A DNA stretch of 64,000 nt, taken from the NCBI GenBank assembly GCA_963555705.1, contig OY743169.1, positions 10,292,014-10,356,013 on the forward strand. Direction: 5' to 3'. A model generated the notes under the pieces. That model did no database searches, was not told where the DNA came from, and worked only from the letters and a program-made list of their open reading frames with translations. Origin of the DNA: Ligustrum vulgare (lineage: Eukaryota > Streptophyta > Magnoliopsida > Lamiales > Oleaceae). Position numbers and translations under genes: made by a program. This document shows, piece after piece, positions 1 to 64,000 of the stretch; positions within the stretch are counted from its first letter, which is position 1; each line of letters starts with the position of its first letter.

Positions 1-342
1 ATTTACATTCTTTATATTGTTTTTCAATGATCGTTTATTTTTATTGTTTTTGTTCTTTCATAATGATGTGTAACTAATTTTAATGTTGGGATGAACGATG
101 TAACCTAGTTAATTATTTTAATTCCATATTCCTGTGTTTTAATGATTCAATGCATGTGTTGATTTGTTATTGCGTTTAATGCGTGAATGAACTGGCCACT
201 CTTTCATGATTTAATGTGTTATTTCCATAATCCGAGAGGTGAGTTAATAACATAGATCTAGGTAATAAATCCGGTAATTGAACGAGAGATAGAGATATAC
301 TCTTGTTATTATTGCGGTCGTGTGTGAATTCTTATGTGTAAG
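1..342 (+). repeat. Left part of outer LTR fragment (F)
   Basis: AT-rich non-coding sequence. It joins 6719-7160 if element A and one copy of its GTAAG target duplication are removed. The joined right part ends in an Athila-type U5 block, so this piece is inferred to be the interior of an older LTR of the same broad lineage. The left boundary lies outside the window. The family assignment rests only on the right part. Confidence 0.45.
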
Positions 343-732
343 TGTTAAGTGCATTTTTATACACTTTTTATACCTTTAAAGTAGCATATTTTGGAACATC
401 TTGGACAAATATCTACTAATTTATGCATATTTTGTGTTTAAATAGGTTAATATCCAAGTTTGAGGCCAAAAATCACAAAAAAAGTGCAGATTACGCTGAA
501 ATTGGAAGTTTAGGGACCATTTTGTCACTTCCGAGAAGTTTTGGACAAGTTGTGCAATTAATCGAGGGACCAAATTGCAAGATTTCAAAAGTTAAAGGGC
601 CTAAAGTGCAATTTTAGAAGGACATATTTGAAAAAAATCTGAAAAGTTGGGGACTAAATTGCTCAAGATTAAAAGATGGAGGACTTAATGGCAATTACGG
701 AAGGGACTTAGCTGCAAAAACACCCTCCAGCT

Positions 733-910
733 GAGCCACGCGATCGCGTGGCTCGAACCAAGTCGCGAACGCGACTTGGACCTCAAAACGGACTCGAGAC
801 CAACAATGGAGCAGATTTTTCAAGCGCGCAATCGCGCGCCTTTAGAAATTAAAAAAAAAAAAAAGAAATTTCCGAGCCGAACCGGGTCAACCCGGCCGAC
901 CCGGTTCGGC
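733..910 (+). promoter_or_regulatory. CpG-rich palindrome cluster in U3 of LTR A
   Basis: Four inverted repeats lie in otherwise AT-rich DNA. There is a perfect 22-bp palindrome at 733-754 with core CACGCGATCGCGTG. A second, at 758-779, has arms CCAAGTCGCG and CGCGACTTGG around a 2-base centre. GCGCGC arms sit at 824-829 and 834-839. A 13-bp inverted repeat GCCGAACCGGGTC/GACCCGGTTCGGC lies at 876-888/898-910. The cluster ends about 60 bp upstream of the TATA box. A promoter role is inferred from position only. Confidence 0.7.
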
Positions 911-972
911 CCAGATGCTGAATTTCACGGATCTTTGCCTTTTTTTAGGGTTTTGGATGATTTTGGGGGTAT

Positions 973-980
973 TATAAATA
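973..980 (+). promoter_or_regulatory. TATA box of LTR A
   Basis: TATAAATA in the middle of the LTR, the expected place for the U3/R promoter of a long plant LTR. It lies downstream of the palindrome cluster. Confidence 0.6.
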
Positions 981-2025
981 GATAAAATCAAATTTTTAGG
1001 GGGACTCATGTAAGTTCTTGCCTCTTTAACTTTTCTTTGTAATTTTCATCTTGATTTTCATACTTTTAATGCAATGTTAAGTTAATATTTTTATGTTTAT
1101 GTAAAGTTATTGTGCATTTAAGTTGCTTATTATTGTTGGGCTTTTGATTATTGTTATTTTTTTTTCATATTTCCATCAAGAAGGTCATTTATTTCTTATG
1201 CATTTAATGCTTTGTGTTTGAGTTGTTGAAGATATTAATGGTTGATGAAGAAACTTGATTCAAAGTGAAGGATTCTTGAGTTTTCACTTCAAGAACTTTA
1301 CAAAAAGGGGGAGTTTTCTTTATTCTCTTGTTTTTAATCTTTATGTTGAGTATTATTCATATGTTTATGTTGTTTGTTAAATGTTGTTGTTAGTTTATTA
1401 TGAGTTAATATTATTGTGTTGGAATTGTTGACTAGTTTATCTCTTATTAAGTATTTTAGATTGTTTATGGATGTTGAGCATTTATATTTATGTTTTTGTG
1501 ATTATGAATGTTGTTTTAGGTTTTTGTAACTTTTAAATGTGTGTTATTATTTTAAGTTGTAATTGGAATTTATTACACAAGTTAGGTAATGTTAAAAATT
1601 TCCCATGTAATTTGATTGATTGATTAACTACCACTAATTGATTTTTGAAAAGAAGAAATTAGTATAGTTATGAAAACTAAATTCACTTTGTTTTATGTTA
1701 TGTAACTTATTTTAATTATCAAGTTTATATTGTCATCAAAGTATTTAGATTAATTAGCTTTATTCTAAGTTTCATGTTGTTATCTATTTGCTTTAGTTAA
1801 CTAGTTTACATATTGTCATATTTCTTATTTGTGTCACTTAGTTAGTAATTCACCACCAAACCATAATTTTTATGTTACTTGACTTTTCTTTTAAAATGAA
1901 ATCAATAACTTTAGTTACAAATCACTCAATCCTCGTGGGTACGATAACCCGGACTTCTCTAGTCCACTTTACTACTTGAACGCGAACCGTGCACTTGCGT
2001 TATACGATTTTAGCGAACAAGTTTT

Positions 2026-2043
2026 TGGCGCCGTTGCCGGGGA
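2026..2043 (+). other. Primer binding site of element A (tRNA-Asp type)
   Basis: TGGCGCCGTTGCCGGGGA lies 6 bases after the LTR end. This is the usual Athila/Tat PBS, complementary to the 3' end of tRNA-Asp. Confidence 0.9.
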
Positions 2044-2151
2044 CTGATTTTATTTGTACTAAATGCATTGATTTTTGTTAATTGAATTGTCTTCTCATTC
2101 TCATCTCTTTCTTCTTTTTATTTTCATTTTCTAGGTGCTCTTGCCTTGTTT

Positions 2152-3343
2152 ATGCAACAACGTCGGACTTGGGACATTCTTCCAATTGATCCCGAATCCG
2201 AACGAACTTTTAGGAGGAGGATTAGGGAAAGAAAAGAACAAGTTGAACATCAAAGAATACAATGCAATATGGGGGGACAACAATCAAGGTGGTGCTAATC
2301 CCGTTATTGATGAAGATGATAGACCAATGGGGCAATTCATGGTCCCTCTCATCACTCAAAATCGAGGAAGCATCACATATCCCCCATTTGGACGTCCGGA
2401 CTTTCATCTAAAGCCGGATGTGATAAATCTCTTCAAGGGGCATCTACAATTCTATGGAATGACCGAGGAGAATCCATTTACTCACATCTCGCGGTTTTTG
2501 GAGATGTGTAGTAACTTTGATTATCCGGGAATTAGCAAAGAGGCTATCAACATGCGATTATTTCCACATACCCTTAGAGATGGAGCTCGTGAATGGTTAG
2601 ATGCCAACCCGGTTGGAAGTATTACAACATGGAATGATCTTGCTCAAAAGTTCACTACAAAATACTTTCCTCCATCAAAAGTGGCTAAATTGAAGAGTGA
2701 CATCTCCACATTTCGACAACTTGACACCGAATGTTTCTATGAGGCATGGGAAAGATTCAAGGAGATGTTGAGGAAATGTCCAAATCATGGGTTCACCAAG
2801 CAAATGCAAGTTCAATATTTCTATCTTGGGATGAATCCATCTAGTCGAGTGACGGTTGATTCGGCCTCCAATGGAGCTATCACTACAAAATCACCTAATG
2901 AGGCAATTGAGCTCTTTGAGAGGATGGCTAGTTACAATTCTACTTGGCCAACCGACCGCATGGTACCAAAGAGAGCCGCGAGAATTCATGAAGTTGATGT
3001 ATATGCGGCTTTATCGGCAAATATGGACCTTCTATTCAAGAAGTGTGATGATTTGTCTTCTCAACATACGGTAAAAGCAATCTACCCTCCTATTTCTATT
3101 TGTGATGTATGTGGAGCAACACACAAGGTTGAGGAATCTCCCATGCTCAAAATGGCTTCTACTTCAAATGAGCAAATGAATTATGCTCAAAATTCCAACC
3201 GACCACAAGGCAATCCTTACTCCAACACATACAATCCGGGTTGGAGGAATCATCCGAATTTTTCTTGGTCCAACAATCAAAATCAAGTAAAGCCTCCCGG
3301 TTTTGTTCAACCTCCCGGTTTTGTTCAAAATCCACCACCCTAA
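2152..3343 (+). pseudogene. Athila-type gag, frameshifted
   Basis: The natural start is probably the ATG at 2152, which opens with residues MQQRRTWDILPIDPES and runs in one frame until a stop shortly after the G6 run at 2271-2276. A one-base indel there moves the rest to the next frame. From about 2290 that frame gives a continuous Retrotrans_gag domain (NPFTHISRFLEMC, LRDGAREWLD, FTTKYFPPSK, YEAWERFKEMLRKCPNHG) and a Pro-rich repeated PPGFVQ tail. A TAA at 3341-3343 interrupts what was a continuous gag-pol frame. The frame also reads through 2135-2151 upstream, but without an ATG. Confidence 0.85.
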
Positions 3344-6006
3344 GAGAAGAATCCTTCCATTGAGGAGATACTCATGCAATTCATGAACAAGACCAATATT
3401 ATTCTCCAAAATCAAGCGGCTTCTATCAAAAATCTTGAGACTCAAGTTGGGCAATTGGCAAAAATGATGACGGAGAGACAACAAGGAGCCTTGCCAAGCA
3501 ATACCGAGATCAATCCAAGGGAAAATGTGCAAGCCATTACTACAAGAAGTGGAATTCAATTACCGAAAATCACGGTAAAACAACATGTGGCACAACCCGA
3601 TGTGAAAGAAAAAAGTAATGAGCATGTTGAGGAGACGAATGAAAATGATGCAACATTGAAGGAAAGTGGAGAGACCTCAACAAAGGTTCCTACTCCAGTG
3701 AAAGCTTATGTGCCTCCCATTCCTTTTCCTCAAAGATTCCAAAAGCACAAGGTGGATGCACAATTTGGTAAATTTCTAGAAGTTTTCAAGAAACTTCACA
3801 TCAACATACCTTTTTCCGATGCATTAGCATAAATGCCTAACTATGCAAAGTTTATGAAAGACATCCTTTCAAACAAAAGGAGGCTAGAAGATCATGAAAC
3901 TGTGATGCTCACGGAAGGATGTAGTGCCATACTACAAAACAAATTGCCTCCAAAAATCAAAGATCCTGGGAGTTTTACTATTCCTTGTACTATTGGTGAT
4001 TTAAATCTTGGAAAAGCATTATGTGATCTTGGTGCTAGTATTAACTTAATGCCTTTGTCTATTTTCAGGAGATTGGGCATGGGAGAGGTGAAGCCAACCA
4101 CAGTTTCATTGCAATTGGTCGATCGCTCTATTAAGCATCCGTGTGGTATTATTGAGGATGTGCTAATCAAGGTGGACAAATTCATTTTCCCCGTCGATTT
4201 CATCATTCTTGATATAGAGGAAGACCTTGATATCCCAATCATCTTGGGAAGACCCTTCCTAGCAACCGGCCGAGCTCTAATAGATGTGTAAGGAGGCAAA
4301 TTGATATTGAGGGTTCAAGATGAGCAAATCTCATTTGACATCATGAAATCCATTAAGTATCCCGCCGAAGTAAATTTATGCTCCCGAGTAGACATCATTG
4401 ATCAAGAGGTGGCTACATCATTCATCTATGAGTCATCTAAGGATCCCCTTGAGACTTGCATTGCTCACTCCATCACCACCGAGGGAGAGGATGATTTGGA
4501 CATCGGAAGGATATCACAACACTTGGATGCTTCCAAATTTTATCCCTTCAAGAAGAGGCCATATTTTGAAGATTTGGAAGAGAGCTCTTCTCCTTCACTA
4601 CCCTCCATTCAAAAAGCCCCAACTCTTGAGCTCAAACCTCTTCCATCACATTTGAGGTATGCATACTTGGGTGATTCTTCTACTCTTTACGTTATTATCT
4701 TATCTCGAATTTGTTGGATGAAGTGGAGGAAGAGAAACTACTTTAGGTGTTGAAAATGCATAAAATGGCTATTGGGTGGACTATTGCGGATATCAAGGGT
4801 ATTAGCCCTACCTTGTGCATGCATAAAATCCTCATGGAGGATGACTTCAAACAAACAGTGGAGCACCAACACCGTCTAAACCCAAACATGAAAGAAGTAG
4901 TGAAAGCCGAGGTATTGAAGTGGTTGGATGCGGGAATTATCTATCCAATCTAGGATAGTGCATGGGTGAGTCCCGTCCAATGTGTACCAAAGAAAGGAGG
5001 TGTCACGGTGGTTGAAAATGAGAACAACGAGCTTATTCCTACAAGGCCCGTGACGGAATGGAGAGTGTGCATTGACTACCGAAAATTGAACAATGCCACT
5101 CGAAAAGATCCCTTTCCTCTCCCCTTTATTGACCAAATGCTTGAGAGGTTAGCGGGGCATTCTCATTATTGTTTCTTGGATGGATACTCGGGCTACAATC
5201 AGATTTTAATAGCCCCCGAAGATCAAGAGAAGACCACCTTTACATGTCCATATGAGATTTTTGCTTATAGGAGGATGTCGTTTGGTCTTTGCAATGCACC
5301 GGCTACTTTTCAACGTTGTATGATGGCCATTTTCTCCGACATGGTGGAAAAATTCATCGAGGCATTTATGGATGATTTTTCAGTTTTTGGTTCTTCTTTC
5401 AATGAATGCTTGGATAATCTTGATCTAGCGTTGAAAAGATGTGAAGAAACCAATTTAGTGCTTAATTGGGAGAAATGCCATTTTATGGTGAGAGAGGGCA
5501 TTGTACTTGGCCACCGGATTTCACAAGGGGGGATTGAGGTTGATAAAGCCAAAATACAAGTTATTGAGAAATTGCCTCCTCCTACTTCAGTGAAAGGCAT
5601 AAGGAGTTTCTTGGGGCATGCGGGTTTCTATAGGAGATTCATCGAGGATTTCTCTAAAATCACTAAGCCTCTTTGTTCTCTACTTGAGAAGAACAAAACT
5701 TTCCATTTCTCTCAAGAGTGTCTATTGGCTTTCAACACTCTTAAGGAGAGGCTTATCTCGGCTCCTATTATTGTGGCCCCGGATTGGAGCTTACCATTTG
5801 AGCTCATGTGCAATGCTAGTGATTATGCCGTGGGAGCGGTTCTGGGGCAAAGGAGAGGTAAATTGTTGCATGTGATCTACTATGCAATCCGAACATTGAG
5901 TGATGCTCAATTGAATTATGCCACAACCGAAAAAGAGATGCTTGCCGTGGTCTTTGCCTTTGACAAATTTCGATCTTATCTCATCGGCTCAAAGGTAATT
6001 GTCTAA
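3344..6006 (+). pseudogene. Athila-type pol (protease-RT-RNase H), degenerate, integrase missing
   Basis: The gag-pol frame continues with stops at 3830-3832 and 4289-4291, a frameshift near 4690-4700, and further stops at 4744-4746 and 4951-4953. Recognisable parts are the retropepsin-like segment (CDLGASINLMP, about 4020-4055; LGRPFLAT near 4245) and the RT (CIDYRKLN, SFGLCNAPATFQRCM, active-site FMDD near 5366-5377). The connection/RNase H start follows (NASDYAVGAVLGQR, NYATTEKEMLAVVFAFDKFRSYL). The first RNase H aspartate, normally in a CDASD motif, reads CNASD. The frame ends just after KVIV at the deletion junction, with no integrase. Non-functional. Confidence 0.88.
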
Positions 6007-6040
6007 AATGCTTGCCGTGGTCTTTGCCTTTGACAAATTT
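5938..6040 (+). repeat. 33-bp templated duplication at the deletion junction of element A
   Basis: The 33 bases at 5938-5970 (encoding MLAVVFAFDKF in RNase H) are repeated exactly at 6008-6040. The second copy joins directly to LTR sequence that corresponds to 1347 onward. This marks the breakpoint of the internal deletion. Confidence 0.95.
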
Positions 6041-6713
6041 TGAGTATTATTCATATGTTTATGTTGTTTGTTAAATGTTGTTGTTAGTTTATTATGAGTT
6101 AATATTATTGTGTTGGAATTGTTGACTAGTTTATCTCTTATTAAGTATTTTAGGTTGTTTATGGATGTTGAACATTTATGTTTATGTTTTTGTGATTATG
6201 AATGTTGTTTTAGGTTTTTATAACTTTTAAATGTGTGTTATTATTTTAAGTTGTAATTGGAATTTATTACACAAGTTAGGTAATGTTAAAAAATTTTCAT
6301 GTTATTTGGTTGATTGATTAACTACCACTAATTGATTTTTGAAAAGAAGAAATTAGTATAGTTATGAAAACTAAATTCACTTTGTTTTATGTTATGTAGC
6401 TTATTTTAATTATCAAGTTTATGTTTTCATCAAAGTATTTAGATTAATTAGTTTTATCCTAAGTTTCATGTTGTTATCTATTTGCTTTAGTTAACTAGTT
6501 TACATATTGCCATGTTTCTTATTTGTGTCACTTAGTTAGTAATTCACCACCAAACCATAATTTTTATGTTACTTGACTTTTCTTTTAAAATGAAATCAAT
6601 AACTTTAGTTACAAATCACTCAATCATCTTGGGTACGATAACCCAGACTTCTCTAGTCCACTTTACTACTTGAACGCGAACCGTGCACTTGCGGTATACG
6701 ATTTTAGCGAACA
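6041..6713 (+). repeat. Truncated 3' LTR of element A
   Basis: It matches 1347-2019 over the same length with about 20 scattered differences. It lacks the first 1004 bp of the LTR, including the palindromes and TATA box. It ends GCGAACA and is followed by the GTAAG target duplication. Confidence 0.92.
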
Positions 6714-6718
6714 GTAAG

Positions 6719-7160
6719 ACATCTAGATAAGGAATATTCGGACTCGCTGTAGAGATACAAGGTTGACTTATTTAGGTAGGATTGATTTAAACTCGAGAGA
6801 GGAATCTCAATTTGAATTAGTGAATTCGATCGAACACATATTTAGAAAATAGAACCTGGATTTGGAATTGATTTAATTGAGTAGGTGAATTCGTGAATCC
6901 CAACTAACTTACAATCGTTTTTAAAACAAAAACAAATTTGCAAATTTAATTCTTTGGTTTAATTTCTTAGGTTTAGATCACAATCACTAATTCTCTTTGT
7001 CTGTTCAAATAAAGTTTAGAACTAAAATATTTCGGTAATTAATAGAAGTCTCTGTGGGACGATAATCCGGACTCTACGATCCACTTTATTACTTCTCATG
7101 ACCCGTACACTTGTGGGGATATCTTACATCGCGAGATATCAGTGAACAGTCGGCCCCTGG
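6719..7160 (+). repeat. Right part of outer LTR fragment (F)
   Basis: The end carries the same U5 block seen in LTR A and LTR B: a GTGGGACGATAATCCGGACT core at about 7055-7074, then TCCACTTTATTACTT and CCCGTACACTTGTG. It is followed by CAGTGAACA. What follows (TCGGCCCCTGGGGAC) looks like a damaged Asp-type PBS. No internal coding sequence of this element follows. Confidence 0.55.
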
Positions 7161-7497
7161 GGACTTGGATGGGGGGGGGGAATATAGACCAAAAACTGTT
7201 AATCTTTTACAATGGATTTTTTCCTTAGAATAACATAATATTTAAACAATACATCATGTAGATATGGTTAAGTAATTGAAGAAAATAAATTCACTCAGAT
7301 ATCTCACAAAATTTTGTTCTAACAAGAACTACAGAGACATCACCAGTGAGCAGTATAATGCTTCAGCTCAATAATCCACTCAAAAATAAACAAAATCACA
7401 GGGCAGTTATAATATAAAACCATAAGAACTATTGCAAATCCTTGTAAAAAAGTGGGACCAAAAGGGGAAGAAAATTCTAAAGGCCATTAACTCTCAC

Positions 7498-7605
7498 CTT
7501 CTTGAAAGCATTTTCATGACTTGCCTTACTAATGACAGGAAATGCCAACATGAAAATATTAGCTTCGCTATAACTCAAAGGTCTTAATCAATTATAGTCT
7601 TCATG
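7498..7605 (-). pseudogene. ROP/RAC small GTPase exon, pseudogene fragment
   Basis: Minus-strand translation of 7602-7498 gives EDYN-stop-LRPLSYSEANIFMLAF and then PVISKASHENAFKK. It is followed at once by a splice-donor-like GTGAGA (7497-7492). Plant ROP/RAC GTPases have the switch-II/alpha-3 segment EDYNRLRPLSYRGADVF...LAFSLISKASYEN..KK, with an intron after the KK. Here the Arg codon has become TGA (7588-7590) and several conserved residues are changed (RGAD to SEAN). I did not find the P-loop exon or the C-terminal exon nearby. Best read as a dead gene fragment, either a local relic or carried in by a transposon. Confidence 0.7.
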
Positions 7606-9025
7606 CCTTGTTTCACGAAACAACTTTATGGTCATGAGGTATATGCTGACATAAATATGCATTAAGAATCTAAGATCTCATTTTGTATAAACAGAGCATG
7701 AAAAGATTCAAGAAGCTTGACAATGCAAAAATTATGAAATAGGTGACCTAACCAGTGGTATCCCACGTCACAGGCCTAGGTTAATAGTAGTTCCGTTGAC
7801 GACAAATTTGGCAATGAAAATCTTAAACATGGCAAAAAGCTTCAAAGCCAACCAACCCATGCAAAGTTTAGGATCAAATCCAAACACATGACAACCTACG
7901 ATGTTGACCACTACTTTTCAGAAATACAGAAAATGTATAAACAACTTTTGACAGACCAAAGATTGAAGCTCGAAAATAAAGATAAGTGATGAAATAATTA
8001 CTTTCCTAGAATTTGAAGTGAAGTTCTGAACTGCCTTTACTTTTTCGTTTATCTGACTTCTCCTCCTCAGCTCCTTTGTCTATGAAAAATAAATTAAATC
8101 TTATCAGCTTTTTTGAAAATTTTATAAATAAAATTTCACAGTCCGAGCTATTAAATCAGAAATTGCGAATCGGAAGAACAACGCCCAAATGAAAAATGAG
8201 TTCAGAACAAGGATGATTTGTTTGGGAAGAAGGTTGAAGGCTCTGAGCATCAAATAGGGAAAAACTCAGAGTTGTAGCTGGAAATTGGTTGAAAGCTATA
8301 TGTTACCTTTAAATTTTGCGACGTCGATGACCTCAGGGAGCTCTGATATATGGTTGGCAGCTCTATTTGTGGTTGAAGATCGGGAACGGAGCTATTAAAT
8401 CACGAATCACGACTCGCAGAAATAACACCAAAATGAAAAATGAGTTCAGAATGAGGATGATTTGATTTTTCAGAACGAGGATTATTTGGTTGGGATAGAG
8501 GTTGAAGGCTCTGAGCATCAATTCTGGGAAACATTGTGAGTTTTAGATGAAAATTGTTTGAAGGCTGTGAGATATTTATTTCTCTCTAGAGTCGGAGTTG
8601 GTGTCTAAATGAAAATGAAACCACGGTTCAAGTGTGAACACGAGGGGGACATAATGTGAATAGTATTTGGGCTTTACCCTCTTTTAAGAGAGGGGGGGAT
8701 ACAAAGGTAAGTTTGTCGACTTCCCTAATTACTTTTCTCAGCTTTAAAAAAAATTATAATTCATTGCGTGATCATTTTTGTTATCCACTATACTGAATGC
8801 AAGAGGGTATATTTGAATGTTGGCTCTTGACAAGTAGCAATAATCAACTTGCTTTCGTATCTAGCTTTCAGTGTTATATCGTCTACTAGAATTAGACGTC
8901 TCATCAAATTATGAAATTATCGAATGCACTGTCCAAGAGCTATGAAAAAAATTTGAAGTGATAGTCGTCATCAACATCAATAAAGAATGTCGAACCAAAA
9001 TTAGTTCCCCCATGTTTTGGCAATA
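7606..9025. other. Non-coding debris with an imperfect tandem duplication
   Basis: No long ORF. The segment at about 8148-8290 recurs at about 8389-8575. Shared blocks include GCTATTAAATCA, GAAAAATGAGTTCAGAA, GAGGATGATTTG in the second copy, and GTTGAAGGCTCTGAGCATCA, with indels between. The minus strand at about 8023-8083 could read as a short charged peptide rich in Glu and Lys, but I cannot assign it. The rest shows no recognisable feature. Confidence 0.4.
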
Positions 9026-9030
9026 CCTGG

Positions 9031-10016
9031 TGATGATGCAAAAAATCGTACCTCAGATATTCCGAGCTTGAGCAATAAAGTAGCACGAACTGGAACTCCG
9101 AATACCTGCAATAAAGGCGAGGAGGTATGTCCTCGTCGCCCCTCCGATGCTTAAGTCAGTAAAGAAGAAGGGAAAATTTATGCAAGAGGCTATAGACTGG
9201 AAAAATAAGAATTGTGTACCTGGATTATGATTGAGTGCCATGTATTTATAGAGCTATATGGACGAATTATGATAGGATTGAAATACCTGCATTGTATGAG
9301 TCCTGTTAGGAATCATCCTCCTATTTTTTAGGGATGAGGTTGTAAAACCCAAATAGGATTCTGTTGGAAGATGAGTTCTATTGGAATTAGGAAGTTGTAG
9401 ACTCCACGTGTCGGATCAAGTCATGCCCGATCAATGAGAGACGTGACCCGAGCATCATGTACCCCGAGCACATCATGCACCTTTTTGGTGAGATATATGT
9501 ACTCGGGATATTCTATCCTCGGGGGGTATTATGAGTGGTCGGGGTAACGTTTTCACCACGAGCATTTTAAGTGTGATCGGGGGTTATTTTCTCCTCGGGG
9601 TTCTCAATATAGTGTATGGTGTAATGTTTGAGTGCTCGGCCTCGAGGTTCATATGTTGCTCGGGGGCACCAAGATATGGCGTGGCTAAATATTCAAGTGT
9701 TCGGGGATGAGGACAAATGATATGCTCGTGGTATAAATGAGTGTTGGGGTTGAAGTCCTCCTCGGGGGTATCAAGATGTAATATGGAATAATATTCATGT
9801 GTTCGGGCTCGAGGTCATCCTCGGATTTATGGTGTTCGAGGTTGAAGTATTCCTCGGGGATAGAAAATATAATATAGGGTAATATTCATGTGGTCAGGTT
9901 TAAGGTCCTCCTCGGGTTCATGGTGGTCCTCGGGGTTATACATTTGATTAGGAGACTATATTTTGTTAAAGAGCTCGAGCTTAAGGCTCGGGTATGAATA
10001 AAATTTATACTCATCA
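9031..10016 (-). mobile_element. Solo LTR (986 bp) with CCTGG target duplication
   Basis: On the minus strand it reads TGATGAGTATAAA...TTTGCATCATCA, so it has TG...CA ends and a TGATGA/TCATCA terminal inverted repeat. The 5-bp duplication CCTGG flanks it exactly (9026-9030 and 10017-10021). Its body has many CTCGGGG/CCCCGAG motifs. There is no PBS, PPT or coding sequence, so this is the product of LTR-LTR recombination. Strand was set by the TATAAA-like start and is uncertain. Confidence 0.85.
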
Positions 10017-10021
10017 CCTGG

Positions 10022-10056
10022 CTAATATTCTAACACCCCCCCCCCTCAAACTGAAG
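10022..10056 (-). repeat. Copia PPT and 14-bp remnant of the 3' LTR
   Basis: Minus strand: CTTCAGTTTGAGGGGGGGGG then TGTTAGAATATTAG. The 5' LTR starts TGTTAGAATATATTAG, so the first bases match apart from a 2-base gap. The LTR then stops abruptly at 10022. Confidence 0.75.
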
Positions 10057-10059
10057 ATG

Positions 10060-11330
10060 GGAGCGAAGATGCCAGCTTAAGTTTGCAAACCAAATCACGA
10101 TGACGTCCAGGAAGATGTGCCTTGGTAAACATGTCAGCAAGCTAATTATTAGATGAAACATGACGCAATTGAAAAGTACCTTGCCTGAGATGATGACGAA
10201 TGAAATGACAATCTATCTCAATGTGCTTCGTGCGCTCATGAAAGACATCATTATGGGCAATTTGTATAGCACTAGTATTGTCACAATGAAGAGAAGAGTT
10301 GTCAGTAAAGAAAACTCCCATATCTTTGAGTAACCATCGAATTTACAACAATTCAGAGGTGGTGTCAGCCAGGGCCCGGTATTCGAATTCCGTACTAGAA
10401 CGAGAGACAACTGACTACTTCTTACTTCTCCAAGAGATAAGAGATGTTCCAAGAAGGAAACAGTAGCTAGTAGTAGAGTGACGATCGGTAGGATCTCCTG
10501 CCCAATTAGCGTCAGAATATGCTTGGAGAGTTAATGGTGAGTGGGCAAAAAAGTGAATCCCATGAAACAAAGTCCCCTTTACATATCGAAGGATCCTAAG
10601 AACAGCAGCATAATGAGTGGAACAAAGAGAATGTATAAACTGACTAACCAAGGCAACTGCATAAGAGATATCAGGAAAAGTCACCGTCAGGTAAATTAGA
10701 CTACCAATCAACTGCCGATAAATAGTGGCATCAGCCAAGAGTGTTTCGTCGCCAGGAAGAAGCTTGACATTTGTCTCTAAAGAGCTATCTACGAGCTTAT
10801 TATCTGTCAGTTTTGCACACGATAACAGCTCAAATGCATACTTAGCCTGTGAAAGATAATAACCATCTGAGCAGGTTGAGACCTCTAGACCCAAGAAATA
10901 ACTAAGCAAACCCAAATCCTTCATTTCGAACTGATGACTAAGAAATTGCTGAAGTGCATGGATGCCATGAAGATCATCACCCGTGATAACCATATCGTCA
11001 ACATAAAGTAGGAGGACAATACCAGATTCAGACCGTCGAATAAATAGAGCGGAATCATATGCACTGGGAGTAAAGCCTTGCTGAGCCAACACAGAACCGA
11101 ACTTGGAAAACCAAGAGCAGGGAGACTGCTTGAGTCCGTAAAGTGCCTTACACATGCGACAAACCTTCTGAGGTGGATGCTCAAAACCCGGAGGAGGTTT
11201 GAGATAGACTTCTTCATATAGATCACCGTTAAGAAATGCATTTTTAACATCCATTTGAAATACTTGCAAGTACTGAACAGCTGCTACAGTAAGTAAACAA
11301 CTAAAAGAAGTAAGGCGAGCAACAGGTGCA
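10060..11330 (-). pseudogene. Copia reverse transcriptase-RNase H, degenerate
   Basis: The 284-codon stretch 11269-10415 has the RT motifs QMDVKNAFLNGDL, KALYGLKQSPCSWF, LLLYVDDMVITG (YVDD catalytic motif intact), KDLGLLSYFLGLE, IYRQLIGSLIYL and YSDANWAGD. A stop follows SWRSKK. In the same and neighbouring frames the RNase H region continues (LSRSSTEFEYRALADTTSEL, TKHIEIDCHFIRHHL), with more stops, to about 10060. Upstream, homology extends across a stop near 11360. Not functional. Confidence 0.88.
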
Positions 11331-11533
11331 AAAGTCTCCTTGTAGTCAATACCATATTCCTAAGTAAAACCTCGATCCACTAGCCGAGTTTTGTAACGCT
11401 CAACTGACCCATCAGCCCATGTCTTAATCTTGTATACCCAATTATATCCCGCTGCAGACTTACTAAGAGGCAAATCAACTAGGTTCCATGTATGAGTATT
11501 GAGGAGAGCCTGTAGTTCATCAGACATAGCTTT

Positions 11534-12840
11534 TTACCAAAGTGGGTCAGAATTGACCTCGCGATAAGTGCGAGGTTCATGAAGAGTGGCAATAGTAGAA
11601 TAACAATGATAATCACTAAGATAAGTAGGAAGGGTTCTTACTCTAGTAGACCTACGATTTTCTCGAGTAGCAGTGGACTCGGAAGCAATGACAGGATCAA
11701 CAGATGGTGCGGACTCGGGAGGAACGAGCAATGACTGGTCACTTGATGAGCTTTCAACTCCTGCATCAGACACTAAAGGAAATTCTATACTGCATTATAA
11801 AAGATAGTAGACGGAGATGGGGATTGTGATGGAAAAGAGTATATAGTGGTGAAGGGCTTGTGTTCCCAAAATTGAACGTGACGGGAGATGCGAAGTTCGT
11901 TAGCGACGGGGTCATAACATTTATAACCTTTGTGTTCAATGCCATAACCAAGGAAACAACAGAGACGAGATCGTGGTTCAAGTTTGATACGTTCATGAGG
12001 TGGAAGTAAGACAAAGCAGGCACAACCAAAAACTTTTAACAGAGAATAATTTGGTACCTTTTCATGAAAGAGCTCATAAGGAGACCGATTAGATATGGTC
12101 AGGGAGGGGAGGGGAGGGGAGGGGACTCAATTGATCGTGTATACAGCTGTGAGAGCAGCTTCTCCCCAAAAAGAGTCAGGGAGTGAGGCTGAGTGTAGCA
12201 TAGATCGTACATTATCAAGCACATGAAGATGTTTGCATTCTGCACGACCATTCTGCTGTGAGGTATATGGACATGAACGATGGGGAAGAATACCGTCCTT
12301 TTTAAGAGTGTCAAGAAAGGAAATAGACGTATATTCCATAGCATTGTTAGAGCGAAAGACTTTGATAGTACGATCAAATTGAGTTTTAATCATCTATTTA
12401 AATTCACAAAAAACTTTGAGTAACTCTGATCTATGACGTAGAAGATAGATCCAAGTATAGTGAGAATAATCATCGATAAATATAACAAAATAATGAGATC
12501 CCCCTTTAATAGGAGTAGATGCAGGTTCCCATACACCAGAGTGAACAAGATCAAAAGGTGCAGAAGATAAAAAGTCACTATTATTGAAAAATAAAGCCTT
12601 TTGTTTTCCCAATTGACAGAAGACACAATCAAAAGTATCAAAATTAACATTGCCTAGATGACCATTAGACACTAACGACTTAACACGGGACAAAGATGTA
12701 TGATCAAGGTGAGAATGCCAAAGACCGGAAGAAACAGCAGCTGCAAAAGGTGGGATAGAACGTGAACCGGGGATTTACAAGGATGAAAGCTCAAATAGAT
12801 GACCAACTTTACGCCTTGTCCCAACCAACCGACCCATCTT
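11534..12840 (-). pseudogene. Copia integrase, degenerate
   Basis: Pieces in several frames. 12693-12394 carries the pre-integrase/zinc region (FDCVFCQLGKQ) and the first catalytic aspartate (FVIFIDDYSHYTW). 12393-12127 carries the rest of the core: the expected RSDNGGE reads RSNNAME, so the second catalytic Asp is Asn, while the Glu in QQNGRAE is kept. 11773-11534 matches the linker before RT (STRVRTLPTYLSDY). A GGGGA-type microsatellite at 12101-12124 disrupts the frame. Confidence 0.85.
12101..12124 (+). repeat. (GGGGA)n-like G-rich microsatellite
   Basis: Five runs of three or more G separated by single A residues on the plus strand. They lie inside the antisense of the copia integrase and could form a G-quadruplex. 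Confidence 0.8.
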
Positions 12841-12846
12841 CTAATC

Positions 12847-13440
12847 CTACACATCACACCCTTTATTAGAAAATGTTAAGACAAGTCCAAGTTCAATAAG
12901 TTTTCCAATAGAAAGAATATTGAGTGATAATTTTGGCACAAGAAATGTATTAGAAATAGAATGAGCGAAAGTAGAGATGGAACCAATATGACTAACAGGC
13001 ATATGGAAACCATCAGCAGTGTAAATGGGTTGAACATTACTTATAGATTTCTTCTCAGAAAATAAAGAGGAGTCAGGAGTCATGTGGTTGTAACAAGCCG
13101 AGTTAATAAACCAAGAAGAAGATATACTTGAAGGGACGGTCAAGGTAGTGGAGGTACGGGACAAAACCTGGTGAACTAGCGCTTCTAGGTCAGCTACAGT
13201 AAGAGATGTAGTGGGTACATGAGAAGATTCAGAAGCTGATGAACTGGTCGATACTGTAGCACACTTAGGAGTAGAGGCCTTTGCCTTTTGAGCCTCTCTC
13301 GCGTCCTTAGCCTTTTTCTTGAGACAATCGAAAATTCGATGACCTTTTTCCTTACAATAATGACATTGACCAACAAACCGTTGTGGCTTGAAAGAAGAAA
13401 TTGCTGCTAATGGAGGAGCAGTACTAGGTGTGACAGACAT
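12847..13440 (-). pseudogene. Copia gag zinc knuckle and protease segment
   Basis: This open stretch has a CCHC knuckle, CHYCKEKGHRIFDC (C-x2-C-x4-H-x4-C). About 80 residues later comes the retropepsin site. Instead of the usual W-(I/V)-(I/L)-DSGA-x-x-HM it reads WFINSACYNHM, so the catalytic Asp is Asn and the Gly is lost. Inactive protease. Confidence 0.82.
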
Positions 13441-14084
13441 AACCAGATCAGTAGACTGAGCTCGACGAGTTTGTTGTCGTGTCTCCTCAGATATGAGCTC
13501 AGTAAGGGCAACGTTGAGATTTGGCAGTGGAGAGCGATGAAGTAATGATCCTGAAACTCATTTCGAATATGCATCATGAAGTGAATGAACTGTCTACGAT
13601 CTCGATAATCGGATCATCCGAAAAAGATGGATCCGTCTGAGACAGCTGATACCAGAGATTGCTGACCAAAGAGTGAAAATCAGTAATAGATTGACAGGCT
13701 CTTGATGCATCTGATACAACTTGGACTCCAACTGAAATTGAAGGGCGACATCACTAGAGCAATTATATCGATTTTCCAAAAAATCAAAGCAAGTTTGGCA
13801 TTTCGAAACTTCATAAGAATACTCTGAATTGACGAACAGGATGTATTAATGAACCACGACAAGATTTTACAGTGAGTGGCCTCCCATACCTCAAGAATTT
13901 CATCAAACTCTGACTGAGATTCGCTTTCCTCTTTCGTTGGTTCAGTTTTCTTCCCAGTCATAAAATTCCACAACCGACGACCAATAAGAAAGACAGACAT
14001 CTGTTGAGACCAAATATTGTAGTTGGTGTCGTCTAAAACAACATCAATGGGACGAGTGATTTTAATATTCGTAGCAGATGTCAT
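13441..14084 (-). pseudogene. Copia gag (UBN2-like), frameshifted
   Basis: The probable start is the ATG at 14084 (MTSATNIKITRPIDVV). A gag core follows (LDDTNYNIWSQQMSVFLIGR, LWNFMTGKK). Frame is lost near 13830-13780. Parts of the continuation appear in other frames (YNCSSDVALQFQLESKLYQM) down to the zinc knuckle block. Confidence 0.78.
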
Positions 14085-14278
14085 GGGTGAACGAGAAAAG
14101 GCACAAATAAGACAAAACTCACAAGATGAAGAACACGACGAATCTGCCCGAAACAACAGAATACTGTGCAGAATTCCAAAATTCAAACCAACCACACTGG
14201 AATTTTCGAAAATTTTGAATTTTCTTCAAAATTTTGAACTCCAAATTGATTTTCCACAACTAATATACAAAATTCGAG

Positions 14279-14291
14279 GGCTCTGATACCA
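14279..14291 (-). other. Primer binding site of the copia element (initiator tRNA-Met)
   Basis: The minus strand reads TGGTATCAGAGCC directly after the LTR end CTTGACA. This is the standard Copia PBS. Confidence 0.9.
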
Positions 14292-14458
14292 TGTCAAGAA
14301 TAAAGAGCCAGAGAGAAAATAGAGAATGAAGAATTTTATATTAAATTGTATAAAACTATACAAGGGTCTGTCCCTTTTTATAAGAGGAGAACAGGGCTAG
14401 CTACCATAAATACAGATTACGGAATATATGGTATAATATATTCTAATATATTCTAACA
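14292..14458 (-). repeat. 5' LTR of the copia element (167 bp)
   Basis: Minus strand starts TGTTAGAATATATTAG and ends TTATTCTTGACA at the PBS. The small size suits short-LTR Copia lineages such as Ale/Retrofit, but the lineage is not certain. Confidence 0.85.
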
Positions 14459-15410
14459 TCTATGTCTATAAATCGTCCTTGGATCATGAAACTTGTGCAT
14501 TATCTGTCGATCGATAAACAATGATCGAGCTTATCAGTAATCATTTCGATGAATATTCACTTGGAAAGTATGTTCTCGTGCATACTTGTGAACCATAGAA
14601 AATTTATGCCCATCTTCGTCGCTCGCAAACACCAACTACAATTGTCATTTGTACAGAAAATTGTGTAGGTACTCATGTTTGGCTTTTTAACTTTAAACTC
14701 GAAGTTGTGCTTAAGTGCAATTCTGTTCAAAGCTTCTTGGAGATCATGCTTGGTATCAACTATTTGTTGGACTTGCACATCTTCATCATCGGGAACTACA
14801 CGTGGACAGCTAGATGATCGTTAACTCGCCTTAGCGTGAGAGTTCTCAACATGTTCATGTTCACGTCTGGATAAAACAATCATACGATCATTTGTAAGTG
14901 GAACTTCCTCCTGATTGACTTCGACAACCTCGTGAGATCTATGCAGGATAATGAGATCATGATGTATAACAACTATATCAGGAATAACATTGTCATCCTC
15001 ACGAGCTACCTCTAATGTGTCCCAAATGTCATTCACATTTTGATTCCCAGCATCGAATTCTCCATTATCACTAACGGAAAAATCCTTCCTTACTAAAGTT
15101 ACGTCAAGAGGAATAGTATCGTTCTTTTTATTTGCTTCAATTAACCATATAATTTCCTTACCGGAAGTAACAAACACAAGTGACATTGAAATTGGAAAAT
15201 TCGAGCTAAATAAAAATTCAAATTTCATATCGTATTCAGATGGACCAACTTTGAATGTTTCTTGTAATTTACCGTACAAGTATGTAAATGATGTACCTGG
15301 TGTTATCAAAATTCCAGAGGCTTTTTCATCACTTGTCCATTTACATGACCATGATCGATTTTCGTCAACTTCAAATTCACCAAAATAACAAATTGGGATG
15401 AATACTATAT
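14459..15410 (-). pseudogene. MULE (MuDR-type) transposase N-terminal fragment
   Basis: Minus-strand reading from 15410 (after an acceptor-like AATGCAG) gives VFIPICYFGEFEVDENRSW and later acidic linker sequence. A TAA at 14821-14823 interrupts it. In the same frame the MuDR DNA-binding region follows (DTKHDLQEALNRIALKHNFEF, then YTIFCTNDNCSWCLRATK). It is lost at a stop near 14557, and the copia LTR begins about 100 bp further on. The MULE/DDE catalytic domain is absent. The order (variable N-terminal half, then FAR1/MuDR-like zinc domain) is that of plant Mutator-like transposases. Confidence 0.75.
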
Positions 15411-17171
15411 CTGCATTAAAAATAATAAAAACAAAAAGATTAGGAAAAATGATAGAAAATGTGACAAAAAAATTAAAACGATCCATGGACCGTGCAAAAC
15501 GTGCACAGATCGTCCACAAGCTTTTAGATTAGTGCAGGGGTCTCATCCAAACTATGTGTTGTTTTGGCTAAATTTTCACACTTCGTCATAATGATTTTTC
15601 ATTTTCATTTTCATTTTTTAGTTTATTAGATTTATAAATATGTCAAATATAGATCCGTCAAATAAATTTTAAATGATAAATTAAAAAATTAATAACGGAT
15701 GAATTTTTCTATAATTTTTGCTTATTAAAACTATTGATTCGTTGAATAAGTTTAACAACAAATAAGTTTAATATAATGAGAACAAAATTAAATATTGTAA
15801 ATATTCGTTAATCTACTTACCAATAAGACGTGACGGTTTGAAGCTTTGAGTTGAGAGTTTGATATTTTTTTAGCACAAGCACATGACAAAAGCAAGAGAG
15901 TAATTTATCTGTGTTTGAGAAAAATGATACAGAAAATAGAAATAAAAATTAAATTAGTTTGATTTTGTTTTAATGTAACAAGGAGGGTATAAATAATATT
16001 ATCTAATCAATTTAATAAAGCAAATAAGGATATCTAAGTTTTTTTTTAAACTTTAAATTGCTATTGTGGTGAAGTTAGAAAAGCTTGGGGTATTATGTTG
16101 TTTTGTTACTTTGACTCGAGTAGTTTGAAAAGCCACCCGATTAGGTAAGTGTTCTAGCCTTCTAGGGAAGACCGGTTTTTTAAGTGGGAACCATACCGAT
16201 TTAAGTGAACCTTAACGCTAAAATTTTGCATTTTATCCCCTTATAGTTATTGGAATTTGCAATTTTTATTTTTAAATGGAATGGACAAAATAATCAGATG
16301 GAACCAGACCAATTCAGAATCAAGCCAAATCAAGCGGTTTGATTTGATGCTACAAAAAATTAATGATTTTTATTCTCAAAATCGAGAGTTATTTAGTTCG
16401 ATTTTGGTTCTTCTTTTAATTCAAGATTCAGAATCAAGAACCAAACTCATTTTTGCTTATTTTTATTCTACAAATCAGGTAATTTCACATTCAAATTTGA
16501 CGTTTCAAATGTGAAATGACAAAAAGGTGTCTACTATTACATGTCACCTTACGACCAATAAGACAGCGTCTAAATTCTAGATCTAAATTATAATTCATTT
16601 ATCTTTTTTTTCAATTTTAGACACGTTCACACTCCTGCACCACAATTATCGTCTTGCCCCTTGGTCAATTGTCGACATTGATGTTTATTTTATAATTTAG
16701 GTTATATTACAAACTCATGAATATGGTGATAAATTTTAATTTATATTTATCACTCAAAAATTAGGTAATAGAACCAAAATTAAATCAATTAATTCTATTA
16801 TCAAAAAAATCTGGTTCATGGTTCAGTTCCATTAAGTTCTCTTAAAAATAAAACCATGTTTACCCTTACTTTTAAACACATCATTTGCAATCTAACCTTC
16901 ATAGATGCCTCTTGCCAGCAATTGTATTTCTGTCACAAAATATTTTAATTACTTGATTTCCAAATAGTTTATTACAATGGCACAAAATTGCACTCCATTT
17001 AAGACATCATAAAAGAGAGTCAAAACTGGACCTTTTTCCAACTGAGTGAGCAATTTACAAAACAACTTACAAAGGAAAACAAAAACAAAAAACAAACACA
17101 ATACAAGCACGATGATCTAAATTCTGGAAATACATTACGATATGTCCCTACTACAGTAGAAGATAAAACTT
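15411..17171. other. AT-rich intergenic sequence
   Basis: 15411-16140 probably includes the 5' flank or intron of the MULE fragment: an acceptor-like site lies at its left edge and short poly-A/T runs are present. I found no clear MULE terminal inverted repeat. 16140-17171 shows no conserved coding signal. The last part is the likely 3' UTR region of the next gene. Confidence 0.35.
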
Positions 17172-17273
17172 CAAAGTTCGATGTCTACGACATACTAAGC
17201 CAGGAGAGTGTCTGTTCAACAACAAAGTTCGATGTCTATGACATACCAAGCCAGGAGAGTGTCTGCTCAACAA
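17172..17273 (-). repeat. 51-bp tandem duplication across the stop codon of the coiled-coil gene
   Basis: 17172-17222 and 17223-17273 are two 51-bp units with about four differences. The right unit encodes the last residues of the protein (VEQTLSWLGMS and stop). The left unit lies in the 3' UTR and would encode almost the same peptide with its own stop. Confidence 0.92.
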
Positions 17274-19197
17274 CACTTGACGCTAGGGGAGCCAACGCAC
17301 GAGCCACCCTCGGTAATGTTGGATACGCCAACGTGCCAAGTATAAACCAGTTGAAGCTCAAGAGCGCAACGGCATCAGATGCAGGTTTGTTATCAATGGT
17401 GGTTAAAAATTGGACAACGCTCATCAAGGACATTGCGACAACAGTAAAAAGAGCCATGACAAGAGGCATGCAAGGGTCCTCAGCTTCCCATACAATCATC
17501 CCGACCACAAGCGACAGTATTGCACTGAAAAGGCTCCGGGAAAGAGCAAGCTCCCTCCTTACCAGAATATCGCTAGTGCTTAGATCTTGTGCGACTGTGT
17601 GGGGCAAATAGGGTTTCAATTCTTCTTTTACAAAATCGAGTGTTTCCTCCTCCCAAATGTCTTCATGGACTACTACTGGGTCAGTGTTTCTGTTGTTTCC
17701 GTTGTGATCCGACCCCCCAAGTTTATCAGTGTGCTTAGCATCATGACCACTACCTGTATCGCCTTTATCTCTGTAGCTCCAAAGTGTTTTACCTTGAACC
17801 TCTCTCAACAGTTGATTTTCGTCCTTCAAATCCTTAACCTGTTGGACCAAAGAAAAATAAATCAACGAATTACAAAGGGATAGTAATAATTATAAAAAGC
17901 CGACTGGGATGGTAACATTCTTTTGTCAACAAAAGAGATCATTGAATTGTAAAATCCCAGTAAATTGCAATGCAGATGTAATATAAATTTCCTACATTAT
18001 GAAATATGCTTTTGACATTATGGATATATGCAAAGAGAAAGACAAATACTTTACCTCCCCTTCTAACAGCTGAATTCTAACAATGGCCTCGTCATGTTCA
18101 CCTTCAAGTTCTTCTAACATCATCTGCATCATTTTATGTTTTCTGATTGTCACGTGCAGCTGTTCTTCTAGTTTCTTCCTATCCCAGAGAACACTTTCTA
18201 ATTCAGTTCTCACTCCATGCAGGTGCAACTCTAGCTGTAAATGAGTTGTTCCCACGTTAGTTGCTGTAAAAATTCAGTAAAGCAATGAGAATAACGAAAG
18301 TGTAGAACAACTTATTCATCAAAATCTCGAAACACGAGCTCTTTCATTTATTACCTTCTTTTGTTTAATATTGCTTCAGTTCTGTAGGAACTTAGAAATC
18401 TACACAAAGTAAATCATGAACACTGGGTGGATTTCATAAAATCAAGTAAAAATTCTGGTTATGTTTATATATCAGAATTTCTTCAAATCAAATAAAGCTA
18501 ATGTGCAGCACAGACATAAACGACAGTCAAACATACTTGAAGAAGATAATGTAACATTCCAAAACAGCCATAAAAATCCCCAAACACAAGCTTCTGAGAA
18601 TGACTGAGGGACATTTGTAAAAGTCCCTGCCCCGTCTGTTTTTTCCTTCTCTTTTTTTGGTTGCAGGGGTAGGCGTGTTGGAAGGAATAGAGAAAAATGA
18701 TTGATGTGGAAAACAGACATAAGGCTTAGTTCTTTGTTATTTATTTATTTATTTGGTGGGGGGTCCACTTTTTTATTTTATTTTAAATATGTTGCTAAAA
18801 TGATCTCTATTACAATGTAATCAATAAGTTGAATGTACAAAGCATGCTTAGATATTTCCAAAATGTTCCAAATGCATTCTATCCCCTCAAGATGTGAACA
18901 TTATAAACTAATTGATAGAGTCGCTACAAAAAAATGGTTGAAGTTAATTACCTGTCTTTCCCTATGCAATGCAGTAATTACTCGCATAGGAAGAGTAAAT
19001 ATAGAAATTGTCCAGATTGCAAGCTTCCAGAAGATAATAACATGAAGATATATAGCATCCCTCAGCAGCTCTATCCAGGTCTGAATTACAATAAAGATGT
19101 TCCACACGCCAAAAACACAAGATAACTTAACTATTGAGAGAGGCTTTGTTGCCAGCCCCACTATTGAACATATCGATTCAAAGAGCATTGCCGTCAT
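17236..19197 (-). CDS. Coiled-coil multi-pass membrane protein, function unknown (3 exons)
   Basis: Predicted exons on the minus strand are 19197-18952, 18234-18055 and 17838-17236. All junctions are phase 0 with GT donors (CAG|GTAATT, GAG|GTAAAG) and AG acceptors (TTTACAG, CCAACAG), giving 342 residues. Residues 1-82 are hydrophobic (ICSIVGLATKPLSIVKL, LHVIIFWKLAIWTISIF) and look like a membrane hairpin. Residues 83-165 form a charged coiled coil (ELESVLWDRKKLEEQL, MMLEELEGEHDEAI, LKDENQLLRE). An acidic, Asn/Asp-rich linker follows. Three membrane segments are predicted near 244-260, 266-287 and 298-313. It resembles conserved uncharacterised plant proteins. Membrane location is inferred from hydrophobicity. 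The ATG at 19197 was chosen because it opens the continuous exon. A 5' UTR intron is possible. Confidence 0.8.
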
Positions 19198-19570
19198 ATC
19201 AAGTATTGCATACTAATAAAATGCATTATTCACTATCCACCCAACATCTGCATCAAAACGAAAAGTCAAATGCAAATTCCACAACAAAATTGAATTGAAG
19301 AGAAGAATAAACAACATTTCCCAATCGGATGGTTCACTAAACAAGTGTGACAACTAGTTGCAGCAAAGAGAAGGAGGTTTACTCCGTTACATTACTAAAA
19401 CTTCGACAAAAATCAAATTAAACATTCCCAACAAATTGAATAAGGGGCATCTCATTTAGCACTATATTGACAAAAAGAAGAAACGTTATTGCAAAGGGCT
19501 TCTTTTATCCACAAAACAAGAGTGTGTTTACATTTATTGCTGTGAAAGTTTCATTCAACATTAAATAGTA
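19198..19570. other. Upstream region of the coiled-coil gene
   Basis: AT-rich, with no ORF. It probably holds the 5' UTR and promoter of the minus-strand gene. I could not fix a TATA box. Confidence 0.35.
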
Positions 19571-19843
19571 CTCCCTCCGTCCCACAAAGATAGGCTCGTT
19601 TTCCTTTTTTGTTTGTCCCACAAAGATAGACCACTTTTCTTATTGAGAGTATATTAATGTCTTCATTTCTAATATATCCCTATTTAATATACATTGTTAT
19701 CAACAAATATGAACAACTCATTATTTAATGTAGGGGTATATTAGGTAGAATGTAGGTAAATTTATAGTTCCAACATATATTAATTATGTTTTCTTAATCT
19801 GTGTGAAAATAGATGTGAGACTATCTTTGTGGGACGGAGGGAG
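19571..19843. mobile_element. Stowaway-like MITE (273 bp)
   Basis: Terminal inverted repeats CTCCCTCCGTCCCACAAAGA... and ...TCTTTGTGGGACGGAGGGAG, about 24 bp, flanked by TA on both sides (19569-19570 and 19844-19845). The short AT-rich body, TA target and CTCCCTCCGT ends are diagnostic of Stowaway (Tc1/mariner) MITEs. It lies upstream of the coiled-coil gene. Confidence 0.93.
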
Positions 19844-20064
19844 TAGTACTTTTTCTCCGATCTATCTAAAGGATAATTATGAATCTAACAATTTGCAAAG
19901 GAGTTCCTGCGATCCTTAAAGTTGGATCCACCAAAAAGATCTCTTGAATGGTGAAGTAAGGTATCTGTGTACTTTACTTGAGAAATTCTTAATTATATGT
20001 TTCTTTTACCGAAATAGAAATAAATCCAAAAAGCACTTGCCCGAGGTAGCTAACAAAATAGCTA

Positions 20065-20556
20065 GCTCTGATACCATTTGTTTTGGTTGAAGCTCTATTT
20101 TGTGTAGATTTCAACCAAAACCAGCAACACAAACAACTTTAAACTATAATTACAATTGAAGAACATAAACTGTAAATGTGAACTATTTTTCATTTCATAT
20201 AATGATAAACTCAATTATAATGCAGGAGTTACAACCAAAAGACAAACTAAAAGAGAAGAAACATAATAGAAGATGGAGACACAGAAAGAGGAGGACATGA
20301 CAGATTCAGAGACAATGGAAGAGGGAAGAATACAAAAGCCAAATTTAGAGAGAAAGAAGCAGACTAAGAGATAGGAGGAGAGATAGAGAACGTGACAGAG
20401 AGAGAATGGAGGATTCTGTTTTGCACAGCAAAAATTCTTCAAAAGTGATTTTCTTCTTGCCACGTGCTCAATTTATAGAGTAGCACAAATTATTCTAGAA
20501 TGGCTAAGTGCAGTTGAGTAATGTGTGTGAGGTGGTGAGGGCTAACCATGACAACA
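20065..20556 (-). repeat. LTR E (20079-20556) with PBS at 20065-20076
   Basis: Minus strand: TGTTGTCATGGTTAGCC...CAACCAAAACA, 478 bp with TG...CA ends. A Met-type PBS TGGTATCAGAGC follows two bases later (20076-20065). Immediately before the LTR start the minus strand reads GAGGACAAGGTTAATTTAAG and GGG, a PPT-like 3' internal end. The LTR is therefore flanked by an upstream internal end and a downstream internal start, not by genomic flanks. Confidence 0.65.
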
Positions 20557-20966
20557 TTTCCCCTTAAATTAACCTTGTCCTCAAGGTTAAGGCAGTGAAT
20601 AAAGTCTGGTGGTTTTCTAGGATGTCAAAGAAAGAAAGATAGATGCTTGGAGGGTGAATGGGGTTGCTGAAGTTGATGGGTATTGAACCTAGTAATTGGA
20701 TTGAGAACTTGAAGAAGGTGGACTTGGGAACTAAAAGTACTTGGGCCTATGAAGGAAAATGAGTTGGCGTGCACTTGGGTCTGTTTAATCAAAATATTTT
20801 TCATCTTTCACTTGTTGGGCAGCTTCCAAAACAAAGCCCACACCCAATGAATCCTTCAATCTCATTTCAACTTGGTGGATCCCATTAGGCCTAAGAGGTT
20901 CTCCCAAATTAGACTTCGTATTCTCCGTTGCAAGCATCTCAAATTGGCGATCAGATTCTTACACAT
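20557..20966 (-). other. Retroelement internal remnant before LTR E, and part of element G
   Basis: No long ORF. The left end (20557-20600) is PPT-like on the minus strand. The right end continues the element interrupted by Cassandra (see 21669-21862). The boundary between the E-type and G-type sequence is not visible to me. Confidence 0.4.
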
Positions 20967-21668
20967 TGTAACACCCAAGTCAGGAAAGTACAAAAGAAAT
21001 TATAAGTACTACTCATACCAACAAGGTCCACATTCTTTTCCGAAAGTCCATCGTTAGAAACTCCACAGTTAAGCGTGCTTGACTTGGAGCAATTCTGGGA
21101 TGGGTGACCTTATGGGAAGTTTTCTCGGAGAGCGTGTGAGTGAGGACAAAGCATGCTGAAAAGACTCGTGTTGGTACAGTGAAGACAGTACGCCGTCATC
21201 TAACGGTCAGGACAGCCCGTTAAGTGGGACCCGGGTCGTTACAAATGGTATCAGAGCTGGCCGCCAGCCAGAAATCGGGATCTAAGTGCTACGCCATAGG
21301 GCTAGAACCACCTCTAAAATCCCAACGCCGGCAACAGATCCTCATATGGGTTAAGCACAACGAGGATGTCGCGAGTCTAACGATGGGTGATTGTAACACC
21401 CAAGCCAGAAAAGCACAAAAGAAATGATAGGTACTACTCATACCACTAAGGTGCACCTTCTTTTCCGAAAGTCCATTGTTAGAAACTCCACAGTTAAGCG
21501 TGCTTGGCCGGAGCAATTCTGAGATAGGTGACCTCCTGGTGAAGTTTTCTCGAGGAGCGTGCGAGTGAAGACAAAGCATGCTGAAAAGACTCGTGTTGGT
21601 ATAGTGGAGACAGTACGCCGTCATCTAACGGTCGGGACAGCCCGTTAAGTGGGACCCGGGTCTTTACA
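20967..21668 (+). mobile_element. Cassandra TRIM retrotransposon, complete (702 bp)
   Basis: Two 277-bp LTRs (20967-21243 and 21392-21668) begin TGTAACACCCAAG and end in TTACA. A Met-type PBS (TGGTATCAGAGC, 21246-21257) follows the first LTR. The internal domain is only 148 bp and non-coding. Each LTR contains 5S rRNA-derived sequence, the hallmark of Cassandra. The LTRs differ at many positions (about 20 by eye), so the copy is old. No exact target duplication is visible. It sits inside the start of retroelement G. ORFs crossing it are not genes. Confidence 0.93.
21009..21127 (+). repeat. 5S rRNA-derived segment in Cassandra LTR 1
   Basis: Matches the plant 5S gene pattern: CATACCA near the start, AACTCC(A/G)CAGTTAAGCG in the middle, and GGGATGGGTGACC followed by GGGAAGTTTTCTCG, which covers the internal control region. 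It is an LTR promoter component, not a 5S gene in an array. A second diverged copy lies at about 21434-21551. Confidence 0.88.
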
Positions 21669-21862
21669 AAATAGCCAAAAGTTTCTCACCAGCTACGGTA
21701 CAATTCTCCAGTAAAGAGTACTTCAATTCAATGGGATTCTCTTCATATTTCCTATCCTATTAGCTATTAGCTCGTATCATGATTTCCATCCTATTGTAGC
21801 TATCACACATTTTATTCAAGGATCCAGCCATTCCCAAGGATTGTAGCTGCTCTAATACCATT
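21669..21862 (-). pseudogene. Start of retroelement G: gag N-terminus and PBS
   Basis: The minus strand has a PBS-like TGGTATTAGAGC (21860-21849) just inside an LTR end. It is followed about 20 bp on by ATGGCTGGATCC, opening MAGSLNKMCDSYNR and later ENPIELKYSLLENCTVAGE. This is the layout of a plant retroelement gag start, with stops already present. Cassandra interrupts it at 21668. Confidence 0.5.
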
Positions 21863-22010
21863 TGTTACAACTTCTTGGGTAAAATTTACCCTCAAAAGCT
21901 ATCTATTGAAGGCAGGGTGCCCAAGAGTTTATAAACTAACATCAAAGGCCATGAATTTTCGATGTGGGGTAGATTCCCATATCATCAACGGGATCATGAC
22001 TCACTTCCTA
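21863..22010 (-). repeat. LTR end of element G, partial
   Basis: Minus strand ends GAAGTTGTAACA at the PBS. It contains TTTATAAACTCTTGGGC, a possible TATA box, and CCCACATCGAAAATTCATGG. The far boundary is not clear and is set near 22010 by judgement. Confidence 0.45.
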
Positions 22011-22596
22011 GGAATATTAAAGCAATGAGATCCTAAAAGCATCTTGTATTCTAAACATTCATAACTACTGAAAATTCAATAAGATCATCAACGATAAATA
22101 GCCAACCAGAGGGAACATTCCCTTAGATACCATTCTTCTTAGGGGCTAACAAGGTATTCAAGAATCAAGATAACTGAATAGACTTAAGTTATTCTTGAAG
22201 AAAAAAATTAAGTGAAATTAAAGATTTCAAATACCAGATAAATTATAAACAAAAGATGCAACAATGTAAAACACAATTATCTTGACTTTATTGATAGCAT
22301 CACAGTCTCTTTTTTTTAAAAAAAAAAAAAAAAACCTCCAACCTTACTAGACAAGAAGTAGAGAGGATATGCTGACAAAAGCGGTAGATGAACTCGCCTG
22401 AAATTTGAAAACAAACGCTAAGAAAGGTGAAATCTGTACGGTAATGTAATTGGGGCTGGGGATGAAGTTTGTGGGTTTTGGCACTGGTGAGAAAGAGGAA
22501 AATAGACGAATGAAAGATTGGCGACACGTAGGGTTGCATGATAGAGACACGTTGAGTGTGAGATTATTTGCGACACGTTATGAATATCTATCTTTC
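22011..22596. other. Intergenic sequence with an A/T homopolymer run
   Basis: No coding signal. T and A runs at about 22310-22336 create short spurious ORFs on the minus strand. Confidence 0.35.
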
Positions 22597-25235
22597 TAAC
22601 TTCTATCTATATATATATTATAATAAAATACATACAATACATGTCAAAAAAGGAAAAACTCAATTTCTCGTCTAAACTTCTCTCTAAGAGCTTGTTTGGT
22701 AATGTGAAAAAATTTGATTTTTGTAATTTTTTAATATTTTTATGAATGTATAATTTAAAAATGTTTGAAAAATCAAAAATTGTGAGCTTGAATAAGAATG
22801 AATGGTTGAGATTGAGTTTGAAAAATTGTGGTAAATTTTTTATCCTTACCAAACAACCTCTAAATTTAAAAATTTTAAAGAATCTTTCAAGACAAGCTTA
22901 ACTAACGCAAAAAAAATAATGTAATAAATATTTTAGCAATTATTATTATACATAGCATTAGATTAATAACATCAAAATATTAATTTATTTTAATGTGTAA
23001 AATATTTTTTTTGTAATAATTATTATTCACTTGATAATTATTTTATTATATTTAAATCGAAAAATATGTAATCTATCTATCTATACATTTATAAAAACAA
23101 AATCAATGTCAAAAATAATACGCACATAGTTTCTCACCCGAAATGGTTTTCTAAATTTGAAAATCTCTGCAAAAAAATAATATGCAAGAAAAATAATGTA
23201 ATAAAATTATTTTAGCAGTTATTATGGTATATAACAATAGAATTCGTCATATGTTATTGATGATATCAAAATTTTAATTTATTTTAATGTATAAACTATT
23301 TTTTATGTAATAGTTATTATTCACTTGATAATTATTTTATTATAATTAAGTCAAAAATTATGTAATATGAATGTCAAATCGAATATCTCAACGTGAAGTT
23401 TAATACAAACTGACAAGTGAAAACAAATAATATATTATCCGTAAAAATCTTTCAATGTAAAAGTTTTTATATTTTTTAATTTTACTCAATATTTTATTCA
23501 TTTTAAATTATATCATTTAAGTTCTTTAATACTATTTATATACTATTTTTTGTATTAATTATTATTCTTTTTTAACAATTATTGTATTATTTTGAAGTCG
23601 AAAAAATATGTAATATGTGTGTCAAATCGAAGATATCTCAATTAGAAGTTTATTACAAGACAACAGTGAGATTAAACTGAAAATATATTATCCGTAAAAT
23701 CATCTCAAAGATCAAATCGTCCCGAAATTACTTGGTCTGCTTTCCCTATCTAAAATCAATTATAATTTTTTTTCTAATTCCTTTTTAAAAAATTTTTCTC
23801 AATATCACATAAATATTTTTTTTCAAAAATAGAAAATGAAAGAGAATAAAATAAGAGCGCTCATCGATCTATTTTTTTTTTCTTTTCATTTGAATAAAAT
23901 TCTGAGTGTATATCACTGATATATCTATTTTTTCACTTATTACAAATTCTAATCAAATGTAATTTTATTTTCTCACTTTAAGTTTTAAGTCAATTTAAAT
24001 TACAATGTTTAAAGAATTTTTTTGGAACAGTAAACATACTATAAAAAAAAATTAAGGTATGTACTATTACACATTTTTTTGTAATTAATTGTCTTCTTTC
24101 ATTTCTTATTCTTAATTAAATATATATTAATATTCATTTCATATGTTAACATTTGAAAATCAATTATAATTTTTTTTTAAATTCGTAAATTTTTTTTTTA
24201 TCAATATCACATAAATATTTTTTCTTTAAAAATAAAAAATGAAAGAGAATAAAATTGAAGCGTTCATTGATTTATTTTTTTCTTTCCTTTTTATTTTAAT
24301 AAAATTATGAGCGTAAATTTTCTAGAACGGTAAAGATACGAATTGTAAAAAAAATTTAAGGTATGTGTAATTGTATTTTTTTTTTGTAATTAATTGTCAT
24401 CATTCTTTTTTTATTTTTAATTAAATATTTATTTTATATGTTAATATATAAAATCGATATATGTGAGTAACAAATGATCGTGTATTGTACGAGTGTAACC
24501 CTAGAACAAGACAAAATCTGAATTTTTTGTTGAGTTGAGATGACGACGAACCCTCGCTTGTTTTCATCTTTTTCAGATCAACACAGCTACACGCTACAAT
24601 TCCAAGTCCCAAGTCCACCGCCTGCATAGTCAAATACGACTATGCCTATTTGACACATTAAAAAAATCTGATTATTAGTAAAGAGAAAAACAATTTAAAT
24701 AAAAAAAATCCTATAAAGATCATAAATTTCTAATTATATACTTCCTCTGTCCCACAAAGATAGATTTGTATACTATTTTCGTCCGTCTCACAAAGACATG
24801 CCACTTACTATAATGACATGTATTTAATTTTTCATTTCCTCATATACCCCTAGTTAATGTACCTTAGTAGTTAATTTCAATGTCAATTTAATGGCATGTA
24901 GTTTGAATGAATTAACGAGTTTTTGAAATTAACATAAGGGTATATTTGAAAAAGTATAGATAAATTTATTATTTCAATTATATTAACTACCATTTCTTAA
25001 TCTGTGTAAAAATGTGAATATGTCTATCTTTGTGGGACGGAGAGAGTATATGTTACATTTCCTATTTTGATTAATTGTCTTTTTTAAAGTTTTGAATTTG
25101 ATAATATTTTATATTAAAATGTTATTTTTTATGTTTTTATTTGATATAATTATATAATTAACATATTTTTATAAATTTTGATCTAAATCACTATCACAAA
25201 TATAATTTCTTGCATCGCAAGGATGAAAATATTAG
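22597..25235 (+). repeat. AT-rich diverged repeat block, possible non-autonomous Helitron
   Basis: Non-coding and very AT-rich, with at least two families of internal repeats. One (TTATTCACTTGATAATTATT, then TTAAGTCAAAAAT...TATGTAATATG) appears near 22980-23080, 23270-23470 and, diverged, near 23540-23720. Another occurs at about 23756-24150 and again at 24161-24445 (ATCACATAAATATTTTTT, AAAATGAAAGAGAATAAAAT, GTAATTAATTGTC). TCTATCTATATATA starts near 22597 and 23073 resemble Helitron 5' ends. The 3' side has a hairpin CTTGCATCGCAAG (25209-25221) about 10 bp before ATTAG|T (25231-25236), similar to a Helitron CTRR-T end but not exact. No Rep/helicase is present. Confidence 0.35.
24741..25046. 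mobile_element. Stowaway-like MITE (306 bp)
   Basis: Ends CTTCCTCTGTCCCACAAAGA and TCTTTGTGGGACGGAGAGAG are inverted repeats, flanked by TA (24739-24740 and 25047-25048). The family is related to the MITE at 19571 but the body is diverged. It is nested in the AT-rich repeat block. Confidence 0.9.
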
Positions 25236-26684
25236 TTATTAGTAAAATACATAGTTGAGAATATTTGTTACTTAGATATTTAGATAAAAAATCTAACAAT
25301 CTGAATTATAATTTATATCAAAGAGGGACTGTATATAAACTTTCATTTCCCAATAAAAATCATTTATTATTGATGCATGTATACGCTTTTTTGCTTCTTC
25401 CAGTCTAGAGTTTGTCTAGACGATAAATATTTCAAAAGTACTTCTTTTGCCTTTGTTTAAATCTCATTTGTCATAAATAATGTATTTTACTATTTTATAA
25501 TAGTGATTTTGGAGAATGTACTGTTAAAAATACTTATATTTACATGCAAGCTATTTATTGGTGTAATATGTGATTTAAAATGAATGTTTGAGTAATGAGT
25601 ATCAAACGGGATTTATCTTTTTATTACTTTCAAGGCAATATAAAATTGGAATAATTAGACTATATATTACTTCTTTATTTCCATATTGAAAAAATCATAG
25701 TATTAGTACTATTTGTAATATTACATAATTTCATTTCTCATTTTAGAAAAATATCGAGTTTCAGGAGAGAGAATATTTTTTTTTTAATTATTTGTTAATA
25801 TGAAAACCTTATATTCAAGGATGTCGAAAAGAGAGAAGATAATTAATAATTAATTTAACTGATTATGGTAAGCATAATTGTAGGAATGTGATTTACATTT
25901 AAAATAGAATAATAATGATAATTATGAAAATTACAATTAATCAAATATAACATTAGTAAATGAGACATTACAAATTCTAAGCGTACTTGAGTATTATAGA
26001 CGTAGTAATAAGAGTATTTCATTACTAATTGATATGTATTTAAAGTGATTATCAAATATTACGATTTGTATAATAAAGTACAGTGTTTAGAAAATCGAAA
26101 ATAGGTTCGAACCGAAAAAAGCAATGAGTCAAGGGTCAAAAGGTCCGACCGGGTCGAACATGTTTCAATTAACCGTTTTCTTGTATGGTCTCGTATAAAG
26201 ATTGAATTTAGAAGGCTTTTGTTTTTTTATTTTAATAATAAAAACTATCAAATATATATTTTTTATTACCAAAATATAAAATGTTAAAATAATTCTGAAA
26301 ATGTTTACTCTGACCTTCAGCACGAAGCCCTATTTGTTTGGTCGAATTAAATTAACGAGACTATGTATTTTCTCGTCAATCAATTCAAGTAGAAATCTAC
26401 GTCTAATCTTATATATCGGTGCATGTCACTCTTTACTAACAATAATTAATTAATTCTCTCGCTCGATCAAAAATATGTCTCAAAAACTTTTAACTCGGGT
26501 AAAGACATCTAACCCAACTGATCAAATATAAACGGAAGACAACATATATTGTCTTTTAAGAGACAACATTCTCATTGATTCGTTCATTAAATCTAGCTTC
26601 AGATCTTTAAGGTAAGAAAGAATGTTATGATAACCAGAGTCTTTCTCTCCTACATCACATGGGTTAGGAGAAAATTCTCCATCG
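25236..26684. other. AT-rich intergenic sequence downstream of the DYW PPR gene
   Basis: No ORF with coding character. It includes the likely 3' UTR of the minus-strand PPR gene just left of 26685. Short palindromic or repeated A/T patches occur, but I can name nothing specific. Confidence 0.35.
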
Positions 26685-28625
26685 TCACCAATAATCGTTG
26701 CAAGAGCACGTTCCTCCATAGAAATGGTGGAAACGGTTCGTGTCTCTTAAGATAATTTTGCTCCCCGTTACTTCGGATACATACTTCATCCAAGTATGAC
26801 AATCTCCACAAACACGAAGATTTTTCGTGATTCGAATTGGCGATCCCGACCCCCGATGAATAAGTGCAAATACTGTTGCAAGTCTCTCACTATGCCCACA
26901 CACCCACTTCACCTTCATTTCCTCATCTATGTCATGAAGAACTGCTCCTGTATCAGGTTTATATCCCCTTTTCTCCATAGCTTCTGTCAATTCATTCCAT
27001 ACTTTCGTATACTCGTCCGAAGCACGAAACTCGAAGCTCCCACCTGCCACAAAACTGTGAATCCTATCCTTAATCTGTATCCAACTGCATCCAGCTTCCT
27101 TCTTGATTCCCCTCTGCTCCATCAACTCTCTCACCATATCAACTTTATCCCACATTCCTTCATTTGCATAGATGTTTGACAGTAGAACGTAGTTTCCGGG
27201 GTTGTTCGGTTCGATCTTGAACAACTGCTTCGCGACGAGTTCGGCACGCGAGACGTTACCGTGCAGTCGACAAGAATTAAGCAATGATCCCCAAATACTG
27301 CCACTCGGATTCATAGGCATTCTTTTGACTACCTGCATCGCCTCGTCGAGCTTGCCAGCTCTACCTAGTATATCAACTAAACACGCGTAATGCTCTAAAT
27401 TCGGTACGATTCCGAACTCTACTTGCATCCTCTCGAACAACAGTCGACCCTCGACTGTCATCCCAGCATGACTACAACCCGAAAGTAGTGAAATAAAGGT
27501 CACCTCATCTGGCCTAAATCCAGCTGCAACCATCTCCTTAAATGCTTCCATTGCCTCTGCCATATATCCATTGATAGCATAACCATTTATTGAAGTGTTC
27601 CATGAAGTTAAATCCTTGTATATCATTCCATCAAACACACTCCTACAGTACTCTAATTCTCCACATTTTGCATACATATCTAGAAGTGAATTTAGCACTA
27701 GGAGATCTGGTGATTTTTCAGATTTAATGATTTGAGCGTGTATCTCTTTACCGATATAAAGTGCCGTGAGTCGAGCACAAATCGCTAAAATTGTAGTCAA
27801 ACTAACCCAACTAAACCTCAATCCCGCGTTTTGCATTCGCCGAAATGTTTCAAAAGCCTCAAAGACCTGATCTTTCTTAACAAATCCAGCAATCAACGAA
27901 TTCCAAGTAACAACATTTCGCTCTGGCATTTCTTCAAACACGTGCAATACGTCTTCAAAACTCCCACACTGAGCGTACAGCCTCAAAAGAGCATTATGCA
28001 CTACTTGATCAGGTTCTTCGTTAGCCTTTATGATCTGAGCATGTACACCTTTACCAATTCTCGAGTCCAACAACTCTGAACAAGCCTTTAATGCAACCGA
28101 AAATGCAAAATTTCGAGGTTCAACGCCCCGTAACAACATGTTGCAATAGACAAGCAAAGCTTCTTTAACCTTACCATTTTTCGAATATCCAATAGCCATT
28201 GCCACCCAAACTGATTCAGGAAAATGCTCCATCTCCTCAATGTCATGTTCAAAAACACGAGTAGCCTCATCCACGAGGCCACAAACCGAGAAAAGAGTTA
28301 TGAACTTGGATTTCAATATGGGATTTTTGAGAAAACTCTTGTTATGTTTCAATAGATAAAGGTAAAGTTTATGAGCATGGTCTAAAGATTTTCTTGAAAT
28401 GCAAGCATGTAATAGGGTGGTGTAGGACTCAAGATTGGGTGATCCAATTGGGGTTCTAGATTGATGGGATTGTAATACAAGGTGAAGGGCTTCATCTAGT
28501 TTACCTGATTTGGACAAAAACTTCAAGGTTGAATTCAGAGGATTTTGTTTTGATTTTTGTTTAGAAAGGATGAGACTTGGATGGACAGTTGAGTTAGTTG
28601 AAAGAGAAACCGAAACACCAAACAT
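26685..28625 (-). CDS. CREF3: DYW-type pentatricopeptide repeat protein, CREF3-like plastid RNA editing factor
   Basis: Intronless, 646 residues. The N-terminus is rich in Ser/Thr/Lys without acidic residues, suiting an organelle transit peptide. PLS-type PPR repeats run from about residue 30 to 460 (for example VVTWNSLIAGFVKKDQVFEA, DLTSWNTSINGYA, PDEVTFISLLSGCSHAG). Then come E/E+ motifs (GCSWIQIKDRIHSFVAGG) and a full DYW deaminase domain: HSE near 578-580, CGDC at 606-609, HHF, CSC and the terminal DYW. DYW proteins bind a cis element in an organelle transcript and convert a C to U. The C-terminal half closely resembles Arabidopsis At3g14330 (CREF3, associated with psbE editing). That orthology is from memory and not computed. 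All deaminase zinc and catalytic residues that I can check are present, so the gene looks functional. Confidence 0.93.
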   Translation of the reverse strand: MFGVSVSLSTNSTVHPSLILSKQKSKQNPLNSTLKFLSKSGKLDEALHLVLQSHQSRTPIGSPNLESYTTLLHACISRKSLDHAHKLYLYLLKHNKSFLKNPILKSKFITLFSVCGLVDEATRVFEHDIEEMEHFPESVWVAMAIGYSKNGKVKEALLVYCNMLLRGVEPRNFAFSVALKACSELLDSRIGKGVHAQIIKANEEPDQVVHNALLRLYAQCGSFEDVLHVFEEMPERNVVTWNSLIAGFVKKDQVFEAFETFRRMQNAGLRFSWVSLTTILAICARLTALYIGKEIHAQIIKSEKSPDLLVLNSLLDMYAKCGELEYCRSVFDGMIYKDLTSWNTSINGYAINGYMAEAMEAFKEMVAAGFRPDEVTFISLLSGCSHAGMTVEGRLLFERMQVEFGIVPNLEHYACLVDILGRAGKLDEAMQVVKRMPMNPSGSIWGSLLNSCRLHGNVSRAELVAKQLFKIEPNNPGNYVLLSNIYANEGMWDKVDMVRELMEQRGIKKEAGCSWIQIKDRIHSFVAGGSFEFRASDEYTKVWNELTEAMEKRGYKPDTGAVLHDIDEEMKVKWVCGHSERLATVFALIHRGSGSPIRITKNLRVCGDCHTWMKYVSEVTGSKIILRDTNRFHHFYGGTCSCNDYW

Positions 28626-28688
28626 TTTCTGATTTTCCTATGGAATAGGAAACTAAGACTGCCACAAAACATGTCATTTCATCCCATT

Positions 28689-28696
28689 TTTATATA
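28689..28696 (-). promoter_or_regulatory. TATA box of the DYW PPR gene
   Basis: TATATAAA on the minus strand, 64 bp upstream of the ATG at 28625. This leaves a short 5' UTR of about 30-40 bases. Confidence 0.55.
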
Positions 28697-31600
28697 CATT
28701 CGCAAGTCCAAACAATGAGCTATGTACTTACAGATTTATCTTGTGCAAGAATGTGAAACAAAAATCATTCGCCATAGCTGGACGCTGGTTATGGAATGGT
28801 AACTAATGGCTCATTATGTTAAAGGTTTTTATATTTGGCCAGAAGTACCAAAATAGTTTAAGCCACATATTCCAGATAATGGCGGAGGGTGTGTCAATTG
28901 CCTACTGGGCTGCTTTGATTCATATCACTATCACTATATTAGGCCTACGCCTTTGTTAGTCCCACCAGATGAAGTTCTAATCATCTATCTCTATCGGAGA
29001 AAAATCAAGGAATGAGTCTCGTAGGATTCAAAAAAATTCTTCAATTTCTTCCAAAACCAGATAATCTTCTCCAACAGAAACGAGCTAATGTACCATACAA
29101 AATAAACTAGCTTGTTGATAGGAAACCAAAATAAATAAATAAAACAATTTCTATTTATTGTATCAAAAGTATTAAAAATACTGGACAATCTAACGGTCAA
29201 GATTGAACTAGTCGTAAATATTTTTTTTGTTAAGGCACTGTACTTTTAAATCCAAATTTTAATTACACAATTTTTCAAACCACTTTTTAACTACACATTT
29301 TTCTCTCAAATTTTTAATCACATTTTACCTAGAAAACACAAATAAAATACATTATAATGCAATTAGGGCCGCCGAACACAGCCTAAGTTCTATTTGATCA
29401 ATTGCAATTTTTTGAACTATCAAGCAATTTTTAAACGCGGTCATTTAAACTCAAATTTGCATTAATTGCTCCAGTACATCTTTACATGCTACATATAAAG
29501 ACGTATATAACAATAAATATTAATACATTTTGTAGGTAATGTATATAACAATAAAGATTAGTAATAATTGCGCTGCCAAGTTAAAGGAAACAGCAACACA
29601 GCATTCTGTAGAACTCATTGGGAAAGTAGGAACAAAATCCTAACACTACTAACATAGAAAGGTATCGAGCAAAGGATATAGAAAACACACCAACTATAAA
29701 GACAATTCACAAGACAACCATAATCCCCTCCTGCGTCTAATAGCAAAAGCAGTCTTAAGATGTCCGAATGAAATGTTTTTCCTAGGAAAGTAAATTCAAT
29801 ACTAAAGATCCGAGTCCTAGAATTTCTCAAACATGATGATATCCTTACTTTCCAAGTTCCCCACAGCCCCAAATTAGAAGTTAATCCTTCCACCATATAC
29901 GGCTTTCGGTGCTGGAAATTCTTCTGCTTCCTGTAAGATGCCCTTGGACCGGTATTCCAAGATCCCGACAGTCCCAAGCCAGAACAAGTATTCTTCTATC
30001 ATATAATACATGCACAGTGTAGTGGCAAAGATTGTGTCCAAAAAGCAATCCTTTTGTCCTCCTTGCTATTTTTTCTTGCTTTTGACAAGTAACAAAATTC
30101 GTCTGAATGAAGTCTTGTTTTCAAATCAACACCTAATCCATATGAAGAATCTGGAGTTCAACTCGAGAAATAATACATATAATGATAGAAACAGAATCAT
30201 GAGCATTAACAATCGGAACAGGAGAAATAATAAGCCTTTCACATCAGTTACCTAGGTTGATAATAAATTACTCGACCTCGCAGTATAGGAAACTTGGGTA
30301 AGCCTTGTACCTTAACAAACAGGGAAAGGTGGCGTAAAGTGCCATCTTCTTCCTCGATATATTCAACAGGGAAACAGCTGCTAAATTAAGGGCATCACAT
30401 CTTCAACAAAGCAACGATGCAGTAAAATTCATCCAAAATCACGAGACAGGAACCTGTAGCTGTTTCTGCTTTTACGGGCGACCTCCAGAAGATAAGCAAC
30501 AGTTACACATGGATAGGGCACCACGGAGTTTTCCAAAAATCACACACAAAATAGAAGTGTTTTTCTACACCACAAGTCAATCTATCATTGGGATTTTCCG
30601 TGTCATAGAACACACCTATCAGTTGTCGTCCTTTGGCGATAAACTTAGCCACTTGTCCTCGCTGACTTTTTTTCTCGCCAGAAGTCAATCTTGAAGCTAA
30701 CATTTACAATGTCATGAATGACACGTCACCTCGCAGGTTGACACGGACCTTTTGGAAAGCTTTTCATCAATGGAAATACTCTTAACAGAGGGAACGCAAA
30801 TGCAAAGTAAGCACCATATACAATTATTATAGAACACAAGAACAAGAGTTTTTATTACACAACTATACCATGCTAGACCAAATGCAAATTGACCAAATGG
30901 TCCAAAATGCACAAGGCAGTGTTTGGCCCTGCACGGCCATGCAAGTGTGCAATCTATATTGTTTGGTCAGCAGCTTGTAGGAGGAATCTATGATGCACCT
31001 ATCTTACAACACTGTCCACCTATTTCCGTGGAATCAAATGGAAAAAAATGTTGAAGATGCCACAGAACACAAAATATATCAAGAGAACAATGCGCTGGGC
31101 CATTTCTGTGAGCGCATACCGAGAGCTACTAATACAACCAGAGGAGATTGGGGAAAAAAATTAATCAGTCCCCTGCCTCCCACTTTTCTATTTTCCAAGG
31201 AAAATCAAAGAGAAAAGGCGAATGTCGCATTTAAACTCTTTATTGAAATTGTTCCAGTCTGCCATGTAAGCACCTTACAAAAGGATGCAGCAAAAAGAAT
31301 GAACTCATTTATCGGTTGACTTTAAAACTAAATAAGTGACATCATATTAATTAGATGATTGAGATTAACTGGCGCAGCAGAACCTTCAGAAATTTTGGCA
31401 AATAAGCCCGTGGCTTGTAAGGCATGGACGCAAAGAGTTGAAATAAGCCACTTAAGGTTTGACTTGCTTGGTTCTTACTTTGTGTGGGACCTACTCCTGT
31501 ACATTTTAAACCACAATTGGTGGGACCCATGACTTATAACCACGGCCCTATTTTCCAAATATGCTCTCGTCTTTTACTGAGCTGTGATCAGCTCAGCACT

Positions 31601-31880
31601 ACCCCTCAACTGTTAAGCCACAAGAACCTACAATTTGTGACAATCAGCTATCAGTATGACAATAATACTCTCAAGGGTATTGCAGAAGGCTCAAGCAGAC
31701 CTCAAGAACAACTTAAGCAAGAAAATATACATGTTAGTTCCGGCTACAACAGAACAAAATCAGCAATTTCTGCCCCAGCAACCCTGAAATGACTTCGGTA
31801 CCAAAATTGGGCCCCTTTATAATTTTCCCCACAATTATAATCAGGCCTCTGAATTACCCAAAAGTGGCCTAGTGAATGAT
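28697..31880. other. Intergenic region, no recognised gene
   Basis: Only short ORFs. Two patches are less AT-rich and could be exons of a transcript I cannot reconstruct. 29615-29977 minus carries a 120-codon ORF without recognisable domain. 30503-30703 minus carries a 66-codon ORF containing GQVAKFIAKGRQLIGVFYD, coding-like in composition but unmatched. Spliced 3' UTR or a non-coding RNA on the minus strand is possible. I see no TE ends. Confidence 0.3.
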
Positions 31881-31888
31881 GTTGCAAA

Positions 31889-34621
31889 TAGGGGTCGGCA
31901 CAGGTCAGATTGGGTCGGTGACATTTCGGGTTGGATCGAAGGTCAACCCGAAATCTAAACCAATTGGGGGGTCTAATCATGTTTGGGTTGGTTCGATCAA
32001 AAATCATCCAGCACAATCACTGCTACAAAATCACCACAAATCCCAGCCCAACACCACAACTACCTCTGATCCTCCACCACAAATCACCACCTCCTTCGCC
32101 ATCACCGTCACCATAGAAATATCAAAAAAAAAAAAAAAAAAAATCTTTCAAAAAATTTTTAAAAAACAAAATACAAAAATCACCACATAATCAAAATCCC
32201 ACATGAACTGTTCCCAATTCACAATAAATGGTCTCCAAATTTTTTTATTTTTTCCCTTCCCTTTTTTTTGTTTCATTTGATTTCCATCTAACCTGGAAAC
32301 ATTGTGTTGATGGCTAAAGATGGAGAAAAAACAAATCTGAAATCTTCTTTCAATCATCCATAACTGTTCAGTCAAAACAATAATTCATTTTGACCAAATC
32401 ATTTGGTTTCCTCCGTTTATTTCAAGGCATATCTCATTGATCTCGCGTGAACTGTGGTGCATCAATTTGTAGTGATGGTGGTGGCGGTGGTGGATAGACT
32501 CATGGCACAGGGAAGTCTACTGGAATTTGAAGGCAGCAAACCCAGTGTATGGGTTCTTTAGGCAGAGCAACATTTCATCGTGAATGACGTGGCGGGGGTG
32601 AGAAGATAGAGGATATAGAGGATTGCTTCGTCAGAGAATCAGAACCATTTTACAACAACCCAATTTCTGGTTATAAAGTGAACGTAAGTTACGTAACATG
32701 GATCTCTTCAATCCCTAAGCCTAAATTGGTTTCTAATCTATCAAAGAACAATCATCTACTACCTAAAATGCAAGATTCCTTCAAACTACTTCCCAGTGCA
32801 GTGATTATACGAATATAGCAAGGCAAACAATAATACCATCGATGGCGGGAGAAACACTGAGATGAAGTGTGGGATCACACTGTCATGAGTTCAGATGTGA
32901 TCTTACTTGCATCTTACCAGCTCGCCCCTTCCAGTACAGCCAAAAAAAAAAAAAAAAAAATCTATATATATGAACATGAAATTCCAAATAAAAGACAGCA
33001 GTTTTCGTGAGTCTGGGAGTGCTAAAGTTGAAGAAGAGTAGTAATAACCTAGTATGGATTGTCTGCACGTGCTGCTTTGCTTTGTATTCAAAATTGAATG
33101 TGGATAGTTCTCATGCAGCAATCACCTTTAGGCCTTGCCAAAGCCCTAAAGAATCCTGTTGAGATGAAGGATTGATGCACGCATTTGAGAAGCTGTAACT
33201 GTTGTGCAGTATCTTATTTGGCTGGACAAGCAGCTGATTCAGAAGATGAAAAGAGAAGAGTTCAAATCCTGCACAATGCTCATTACTGCTTGCCGTTTAA
33301 ATTCAATTAAAGACTGCAATTAAATTCTTTAGCTTGATGCTAATCAGGTCGTGGAATACAATACACCTGAAATGCTGCTACAAAATGTAAATAGTGCATT
33401 CTTTAAGATGATTCAGAGCACAAGGACTGCAAATGCTGAATACTTAAGCAGCTTAGTACTTAGAGGAGGAGGAGAGAAGGTGACAACAAATTAGAAAGAG
33501 AAAAACAACTCGATAGGCAAAGGAATTGACTGGCCTCTTCTAGATAGTAGATAGGCTGCTGCTATGCAGTTTGCCCTTGCTGTTAGCTTGACTTTTTCAC
33601 AGAATGACCTTTTGCAATGGGAAATTGACGATGGAGCTTATTAAAGAGAACTTTGATCAGTATCAGGTTCCCCAGGATAGATGGCGGTCAGCTCTATACA
33701 AAAAGATTAAAGGTCTATTCATCTCGAGTATGCTCGAAACGGAACAGTCTTCATCACGAGGACAATTTTACAGGTGACCGAATGTTGGATTACGAGTTAA
33801 TGCAACATCAACTTCCCATATATCACCTTAAGGACAAGGTGGTTCTTTGGGGTGGCAGTATTGATAAGCCTCCAATACGATACACTTATTCTAGAAGAGC
33901 CCAGAAGACTCCAGGGCAGCTTGCAACAGAAAAGGATCAACAAAATTCAATTAACAATGCCAGCTGAAATAACAGATTAGTTACAAGAAAGGTTATAAAC
34001 ATAGATGAAGGAGGTGAGGATTCCGCAGGCAGAAATTGAGAGGAAACTAATGGAGACAATTGGCCTCTCCAAAGCCAAATATTTTTATTTTACATTCATA
34101 GATGTTCAGTACAATTCCATAGATTTACATACTGAGATATTATCTACAAAGTAAACTTTGAATTTACAGTACTTCACAATAGCAGAAATATGAGTCTTCA
34201 TTCCAGTTATTTGAATTCTGATGTTGGTCTCATATTTCTCCTGTCTCTGTTGGAGTCAGTCTTGATACAGGGATCTATCAATTACAAATCCACAGGATCA
34301 TCAACAGCAGCATTCAGATTCCTTAGAACTTTAACAGCAGGCCAGCAGGAGAAAAGAAGAAGATTGATGGACTTAGAACCGTGCCTGGGCGGGTTTAGGA
34401 ATTGTGAGGGTGCTTGGTTGGGCTTCGGAAATTGTGATGAAATGGTTTAAATTAACCTTAAATTGTCTTAAAATAAATAAATAAAAATAAAAAAAACTAC
34501 CACCAAACCAAATTTTCAAGTTGGGTCCAAAGCCCAACCCAAGAATAGAACTGAATGGGCTCAATACCGACCCAAACGGAAAACAGTCAGCTCGGTTTGT
34601 CAGGTATTTTGCCCACCCCTA
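31889..34621. mobile_element. hAT-like non-autonomous DNA transposon (2.7 kb)
   Basis: The left end TAGGGGTCGGCA and the right end (reverse complement TAGGGGTGGGCA) form an 11/12 terminal inverted repeat. Both ends carry subterminal GGGTCGG/GGTTGGG motifs, as in many plant hAT elements. The flanking 8-mers GTTGCAAA (31881-31888) and ATTGCATA (34622-34629) agree at 6 of 8, the length hAT transposases duplicate. No transposase is encoded. A 104-codon plus-strand ORF (33653-33967) contains LKDKVVLWGGSIDKPPIRYT, faintly like a retroelement pol C-terminus. Poly-A runs occur at about 32127-32143 and 32941-32960. Confidence 0.5.
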
Positions 34622-34629
34622 ATTGCATA

Positions 34630-35401
34630 CGGCGTATGTCGTGATATAAAACATAACGTCATATCATCATGCTAGGATACTAATGAAACAAATTAGTGTA
34701 TTGATAAATTGATTTGATAAATACTAAATGTTCAAACAGCCTGGTGGAATTTGCTAGATGAAACAGTGCCATTGGCCTCTCACTGCATCAGCAATGTGCT
34801 GGATATTTCCTTTATATGGAGACAAATAAGCAAGCATATCATCCAACCATTTATAATTTCCAACTACTTCAATAAAGCATCACAGGTTCAATCATTCTTG
34901 CTTTGTATCTCTACCTTTCAAATTTTGTATTCAAAAGTCAGATACACGTAATGGATAGTTTTATTGACCTGGCACCCATGATGCGACTTGTAAATTTTAT
35001 GTTTATTGTTCTCTCGTGAGAACATAAAAATAAAGATTGTGAGAGAGAGTTGAAGGAAAACGAAGGAAGAAATGAATGGCAACAGGCAACGAGTATCAGA
35101 ATATGAAGTTGGGCAGATCATGCAAAAAAAAACCCACAAAAAGAAAAAGGCAAAGAAATAACAGAGAACAATATTAGTTGAATAAGGCATTTACAATGGA
35201 AAACTATAATAACAAGAACAAAGGACACAACAAGAGACATAATGCAAGGACATTAGAAGCAGGGATTGTGACCAGAAAAAACTTAGCATTGAAAAGAAAA
35301 GACAGAACAGAGCAACAGCAGAGATTCCAAATTATCATTGCCATATCAAATCTTGAAGAAACTACACAAAAAGATGCCTACAGACAACTAAAGTGAAGAG
35401 C
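34630..35401. other. Intergenic, 3' flank of the P-type PPR gene
   Basis: AT-rich with no coding signal. The right end is the probable 3' UTR of the minus-strand PPR gene ending at 35402. Confidence 0.35.
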
Positions 35402-36592
35402 TTAGAGACAGGAAGACTTCCACTTCCTTAGAAGATAATCATACAATTCACGTGCATTTTTCCCCTCTTTATAACAAGCATTCTTCACCTTTGTCATCGT
35501 CGACTCAGAGATGATGATTTTTCCATCAATCATCTTCTCTGCAAACCTTCTTACCTCTGTTAGTCTTCCTAAACTACAGAACCCAAGAAGCAAGGCATTT
35601 GCAGCATCATCACAAGGTGAAATGCTGTTCTTAACCATATAGTCCCAAATCTCAATTGCCATTCCCGGATCATCGCCATCAAATAACATTTTGATTGCAG
35701 CAGTGAAATTTGCAGGAGTTGGAGACCACTCATTCTTGATCATCTCATTAAAGAACTTACCCACTTGGCGCACCTTCTTATTCTTGATCAAGCATTCAAA
35801 AATCATATTATATGTCAAAGAATCAGGAAAAGCACCATAGAAAACCATCGCGTCGAGAAGACGGAAGGCATTATCAGTATCATTGTTGTTGCAAAGCAAG
35901 CCAATCATGGCATTGTACATTATCAAATTTGGAACCAACCCACTACCCACCATTATACCCCACAACAGAAGGGCGCGAGCCGAGTCATTCTGTTTAACAA
36001 GAATATCAAGAGCGTTACAAAAGAATTTCAAACCTGGCAAGCAGTTCTTTCCCTTCATCACCTGCAAGAACTTGATTGCCTCATCAGCCTGTGACCCACG
36101 TAAAAGAGTATTCAGAAATGCATCATAAGCAGAAATGTACTGTGGGCTCCAACCCACCCGAATCACCATCTCCCCAAAGGTGGTCTTTGCCTTAGCCACG
36201 TTCCCTTCCTTTTCCCATCCTTCCAATAAAATGGCAAATGTGTCTGCATCGGGAGGTATCTTAGCTTTTATTCTTTCAAAGAACTCAAGTGCTTTCTCAG
36301 TTTTGTTATCTTCTCTACATATTGCACTCAGTAAACAATTTACTGCAATAATATCAGGTTGAATCCCATACCTGTAAACTCAAAAACTTGAATGTGTACT
36401 TGATAAGAGATGATACTAATTGACGTGCAAAATAAAGAACTTAAATGAACTTTCTTCTTCCAGTTGCTGTAGAAAACTATAGCGAAAGGGAAGCATGACT
36501 ATGTGTCAAGAAGGTTGAAATGTTTATCTGTCAAAAGTTATTAATTATGCCACAAATCAAACATAAACTAACAGTTCCATAATTCAATTTGG

Positions 36593-36643
<51 letters not shown>

Positions 36644-37517
36644 AAAATGGATACTCTTTAAACCAAATTGGGGCTAAAAACAGGAGAAAGGAATGGCAAG
36701 TTCAAAAAGAAAACTTGGAGGTCAATGCATCTGCAGCTCTGAGAGCTAAGGGCACCGTGTTCAGAAAAACAGTGATCAACTTAAAAGATAATTTACCTTA
36801 GCGATTTATCTTTTTCTACTACACAAAGGGTTCCCTCTTTTTATTTGATCCACATACTTAAGAATAAACATTCACCATCGAATTGAATTAAGTTCATTCC
36901 AACCGCAACAATGTACCCAGAATGTCTGTTCTAGAGAAATAAACAAACACAATCAACTCAACAATTACAAAAAGAGAAGAACGGGAAGAAATCCTAGAAA
37001 CCGGCACAGCAGAAGGAATTAATAAGCGATGGCATTAAAACAGAGGCAAATTTCCGTACCTTTCCATAACGTCAAAACTCATGACGGCTTCACCCAACCT
37101 TCCAGCAGCACAATAACTCCCAAAAACCGAGACAAAAGTCGTCAACGACAGAACGCTTTCCTGCTTCATGGACCGCACAGCATCCCACATGGGCTCAAAT
37201 AACCGATTCTTTCCTAACAAATCCACCATAATATTCCACGAATACTCACTATGCTTTCGGGCCAGCCCCGCCCACCTGAAGAACTTGACGGCAGCAGAAG
37301 GGGAATTATACAAAAGCTTCAAAACCTGCTGCACCATCTCGGGCTCGGGCTTGATTTGCGTAGAGGAAAGACGGGCATCGAGGTCATGAATTGGGACGGT
37401 ATCGATGATTTCACAGAGGAGACGGGCTTGAGAGGGAAGGTCTACTGCTGTATGGTAAGTGGGAAAAGGGAGCTGGAGTTGGGCATTTGCTGGTTGATGG
37501 GGGTTTGCTACTGCCAT
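35402..37517 (-). CDS. P-type pentatricopeptide repeat protein (2 exons, 475 aa)
   Basis: Exon 1 37517-37060 and exon 2 36371-35402 are joined in phase 2 across a 688-bp intron (donor AAG|GTACGG, acceptor TTTACAG|GTATGG), restoring ME-R-YGIQPD. The N-terminus (ATG 37517) could be an organelle signal. It continues with VKFFRWAGLARKHSEYSWNIMVDLLGKN and FEPMWDAVRSMKQE, typical of P-class plant PPR proteins. About ten 35-residue repeats follow (for example LVPNLIMYNAMIGLLCNNND, PDSLTYNMIFECLIKNKKV). There is no E or DYW tail, so a role in RNA stability, splicing or translation is likelier than editing itself. It resembles the At1g77360/At1g80550 group of mitochondrial PPR proteins, but I cannot choose an ortholog. 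The frame is intact and the gene looks functional. Confidence 0.9.
36597..36637 (+). repeat. (GA)n microsatellite in the PPR intron
   Basis: About 20 GA units, preceded by a short CA run. On the transcribed strand it is a CT tract inside the intron. Confidence 0.95.
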
Positions 37518-39710
37518 GTTTCAAGGTTTGCGAGTGAATGTGTGAAGAAGGCAATTCGGGCTCAACAGCGAGGGTTTGGATAGGAATGTGGTAGGATTTA
37601 GGAAAAGAATCCCCAGACCCCGATTCCTCCAGGGAGGTGTATGGTTGTGTGAAGAAGGCAATTCGGGCTCAATACTTTGCGTTTGCAACTTGCAAGCTTA
37701 AAAATTTTCGCTCACAACTTACAAGAGTCTAGACTAGGGTTCTTAGCATTTTTTTTTTGGGTGTGTGTGTGCGTGTGTTTCTCCCCCAACCGGTTTTATT
37801 TCAAAAATTAAAAAGTAATAACGTGAAATGAAATGATACTTTTCCCTGTTTTCTGTTTAAATATTTTTTAAAATTTTTATTAAATAATTAATAATTATTT
37901 TTTAGAATTTGCTTTTTTTATTTTTTATTTTATTTTAAACTAGAAACTTATTATGTGTGTGATAGCTTGTTATTTTTGTTTATAAATTACATAATTTCTC
38001 AAACCATTTTTTAACAACACATATTTTCTCTCTCTAATTTTCAACAACTACTTTTTACCTCAAAGTCATAAGTAAATTAGTTTATAAATCAAATAGTGTT
38101 ATCAAACAGAAACAATAAATTTTCTCAAATAATAAGTTTATAAACAACAAATTTTTCCAAATAACTTTCCAACCACATATATTTTTAGAATCATTTTTTA
38201 ATCACATATTTTATCGTGAAATTGACAAACTCTTTGTTATAAACAAAGTCTTTTTTTTAATCAAACTGATGGTATTTATATAAGCATCCATTTAGTAAAT
38301 CAAATAATAAACTGTTTATAAAACTAAACAATTTCTCAAATAATTTTTTATCACACACACATTTTCTCTCTACAATTTTTAATCAATATTTTTTACCTAA
38401 AAAACTCGAATAAACTAGTTTATAAACCACACAATATTACCAAACGGATCGAATCGACAAATCGGCGGGATTGATCGAGGCGGAAAATTTTATGATATGC
38501 AGATACATGTCGGGGTTCATCTGATCCACCCCTTTAATTAAAAAAAAATGAAAAACCTAAATTTAATTGGCAAAAATCTCTTAGAAAAATAAACGGGACG
38601 CCAAACGGATCGGGTGGCTAATCTGCTCGAAAAATTGATGGATCACGGGACGGATATGAATCAGACTAAATTTTTGTGCTATGAATATGTTTCAAATCGA
38701 TCCACCCATTTCTATCACTAAACTTATCGGCTATTTATTAAACTTTAATATTACATCGATTTATATTGGCTCATTTATTTACTTGTATTGCTATCTAGGT
38801 AGCATTTATGATAGCAAGGGATATACTTAACTAAATTAATAATGCTATCTCGCACCATCAGTTTAGATACCTACACTTTATAAGTTCAATGAAATGAGTT
38901 ATGTTGCATTGCATGTAAATGTATCTATATCTATCATTTAATGTCATATATTTTGTCAAATAAATTGAAGCTTCACACAAGTAGTGATGCAGCATTTGCA
39001 GTTGACATCCTGGACTCGATCCCTCTACTACCACCAAAGACCCCCATTTTTTCTCGTACTTTTAGTTTTACAACATATGTTGTGTCGTGAATTTTTTGGA
39101 CCGGACGAAATAAAATTCAAATTATCGTACTCTAACAAAATGTGGGATTGTAAAGTTAATAAAAACTATTGGCCCTATAAAAATATATGATTAAAAATGA
39201 ATTAAAAAATAAAATAAAAATTACGATAAAATAGGGCTTTAATTAGTCCTATCTTGTGTTGACGCTTAGAGTGGTGTTAATACGATTGTTCTATTACATT
39301 AGTGTGTTTATTTTGATCTACAAAAAAGTGGCACTTTCTAATGTGTGTATATATACATTTATACACACTAAGCTCTTGTTTGAGCCAATTTTTGGGACAA
39401 ATAATGAATTTTTTAATGGTATTTTTGAAAAATATGTGGTTAAAAATTATAAAACTTTTACGTTTACGCATAATATTATTTTATCGAATAATGTGATTGA
39501 ATTTTTAAAAAAGGAACATGCATTTTAATTTTAACAAGGCAAAACATATCGGAATGTGCAAAATATTTTACGTGGGCCCTCACAGTATTATTGCTAGGCC
39601 ATGTACAACAAGAATCTTTGATATTTCACTATTGGGCTATAATCATCTTCCTACTATGGGTATCTATATATGTGTGAATCAAATAACATTTTTTATTCAC
39701 TATATACCCA

Positions 39711-39712
<2 letters not shown>
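37518..39712. other. Intergenic region between the P-type PPR gene and the FAO pseudogene
   Basis: The first few hundred bp are the PPR promoter region. The rest is AT-rich with repeated TCAAATAA/TTTTTAA(C/T)CACA patches (37980-38420), possibly MITE debris. A section of higher GC at 38440-38720 has CGGATCGAATCGACAAATCG-like sequence resembling a degraded hAT end, without clear boundaries. Confidence 0.3.

Positions 39713-39758
<46 letters not shown>
39713..39758 (+). repeat. (CT)n microsatellite in the FAO 5' leader
   Basis: About 23 CT units end 8 bp before the ATG at 39767. CT-rich leaders are common in plant core promoters and 5' UTRs. Its length makes it a likely polymorphic marker. Confidence 0.95.
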
Positions 39759-39761
<3 letters not shown>

Positions 39762-39766
39762 AAAAT

Positions 39767-42700
39767 ATGGAGAAATTTTGCAACGTTGAAAAAGGAAAAA
39801 AGCTTGGATCAAGCTCAAGCACCTTTTCAGCAGATCAAATGGAGGCGCTTATTGCTTTATGTGACACATTTTTGCCCTCCATTAATGTTTCTCAACTCTT
39901 TGTTGATGATCTTTCCACCATTAAATTCTATCAGACCTCTGCTTCCATATATACTTGTCTTCCCTTTTATATCCTTAAAGCCTTCAAGAACGCTCAAAAG
40001 TAACTTAACTTACTTTAAAGTAATTTTTTAAATCAGGATTTGCAGAGTTTGTTTTTCTACGAACAAAACTCATTTTTCGATGCTTTCTAAGAAAGTAACT
40101 TTTCAATCTACGTACATACTGGCTGAACATTTCAATTTATAATAATTTATAATTTTTTGCAGGTTAGTGTAATGCTAAAGGAAAAATTACAACACCCTAA
40201 AATTTACTTGAGCAGATTAGCACTATGGGCATTGTCAACATGGATAGGAACATTTATCCTATGTGGAAGATTAAGTTTATCAACCCATTTTCCATATTTC
40301 TTGAGATTTTCGCAGATTTCGTTACAAAAGAGAGAACAAATTCTTCTGTCATGGTCTCGCAGTTATATTTCCCTCTTGAGACTTCTCTTCATCGGAGCAA
40401 AAATATTCACTTTACTCGTGTTTTTCACCCAGGTATTTCTCATTTGAACGTGATTTTTTTTTCACTTTACTCGAGTTTCCTATATTCTTGTAGGCTAAGT
40501 TTAATTAGCCAAATTTTCTTATATATTTAGTGAGATAACATTTTTCACCATATGTGGAAAAGTCTTTTCATCACGTTTGATTATTTTTGTTGTTAATTGA
40601 CTTATTTTTTCTAGAAATTAACATTACTGTTATCAAATACAAATTTGAAAATTTTTTAAAATATATATATATTAAAATAGCTAAATTTTATTTTATTTGT
40701 CATAAAAAATAATGTCAATGAAACAACAAAATTAACAAAATTTTCCACATTTCTCACCTGAAAAATTAATTCAATCAAACAATTCCAATTGACATTTTTC
40801 AAGAAAATAATTTTTAGACAAATCAATTTCTTGAAAAATATTTTCTTATCATCCATTTTCCATCATTCCAATCAAACGCACCCGTAGTCTTCATGTTACG
40901 ACCTGTGAAATACTATGAAAAGTGTTTTCCTATATTTTTTGGAATTTTTTTTTTTTAAAAAAAAAGTGTCTTTAGGAATTATTTGATAGTTATGCACTCC
41001 AACCATTTGTTAGGTGAACATATTAAAATTGCTGTGACATGCATCACATACCACATGTTTGCGCCAAAAAAAAAAAAAGATTTCATCGGTCTTTAATATT
41101 TAGCCCTTGTTTGATCATGAGCCTCATTTTTATCAAAATGAGTTATAAAAATAGTTATTTTTTTAACAATGTGTGGATAAAATGTAAGGAATTATTTTCT
41201 TACATAAAAAATTGGTCCTTAACCTTCATATTTTAATTTTATTAATGGTCCTTAACCTTAATTTATTATTATATATATTTATATCTTTTACTTTTTTCAA
41301 CACTTTTATCATTATCTTTTCTATTTTTTGTTATTTAGCTCATGTTGTCTCTAATGAAATTGATGTATGAAAATATCATCCGAGATAAGATATGTTAATT
41401 AATGAAATATTGAAGATGAGAAGAGTATGAGGAAAAATTGAGGACACAAGTGTAACTACATATAAAGATTATGAACATTTCATAGGTTTAGCCTTCTTAA
41501 TTTTTTTTGTACAAGCATAAAAACTTACTGATATAAGAATAATGATTTTAATATATCCGAAGAAAAAATCTTAATTAAAAATATAATGCAGAGGCTAACT
41601 TAAAAAATAATAAAGTCGAGTTTTGATCACTAAATTAAATCATTAGATTAAAAAAAATCATTAGCAAGCAGAGGCTAAATTGAATGCAGGTACTTGATGT
41701 AAAATATGATAAAACCAATTCTACCGTTACGTTTCAAAAATGCATATTTAGCACATTTTGTTGCGGTCCTTCTGAATTTTCTTTCAATGTCGAGTAGAGT
41801 CGATTAGAATCACTAGACAATACTATGAAAAATAATGAAACAATACTACGTGTATGGACAGGCGCCATGATAACGAGGTGTCTTGTCCAACTTGTTAAAG
41901 ACTCGATAATTTTGGTAGGTGTGTGTGTGTGTGTGTGTGTGTGTTGGGACTATGGTAATTAATGTGAGAGTGTGAATTCCTACTTCTCTTGTATGAATTC
42001 AGAGAGAAACTTTAGTAGGTATCGCGCCCAACTCTATCACCTCAATTGTCGGCCTATTTGCATCTCCATTCATGGGGCATGTCGAGATGGCATCACCTTA
42101 TTAGGACAATCGTACCATGCGAGATAGGCGATCGTCCCAATAGAATTTTTGGCCAAGTACTATCAATCAACATTGAAAAAGGTGTGCATTTTGGGAATAC
42201 AAGACTTACAAGTTTTTCGTTAAGATTCTAAATTATAACATATATTTGTTTTTGCTTAAAATTAATTACATTTTCCCAAAGTAAGTAGAAATTAAAAAAA
42301 AAAAAAAAGAAGAAGAAGAAGAAGTGAGTGTATCATAAAAAAGTAATTGCTTAGATCATATTAGGGCAAAATAAATAAATAAAATTATGTTTTAAGCACA
42401 TATAAACGCACTATGGGTGCCAAGGGAAGCAATGACAAATAGGGTCTTGACACATAAATTCATCATGACTATAAATGTGAGGAAAAATTTAGAAGTTACT
42501 TTACGACTTCTATAATCACAAACTATATAAAAATATTTCTAAGCTAGAACTAGAGTTATACACCCCAAGCCTTGTGTATCTCGAGTCACTCGTGTATGGG
42601 AGGACAATGAAGTTTTAACTAAGCCTCTATTTGATATATGTTTATAAATTTTTTGTTTATAAAAGTGGCATGAAAACATTTGAAAAAGTCAGCAATTTTG

Positions 42701-43334
42701 ATTAGTCAAAGATTTCAATCTTCATTTTTTACTTTTCAAAAAAATGGATGAACGAAATGCTGTCATGTCGCTATTTATATCGATATTTATAAGTAATCGT
42801 TTATAACCAGTTTGTCAAACAAATTAAACAAATTTTAAGTATAAATGATGAAATGTATTATTGCGAATAGAATGTCTAATCATAGTCTTAGGTTCGGTCA
42901 TAAGAAATCATACGAGCTCACAACAGTATTATTTCACGCTTCAATTTTCTATTTATAGTTCAATTCTATGTAAGCCTTGCATGAAAAAAGAATTATTCAT
43001 GCTACATGTTTGATGATTTGCACAGGTGAATGAGAAAGAAGAAAATGTTTCATGGAAAGCCATAGGATACTGCGGACCAGATCCAAAATTAACAAAGCAA
43101 AAATCCAATCCCAAAAAAGTAGAAACAATTGCAAATCAAAGATCAGAAGGGAATCAAGAACAAGAAGATTCAAGTAAAGATGATCTGCAGTTTGAACCTC
43201 TTTACAAGGGCATAATGAATCTAAACCAACCAAAGCAAATAATCTTTGATAAACTTGAGAAATTTGGGTTTCCTGTTTCCATTTCACATTCCAAAAACCC
43301 AAAAATAAAATCATTCAACCCATCTTTTGTTATC
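39767..43334 (+). pseudogene. Long-chain fatty-alcohol oxidase (FAO) gene, 5' part only, broken by LTR insertion
   Basis: Exon 1 39767 to about 39999 (FSADQMEALIALCDTFLPS), exon 2 about 40163-40432 (LSRLALWALSTWIGTFILCG, FLRFSQISLQKREQILLSWS) and exon 3 43026-43334 (VNEKEENVSWKAIGYCGPDP, LEKFGFPVSI, NPSFVI). Junction CAG|GTATTT...CACAG|GTG is phase 0. The exon 1-2 junction is ambiguous, with two possible acceptors. The segments match the N-terminal third of plant FAO proteins, FAD-dependent GMC-family membrane enzymes that oxidise long-chain alcohols to aldehydes. Exon 3 stops right before the expected FAD-binding GSGSGGG region because the LTR of element B begins at 43335, adding an immediate TGA. 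No catalytic domain lies downstream in the window, so the gene is dead here. Intron 2 is 2.6 kb. Confidence 0.88.
40433..43025 (+). other. Long intron 2 of the FAO pseudogene
   Basis: AT-rich and non-coding. It contains a (GT)n microsatellite (about 41918-41945), poly-A runs (41066-41079, 42294-42308) and a GAA-rich patch (42309-42322). The unusual size suggests old TE insertions, but no ends are clear. Confidence 0.5.
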
Positions 43335-44189
43335 TGACAACGCTCCGCAAGTGCACGGGTCACGCAAGTAATAAAGTGGATTTTAAGTCCGAATATCGTT
43401 CCCACGGAGATTGTTTTAAATCGTATTTTAGACTACTACCTTAACCGGAACTAGAGAAATTGTTTGAATTTGAGAATTTTGAATTAAAATTAAACTAGAA
43501 AGAACGAGAAAATTTGATTTAGAGAAAATATGAGAAAAACATGCTAGAATTGAGAATCCACATTTATTCCATTAATTACGCATTAAATTAAACATCTAAC
43601 AATAATTCACGAGGTTTTGAAAATCCATATTCCTAATATTGTCAAGACTCCATTTCGGACAAGAATCAACATCTATTTCTATACACAATCCAACTATATT
43701 TCTATGACGAATCTAAATGTATAGAAAGGTATTACAAATTTAGTGAATACTATAGCAGATAACACAAAGCATAGGGGTATATTTTTATCCCCTATCGAAC
43801 TTTGTGGCAATTGATACAAGTCTAATGAAATCTCAATCTTTCGAACTTAAGAAATCACAACCTAAAATCATACAACTAGTGATCAAGTAATTGCATGATA
43901 AAAACAGTATATATCAATTGCTCAAACCCATGAACTATGAAATTAAATGATAATCAATACATAAAATCCGGAAATAAATGCTTCATCACAATTCTAACAT
44001 TCAAAATCTAGCCTAGATACATAATTGAATATAAATCACAAAAGGAATGGATAGATGTCACCCTATTCATGCCCTTGATCTTCGTTCTTCAATTATGTCT
44101 TGGCTTGGAGTGGATCCCTCCGCAATCCGACAGCGTTTTGGCCTCTCTTCAATGAATTGGGAATCCCTAATCTCGTGCCCTTGGTCTGG

Positions 44190-44197
44190 TATTTATA
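44190..44197 (-). promoter_or_regulatory. TATA box of LTR B
   Basis: TATAAATA on the minus strand, about 80 bp downstream of the palindrome cluster in transcription order. Confidence 0.6.
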
Positions 44198-44279
44198 GAT
44201 TTTCTCGAGATTTAGGTTAAGTGAGGAGAAAACTGCTGAATTACGCGCAAAAAGCCCACCTGCGGCCCAGTCGGGACTA

Positions 44280-44399
44280 CCGTGCGGCCGCACCGTTCAA
44301 AAACACGCGGTCGCATGACTCTGCAGGTAAACTTCAGTCGCCGAATTTTTTGACCGTGCGACCGCACGCCTTGTACAACCGTGCGGCCGCACGGTTGTA
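44280..44399 (-). promoter_or_regulatory. CpG-rich palindrome cluster in U3 of LTR B
   Basis: Three copies of one motif. 44282-44293 is GTGCGGCCGCAC. 44355-44368 is CGTGCGACCGCACG, with one mismatch pair. 44374-44399 is a perfect 26-bp palindrome with core CCGTGCGGCCGCACGG. A fourth half-site (ACACGCGGTCGCATG) lies at about 44302-44317. The cluster lies 83-202 bp upstream of the LTR TATA box. Confidence 0.75.
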
Positions 44400-45365
44400 A
44401 TTCCGGTTGCAATTTTTATCTTTTAAATTCTGCAACTTGGTCCCTGTCTTTTAATTGCACAGCAAGTCCTCCAACTTCTGATTGTTGCAATTTAACTCCT
44501 GAACTTCTGATTTCTTCCAAATTCGATTTTTTCTTCAAATTAGCTATTTAATTGACTGCATCAATTATTGATTTGCTCACTTTGACACTTTTTACATCCA
44601 GTTGCTCAATTTTAGCTTCAATTCCTTTGTTTTCTCGAATTTGGGATTATTTCTGAAATGTAAACAAATAACGCAAAATAAATAGCAAATATTCCAAAAC
44701 AAACATATAGAATCCTACTTTTAGGATAGAAATAAGTGTATAAAATACACTTATCAATACCCTCAAACTAGAACTATTGTTCGTCCTCGAACAAAAAATA
44801 AAAATAAACTATAAAAATAAAAATGCAAATTAAATAAAAATATATATTTTTGCTTTCGTCAACTTATTTACCATGCACTTCGACAATCCAAATTGACAAT
44901 TCACTTTAGAAAAAGAAATATGAACAACATAAAATATTTTCATTCATCCGATGCTCAACTTCATTGTGTGTGTGTGAATAGCCAAAATCAACCGCAAACT
45001 TATGCAAAAATAAACTTGACAATGTGTGACTTTTTATGCAAGAGTAAGCCCAAATCCCATGTGATCAATAATGATTTTCTTTTGATTTTCCTTACCCTCT
45101 CATGAATGAGCACAACCTTACTGCTTTTCTCTCATATCCCGAGGTCTTTCCTATTGATGTGGTTTCTAAACATGTATAAATCGCATTTTTACACACAAGG
45201 CAGTTAGGACTAGACAAGTATGCATGACAGACCGAGAAAAATTAACAAAGTGTTAGGAATTTCAATCAACAAAGCTTATACCATTTTATTCCATTTTTCT
45301 TTCATATGGACGACTTTTTCTTTTAATGTCCTTGTCTTTTACCATCTTTGTGCAATACTTTTCAT

Positions 45366-45654
45366 ACTTGCTTTCTATATGACCCATGTAGCGAGCTTTA
45401 GGTCGGCAGCTCCCAACTCAGTTGAGCTTAGGGTACCAGGTTCGAAAAATCCCTCAGACTTAATTACCCGAGTCATAAAGGCTTAAACAGAAAAGTTAAA
45501 GATGTTTTAACGTCTTATGTGTAAGTCCACTCTCCGTACTTGCTTTCTAGTTGACCCCTGTAGCGAGCTTTAGGTCGGCAGCTCCCAACTCAGTTGAGTT
45601 TAGGGTACCAGATTCAGAGAATCCCTCAGACTTACTTGCTCGAGTCAAAAAGGC
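45366..45654. repeat. Tandem repeat pair, 172-bp period
   Basis: 45366-45482 and 45538-45654 share blocks such as GCGAGCTTTAGGTCGGCAGC and TCCCAACTCAGTTGAG, with about 12 differences. They are separated by 55 bp. Confidence 0.9.
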
Positions 45655-47312
45655 ATTTGAAGAGTAGAATAAGACCTTCAGCATTTTTCTGTTTTTATGC
45701 TGGTTATTATGGTTTATACCCGTTGATCGAAACCCCTTACACTAAAGATGTAAAATTAAAAAGTTCAAATCCTTAACTACCAATGCATACTCAATCTAAC
45801 CTTCCCACCCCCAAACTGCTTCTTGAGCAGTTTGGTTCTACATTTCAGTTCGGGATCTAATTTCTTAAGGTTTGAGATTTTACAGTCAGTTCTATGTTCA
45901 AAGTGCACAAGTTTATCCCACAAATATCAAACATCTCCCTACACAAGCTTTTATTCGAAGTGGCTATGTGCTCAAGCTTGATTAAAGTCTCACATGAATG
46001 AATGTTAAGAAAAATTTAGTTCGCATGTTGCCCAATTTTCTAACTAAAGCACAAAAGTCAATTCATATCGTATCATAAGTAATAAATAAATCAACAAAAA
46101 ATTTCAAATTTTTCACTTTTTATGATTTTTTCAATTTTTTTTTTTTTTTTTGAATTTTCTACCCAAAATCGAATGAATGTGTATATGAAAGCACATGAAT
46201 GAAATTCCCACCCCAAACTAGAATCATACATTGTCCTCAATGTATTCAAAACACATAAAGAAAATAAACACAGAAATAACAAAGAGGGTTAATGTACTTC
46301 CCGGGTTTGGAGAGTTGGTATTCCCATTTTGTTTGAAGCTTTGACTTGCATGTTTTGTTGGAAGAGATGACCCCTTACTTCTTTTTCCATGTTTGACGTG
46401 AATTGTCCCATGATGATATGTTCCTTGCAAATAAACATTAATGATCATTAGAAGCATAATTATTACATAGGAACTAAAGAAAATCAACGCAACACACCCA
46501 AACTAGGACTTAGAAAAAAATTATGAAATTTTTGAAAAGTGGTCGACCACTGATTTTCAACCCTTGACATCACCTTGAAAAAGTGAAAATTTCCCGAGAC
46601 ATGTCCCGGGCATATGAAAGTACATAACTTGGTCTACAACATATCAAAAATTTAGCAAGTTTGAAGTTCATTTGGGTCATGAAAAGATGTGACAAAGTAA
46701 GTGCAGTGAAGCTGAAAACAGGTGCACTGGTGCAGTGGTGCCTGCAATGGCCTTGCAATAAGGTGCCTTGTAGTGCAAAGATGTTCATGTTGAGTTCTAT
46801 GCCTTAAATCTGTGTAAACAATGAATGGATGATGCAAAATTGATGTTTAACATGTAGTGAGGATGATCATCCAAAAAGAATTTCAAAAACTCAACAAAAC
46901 ATTCATTGTGACATTTATTCAAACACCTTGTAGACACATGAAGCAATCAATGGAGAACATAGAGTTGGAGACTTTAATTTACCCAAATTTTTTTTTTCAC
47001 CTACAAATCACAATTCAATATTTCCAATCCTAGCCTAAACCCATCATCAACTATCCACAATTTCACAATTTACAACAAGAATGAGGAACAAAAGAATATC
47101 CATGATTTTGTGAAATTGTGTAGAAATCCATACCTCTTGAATGTTTTTGATGCAATCCAAAACATGAAATAGAGTTAAAATGATGTGCAAGTAATGGGGA
47201 CTAATTGGGGACTCAATGTTGGATGATTTGGGAGAGGTAAAACGGGTTTGAAAGTGGTTAAAATGAGAGAATTCAACATATAAATGAATCTGTCGAAACT
47301 GTCCAGAATTGA

Positions 47313-47354
47313 ACCATGCGACCGCACGGTTTAATCACCGTGCGACCGCACGGT
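47313..47354. repeat. Pair of LTR-type palindromes in the 3' region of element B
   Basis: ACCATGCGACCGCACGGT (47313-47330) and ACCGTGCGACCGCACGGT (47337-47354). They use the same motif as the LTR B cluster but lie outside the LTR. Confidence 0.85.
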
Positions 47355-47722
47355 ATAAAAGGCAGTGTCCTGAAATTTTTTCATTTTTCGATTTTGGACT
47401 CCGTTTTCGATCCCTAAACACATCCAAATGCATGCAACCAACTTCTAAACTATATGTACATGTCCTAAGCTAGATTCTCAAGTGGAAGATTGTAATGATA
47501 AATGACAAAACAAATAATAATGCAATATAGAAACTAAAAGTGCAAAAACATGCAAAATAGAATACTAGAATTATTTAAAGCACATAACAACTCAATGCAT
47601 GCATTCTAAATATACTAGTGCTCCTAAAATGCACTGTCAAGCAACTAAACAACAATTAAGCAATAAAATAACTCAAAAGCAACAAACTAAATAACTAAAG
47701 AAAATGGGTTTGAAAAATTGGG

Positions 47723-48242
47723 TTGCCTCCCAACAAGCGCTTCATTTATAGTCTAGAGCTAGACTTTTTGGCAAACATTTCTCAAGGTGGTTTTAGATTG
47801 GATGGTGTAGCCTCATCATCTGCCCTTACCTTGTATTCATACCTCTCCCAGTACGCCAATTCCAACTCGACATCTATCCTGGAGCAATTTTTTAGTTCTG
47901 GTTCATGGACATCAAATTGCAACATTGTAAAAGTCACCTCTTGATTTTCGGCCCGCAGCACTACATCTCCTTTTTCTACATCAATTAATGCTCGTGCAGT
48001 GGCTAGGAATGGCCGACCAAGTATCAAAGGCAAATTCTTATTTTCCTCCATATCTAAGATGATAAAGTCCCCTGGGAATATGAATTTGTGAACTTTCACC
48101 AATACATCCTCCACAACTCCATATGGGTGACAGATTGAACGATCAGCCAGTTACAATCTGATATTGCTTTCCTTTGGTTCACTCAGTCCCAATTTCTTGT
48201 ATAAAGACAGGGGCATCAGATTTATACTTGCACCTAGGTCAC
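47723..48242 (-). pseudogene. Protease remnant and pol tail of element B (3' half)
   Basis: Minus-strand reading gives CDLGASINLMPLSLYKKLG immediately left of element D, then a frame break. It resumes with EDVLVKVHKFIFPGDFIILD and LPLILGRPFLATARALIDVE. Then NLKPP joins, without any RT, to the tail motif of Athila pol. Element D interrupts it in the codons just before the CDLGAS active-site region. Confidence 0.8.
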
Positions 48243-49501
48243 TGTAGCGCCCCGAGTTCTAAATACCCGGTTCACCACGTCATTTTCTGTTCTGAATTTA
48301 AACATAATAATCTAGCGGAAGAAATATTTGAAATTCATTTTTGGCAACAATAAATAAACTGTAATGGCCGATAAAATTGAAAAACATTTATGAAAAACAA
48401 TTCGAACCATTAATTTTTGTAAAGCAGTTGACAATGTCACAACTTCTCGAATAACTGAAATTCTCAAAATTATCCAATGTTTGAAAATACGGAAAACATT
48501 AAAGTAAGACATCTCAACCATTTAACGGTTATTGCCACCATCATCCATCACTTGCCACGGTCTCCGAAATCTGCAAGTGTTGTAAAAATAGACATGAGCA
48601 TTTCATAGAAATACTCAGTAGACTCATCGCCCATTAATTAACCTACAATATAATTGAACACATAAATGCAGGCTCTTTAGAAACATAGGGCGTGGGTAGT
48701 CTCTTCTTGTGCATTAAAGCACGGGGCTTATTTTGAAAATCATAGGCTCTTTAGAAAATCGGGTGTGGGTAGTCTCGTCTCTCGTGCTCATGAGGCACGT
48801 ATGTTATGCATAACATCATCATTTCTTGTAGCTGATTGGGCTCCCTCAAGGGGCCTTTTCCCAATCTTGCCCGTATACTCATATCATCATTATTCCTGAC
48901 GAGGGAATATAGGCTCATTTTCATGAAAATGACTTTTCACAAGTCACATAACATTCAACCATTATTTCCGAAGAAATACATTTTCATTTCTTTTCATAAA
49001 AATGACCTTCACGGGTCACATGACATTCACATGCAATCATAATTTAAATCAATTAATAGGGGCGAGTCTACCTTAAACTTGACGAGTGTGGTTGAGCGGG
49101 AAACGACTTCCATTCTTTAATTCTCCGTACGCTTCGTCTGGCCACTTAGAAGATTTAGTCGAATTAGTCTTTTGAAATTTATAGTTAAAATGATAAATTA
49201 CAATTTAGGGACTGAAATCGACGTTATGAAAGTTGAGGGACTAAAATGGATCATTCGAAAGCTGAGGGACCAAAATGAATACTGTGAAAGTTGAGGGGCT
49301 AAAACGTAAATTTTCAAATGTTGGGTCGAAGCTCAAAATGAATATTAAATTGTAGGGCTAAAAGAATAGATTTTAAAAATGACGGGACTGATTAAAATCA
49401 TTTAAAACTTAAGGGCTGAAATTATAAGTTTTTAAAGCTATAGGGGCTGATTTGAAACAATTTAAAACTTTGGGGGCTTAAAAGTAAATTTTATAAAAAT
49501 C

Positions 49502-49543
<42 letters not shown>

Positions 49544-51227
49544 TATCAGTACAGAGGGAGAGAGAGAACGCAGCGGCGCACTGCGAGCAGGGTCCTGCCG
49601 GGGTTAAACGCCGGCGATTTCGACGGCGCCGGGTGCGTCGGTTGGCTCACAAGGATGGGGATTCAGATTTGAGGGATTAGGTGCGAGTTTTGAGTGCGAA
49701 ACCGTGGTGCAACCGAGGCTTGATTCGCGATTTTTCGGCGAGTAGGCGGCGTTGATCGAGGTAAGCAGGGGTGGCCCTGGCCCTATGCAGTCAATGCAAT
49801 TGCATAAGGCCCCCAAGGTGTGAAGGCCCCCAAAAGTGTATAAGGTCTAGCAGTTTAGTCTAATAGATATTTCAAAGTTTCTAAAAAAAAACCTATGTCA
49901 TCAAAAAATGTTAGAAGAGTAAATTTAATTTCATATCTTGACGGTTTACGTTATTATTAAACAATTTTATTTAATAATTTTTTCGTTCAAGGGCCCCATT
50001 TAAAATTTCGCATAAAGGCCCCTAATTTTTTGGACGCTCCAGGGCCGGCCCTGGAGGTAAGTTACTGGGTAAGTTGTGTTTGGGGTTTTTGGGTTTGATT
50101 CTTGGGGTTGATTCTGATTTTGGAAGTGGGATGGCCGACGAGCAGTAGGCGGGTTTGGATGTGGTTCGGTGATGGATTCTTGGGTTGGGCAGTGGCGGTT
50201 TCGAACGGTGGTTGGTGGTTGGTGGTGGTGCTTGGTGAGTGTTTTGGTTTGGATTGTACAGTGGGCTGAACTGGAATTGGTGGTGGTTTTGGTGCTGATG
50301 ATGGTTCTGGCTACGTGAGGGAGAAGGAAGAGCAAACCTTCCCTAGGCTGAAATGCTAGATTGGAGGGTGGAAATGGGACTGCAAATGGAGGTGGGAGGA
50401 GGCTGCTGGTGGATGCTAAACTGAAATTGTACAGAGTGGTTTTGGGTGGTGACTTCGGTTGAAAAATTGAGATGGCTATGGTGTATGAAATTCGATTTCT
50501 TATGGTGCAGTGTTAAATTGGATGGTGGAGATTCTGCAGTGAGGTTTGGATTGTGATTGCAGACGGTTGGCAGTGAATTTCCGGTGGTGATCTGATTGGC
50601 AGAAATCAGATTGGCAGTGATGGAAATTCCGATGGTGGTGATGATGCTGGGTGGAACGGTTGGTGCAGTATTGTGAGGTTGGACTGTGGTTTGCAGATTG
50701 GAGATGATGATGGCTGCTGCTGTGATTTGGGAACTCAGTTGCAGAGAATTTGAGGATTTGTGATGATGAAGTTGATGTTTGGCAATTAAAGAGGATAGTG
50801 GATACATAATAATGATGTGGTAGGTGGAGAGTTAGGTTGTAATGGGGTGGAGAAAGTGGAGTTAGTGGGGAAAATTTATGTAGGATTAATTTTTTGATTA
50901 TGATAAATATTGGACTAAAAATAAATTTGAGAATAAATAAATATTGGGATAAAAATTGAATTTCGTATTTGAACTTGAAATAATTTAGATAAGGAAAATT
51001 TGAATTTAAAATGATTTTGAAAATAATACTTTGAATAAATAATTAAAATAACATAATTTTAGAAATTCGGACATTTAATTTAAAAATCGAATGAATTTAA
51101 CATTTCTCGACTTGGCTAGACGAATCCGTCGCGGCGTTAACTTCAAAATAATGAGTGAGATAGTAGCAACAAGATTTTCTAAATATTAAAATAATTATTA
51201 ATTGCGTAAAAATTCTTGGTCGCTACA
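48243..51227 (-). repeat. 3' LTR of element D
   Basis: Nearly identical to 55599-58587. It contains a series of GAGGGACTAAAATG-type short repeats (49210-49330), a (TA)n tract (49501-49533) and a nested hAT MITE (49766-50053). Open frames on the minus strand at 50000-50807 are low-complexity His/Pro/Thr-rich and are repeated in the other LTR, so they are not genes. Confidence 0.95.
49766..50053. mobile_element. hAT-type MITE inside the 3' LTR of D (288 bp)
   Basis: Ends CAGGGGTGGCCCTGG and (right, reverse complement) CAGGGCCGGCCCTGG, flanked by a perfect 8-bp duplication GAGGTAAG (49758-49765 and 50054-50061). 8-bp duplications and CAGGG ends identify the hAT superfamily. Confidence 0.92.
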
Positions 51228-51239
51228 ACCTTACCCCTT

Positions 51240-52120
51240 TAAAATAATTTCGTCCTCGAAATTTAAATTTACTTGATCTTATGATATCTGGATATTTAAC
51301 CAGAATCTCTTCTTCTTTCTTTCTCTCAGGTAGCATCATCGCTACCATGTCTAACCCACTGGACTTTGACTAATAGAATCTCTTTGTTTCTTAAGACATG
51401 GACTTTTCTCTATATTATGCACATAGGTGCCTCTTCATAAATCAAATATTTCTGAACTGCAAGGGACTGATCATTCATCACATGACTATGATCACGAACA
51501 TATTCTCTCAATAGAGAAACATGAAAAACATTGTGAACAGCTACAAGTTCTGGTGGCAAAGCCAACAATAAGCCACATTATCCACTTCTCTAGTATTTCA
51601 AATGGTCCGATGAAACGAGGCCTTAATTTCTCTTTTCTTGCCGAAACAAAAAGTACTCTTCATAGGAGCTACTTTCAAGAACACTTTCTCTCTAATCTCA
51701 AACATTTAGTCTTTTATTCTTTGATCGGCATAACTATTCTGTCTGTCTTGGGCAACTTTAATCTGTAATCTGATCTTCTTGATAACATCAACTGTTTTCT
51801 CAATTAATTCTGAACCCAATAATTTCCTCTCATTAACTTCATCCCAATAGTTTGGCGATTAACATCTCTACCCATACAGTGCTTCGTATGGCGACATATC
51901 AATGGTAGCCCGAAAACTGTTATTGTAGGCAAATTCTACTAATGGAAAAATGTGTCTCTCAATTACCATTCAAGTCTAGCATACAGGCTCTAAGCATATC
52001 TTCCAGCGTCTGAATGGTGCGTTCGGACTGCCCGTCTGTCAGGGGATGGTAGGCAGTACTAAAATTTAATTTAGTACCCATTGCCACAAGAAAACTCTTC
52101 CAAATCTCAAGGTAAAAAAA
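51240..52120 (-). pseudogene. Integrase C-terminal remnant of element D
   Basis: Minus-strand pieces give STAYHPLTDGQSERTIQTLE, the end of the rve core with its catalytic Glu in QSE. Then come MLRACMLDLNGN, a stop, and PLVEFAYNNSFRATIDMSPY and EALYG. These are standard chromovirus integrase sequences. Stops and frameshifts abound. About 1.1 kb downstream of the core should lie a chromodomain, and I do not recognise one. Confidence 0.8.
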
Positions 52121-55100
52121 ATTCTCGAATCTCTATCTGAAAAACGGACATTAGCAATCCATGAAATCGAACAACTCCTCTAATATATATTTGTACCTCA
52201 TACAAAGCTATCAAAAAGGCGCTTGATAACTATTGAGTAGAACTCAATCGATCATTTTACATTGTCCAACTTATAAACTCATTCATTGACCTTCTATTTC
52301 CAACCTTTCAAGAATCTATACTGATATCGAATCCACGATATAAATATCAATCATTCCAATGCTTAAACTAAAAATCAAGAAGATTGATCAAGATAAAACC
52401 TCATTATCCAAAATATAGAAACGAAGTATCAATTCCAAAATATTGAGTACAACCCAAACTTGGCAGAATCTTTCTGAAAAGGATTTACAAACGTAATCAT
52501 TTCTAAACTCATCTGAAATTTCCTTTTCAAAATTGGAGAAATTCAAACTTGAATCCTTTAGTCCAGACTTCTAAATCATGCATCAAGTACCATGTATCAC
52601 ATACTCATTCTAGTCGAGGACTAATGTATTAACTTAAAACAGCATCATAAGGATCAAATATGATATCATCAAATCTAAGAAACCTCACTAACTTCCCAAT
52701 CTGAAGCTCAAGATACAATTTTCCATGTTCTCCCAAACTTCAATTCATGTCACACTATGAACAATACTCTAATTAAGTCCCTCACCATTTAATAAGACTT
52801 CTGCGAACCATATTCGCTTCCTCATAAAGTTTACTTAACCCAACGATACAATCTCATTATAAGTAAAAGTCACACAATTGATCATCTCAAGTTTTCCATT
52901 ATTGTTGCAAAATATTTTACTCACATCAAAAGTACAGCCGATAATAAGTAATCGAAACTGCATAACCAAAATCTTAAATAAATTCGTATATCTTATGACT
53001 CAAAATGAAGATTCCAAATCGCAAGTAATATTCCACCATAATTCAATAAACCATCAAAATAAGATCAATTTACTCAATATATTCACACAATCCTTCACGG
53101 GATAACCATAACATCTATTAACCGTCTAGTCACCATATCTTGTAGTAATCATGTAACATGTCACTTATCATCGCATCATATGACCTCAAATAATCATATC
53201 AATCTCTCTAAGATTTCAATATAGTAACCATCATATCTATCACGAAATCCTTATACGTCAATCTGCTCACTAAGATTATATATCAATCTCTCAAACTAAA
53301 CAAATCTTGGATTCTGCCATATGTCACTCTTTCTGCACACTACTCCATAATAAGTCATTACTGTGAAGTCTGATCCCCATTCCACAAATTCTATCCATAA
53401 GGACAAATACATAAAATTTCATTTCTTATTCTTGACCCAAATACCATCAGTAATAATTTCCAAAATTTCAAGGTATGATCTTATCATAAACTTTCCTCCG
53501 ATCAAATGCGTTACTTCTGCAATACTCCAACAATTTTAGGACCTGGTAAAAAAAATTTCCTTTCATCAATTTCATCAAACAATTTCTCTCATGATCTTCT
53601 AATATCATAAATGGAAATTTAATGTACACCAATGAATCATTCAAATTACGAGGAAACCCTGATTTATTTCCATGACTGCGACTCATCTTTCTTCAAATTT
53701 CATTTAGAACCAAACATAGCATAACTTATTCCTGAAAAGTCAACTTATTTCATAATCTCAATATATCATCACCTTTAGTTCTCACCATCACATTATTCCT
53801 TATAATCATCTATTGTACCTTTTATACTCAAATGACCTTATGACAGTCATCATAATCTCTCATAATCCCAAACATTCGATCATATGTCTCCAAATTCTCA
53901 CTTCGAATAAATGGTTACTCCTTTAAGGCATCTCACCATAAAATACTTCCAATATCTCTCGTTCATGATAACTGACTTCCCAAATAATCATATTACTTGT
54001 AAAAAAAAAAAAAAAAAACAAATCTTTAACACATCATCTACTAAATCAACTTCCAAAGTAAATCAACAGTAATATCGCATACCATCATAGTTTATAATAT
54101 TCTCCAATATGAGTGCTCATTTCCAACTAATAATCAATTCGTTCTCAAAAATAATTAAGATCCTTCCCAATATTGCCATAATATTTGTCATCACTATCTT
54201 TCAAAATATAACTTGACATTTCCAAATGTATGCATCAATTCTTCACATCACTTCATGTATTCCTTAAGATCCCAGTAGTTGTATACATCATATTATTCTT
54301 GAAATTGTGAAACAATGAGAGTATATCAATAGGACTATATCCATTACGAAAAATGATCACACTTCAAAGAAGTCAAAAATATCTCAAAAGTCATTATCTC
54401 CTTATATCATTTACTAAATCTTGCTTGGGGTGTAAATGAACTTGCAAGTCTAACCTCAATTCCTTTAGTGGGTTGTTTTACCATACCATGCTCTTAACTC
54501 AAAATGATAATATTCTGGGCAGAGTCTCCCTTGTAATTTGGACTAATCCAACCCGTAGGTATACTTTATAACCAACAATAACAACCTGTAGTTATACTCC
54601 ACATCTGACCACCACGATTTAAATATTGACAACAATTCCAACAAACTTCAATTCCATCAAAATATCCCAAGAATAAATTCATAATTCCTTAACATAACAA
54701 TTTCAAATCATAGTTTCCAATATCACAATATCACTTCCTTCAATACATTAATTGGCTCAAATGACAACCCATTGTCATACTTATAAAATATATGACACAA
54801 ATCAAAATTCCAAAATTTCTTAATTACAAGATCAAACAACATTATAAATTTCTCTTAAAATAGATGAATAATTCACTTATAATCTTAACATCTCATAAAA
54901 CTTCATAAAATTGGCTTGCTATTTCTCGTTTAATCTGAACGATAGATAATCTGAACATATTGTCTAATCATTTCTGTTGACTTCTCATACTTAGTGCCAT
55001 GTCTAAAATCAATTATGCAAAGTCCAGTTAGGGTTCATCATTTCTAAACTTGAGGACAAAAATTATTTTGAAATCATTCTTAAATCATATTATTCCCATT

Positions 55101-55561
55101 ATACTCAACACTCGTTCTCTTTCTTTTCTTTTTCTTTCTGAAAAACTTTCTCATTATACTTCAAAACTCATTTCTTTCTTTCTTTCTGAAAATTTTTTTC
55201 GTTATGCTTCAAAACTCATTTCTTTCATATTCGGATACAATCTCTTCTTCTTTAGTGACGACCCGGCTCCCTCGCTGGGGTCTTCTCCGAGTCGTACTCA
55301 TAGTCTAAAACATATAAATTATGACAAGCATAACAACATCATAAATCTTCTTTCTCATAAATCATTAAAATAAGTATCCGAAATACTCTTCATTCTTTCT
55401 CATAAATCAGTAAATAAGTATTCGAAATACTGAAATAACTTTAAACATCATAAACTTCTTTACCTCGGAGTTGGTGGAACGAGTGATGGTAGTGGCAATC
55501 TTCATCAATAATAATTTAATAATGTAAAATATGTCTTCGAAACTATCTTTGAAAACTTTTG
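52121..55561. other. Interior of element D without recognisable coding sequence
   Basis: About 3.4 kb where gag, protease, RT and RNase H should be. The plus strand is strikingly poor in G and rich in A, T and C, with stops in all frames. I could not identify any RT motif with confidence. An A run lies at 54002-54018. Confidence 0.6.
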
Positions 55562-55597
55562 CCAGTCTACAGAAACGCAGACTGGCTCTGATACCAA
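55562..55597 (-). other. PBS of element D with an adjacent hairpin
   Basis: Minus strand TTGGTATCAGAGCC (55597-55584) begins one base after the LTR. CCAGTCT (55562-55568) and AGACTGG (55579-55585) form a 7-bp inverted repeat overlapping the PBS edge. Confidence 0.85.
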
Positions 55598-55598
55598 C

Positions 55599-56857
55599 TG
55601 TAGCGCCCCGAGTTCTAAATACCCGGTTCACCACGTCATTTTCTGGTCTGAATTTAAACATAATAATCTAGCGGAAGAAATATTTGAAATTCATTTTTGG
55701 CAACAATAAATAAACTGTAATGGCCGATAAAATTGAAAAACATTTATGAAAAACAATTCGAACCATTAATTTTTGTAAAGCAGTTGACAATGTCACAACT
55801 TCTCGAATAACTGAAATTCTCAAAATTATCCAATGTTTGAAAATACGGAAAACATTAAAGTAAGACATCTCAACCATTTAACGGTTATTGCCACCATCAT
55901 CCATCACTTGCCACGGTCTCCGAAATCTGCAAGTGTTGTAAAAATAGACATGAGCATTTCATAGAAATACTCAGTAGACTCATCGCCCATTAATTAACCT
56001 ACAATATAATTGAACACATAAATGCAGGCTCTTTAGAAACATAGGGCGTGGGTAGTCTCTTCTTGTGCATTAAAGCACGGGGCTTATTTTGAAAATCATA
56101 GGCTCTTTAGAAAATCGGGTGTGGGTAGTCTCGTCTCTCGTGCTCATGAGGCACGTATGTTATGCATAACATCATCATTTCTTGTAGCTGATTGGGCTCC
56201 CTCAAGGGGCCTTTTCCCAATCTTGCCCGTATACTCATATCATCATTATTCCTGACGAGGGAATATAGGCTCATTTTCATGAAAATGACTTTTCACAAGT
56301 CACATAACATTCAACCATTATTTCCGAAGAAATACATTCTCATTTCTTTTCATAAAAATGACCTTCACGGGTCACATGACATTCACATGCAATCATAATT
56401 TAAATCAATTAATAGGGGCGAGTCTACCTTAAACTTGACGAGTGTGGTTGAGCGGGAAACGACTTCCATTCTTTAATTCTCCGTACGCTTCGTCTGGCCA
56501 ATTAGAAGATTTAGTCGAATTAGTCTTTTGAAATTTATAGTTAAAATGATAAATTACAATTTAGGGACTGAAATCGACGTTATGAAAGTTGAGGGACTAA
56601 AATGGATCATTCGAAAGCTGAGGGACCAAAATGAATACTGTGAAAGTTGAGGGGCTAAAACGTAAATTTTCAAATGTTGGGTCGAAGCTCAAAATGAATA
56701 TTAAATTGTAGGGCTAAAAGAATAGATTTTAAAAATGACGGGACTGATTAAAATCATTTAAAACTTAAGGGCTGAAATTATAAGTTTTTAAAGCTATAGG
56801 GGCTGATTTGAAACAATTTAAAACTTTGGGGGTTTAAAAGTAAATTTTATAAAAATC

Positions 56858-56903
<46 letters not shown>

Positions 56904-58587
56904 TATCAGTACAGAGGGAGAGAGAGAACGCAGCGGCGCACTGCGAGCAGGGTCCTGCCGGGGTTAAACGCCGGCGATTTCGACGGCGCCGGGTGCGTCG
57001 GTTGGCTCACAAGGATGGGGATTCAGATTTGAGGGATTAGGTGCGAGTTTTGAGTGCGAAACCGTGGTGCAACCGAGGCTTGATTCGCGATTTTTCGGCG
57101 AGTAGGCGGCGTTGATCGAGGTAAGCAGGGGTGGCCCTGGCCCTATGCAGTCAATGCAATTGCATAAGGCCCCCAAGGTGTGAAGGCCCCCAAAAGTGTA
57201 TAAGGTCTAGCAGTTTAGTCTAATAGATATTTCAAAGTTTCTAAAAAAAAACCTATGTCATCAAAAAATGTTAGAAGAGTAAATTTAATTTCATATCTTG
57301 ACGGTTTACGTTATTATTAAACAATTTTATTTAATAATTTTTTCGTTCAAGGGCCCCATTTAAAATTTCGCATAAAGGCCCCTAATTTTTTGGACGCTCC
57401 AGGGCCGGCCCTGGAGGTAAGTTACTGGGTAAGTTGTGTTTGGGGTTTTTGGGTTTGATTCTTGGGGTTGATTCTGATTTTGGAAGTGGGATGGCCGACG
57501 AGCAGTAGGCGGGTTTGGATGTGGTTCGGTGATGGATTCTTGGGTTGGGCAGTGGCGGTTTCGAACGGTGGTTGGTGGTTGGTGGTGGTGCTTGGTGAGT
57601 GTTTTGGTTTGGATTGTACAGTGGGCTGAACTGGAATTGGTGGTGGTTTTGGTGCTGATGATGGTTCTGGCTACGTGAGGGAGAAGGAAGAGCAAACCTT
57701 CCCTAGGCTGAAATGCTAGATTGGAGGGTGGAAATGGGACTGCAAATGGAGGTGGGAGGAGGCTGCTGGTGGATGCTAAACTGAAATTGTACAGAGTGGT
57801 TTTGGGTGGTGACTTCGGTTGAAAAATTGAGATGGCTATGGTGTATGAAATTCGATTTCTTATGGTGCAGTGTTAAATTGGATGGTGGAGATTCTGCAGT
57901 GAGGTTTGGATTGTGATTGCAGACGGTTGGCAGTGAATTTCCGGTGGTGATCTGATTGGCAGAAATCAGATTGGCAGTGATGGAAATTCCGGTGGTGGTG
58001 ATGATGCTGGGTGGAACGGTTGGTGCAGTATTGTGAGGTTGGACTGTGGTTTGCAGATTGGAGATGATGATGGCTGCTGCTGTGATTTGGGAACTCAGTT
58101 GCAGAGAATTTGAGGATTTGTGATGATGAAGTTGATGTTTGGCAATTAAAGAGGATAGTGGATACATAATAATGATGTGGTAGGTGGAGAGTTAGGTTGT
58201 AATGGGGTGGAGAAAGTGGAGTTAGTGGGGAAAATTTATGTAGGATTAATTTTTTGATTATGATAAATATTGGACTAAAAATAAATTTGAGAATAAATAA
58301 ATATTGGGATAAAAATTGAATTTCGTATTTGAACTTGAAATAATTTAGATAAGGAAAATTTGAATTTAAAATGATTTTGAAAATAATACTTTGAATAAAT
58401 AATTAAAATAACATAATTTTAGAAATTCGGACATTTAATTTAAAAATCGAATGAATTTAACATTTCTCGACTTGGCTAGACGAATCCGTCGCGGCGTTAA
58501 CTTCAAAATAATGGGTGAGATAGTAGCAACAAGATTTTCTAAATATTAAAATAATTATTAATTGCGTAAAAATTCTTGGTCGCTACA
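55599..58587 (-). repeat. 5' LTR of element D
   Basis: The partner of 48243-51227. Ends and nested features are identical, with the hAT MITE at 57126-57413 and a longer (TA)n tract near 56860-56892. Confidence 0.95.
57126..57413. mobile_element. hAT-type MITE inside the 5' LTR of D (288 bp)
   Basis: Same position, ends and GAGGTAAG duplication (57118-57125, 57414-57421) as in the other LTR, so it was copied with the LTR by reverse transcription. Confidence 0.92.
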
Positions 58588-59007
58588 TCACATAAGACCT
58601 TATTGAATTTTAAATCACCTATAATGCAAGGTATTGAAAAGCTCCCTGGGTCTTTGAGCTTAGGTGGCAGCTTGTTTTGCAAGATTGCGCTGCATTCTTC
58701 ATTTAAAGTGATCTCCTCAAGTTCTCAAGCTTTTTCTTGCTAGACATCATCTTTTTTAGCAGCTTGGCGTAACTTGGGATCTGTGTGATGGCTTCCAAGA
58801 AATGAATATTTATGTGCAGTTTTCTCAGCATGTTCACAAACTTATTAAACTGCTTATCCTCTCTTGTTTTCTTCAGCCTTTGTGGAAATGGAATAGGAGA
58901 CTCGGGAGGCTTAATTTTTGATTTCACCTCATGGTCACCTTCATTTTCAGCCATCTTCTCAACATTCTCCACAACTTTTTCAGGAACTCCAGCTGGCTTT
59001 TCAAGTA
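58588..59007 (-). pseudogene. Late gag/early protease of element B (5' half)
   Basis: The minus strand encodes PIPFPQRLKKTREDKQFNKF, VNMLRKLHINIHFLEAI and PSYAKLLKKMMSSKKKLE, matching the equivalent part of element A near 3715-3890. A frameshift follows KKLENL. The rest (TLNEECSAILQNKLPPKLKD-like) leads into element D. The upstream end is cut off at 59001-59007 by the FAO/LTR copy. Confidence 0.82.
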
Positions 59008-59514
59008 AAGATGATCTGCATTTTGAACCTCTTTACAAGGGCATAATGAATCTAAACCAACCAAAGCAAATAATCTTTGATAAACTTGAGAAATTTGGGT
59101 TTCCTGTTTCCATTTCACATTCCAAAAACCCAAAAATAAAATCATTCAACCCATCTTTTGTTATCTGACAACGCTCCGCAAGTGAAAGTGGATTTTAAGT
59201 CCGAATATCGTTCCCACAGAAATTGTTTTAAATCGTATTTTAGACTACTATCTTAACCGGAACTAGAGAAATTGTTTGAATTTGAGAATTTTGAATTAAA
59301 ATTAAACTAGAAAGAACGAGGAAATTTGATTTAGAGAAAATATGAGAAAAACATGCTAGAATTGAGAATCCACATTTATTCCATTAACTACGCATTAAAT
59401 TAAACATCTAACAATAATTCACGAGGTTTTGAAAATCCATATTCCTAATATTGTCAAGACTCCATTTTGGATAAGAATCAACATCTATTTCTATACACAA
59501 TCCAACTATATTTC
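59001..59514 (+). repeat. Second copy of the FAO exon 3/LTR B junction
   Basis: 59001-59165 repeats FAO exon 3 from 43170, and 59166-59514 repeats the left part of LTR B from 43335. They differ at about ten positions, plus a 20-bp deletion in the U5 block (after GCAAGTG). The left edge joins element B gag directly. The right edge is cut by element C. This is duplicated DNA, not an independent gene. Confidence 0.93.
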
Positions 59515-59711
59515 TGATGAGAATCCAGGGAGTCAATCGAGTCAAAGTCAAACAGGTCAACCCTCTTTCCGAATACCGGTGGGGCCCATGACAAGATCCA
59601 AGGCTAAAGAGGTCCAAGAGTCGATGGCGGGACTCATTTTCAAGCTCCGAAATCAAGTTCCCATGGAAGAGAGCAAGATCGAGGTCAATTGCCTAATTTT
59701 GGAAGAACAGG

Positions 59712-59886
59712 AACTTTCGGTCGACCGAAAGTTTCCTTCGGTCGACCGAAACTCTGCAGGATTTTGAGGCTCAGCTGCAAGCGGTTTTGGCTGACCAACG
59801 TACGACCGAAACTACCATTTCGGTCAACCAGGTGGTCGACCGAAATAAGTTCGGTCGACCGAAAGGTAATTTCGATCGACCGAAAG
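59712..59886 (+). promoter_or_regulatory. CpG-containing palindrome cluster in U3 of LTR C
   Basis: Variants of TTCGGTCGACCGAA. There is a perfect 22-bp palindrome at 59712-59733, and 14-bp perfect copies at 59737-59750 and 59850-59863. Imperfect copies lie at about 59818-59845 (split) and 59870-59885. The cluster ends about 65 bp upstream of the TATA box. Confidence 0.8.
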
Positions 59887-59949
59887 TCCTCCGAATGTAA
59901 AAAAAGGGATTTTTTGTGCAATTTACCAAACTTTTGTCTTTCATTTCTT

Positions 59950-59957
59950 GTATATAC
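59950..59957 (+). promoter_or_regulatory. TATA box of LTR C
   Basis: GTATATAC in the LTR, followed 40 bp later by a run resembling a transcript leader. It is downstream of the palindromes. Confidence 0.5.
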
Positions 59958-60296
59958 TTTGTAAAGCCCAAACCCTAGATAGTTTTTGGATGAACATTGA
60001 AGACTCCATTGAGAGCATTTGAGAGAGGTAAATCCTTTCTTTCCTTGTAACTTTTATTGAAATTTATTTCAACTTATATATTGAGAGTTGTTCTTGTGTA
60101 TTTGTTGATATTTATTCCACAAGTCTTGGTATTTGTCTTAATCCTTCCATTGGGCTAGGGTTTGTAAATCCTTGAATTTTGGTTGGGTTAAACTTGGGTC
60201 AAGATTTCTCATTTATTACCTATTTTAGCTTTCTTGGGTTGATACAATATTGTTGTGGGAATTTTTGATTTAATCACCAAAGGGGTTCGCATCATT

Positions 60297-60312
60297 TGGT
60301 ATCAAAGTTTGG
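60297..60312 (+). other. Primer binding site of element C (initiator tRNA-Met type)
   Basis: TGGTATCAAAGTTTGG, two bases after the LTR end. The usual TGGTATCAGAGC is slightly diverged (CAAAGT). Confidence 0.75.
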
Positions 60313-60935
60313 CTCTAAAATTGGTATTCTTATCTTTACATTTATTGTGTTGTTCTTGATAGTCAAAAAAAAAAAAAATTACAAAAAAATTTGGGGAAAA
60401 TTAGTGCCCATGAAAATTTCATGATTCCTACATATTGGGCATTGTTGTTATCATCAATTTGAAAGTTATTGGGGATACATTTGAACAAACACTTGAAAAT
60501 TCCAAACTTCTCAAAGCTTGCATCCTAAGTGTTTGATAAAATGTTTCAAAGAGTGTCTTCATATTGAAACCTACCATTCAACTACCAAACACATTCCTAA
60601 TTGAATTCCTTGTGTCTTACATCAAGTTATTGTGACTATACCCTTGAAAATCTTATTGGTCTAGTTCAATTCCTTACTTCCTTGTATAATAGCAAGCAAC
60701 TAAATTCTACTTGCTATTGTGTCAATCCTTCATTTGCTTCCTTTGTTGTTTGTGGAATTTGTGCTACACAAGAATTAAATTCTCAATTTAGTTGAATTAC
60801 GTTCCTTGAAAAGTTTGAGTAAGAAAGTGAAGAGTGGTAAAAGGCAAGAGTGGTGAGCTCATTAGAGGGAAAAAGCCTAATTGAGTGAAACACGAGCGAA
60901 CATAATTTGTGAGTACATTTGCACACTTACACTTC
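60313..60935 (+). other. 5' leader of element C
   Basis: Non-coding stretch between PBS and gag, AT-rich with a poly-A run (60366-60379). Short ORFs here are not supported. Confidence 0.5.
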
Positions 60936-61886
60936 ATGGCTCATGCACATACTTCGAGTGGACAAGATTCTAATGCACAAACTCAAGAGTTGAGGGATAT
61001 GATACAAGCTCTCACAGTTACTATGACGGATATGGGGGGAAGGTTGGAAGGTAGATTAGCAAGGTTGGAGACTAGGAGGGAAGTTCCACCTCCAAGGGAT
61101 GATAATGTTAGGAGGGGTGATAGGAGAAGGCCTAGAGATGAGTATGAATATGATGATGTTGATGATGATGAATTGGAGAGTGAAGGGGGTAGTGACCAAA
61201 ATTGGAACATGGGTAGGAATAGAGGAGGTAGGAATGTGAGGGGAGTAGGACGAGATCATGGGAGGAACCCTAGGGGTAGGGATGGAATGGATGGTAATCT
61301 TGGTAGTATTAAGATGAAAATTCCTTCTTTCCATGGGAAGAGTGATCCGGATGCCTATTTAGAATGGGAGAGGAAGATAGAATTGATTTTTGAATGTCAT
61401 AGGTACTCCGAGGATAAAAAGGTTAAGTTAGCGGTAGTGGAGTTTACCGACTATGCCTTAGCTTGGTGGGATAATTTATTACTCACTAGGAGAAGGAATT
61501 TCGAGGGTAGTGTGGATACTTGGGATGAATTGAAGAGCCTTATGAGAAAAAGATTTGTACCAAGTCACTACTATAGGGGACTCTATCAAAGACTACAAAC
61601 CCTTACTCAAGGAACAAAGGGTGTTGAAGATTATTATAAGGAGTTGGAAAAAGCTTTGATGAGGGCCGACATAGAGGAGGATAGAGAAGCCACTATGGCT
61701 CAATTTATGAGTGGGTTGAATAGGGAGATCGCCAATGTGGTTGAATTACACCATTATGTTGAGATGGAGGAGTTGGTACACATGGCTATTAAAGTGGAGG
61801 CTCAATTGAAGAAGAAGGAGCACTTTAAAAGAAAGGGGCAAGAAAAATTCTTGGGAGGTCCTAGTTCCAATTGGAAGTCTAAGTGG
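60936..61886 (+). pseudogene. gag of element C
   Basis: Starts at ATG 60936 (MAHAHTSSGQDSNAQ). The open frame also extends 9 codons upstream without an ATG. A coiled-coil-like stretch, an Arg/Asp-rich linker (DEYEYDDVDDDELESEGG) and the gag core (MKIPSFHGKSDPDAYLEWE, VEFTDYALAWWDNLL, FVPSHYYRGLYQRL, MSGLNREIANVVELHHYVE) follow. A one-base indel near 61883-61886 shifts the frame, so the CCHC part continues in another frame. The original was a single gag-pol ORF. Confidence 0.85.
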
Positions 61887-62809
61887 GGAGTGAAAAGGTT
61901 GATAAGGTACCACTTAAGGACAATATTGAAACCTCCAAGGGAAAGGAAGTTAGCTTCGCCAAGGATAAATCAAAGGTTGTTCCTACCACTTCTAGGAGTC
62001 GGGATATAGAATGCTTCAAGTGTAGAGGACGGGGGCATTATGCTCGAGAGTGCCCTAACAATAGGGTGATGATTATCAAAAATGGGGAGTGGTACTCGGA
62101 AGATGAAGAGGACGAAGAGGGGGTGCCATGTAGGGGAGATAGTGATGACGAGGAAGAAGAGGTGGAGGGAATTGTTAGTCCACCCAAGTCTTTAGTCACC
62201 ATTAGGTCTCTCAACACCCAAGCCAAGGTGGATGATGCGGCTAAGCAAAGGGAGAACATCTTCCATACTAGGTGTCTTGTGAAGGACAAAGCGTGTAGTC
62301 TCATCATTGATGGGGGGAGTTGCACCAATGTGGTTAGCACTAGTATGGTTGAAAGGTTGGGATTACCTTTAATGCCACATCCTAGTCCTTATAAGTTACA
62401 ATGGTTGAGTGATTATGGTGAGTTGAAAGTAAGCAAGCAAGTATTACTTATTTTCAACATAGGGACCTATGAGGATCAAGTACTTTGTGATGTGGTGCCC
62501 ATGCAAGCTACACATATATTATTAGGGAGGCCATGGCAATATGACAGGAGGGTATTGCATGATGGTAGGAAAAATCGGTATAGTTTCCAAATGAATGGAA
62601 AACCCGTGACACTCCTACCTTTGAGTCCAGAAGAAGTTTACAAGGACCAATTGAAACTCAAGAAGGAGGAGGAGGAGGAAAAAGAAAGAAGAAAAAAAAA
62701 TATGGAGTTGAGTGAGGGGCAAAACGAAAGTGAAAAAAAAAGGGGGAAAAAAGTAGTGAAAAAAAAAAGAGGGGATGCAAGAAAAAAGAAAGAGAGCAAA
62801 AGATATTGA
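61883..62809 (+). pseudogene. CCHC zinc knuckle and protease of element C
   Basis: Zinc knuckle CFKCRGRGHYAREC at about 62007-62048, an acidic linker, then the retropepsin-like domain with LIIDGGSCTNVVS and HILLGRPWQYDRRV. DGGS replaces the common D(S/T)GA, but this is usual in this family as I recall it. The C-terminal tail is a Lys/Glu-rich low-complexity stretch coded by A-rich DNA (62650-62810), ending at TGA 62807-62809, where a one-base shift separates it from RT. Confidence 0.85.
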
Positions 62810-62816
62810 GAAAAAA

Positions 62817-64000
62817 ATGAATTTTTATGCGAGTAGAGGTGATGTAGAAAGAGCTTTAAAAGAAAATCATTCAATTCTTTTGTTGGTCTATAAGGAGTCT
62901 CTCCTTACACTTGATGACCCTCACACTTCCCTCCCCACATTAGCTACTTCTTTGTTGCAGGAGTTCGAGGATGTCTTTCCGGAGGAGATGCCTAGTGGGC
63001 TTCCACCCATTAGAGGCATCGAGCATCAAATTGATTTCATCCCTGGAGCCGTCATTCCAAATAGACCGGCATACCGAAGCAATCCGGAGGAGACCAAGGA
63101 ACTCCAAAAACAAGTTGAGGAGTTGATGAGTAAAGGATATGTTCGTGAGAGCATGAGTCCTTGTGCCGTTCCCGTGCTACTAGTGCCCAAGAAGGATGGA
63201 ATCTTTAGAATGTGCGTCGATTGCCGAGCCATTAACAACATAACGGTAAAGTATCGATACCCCATTCCTAGGTTAGATGATATGCTAGATGAGTTGCATG
63301 GTTCGTGCATTTTTAGTAAAATCGACTTGAGAAGTGGATACCATCAAATTAGGATGAGGGAAGGAGATGAATGGAAAACCGCTTTTAAAACTAAATATGG
63401 TTTATATGAGTGGTTGGTTATGCCCTTCGGTCTCACTAATGCACCTAGCACTTTTATGAGATTAATGAACCATATTTTGCGTGCATTCATTGGGAAATTT
63501 GTGGTAGTTTACTTCGATGATATTTTGATTTATAGCAAAAATTTGAATGAGCATATTGAACACTTGAGGAGTGTACTTGTGGTTTTGAAAGGAGAACAAT
63601 TGTATGCTAACCTCAACAAGTGTAATTTTTGCATGGAGAGTGTGATCTTCCTTGGATTTGTAGTTAGTACTAAGGGAATAGAGGTCGATGAGGAGAAGAT
63701 CAAAGCCATTAAGGAATGGCCCACTCCCACAAGTGTCACCGAGGTAAGAAGCTTCCATGGGTTAGCTAGTTTTTACCGTCGTTTTGTCAAAGATTTTAGC
63801 ACACTAGCTTCACCACTTACCGAGGTTGTTAAAAAACATGTTGGGTTTAAATGGGGGGAGGCGCAAGAAAAGGCCTTTAATGAAATAAAGAACAAATTGT
63901 GCACCGCCCCGGTTTTGTCCTTGCCTAATTTTGATAAAACTTTTGAGATTGAATGTGATACTTCAGGCACAGGTATTGGAGTAGTTTTGATGCAGGAGAA
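62817..64000 (+). pseudogene. Reverse transcriptase and start of RNase H of element C (open at window end)
   Basis: Open without stop from ATG 62817 to the window end (about 394 codons). Motifs are [68 protein letters not shown], the catalytic [11 protein letters not shown] (YFDD), [14 protein letters not shown] and the thumb/connection ([16 protein letters not shown]). Then comes RNase H with its first Asp ([13 protein letters not shown]). All RT catalytic residues are present. It is called a pseudogene only because upstream frameshifts separate it from gag. Confidence 0.85.

Follow-up and report, generated by a model that had tools for sequence, protein, structure and literature searches.

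The window analysed here, 64,000 nucleotides of Ligustrum vulgare DNA, is a nest of plant LTR retrotransposons surrounding a PPR-DYW gene (26685-28625) whose best named match is from Forsythia ovata (87%), with a further match at 89%. LTR A (343..2019, plus strand) is the 5′ LTR of a Ty3/gypsy element with TGTTAAG...GCGAACA ends, a PBS-like site after the LTR and the target site duplication GTAAG at 338-342 and 6714-6718; a 677 bp match to this LTR lies at 6037-6713 (96.9%). The element encodes Retrotrans_gag and RVT_1 domains downstream of LTR A and no RVT_2, which places it in Ty3/gypsy by its reverse transcriptase. The same domain content (Retrotrans_gag and RVT_1, no RVT_2) assigns element C to Ty3/gypsy; its 5′ LTR (LTR C, 59515..60294, plus strand) has TGATG...CATCA ends and is followed by a PBS-like site and then by gag and reverse transcriptase, the rest of the element lying outside the 64 kb. 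Searches of viral_contigs with the gag of A and the reverse transcriptases of A and C returned no relatives.

LTR B (43328..44756, minus strand) is a 3′ LTR with TGATAAGTG...GATAACA ends and a purine-rich tract before TGATAAGTG, and its LTR end and U3 are related to those of A. Gag-like and protease-like remnants survive in element B, the gag-like label being our own reading of the open reading frames and the protease a weak RVP_2 match below the cut-off. We take A and B to be Athila-like and C to be chromovirus-like; each of the three was examined as one copy per family. A further element, D, has LTRs of approximately 3 kb (5′ copy 55599..58587, minus strand; 3′ copy 48243-51227) with TGTAGCG...CGCTACA ends and a PBS-like site. 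Its two LTR copies are 99.6% identical over 2991 columns, and its interior contains no open reading frame of at least 100 aa on its own strand. LTR D serves as the control without a palindrome array.

Palindrome clusters and their placement

The perfect palindromes reported in the first-pass annotation, of 22 bp in LTR A (733-754), 26 bp in LTR B (44374-44399) and 22 bp in LTR C (59712-59733), are present, each within a CpG-dense cluster. A scan of the 64 kb gave six perfect palindromes that measure 12 bp or more and include at least two CpGs, all of them within these clusters. Cluster A (733..910, plus strand) consists of units at 733-754 (perfect), 758-779 (perfect save for a central AA), approximately 820-841 (bulged) and 876-910 (13 bp arms with a 9 base spacer), which have in common just a CGCG-N2/4-CGCG core; their arms are unlike and still pair. 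Cluster B (44279..44399, minus strand) has units at 44279-44296, 44302-44319, 44353-44370 and 44374-44399 of the form ACCGTGCG-RY-CGCACGGT, with 5 to 8 of the 8 arm positions paired. Two extra copies of this motif are located inside element B (47313..47354, minus strand), 2557 bp before the 3′ LTR, and the centre of each of the six units is a purine followed by a pyrimidine (GC, GT or AC). Cluster C (59712..59886, plus strand) is built of the motif TTTCGGTCGACCGAAA, of which it holds five complete or almost complete units and two half units. Six of the seven listed units have an exact copy of the half facing the promoter, GACCGAAA, against two of the seven for the upstream half, and one pair of halves is everted. 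Degenerate units exist in both families, with arm pairing of 5 to 7 of 8 in B and 3 to 7 of 8 in C. The description of a motif repeated within each family is thus borne out in B and C and fails in A, where the CGCG-N2/4-CGCG core alone recurs. Centre-to-centre spacing of the units is 25, 62 and 62.5 bp in A, 23, 51 and 25 bp in B, 24 bp in the internal pair of B, and 21, 60, 22, 12, 19 and 21 bp in C, falling between 19 and 25 bp in 8 of the 13 intervals. The CpGs of the clusters lie largely inside the units (19/23 in A, 15/17 in B and 17/19 in C).

As the first-pass annotation had proposed to check, the cluster palindromes are commoner than in dinucleotide-shuffled sequence, and chance almost never matches them: the longest palindrome was equalled in 1, 0 and 0 of 1000 shuffles for A, B and C, respectively, and the bases in inverted-repeat arms numbered 86, 50 and 78, where shuffles averaged 9.5, 7.2 and 8.3 and 0 of 1000 reached the observed value in each case. 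Over longer U3 stretches of A, B and C, arm coverage was reached by 2, 0 and 0 of 300 shuffles. Across the whole window there are 15 CpG inverted repeats (arms of at least 7, spacer of at most 8), where 100 shuffles averaged 2.1 and never exceeded 6, and the densest cluster holds 6 against a shuffle maximum of 2. Nine of the 15 lie in clusters A to C, two in the internal copies of B and four elsewhere; raising the spacer limit to 10 gave 19, among them A's 876-910 unit and further single cases outside the LTR clusters. The window shuffles also gave longest arms summing to 22 bp, and palindrome length is therefore less telling than clustering. A chance origin of the clusters is ruled out by the cluster and whole-window shuffles together. 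Folding of the clusters relative to shuffles gave z-scores of −8.5 for A, −4.9 for B (1/200 shuffles as good) and −8.2 for C.

The clusters had been placed roughly 60 to 250 bp upstream of a TATA box. LTR A and LTR B each contain a single strict TATAWAW, the TATA-like site TATAAATA, at 973..980 (plus strand) in A, 63 bp past the end of the cluster, and at 44190..44197 (minus strand) in B, 82 bp past the end of the cluster, in agreement with that placement. In LTR C the placement does not hold as worded: the nearby site, 65 bp past the cluster, is the weak TATA-like TATATAC (59951..59957, plus strand), and the sole strict TATAWAW lies 189 bp downstream of the cluster.

Kinship of the LTRs and the array-free LTR D

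The first-pass annotation treated A, B and C as three different LTR families. Alignment of the U3 regions of A and B with the palindromes masked gave a score of 164 against a maximum of 98 in 200 shuffles (0/200), and blastn found two matches between the LTRs, one near the LTR end (78%, E 6e-10) and one in U3 (77%, E 3e-7), identifying A and B as related families and reducing the independent cases to two. The masked comparison also gave low counts for A-C (6/200) and A-D (2/200), marking it as a lenient test, so the kinship of A and B rests on the 0/200 score together with blastn. By blastn, LTR C matches none of A, B and D, and no homology of cluster C to clusters A and B was found in the cluster comparison.

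We considered homology between the palindrome units of A and those of B and did not accept it, as their best local match of 28 (7/500 shuffles) was equalled by A against reversed-strand B (28, 13/500). The cores of A and B differ by six symmetric transitions, a pattern that is only suggestive of kinship between the units. Global alignment of A and B gives 51% identity for the left U3, 42% for the cluster, 29% between cluster and TATA, and 73% over the last 37 aligned columns; that the flanks may have been kept and the palindromes replaced is moderately supported at most by this profile. The earlier statement that the sequences are unrelated between families stands insofar as the A and B units are not demonstrably homologous and C has no blastn match, and falls for the LTRs of A and B; it is weakened by the core of the C motif, which is that of a Vitis Sirevirus RM, and by the CGG-CCG signature shared by B and C. 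These same three points weaken the proposed convergence on placement but not on sequence. LTR D, in the same window, lacks the array.

A palindrome array is carried by A, B and C and not by D, out of the four LTRs with a visible U3. The CpG-rich block of LTR D (56920..57160, minus strand) is 241 bp in length, with 27 bp separating its end from a following (TA)n TATA-like stretch. It contains no palindromes longer than 8 bp, a length expected from shuffles (631/1000 reach 8 bp), and it folds no better than shuffled sequence (z −0.8, 40/200 as good). CpG observed/expected ratios in the promoter block and the rest of the LTR are 1.78 and 0.48 for A, 1.65 and 0.88 for B, 1.68 and 0.43 for C, and 1.26 and 0.79 for D. 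A palindrome array is not needed by every LTR, D being CpG-rich without one, and CpG richness alone as the source of the palindromes is ruled out by this block, which has neither array nor excess folding.

LTR D also contains a MITE (57126..57413, minus strand) of 288 bp with CAGGG...CCCTG ends, flanked on both sides by the 8 bp target site duplication CTTACCTC. This combination of inverted terminal repeats and 8 bp target duplication is typical of hAT-type MITEs, and we assume the family label hAT for this element, a second copy of which begins at 49766. A 20 bp palindrome at 50037/57397, considered as a possible fourth array, is the end of this MITE, and the long U3 stretch of D exceeds shuffles (1/300, 9/300) solely through it.

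Candidate explanations for the clusters

A shared promoter role for the clusters, as first proposed, is plausible; published work on similar arrays discusses dimer sites, CpG methylation and hairpins alike. The symmetry, clustering, position and repetition of the units, the internal copies in B and the folding potential can be read directly from the sequence, and we give about an even chance to the reading that the clusters are cis-regulatory arrays in Ty3/gypsy U3 regions, of one kind with the RM boxes found in Ty1/copia Sireviruses, with dyad sites for host dimers, and with folding and silencing as side effects. We infer factor binding and an effect on transcription, such that a DNA-binding dimer of the host would recognise each palindrome as a dyad-symmetric site, and the array directly upstream of the TATA would drive or gate LTR transcription. 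Silencing and selection would enter through the self-complementary, CpG-dense nature of the units, by which long hairpins may form in the U3 copy carried at the 3′ end of the element RNA and expose it to small RNAs and methylation; the cost of being silenced would then favour sequence change while symmetry is kept.

Several observations argue for such dyad-site arrays. The clusters go far beyond shuffled sequence, and their distances of 63, 82 and 65 bp from TATA-like sites are close to the average of 37 bp before the TATA at which Sirevirus RM boxes sit, in CpG islands, in the accessible text of PMC2829016. The conservation of one half-site in C and its everted pair are as expected of a protein half-site, B has constant arms around a variable centre, and most cluster CpGs fall inside units. 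The halves CGGTC/GACCG recur in the Sirevirus RMs of Osr10, Osr8 and Vitis (PMC2829016, available portion), and the B motif recurs inside its element as RMs do before ENV. Counting against dyad-site arrays, the arms of A differ and nonetheless pair along 22 bp, something one factor would not require, D has a CpG-rich promoter block without palindromes, C has no strict TATA at the proposed place, and both B and C include degenerate units.

We think it rather unlikely that structure itself is what matters, with U3 RNA hairpins or DNA cruciforms acting as boundaries, or with the clusters as a source of small RNAs that silence the element. Folding far better than in shuffles, set against the D block, is consistent with a structural role, and the unlike but pairing arms of A speak either for structure or for a mutational origin. 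The individual hairpins of A have stems of 9 bp, short for a Dicer substrate, and the half-site sequence in B and C is conserved beyond the needs of pairing, with decay that is mostly one-sided. In maize, according to the accessible part of PMC10760457, hairpin regions have more small RNAs and CHH methylation; such hairpins are concentrated in Copia LTRs, however, and Ty3 elements generally show no obvious peak of them.

The mutual unlikeness of the A palindromes, each of them symmetric, and the different palindromes of A and B within related LTRs would also fit a functionless by-product, in which template switching, during replication or reverse transcription, creates and perfects short inverted repeats in a change-tolerant U3. 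This origin appears improbable, as it leaves unexplained both the same pre-TATA placement in related and unrelated LTRs and the repeated units of B and C with their near absence elsewhere in the window. Least probable of all is that the CpG-rich promoter block as such counts, as a methylation-sensitive switch with incidental palindromes: all four LTRs have such a block before a TATA-like site, and grass Del LTRs of Ty3/gypsy have variable 5′ CpG islands that eudicot Del elements lack (PMC4029996, in the text available), but CpG-keeping shuffles do not produce such palindromes and the D block has none, so the symmetry in A, B and C needs its own explanation.

Comparison with known LTR systems

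In the open literature, which mostly excludes subscription papers, no recognised report of such arrays in Ty3/gypsy LTRs was found among the matches listed. Patterns drawn from the clusters hit 0 and 1 stretch in viral_contigs and 39 stretches in genome_contigs; 36 of these 40 loci have a local GC of at least 0.5, and the other four are by title three cyanobacteria and one MAG, so that the pattern loci say nothing about plants. The clusters resemble the maize Sirevirus LTR region (Bousios 2016, as described in the accessible part of PMC10760457) in being a palindrome-rich cis-region with strong folding potential; the maize region differs in being tied to small-RNA and methylation data. With the Ty3/gypsy LTRs of Del they share a part of the LTR that is CpG-rich and little conserved, for which a role as a moving target of silencing has been proposed in Del; they differ in their palindromes, the term "palindrom" being absent from the available text of the Del paper (PMC4029996).

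The first-pass annotation knew of no named element of this form, but the architecture resembles the RM boxes of Ty1/copia Sireviruses. The accessible part of PMC2829016 describes 13 elements whose RM boxes are palindromic and, with one exception, have a CGG-CCG core. As in those elements, A, B and C have clustered CpG-rich palindromes shortly before a TATA (63, 82 and 65 bp, that of C being weak). A CGG-CCG core occurs in C and in the B units with a GC centre; among random CpG palindromes of 16 bp, 9 to 22% have one. The core of the C motif is identical to the Vitis Sirevirus RM CGGTCGACCG, which is contained in 0.25 to 0.85% of random CpG palindromes, a match that is suggestive only, C having been compared with a table of 13 RM motifs. 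ENV-bearing Sireviruses have RM boxes upstream of ENV as well (PMC2829016, same portion), and the B motif likewise occurs inside element B, where the open reading frames are unassigned and no env gene was identified.

The clusters differ from RM boxes in several respects. The units of A are without the CGG-CCG core (absent in 733-754, partly present in 876-910) and are not repeats of one motif. RM elements carry eight or more motif copies per element (PMC2829016, available portion), compared with four unlike units in A, four plus two internal in B, and five plus two half units in C, the rest of which lies outside the window. Unlike Sireviruses, A and C are Ty3/gypsy elements, and B has its sub-threshold RVP_2 match and an A-related LTR. 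The Ty3/gypsy identity of A and C extends the RM-box-like kind, known from Ty1/copia, to another superfamily; the authors of PMC2829016, in the accessible text, termed RM boxes Sirevirus-specific after comparison with other Ty1/copia elements. A broader reading, offered tentatively, is that palindrome-array promoters may be common to both plant LTR superfamilies, C and the Vitis Sirevirus even sharing a half-site, with symmetry and the place before the TATA kept and sequence replaced between the sister families A and B, so that a dimer-binding or hairpin module would escape sequence-specific silencing. A and B would provide a pair of related LTRs whose palindromes differ while their position is shared, useful for asking whether LTR evolution is driven by host factors or by host silencing. 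If such arrays proved general in eudicot Ty3/gypsy elements, a supposedly Sirevirus-specific feature would become a wider design of plant retrotransposon promoters.

Element A and the LTR around it

At 5939-6040 in element A, a Ty3/gypsy element whose 5' LTR carries a palindrome cluster, the RNaseH region continues into the 3' LTR at a point midway along it, and the junction holds a repeated stretch of approximately 30 bases. The 3' LTR consequently lacks its palindrome part. The element is itself inserted into another LTR, which it interrupts and which now occupies 1-337 and 6714-7152; the end of this LTR within the latter segment is 81% identical over 79 columns to the end of LTR B, the 3' LTR of element B.

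Element D within element B

Element B is also the host of an insertion, that of element D, an LTR element consisting of an interior (51228-55598) flanked by LTRs at 48243-51227 and 55599-58587. Element D is young, and its two LTRs share 99.6% identity; both contain one and the same MITE, which we take to be hAT-like, and they carry a (TA)n stretch of unequal length. No coding ORFs were found on the element's own strand. A TTCGTCCTCGAA inverted repeat is common to elements B (44777-44794) and D (51246-51263), and is shortly followed in each by a purine-rich tract.

LTR B flank and palindromes outside the LTR clusters

Two copies of the end of LTR B are followed by the same sequence, at 43169-43327 and at 59000-59163, with 94.7% identity between 43169-43713 and 59000-59525. 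This pattern would fit element B being present in more than one copy, in tandem or rearranged form.

An isolated inverted repeat with 11 bp arms, ATTTCGGGTT...AACCCGAAAT, lies outside the LTRs at 31923-31954. The internal region of element B contains a 14 bp palindrome, AGTGGTCGACCACT (46538-46551), the centre of which, GGTCGACC, is shared with the motif of LTR C, the 5' LTR of a further Ty3/gypsy element.
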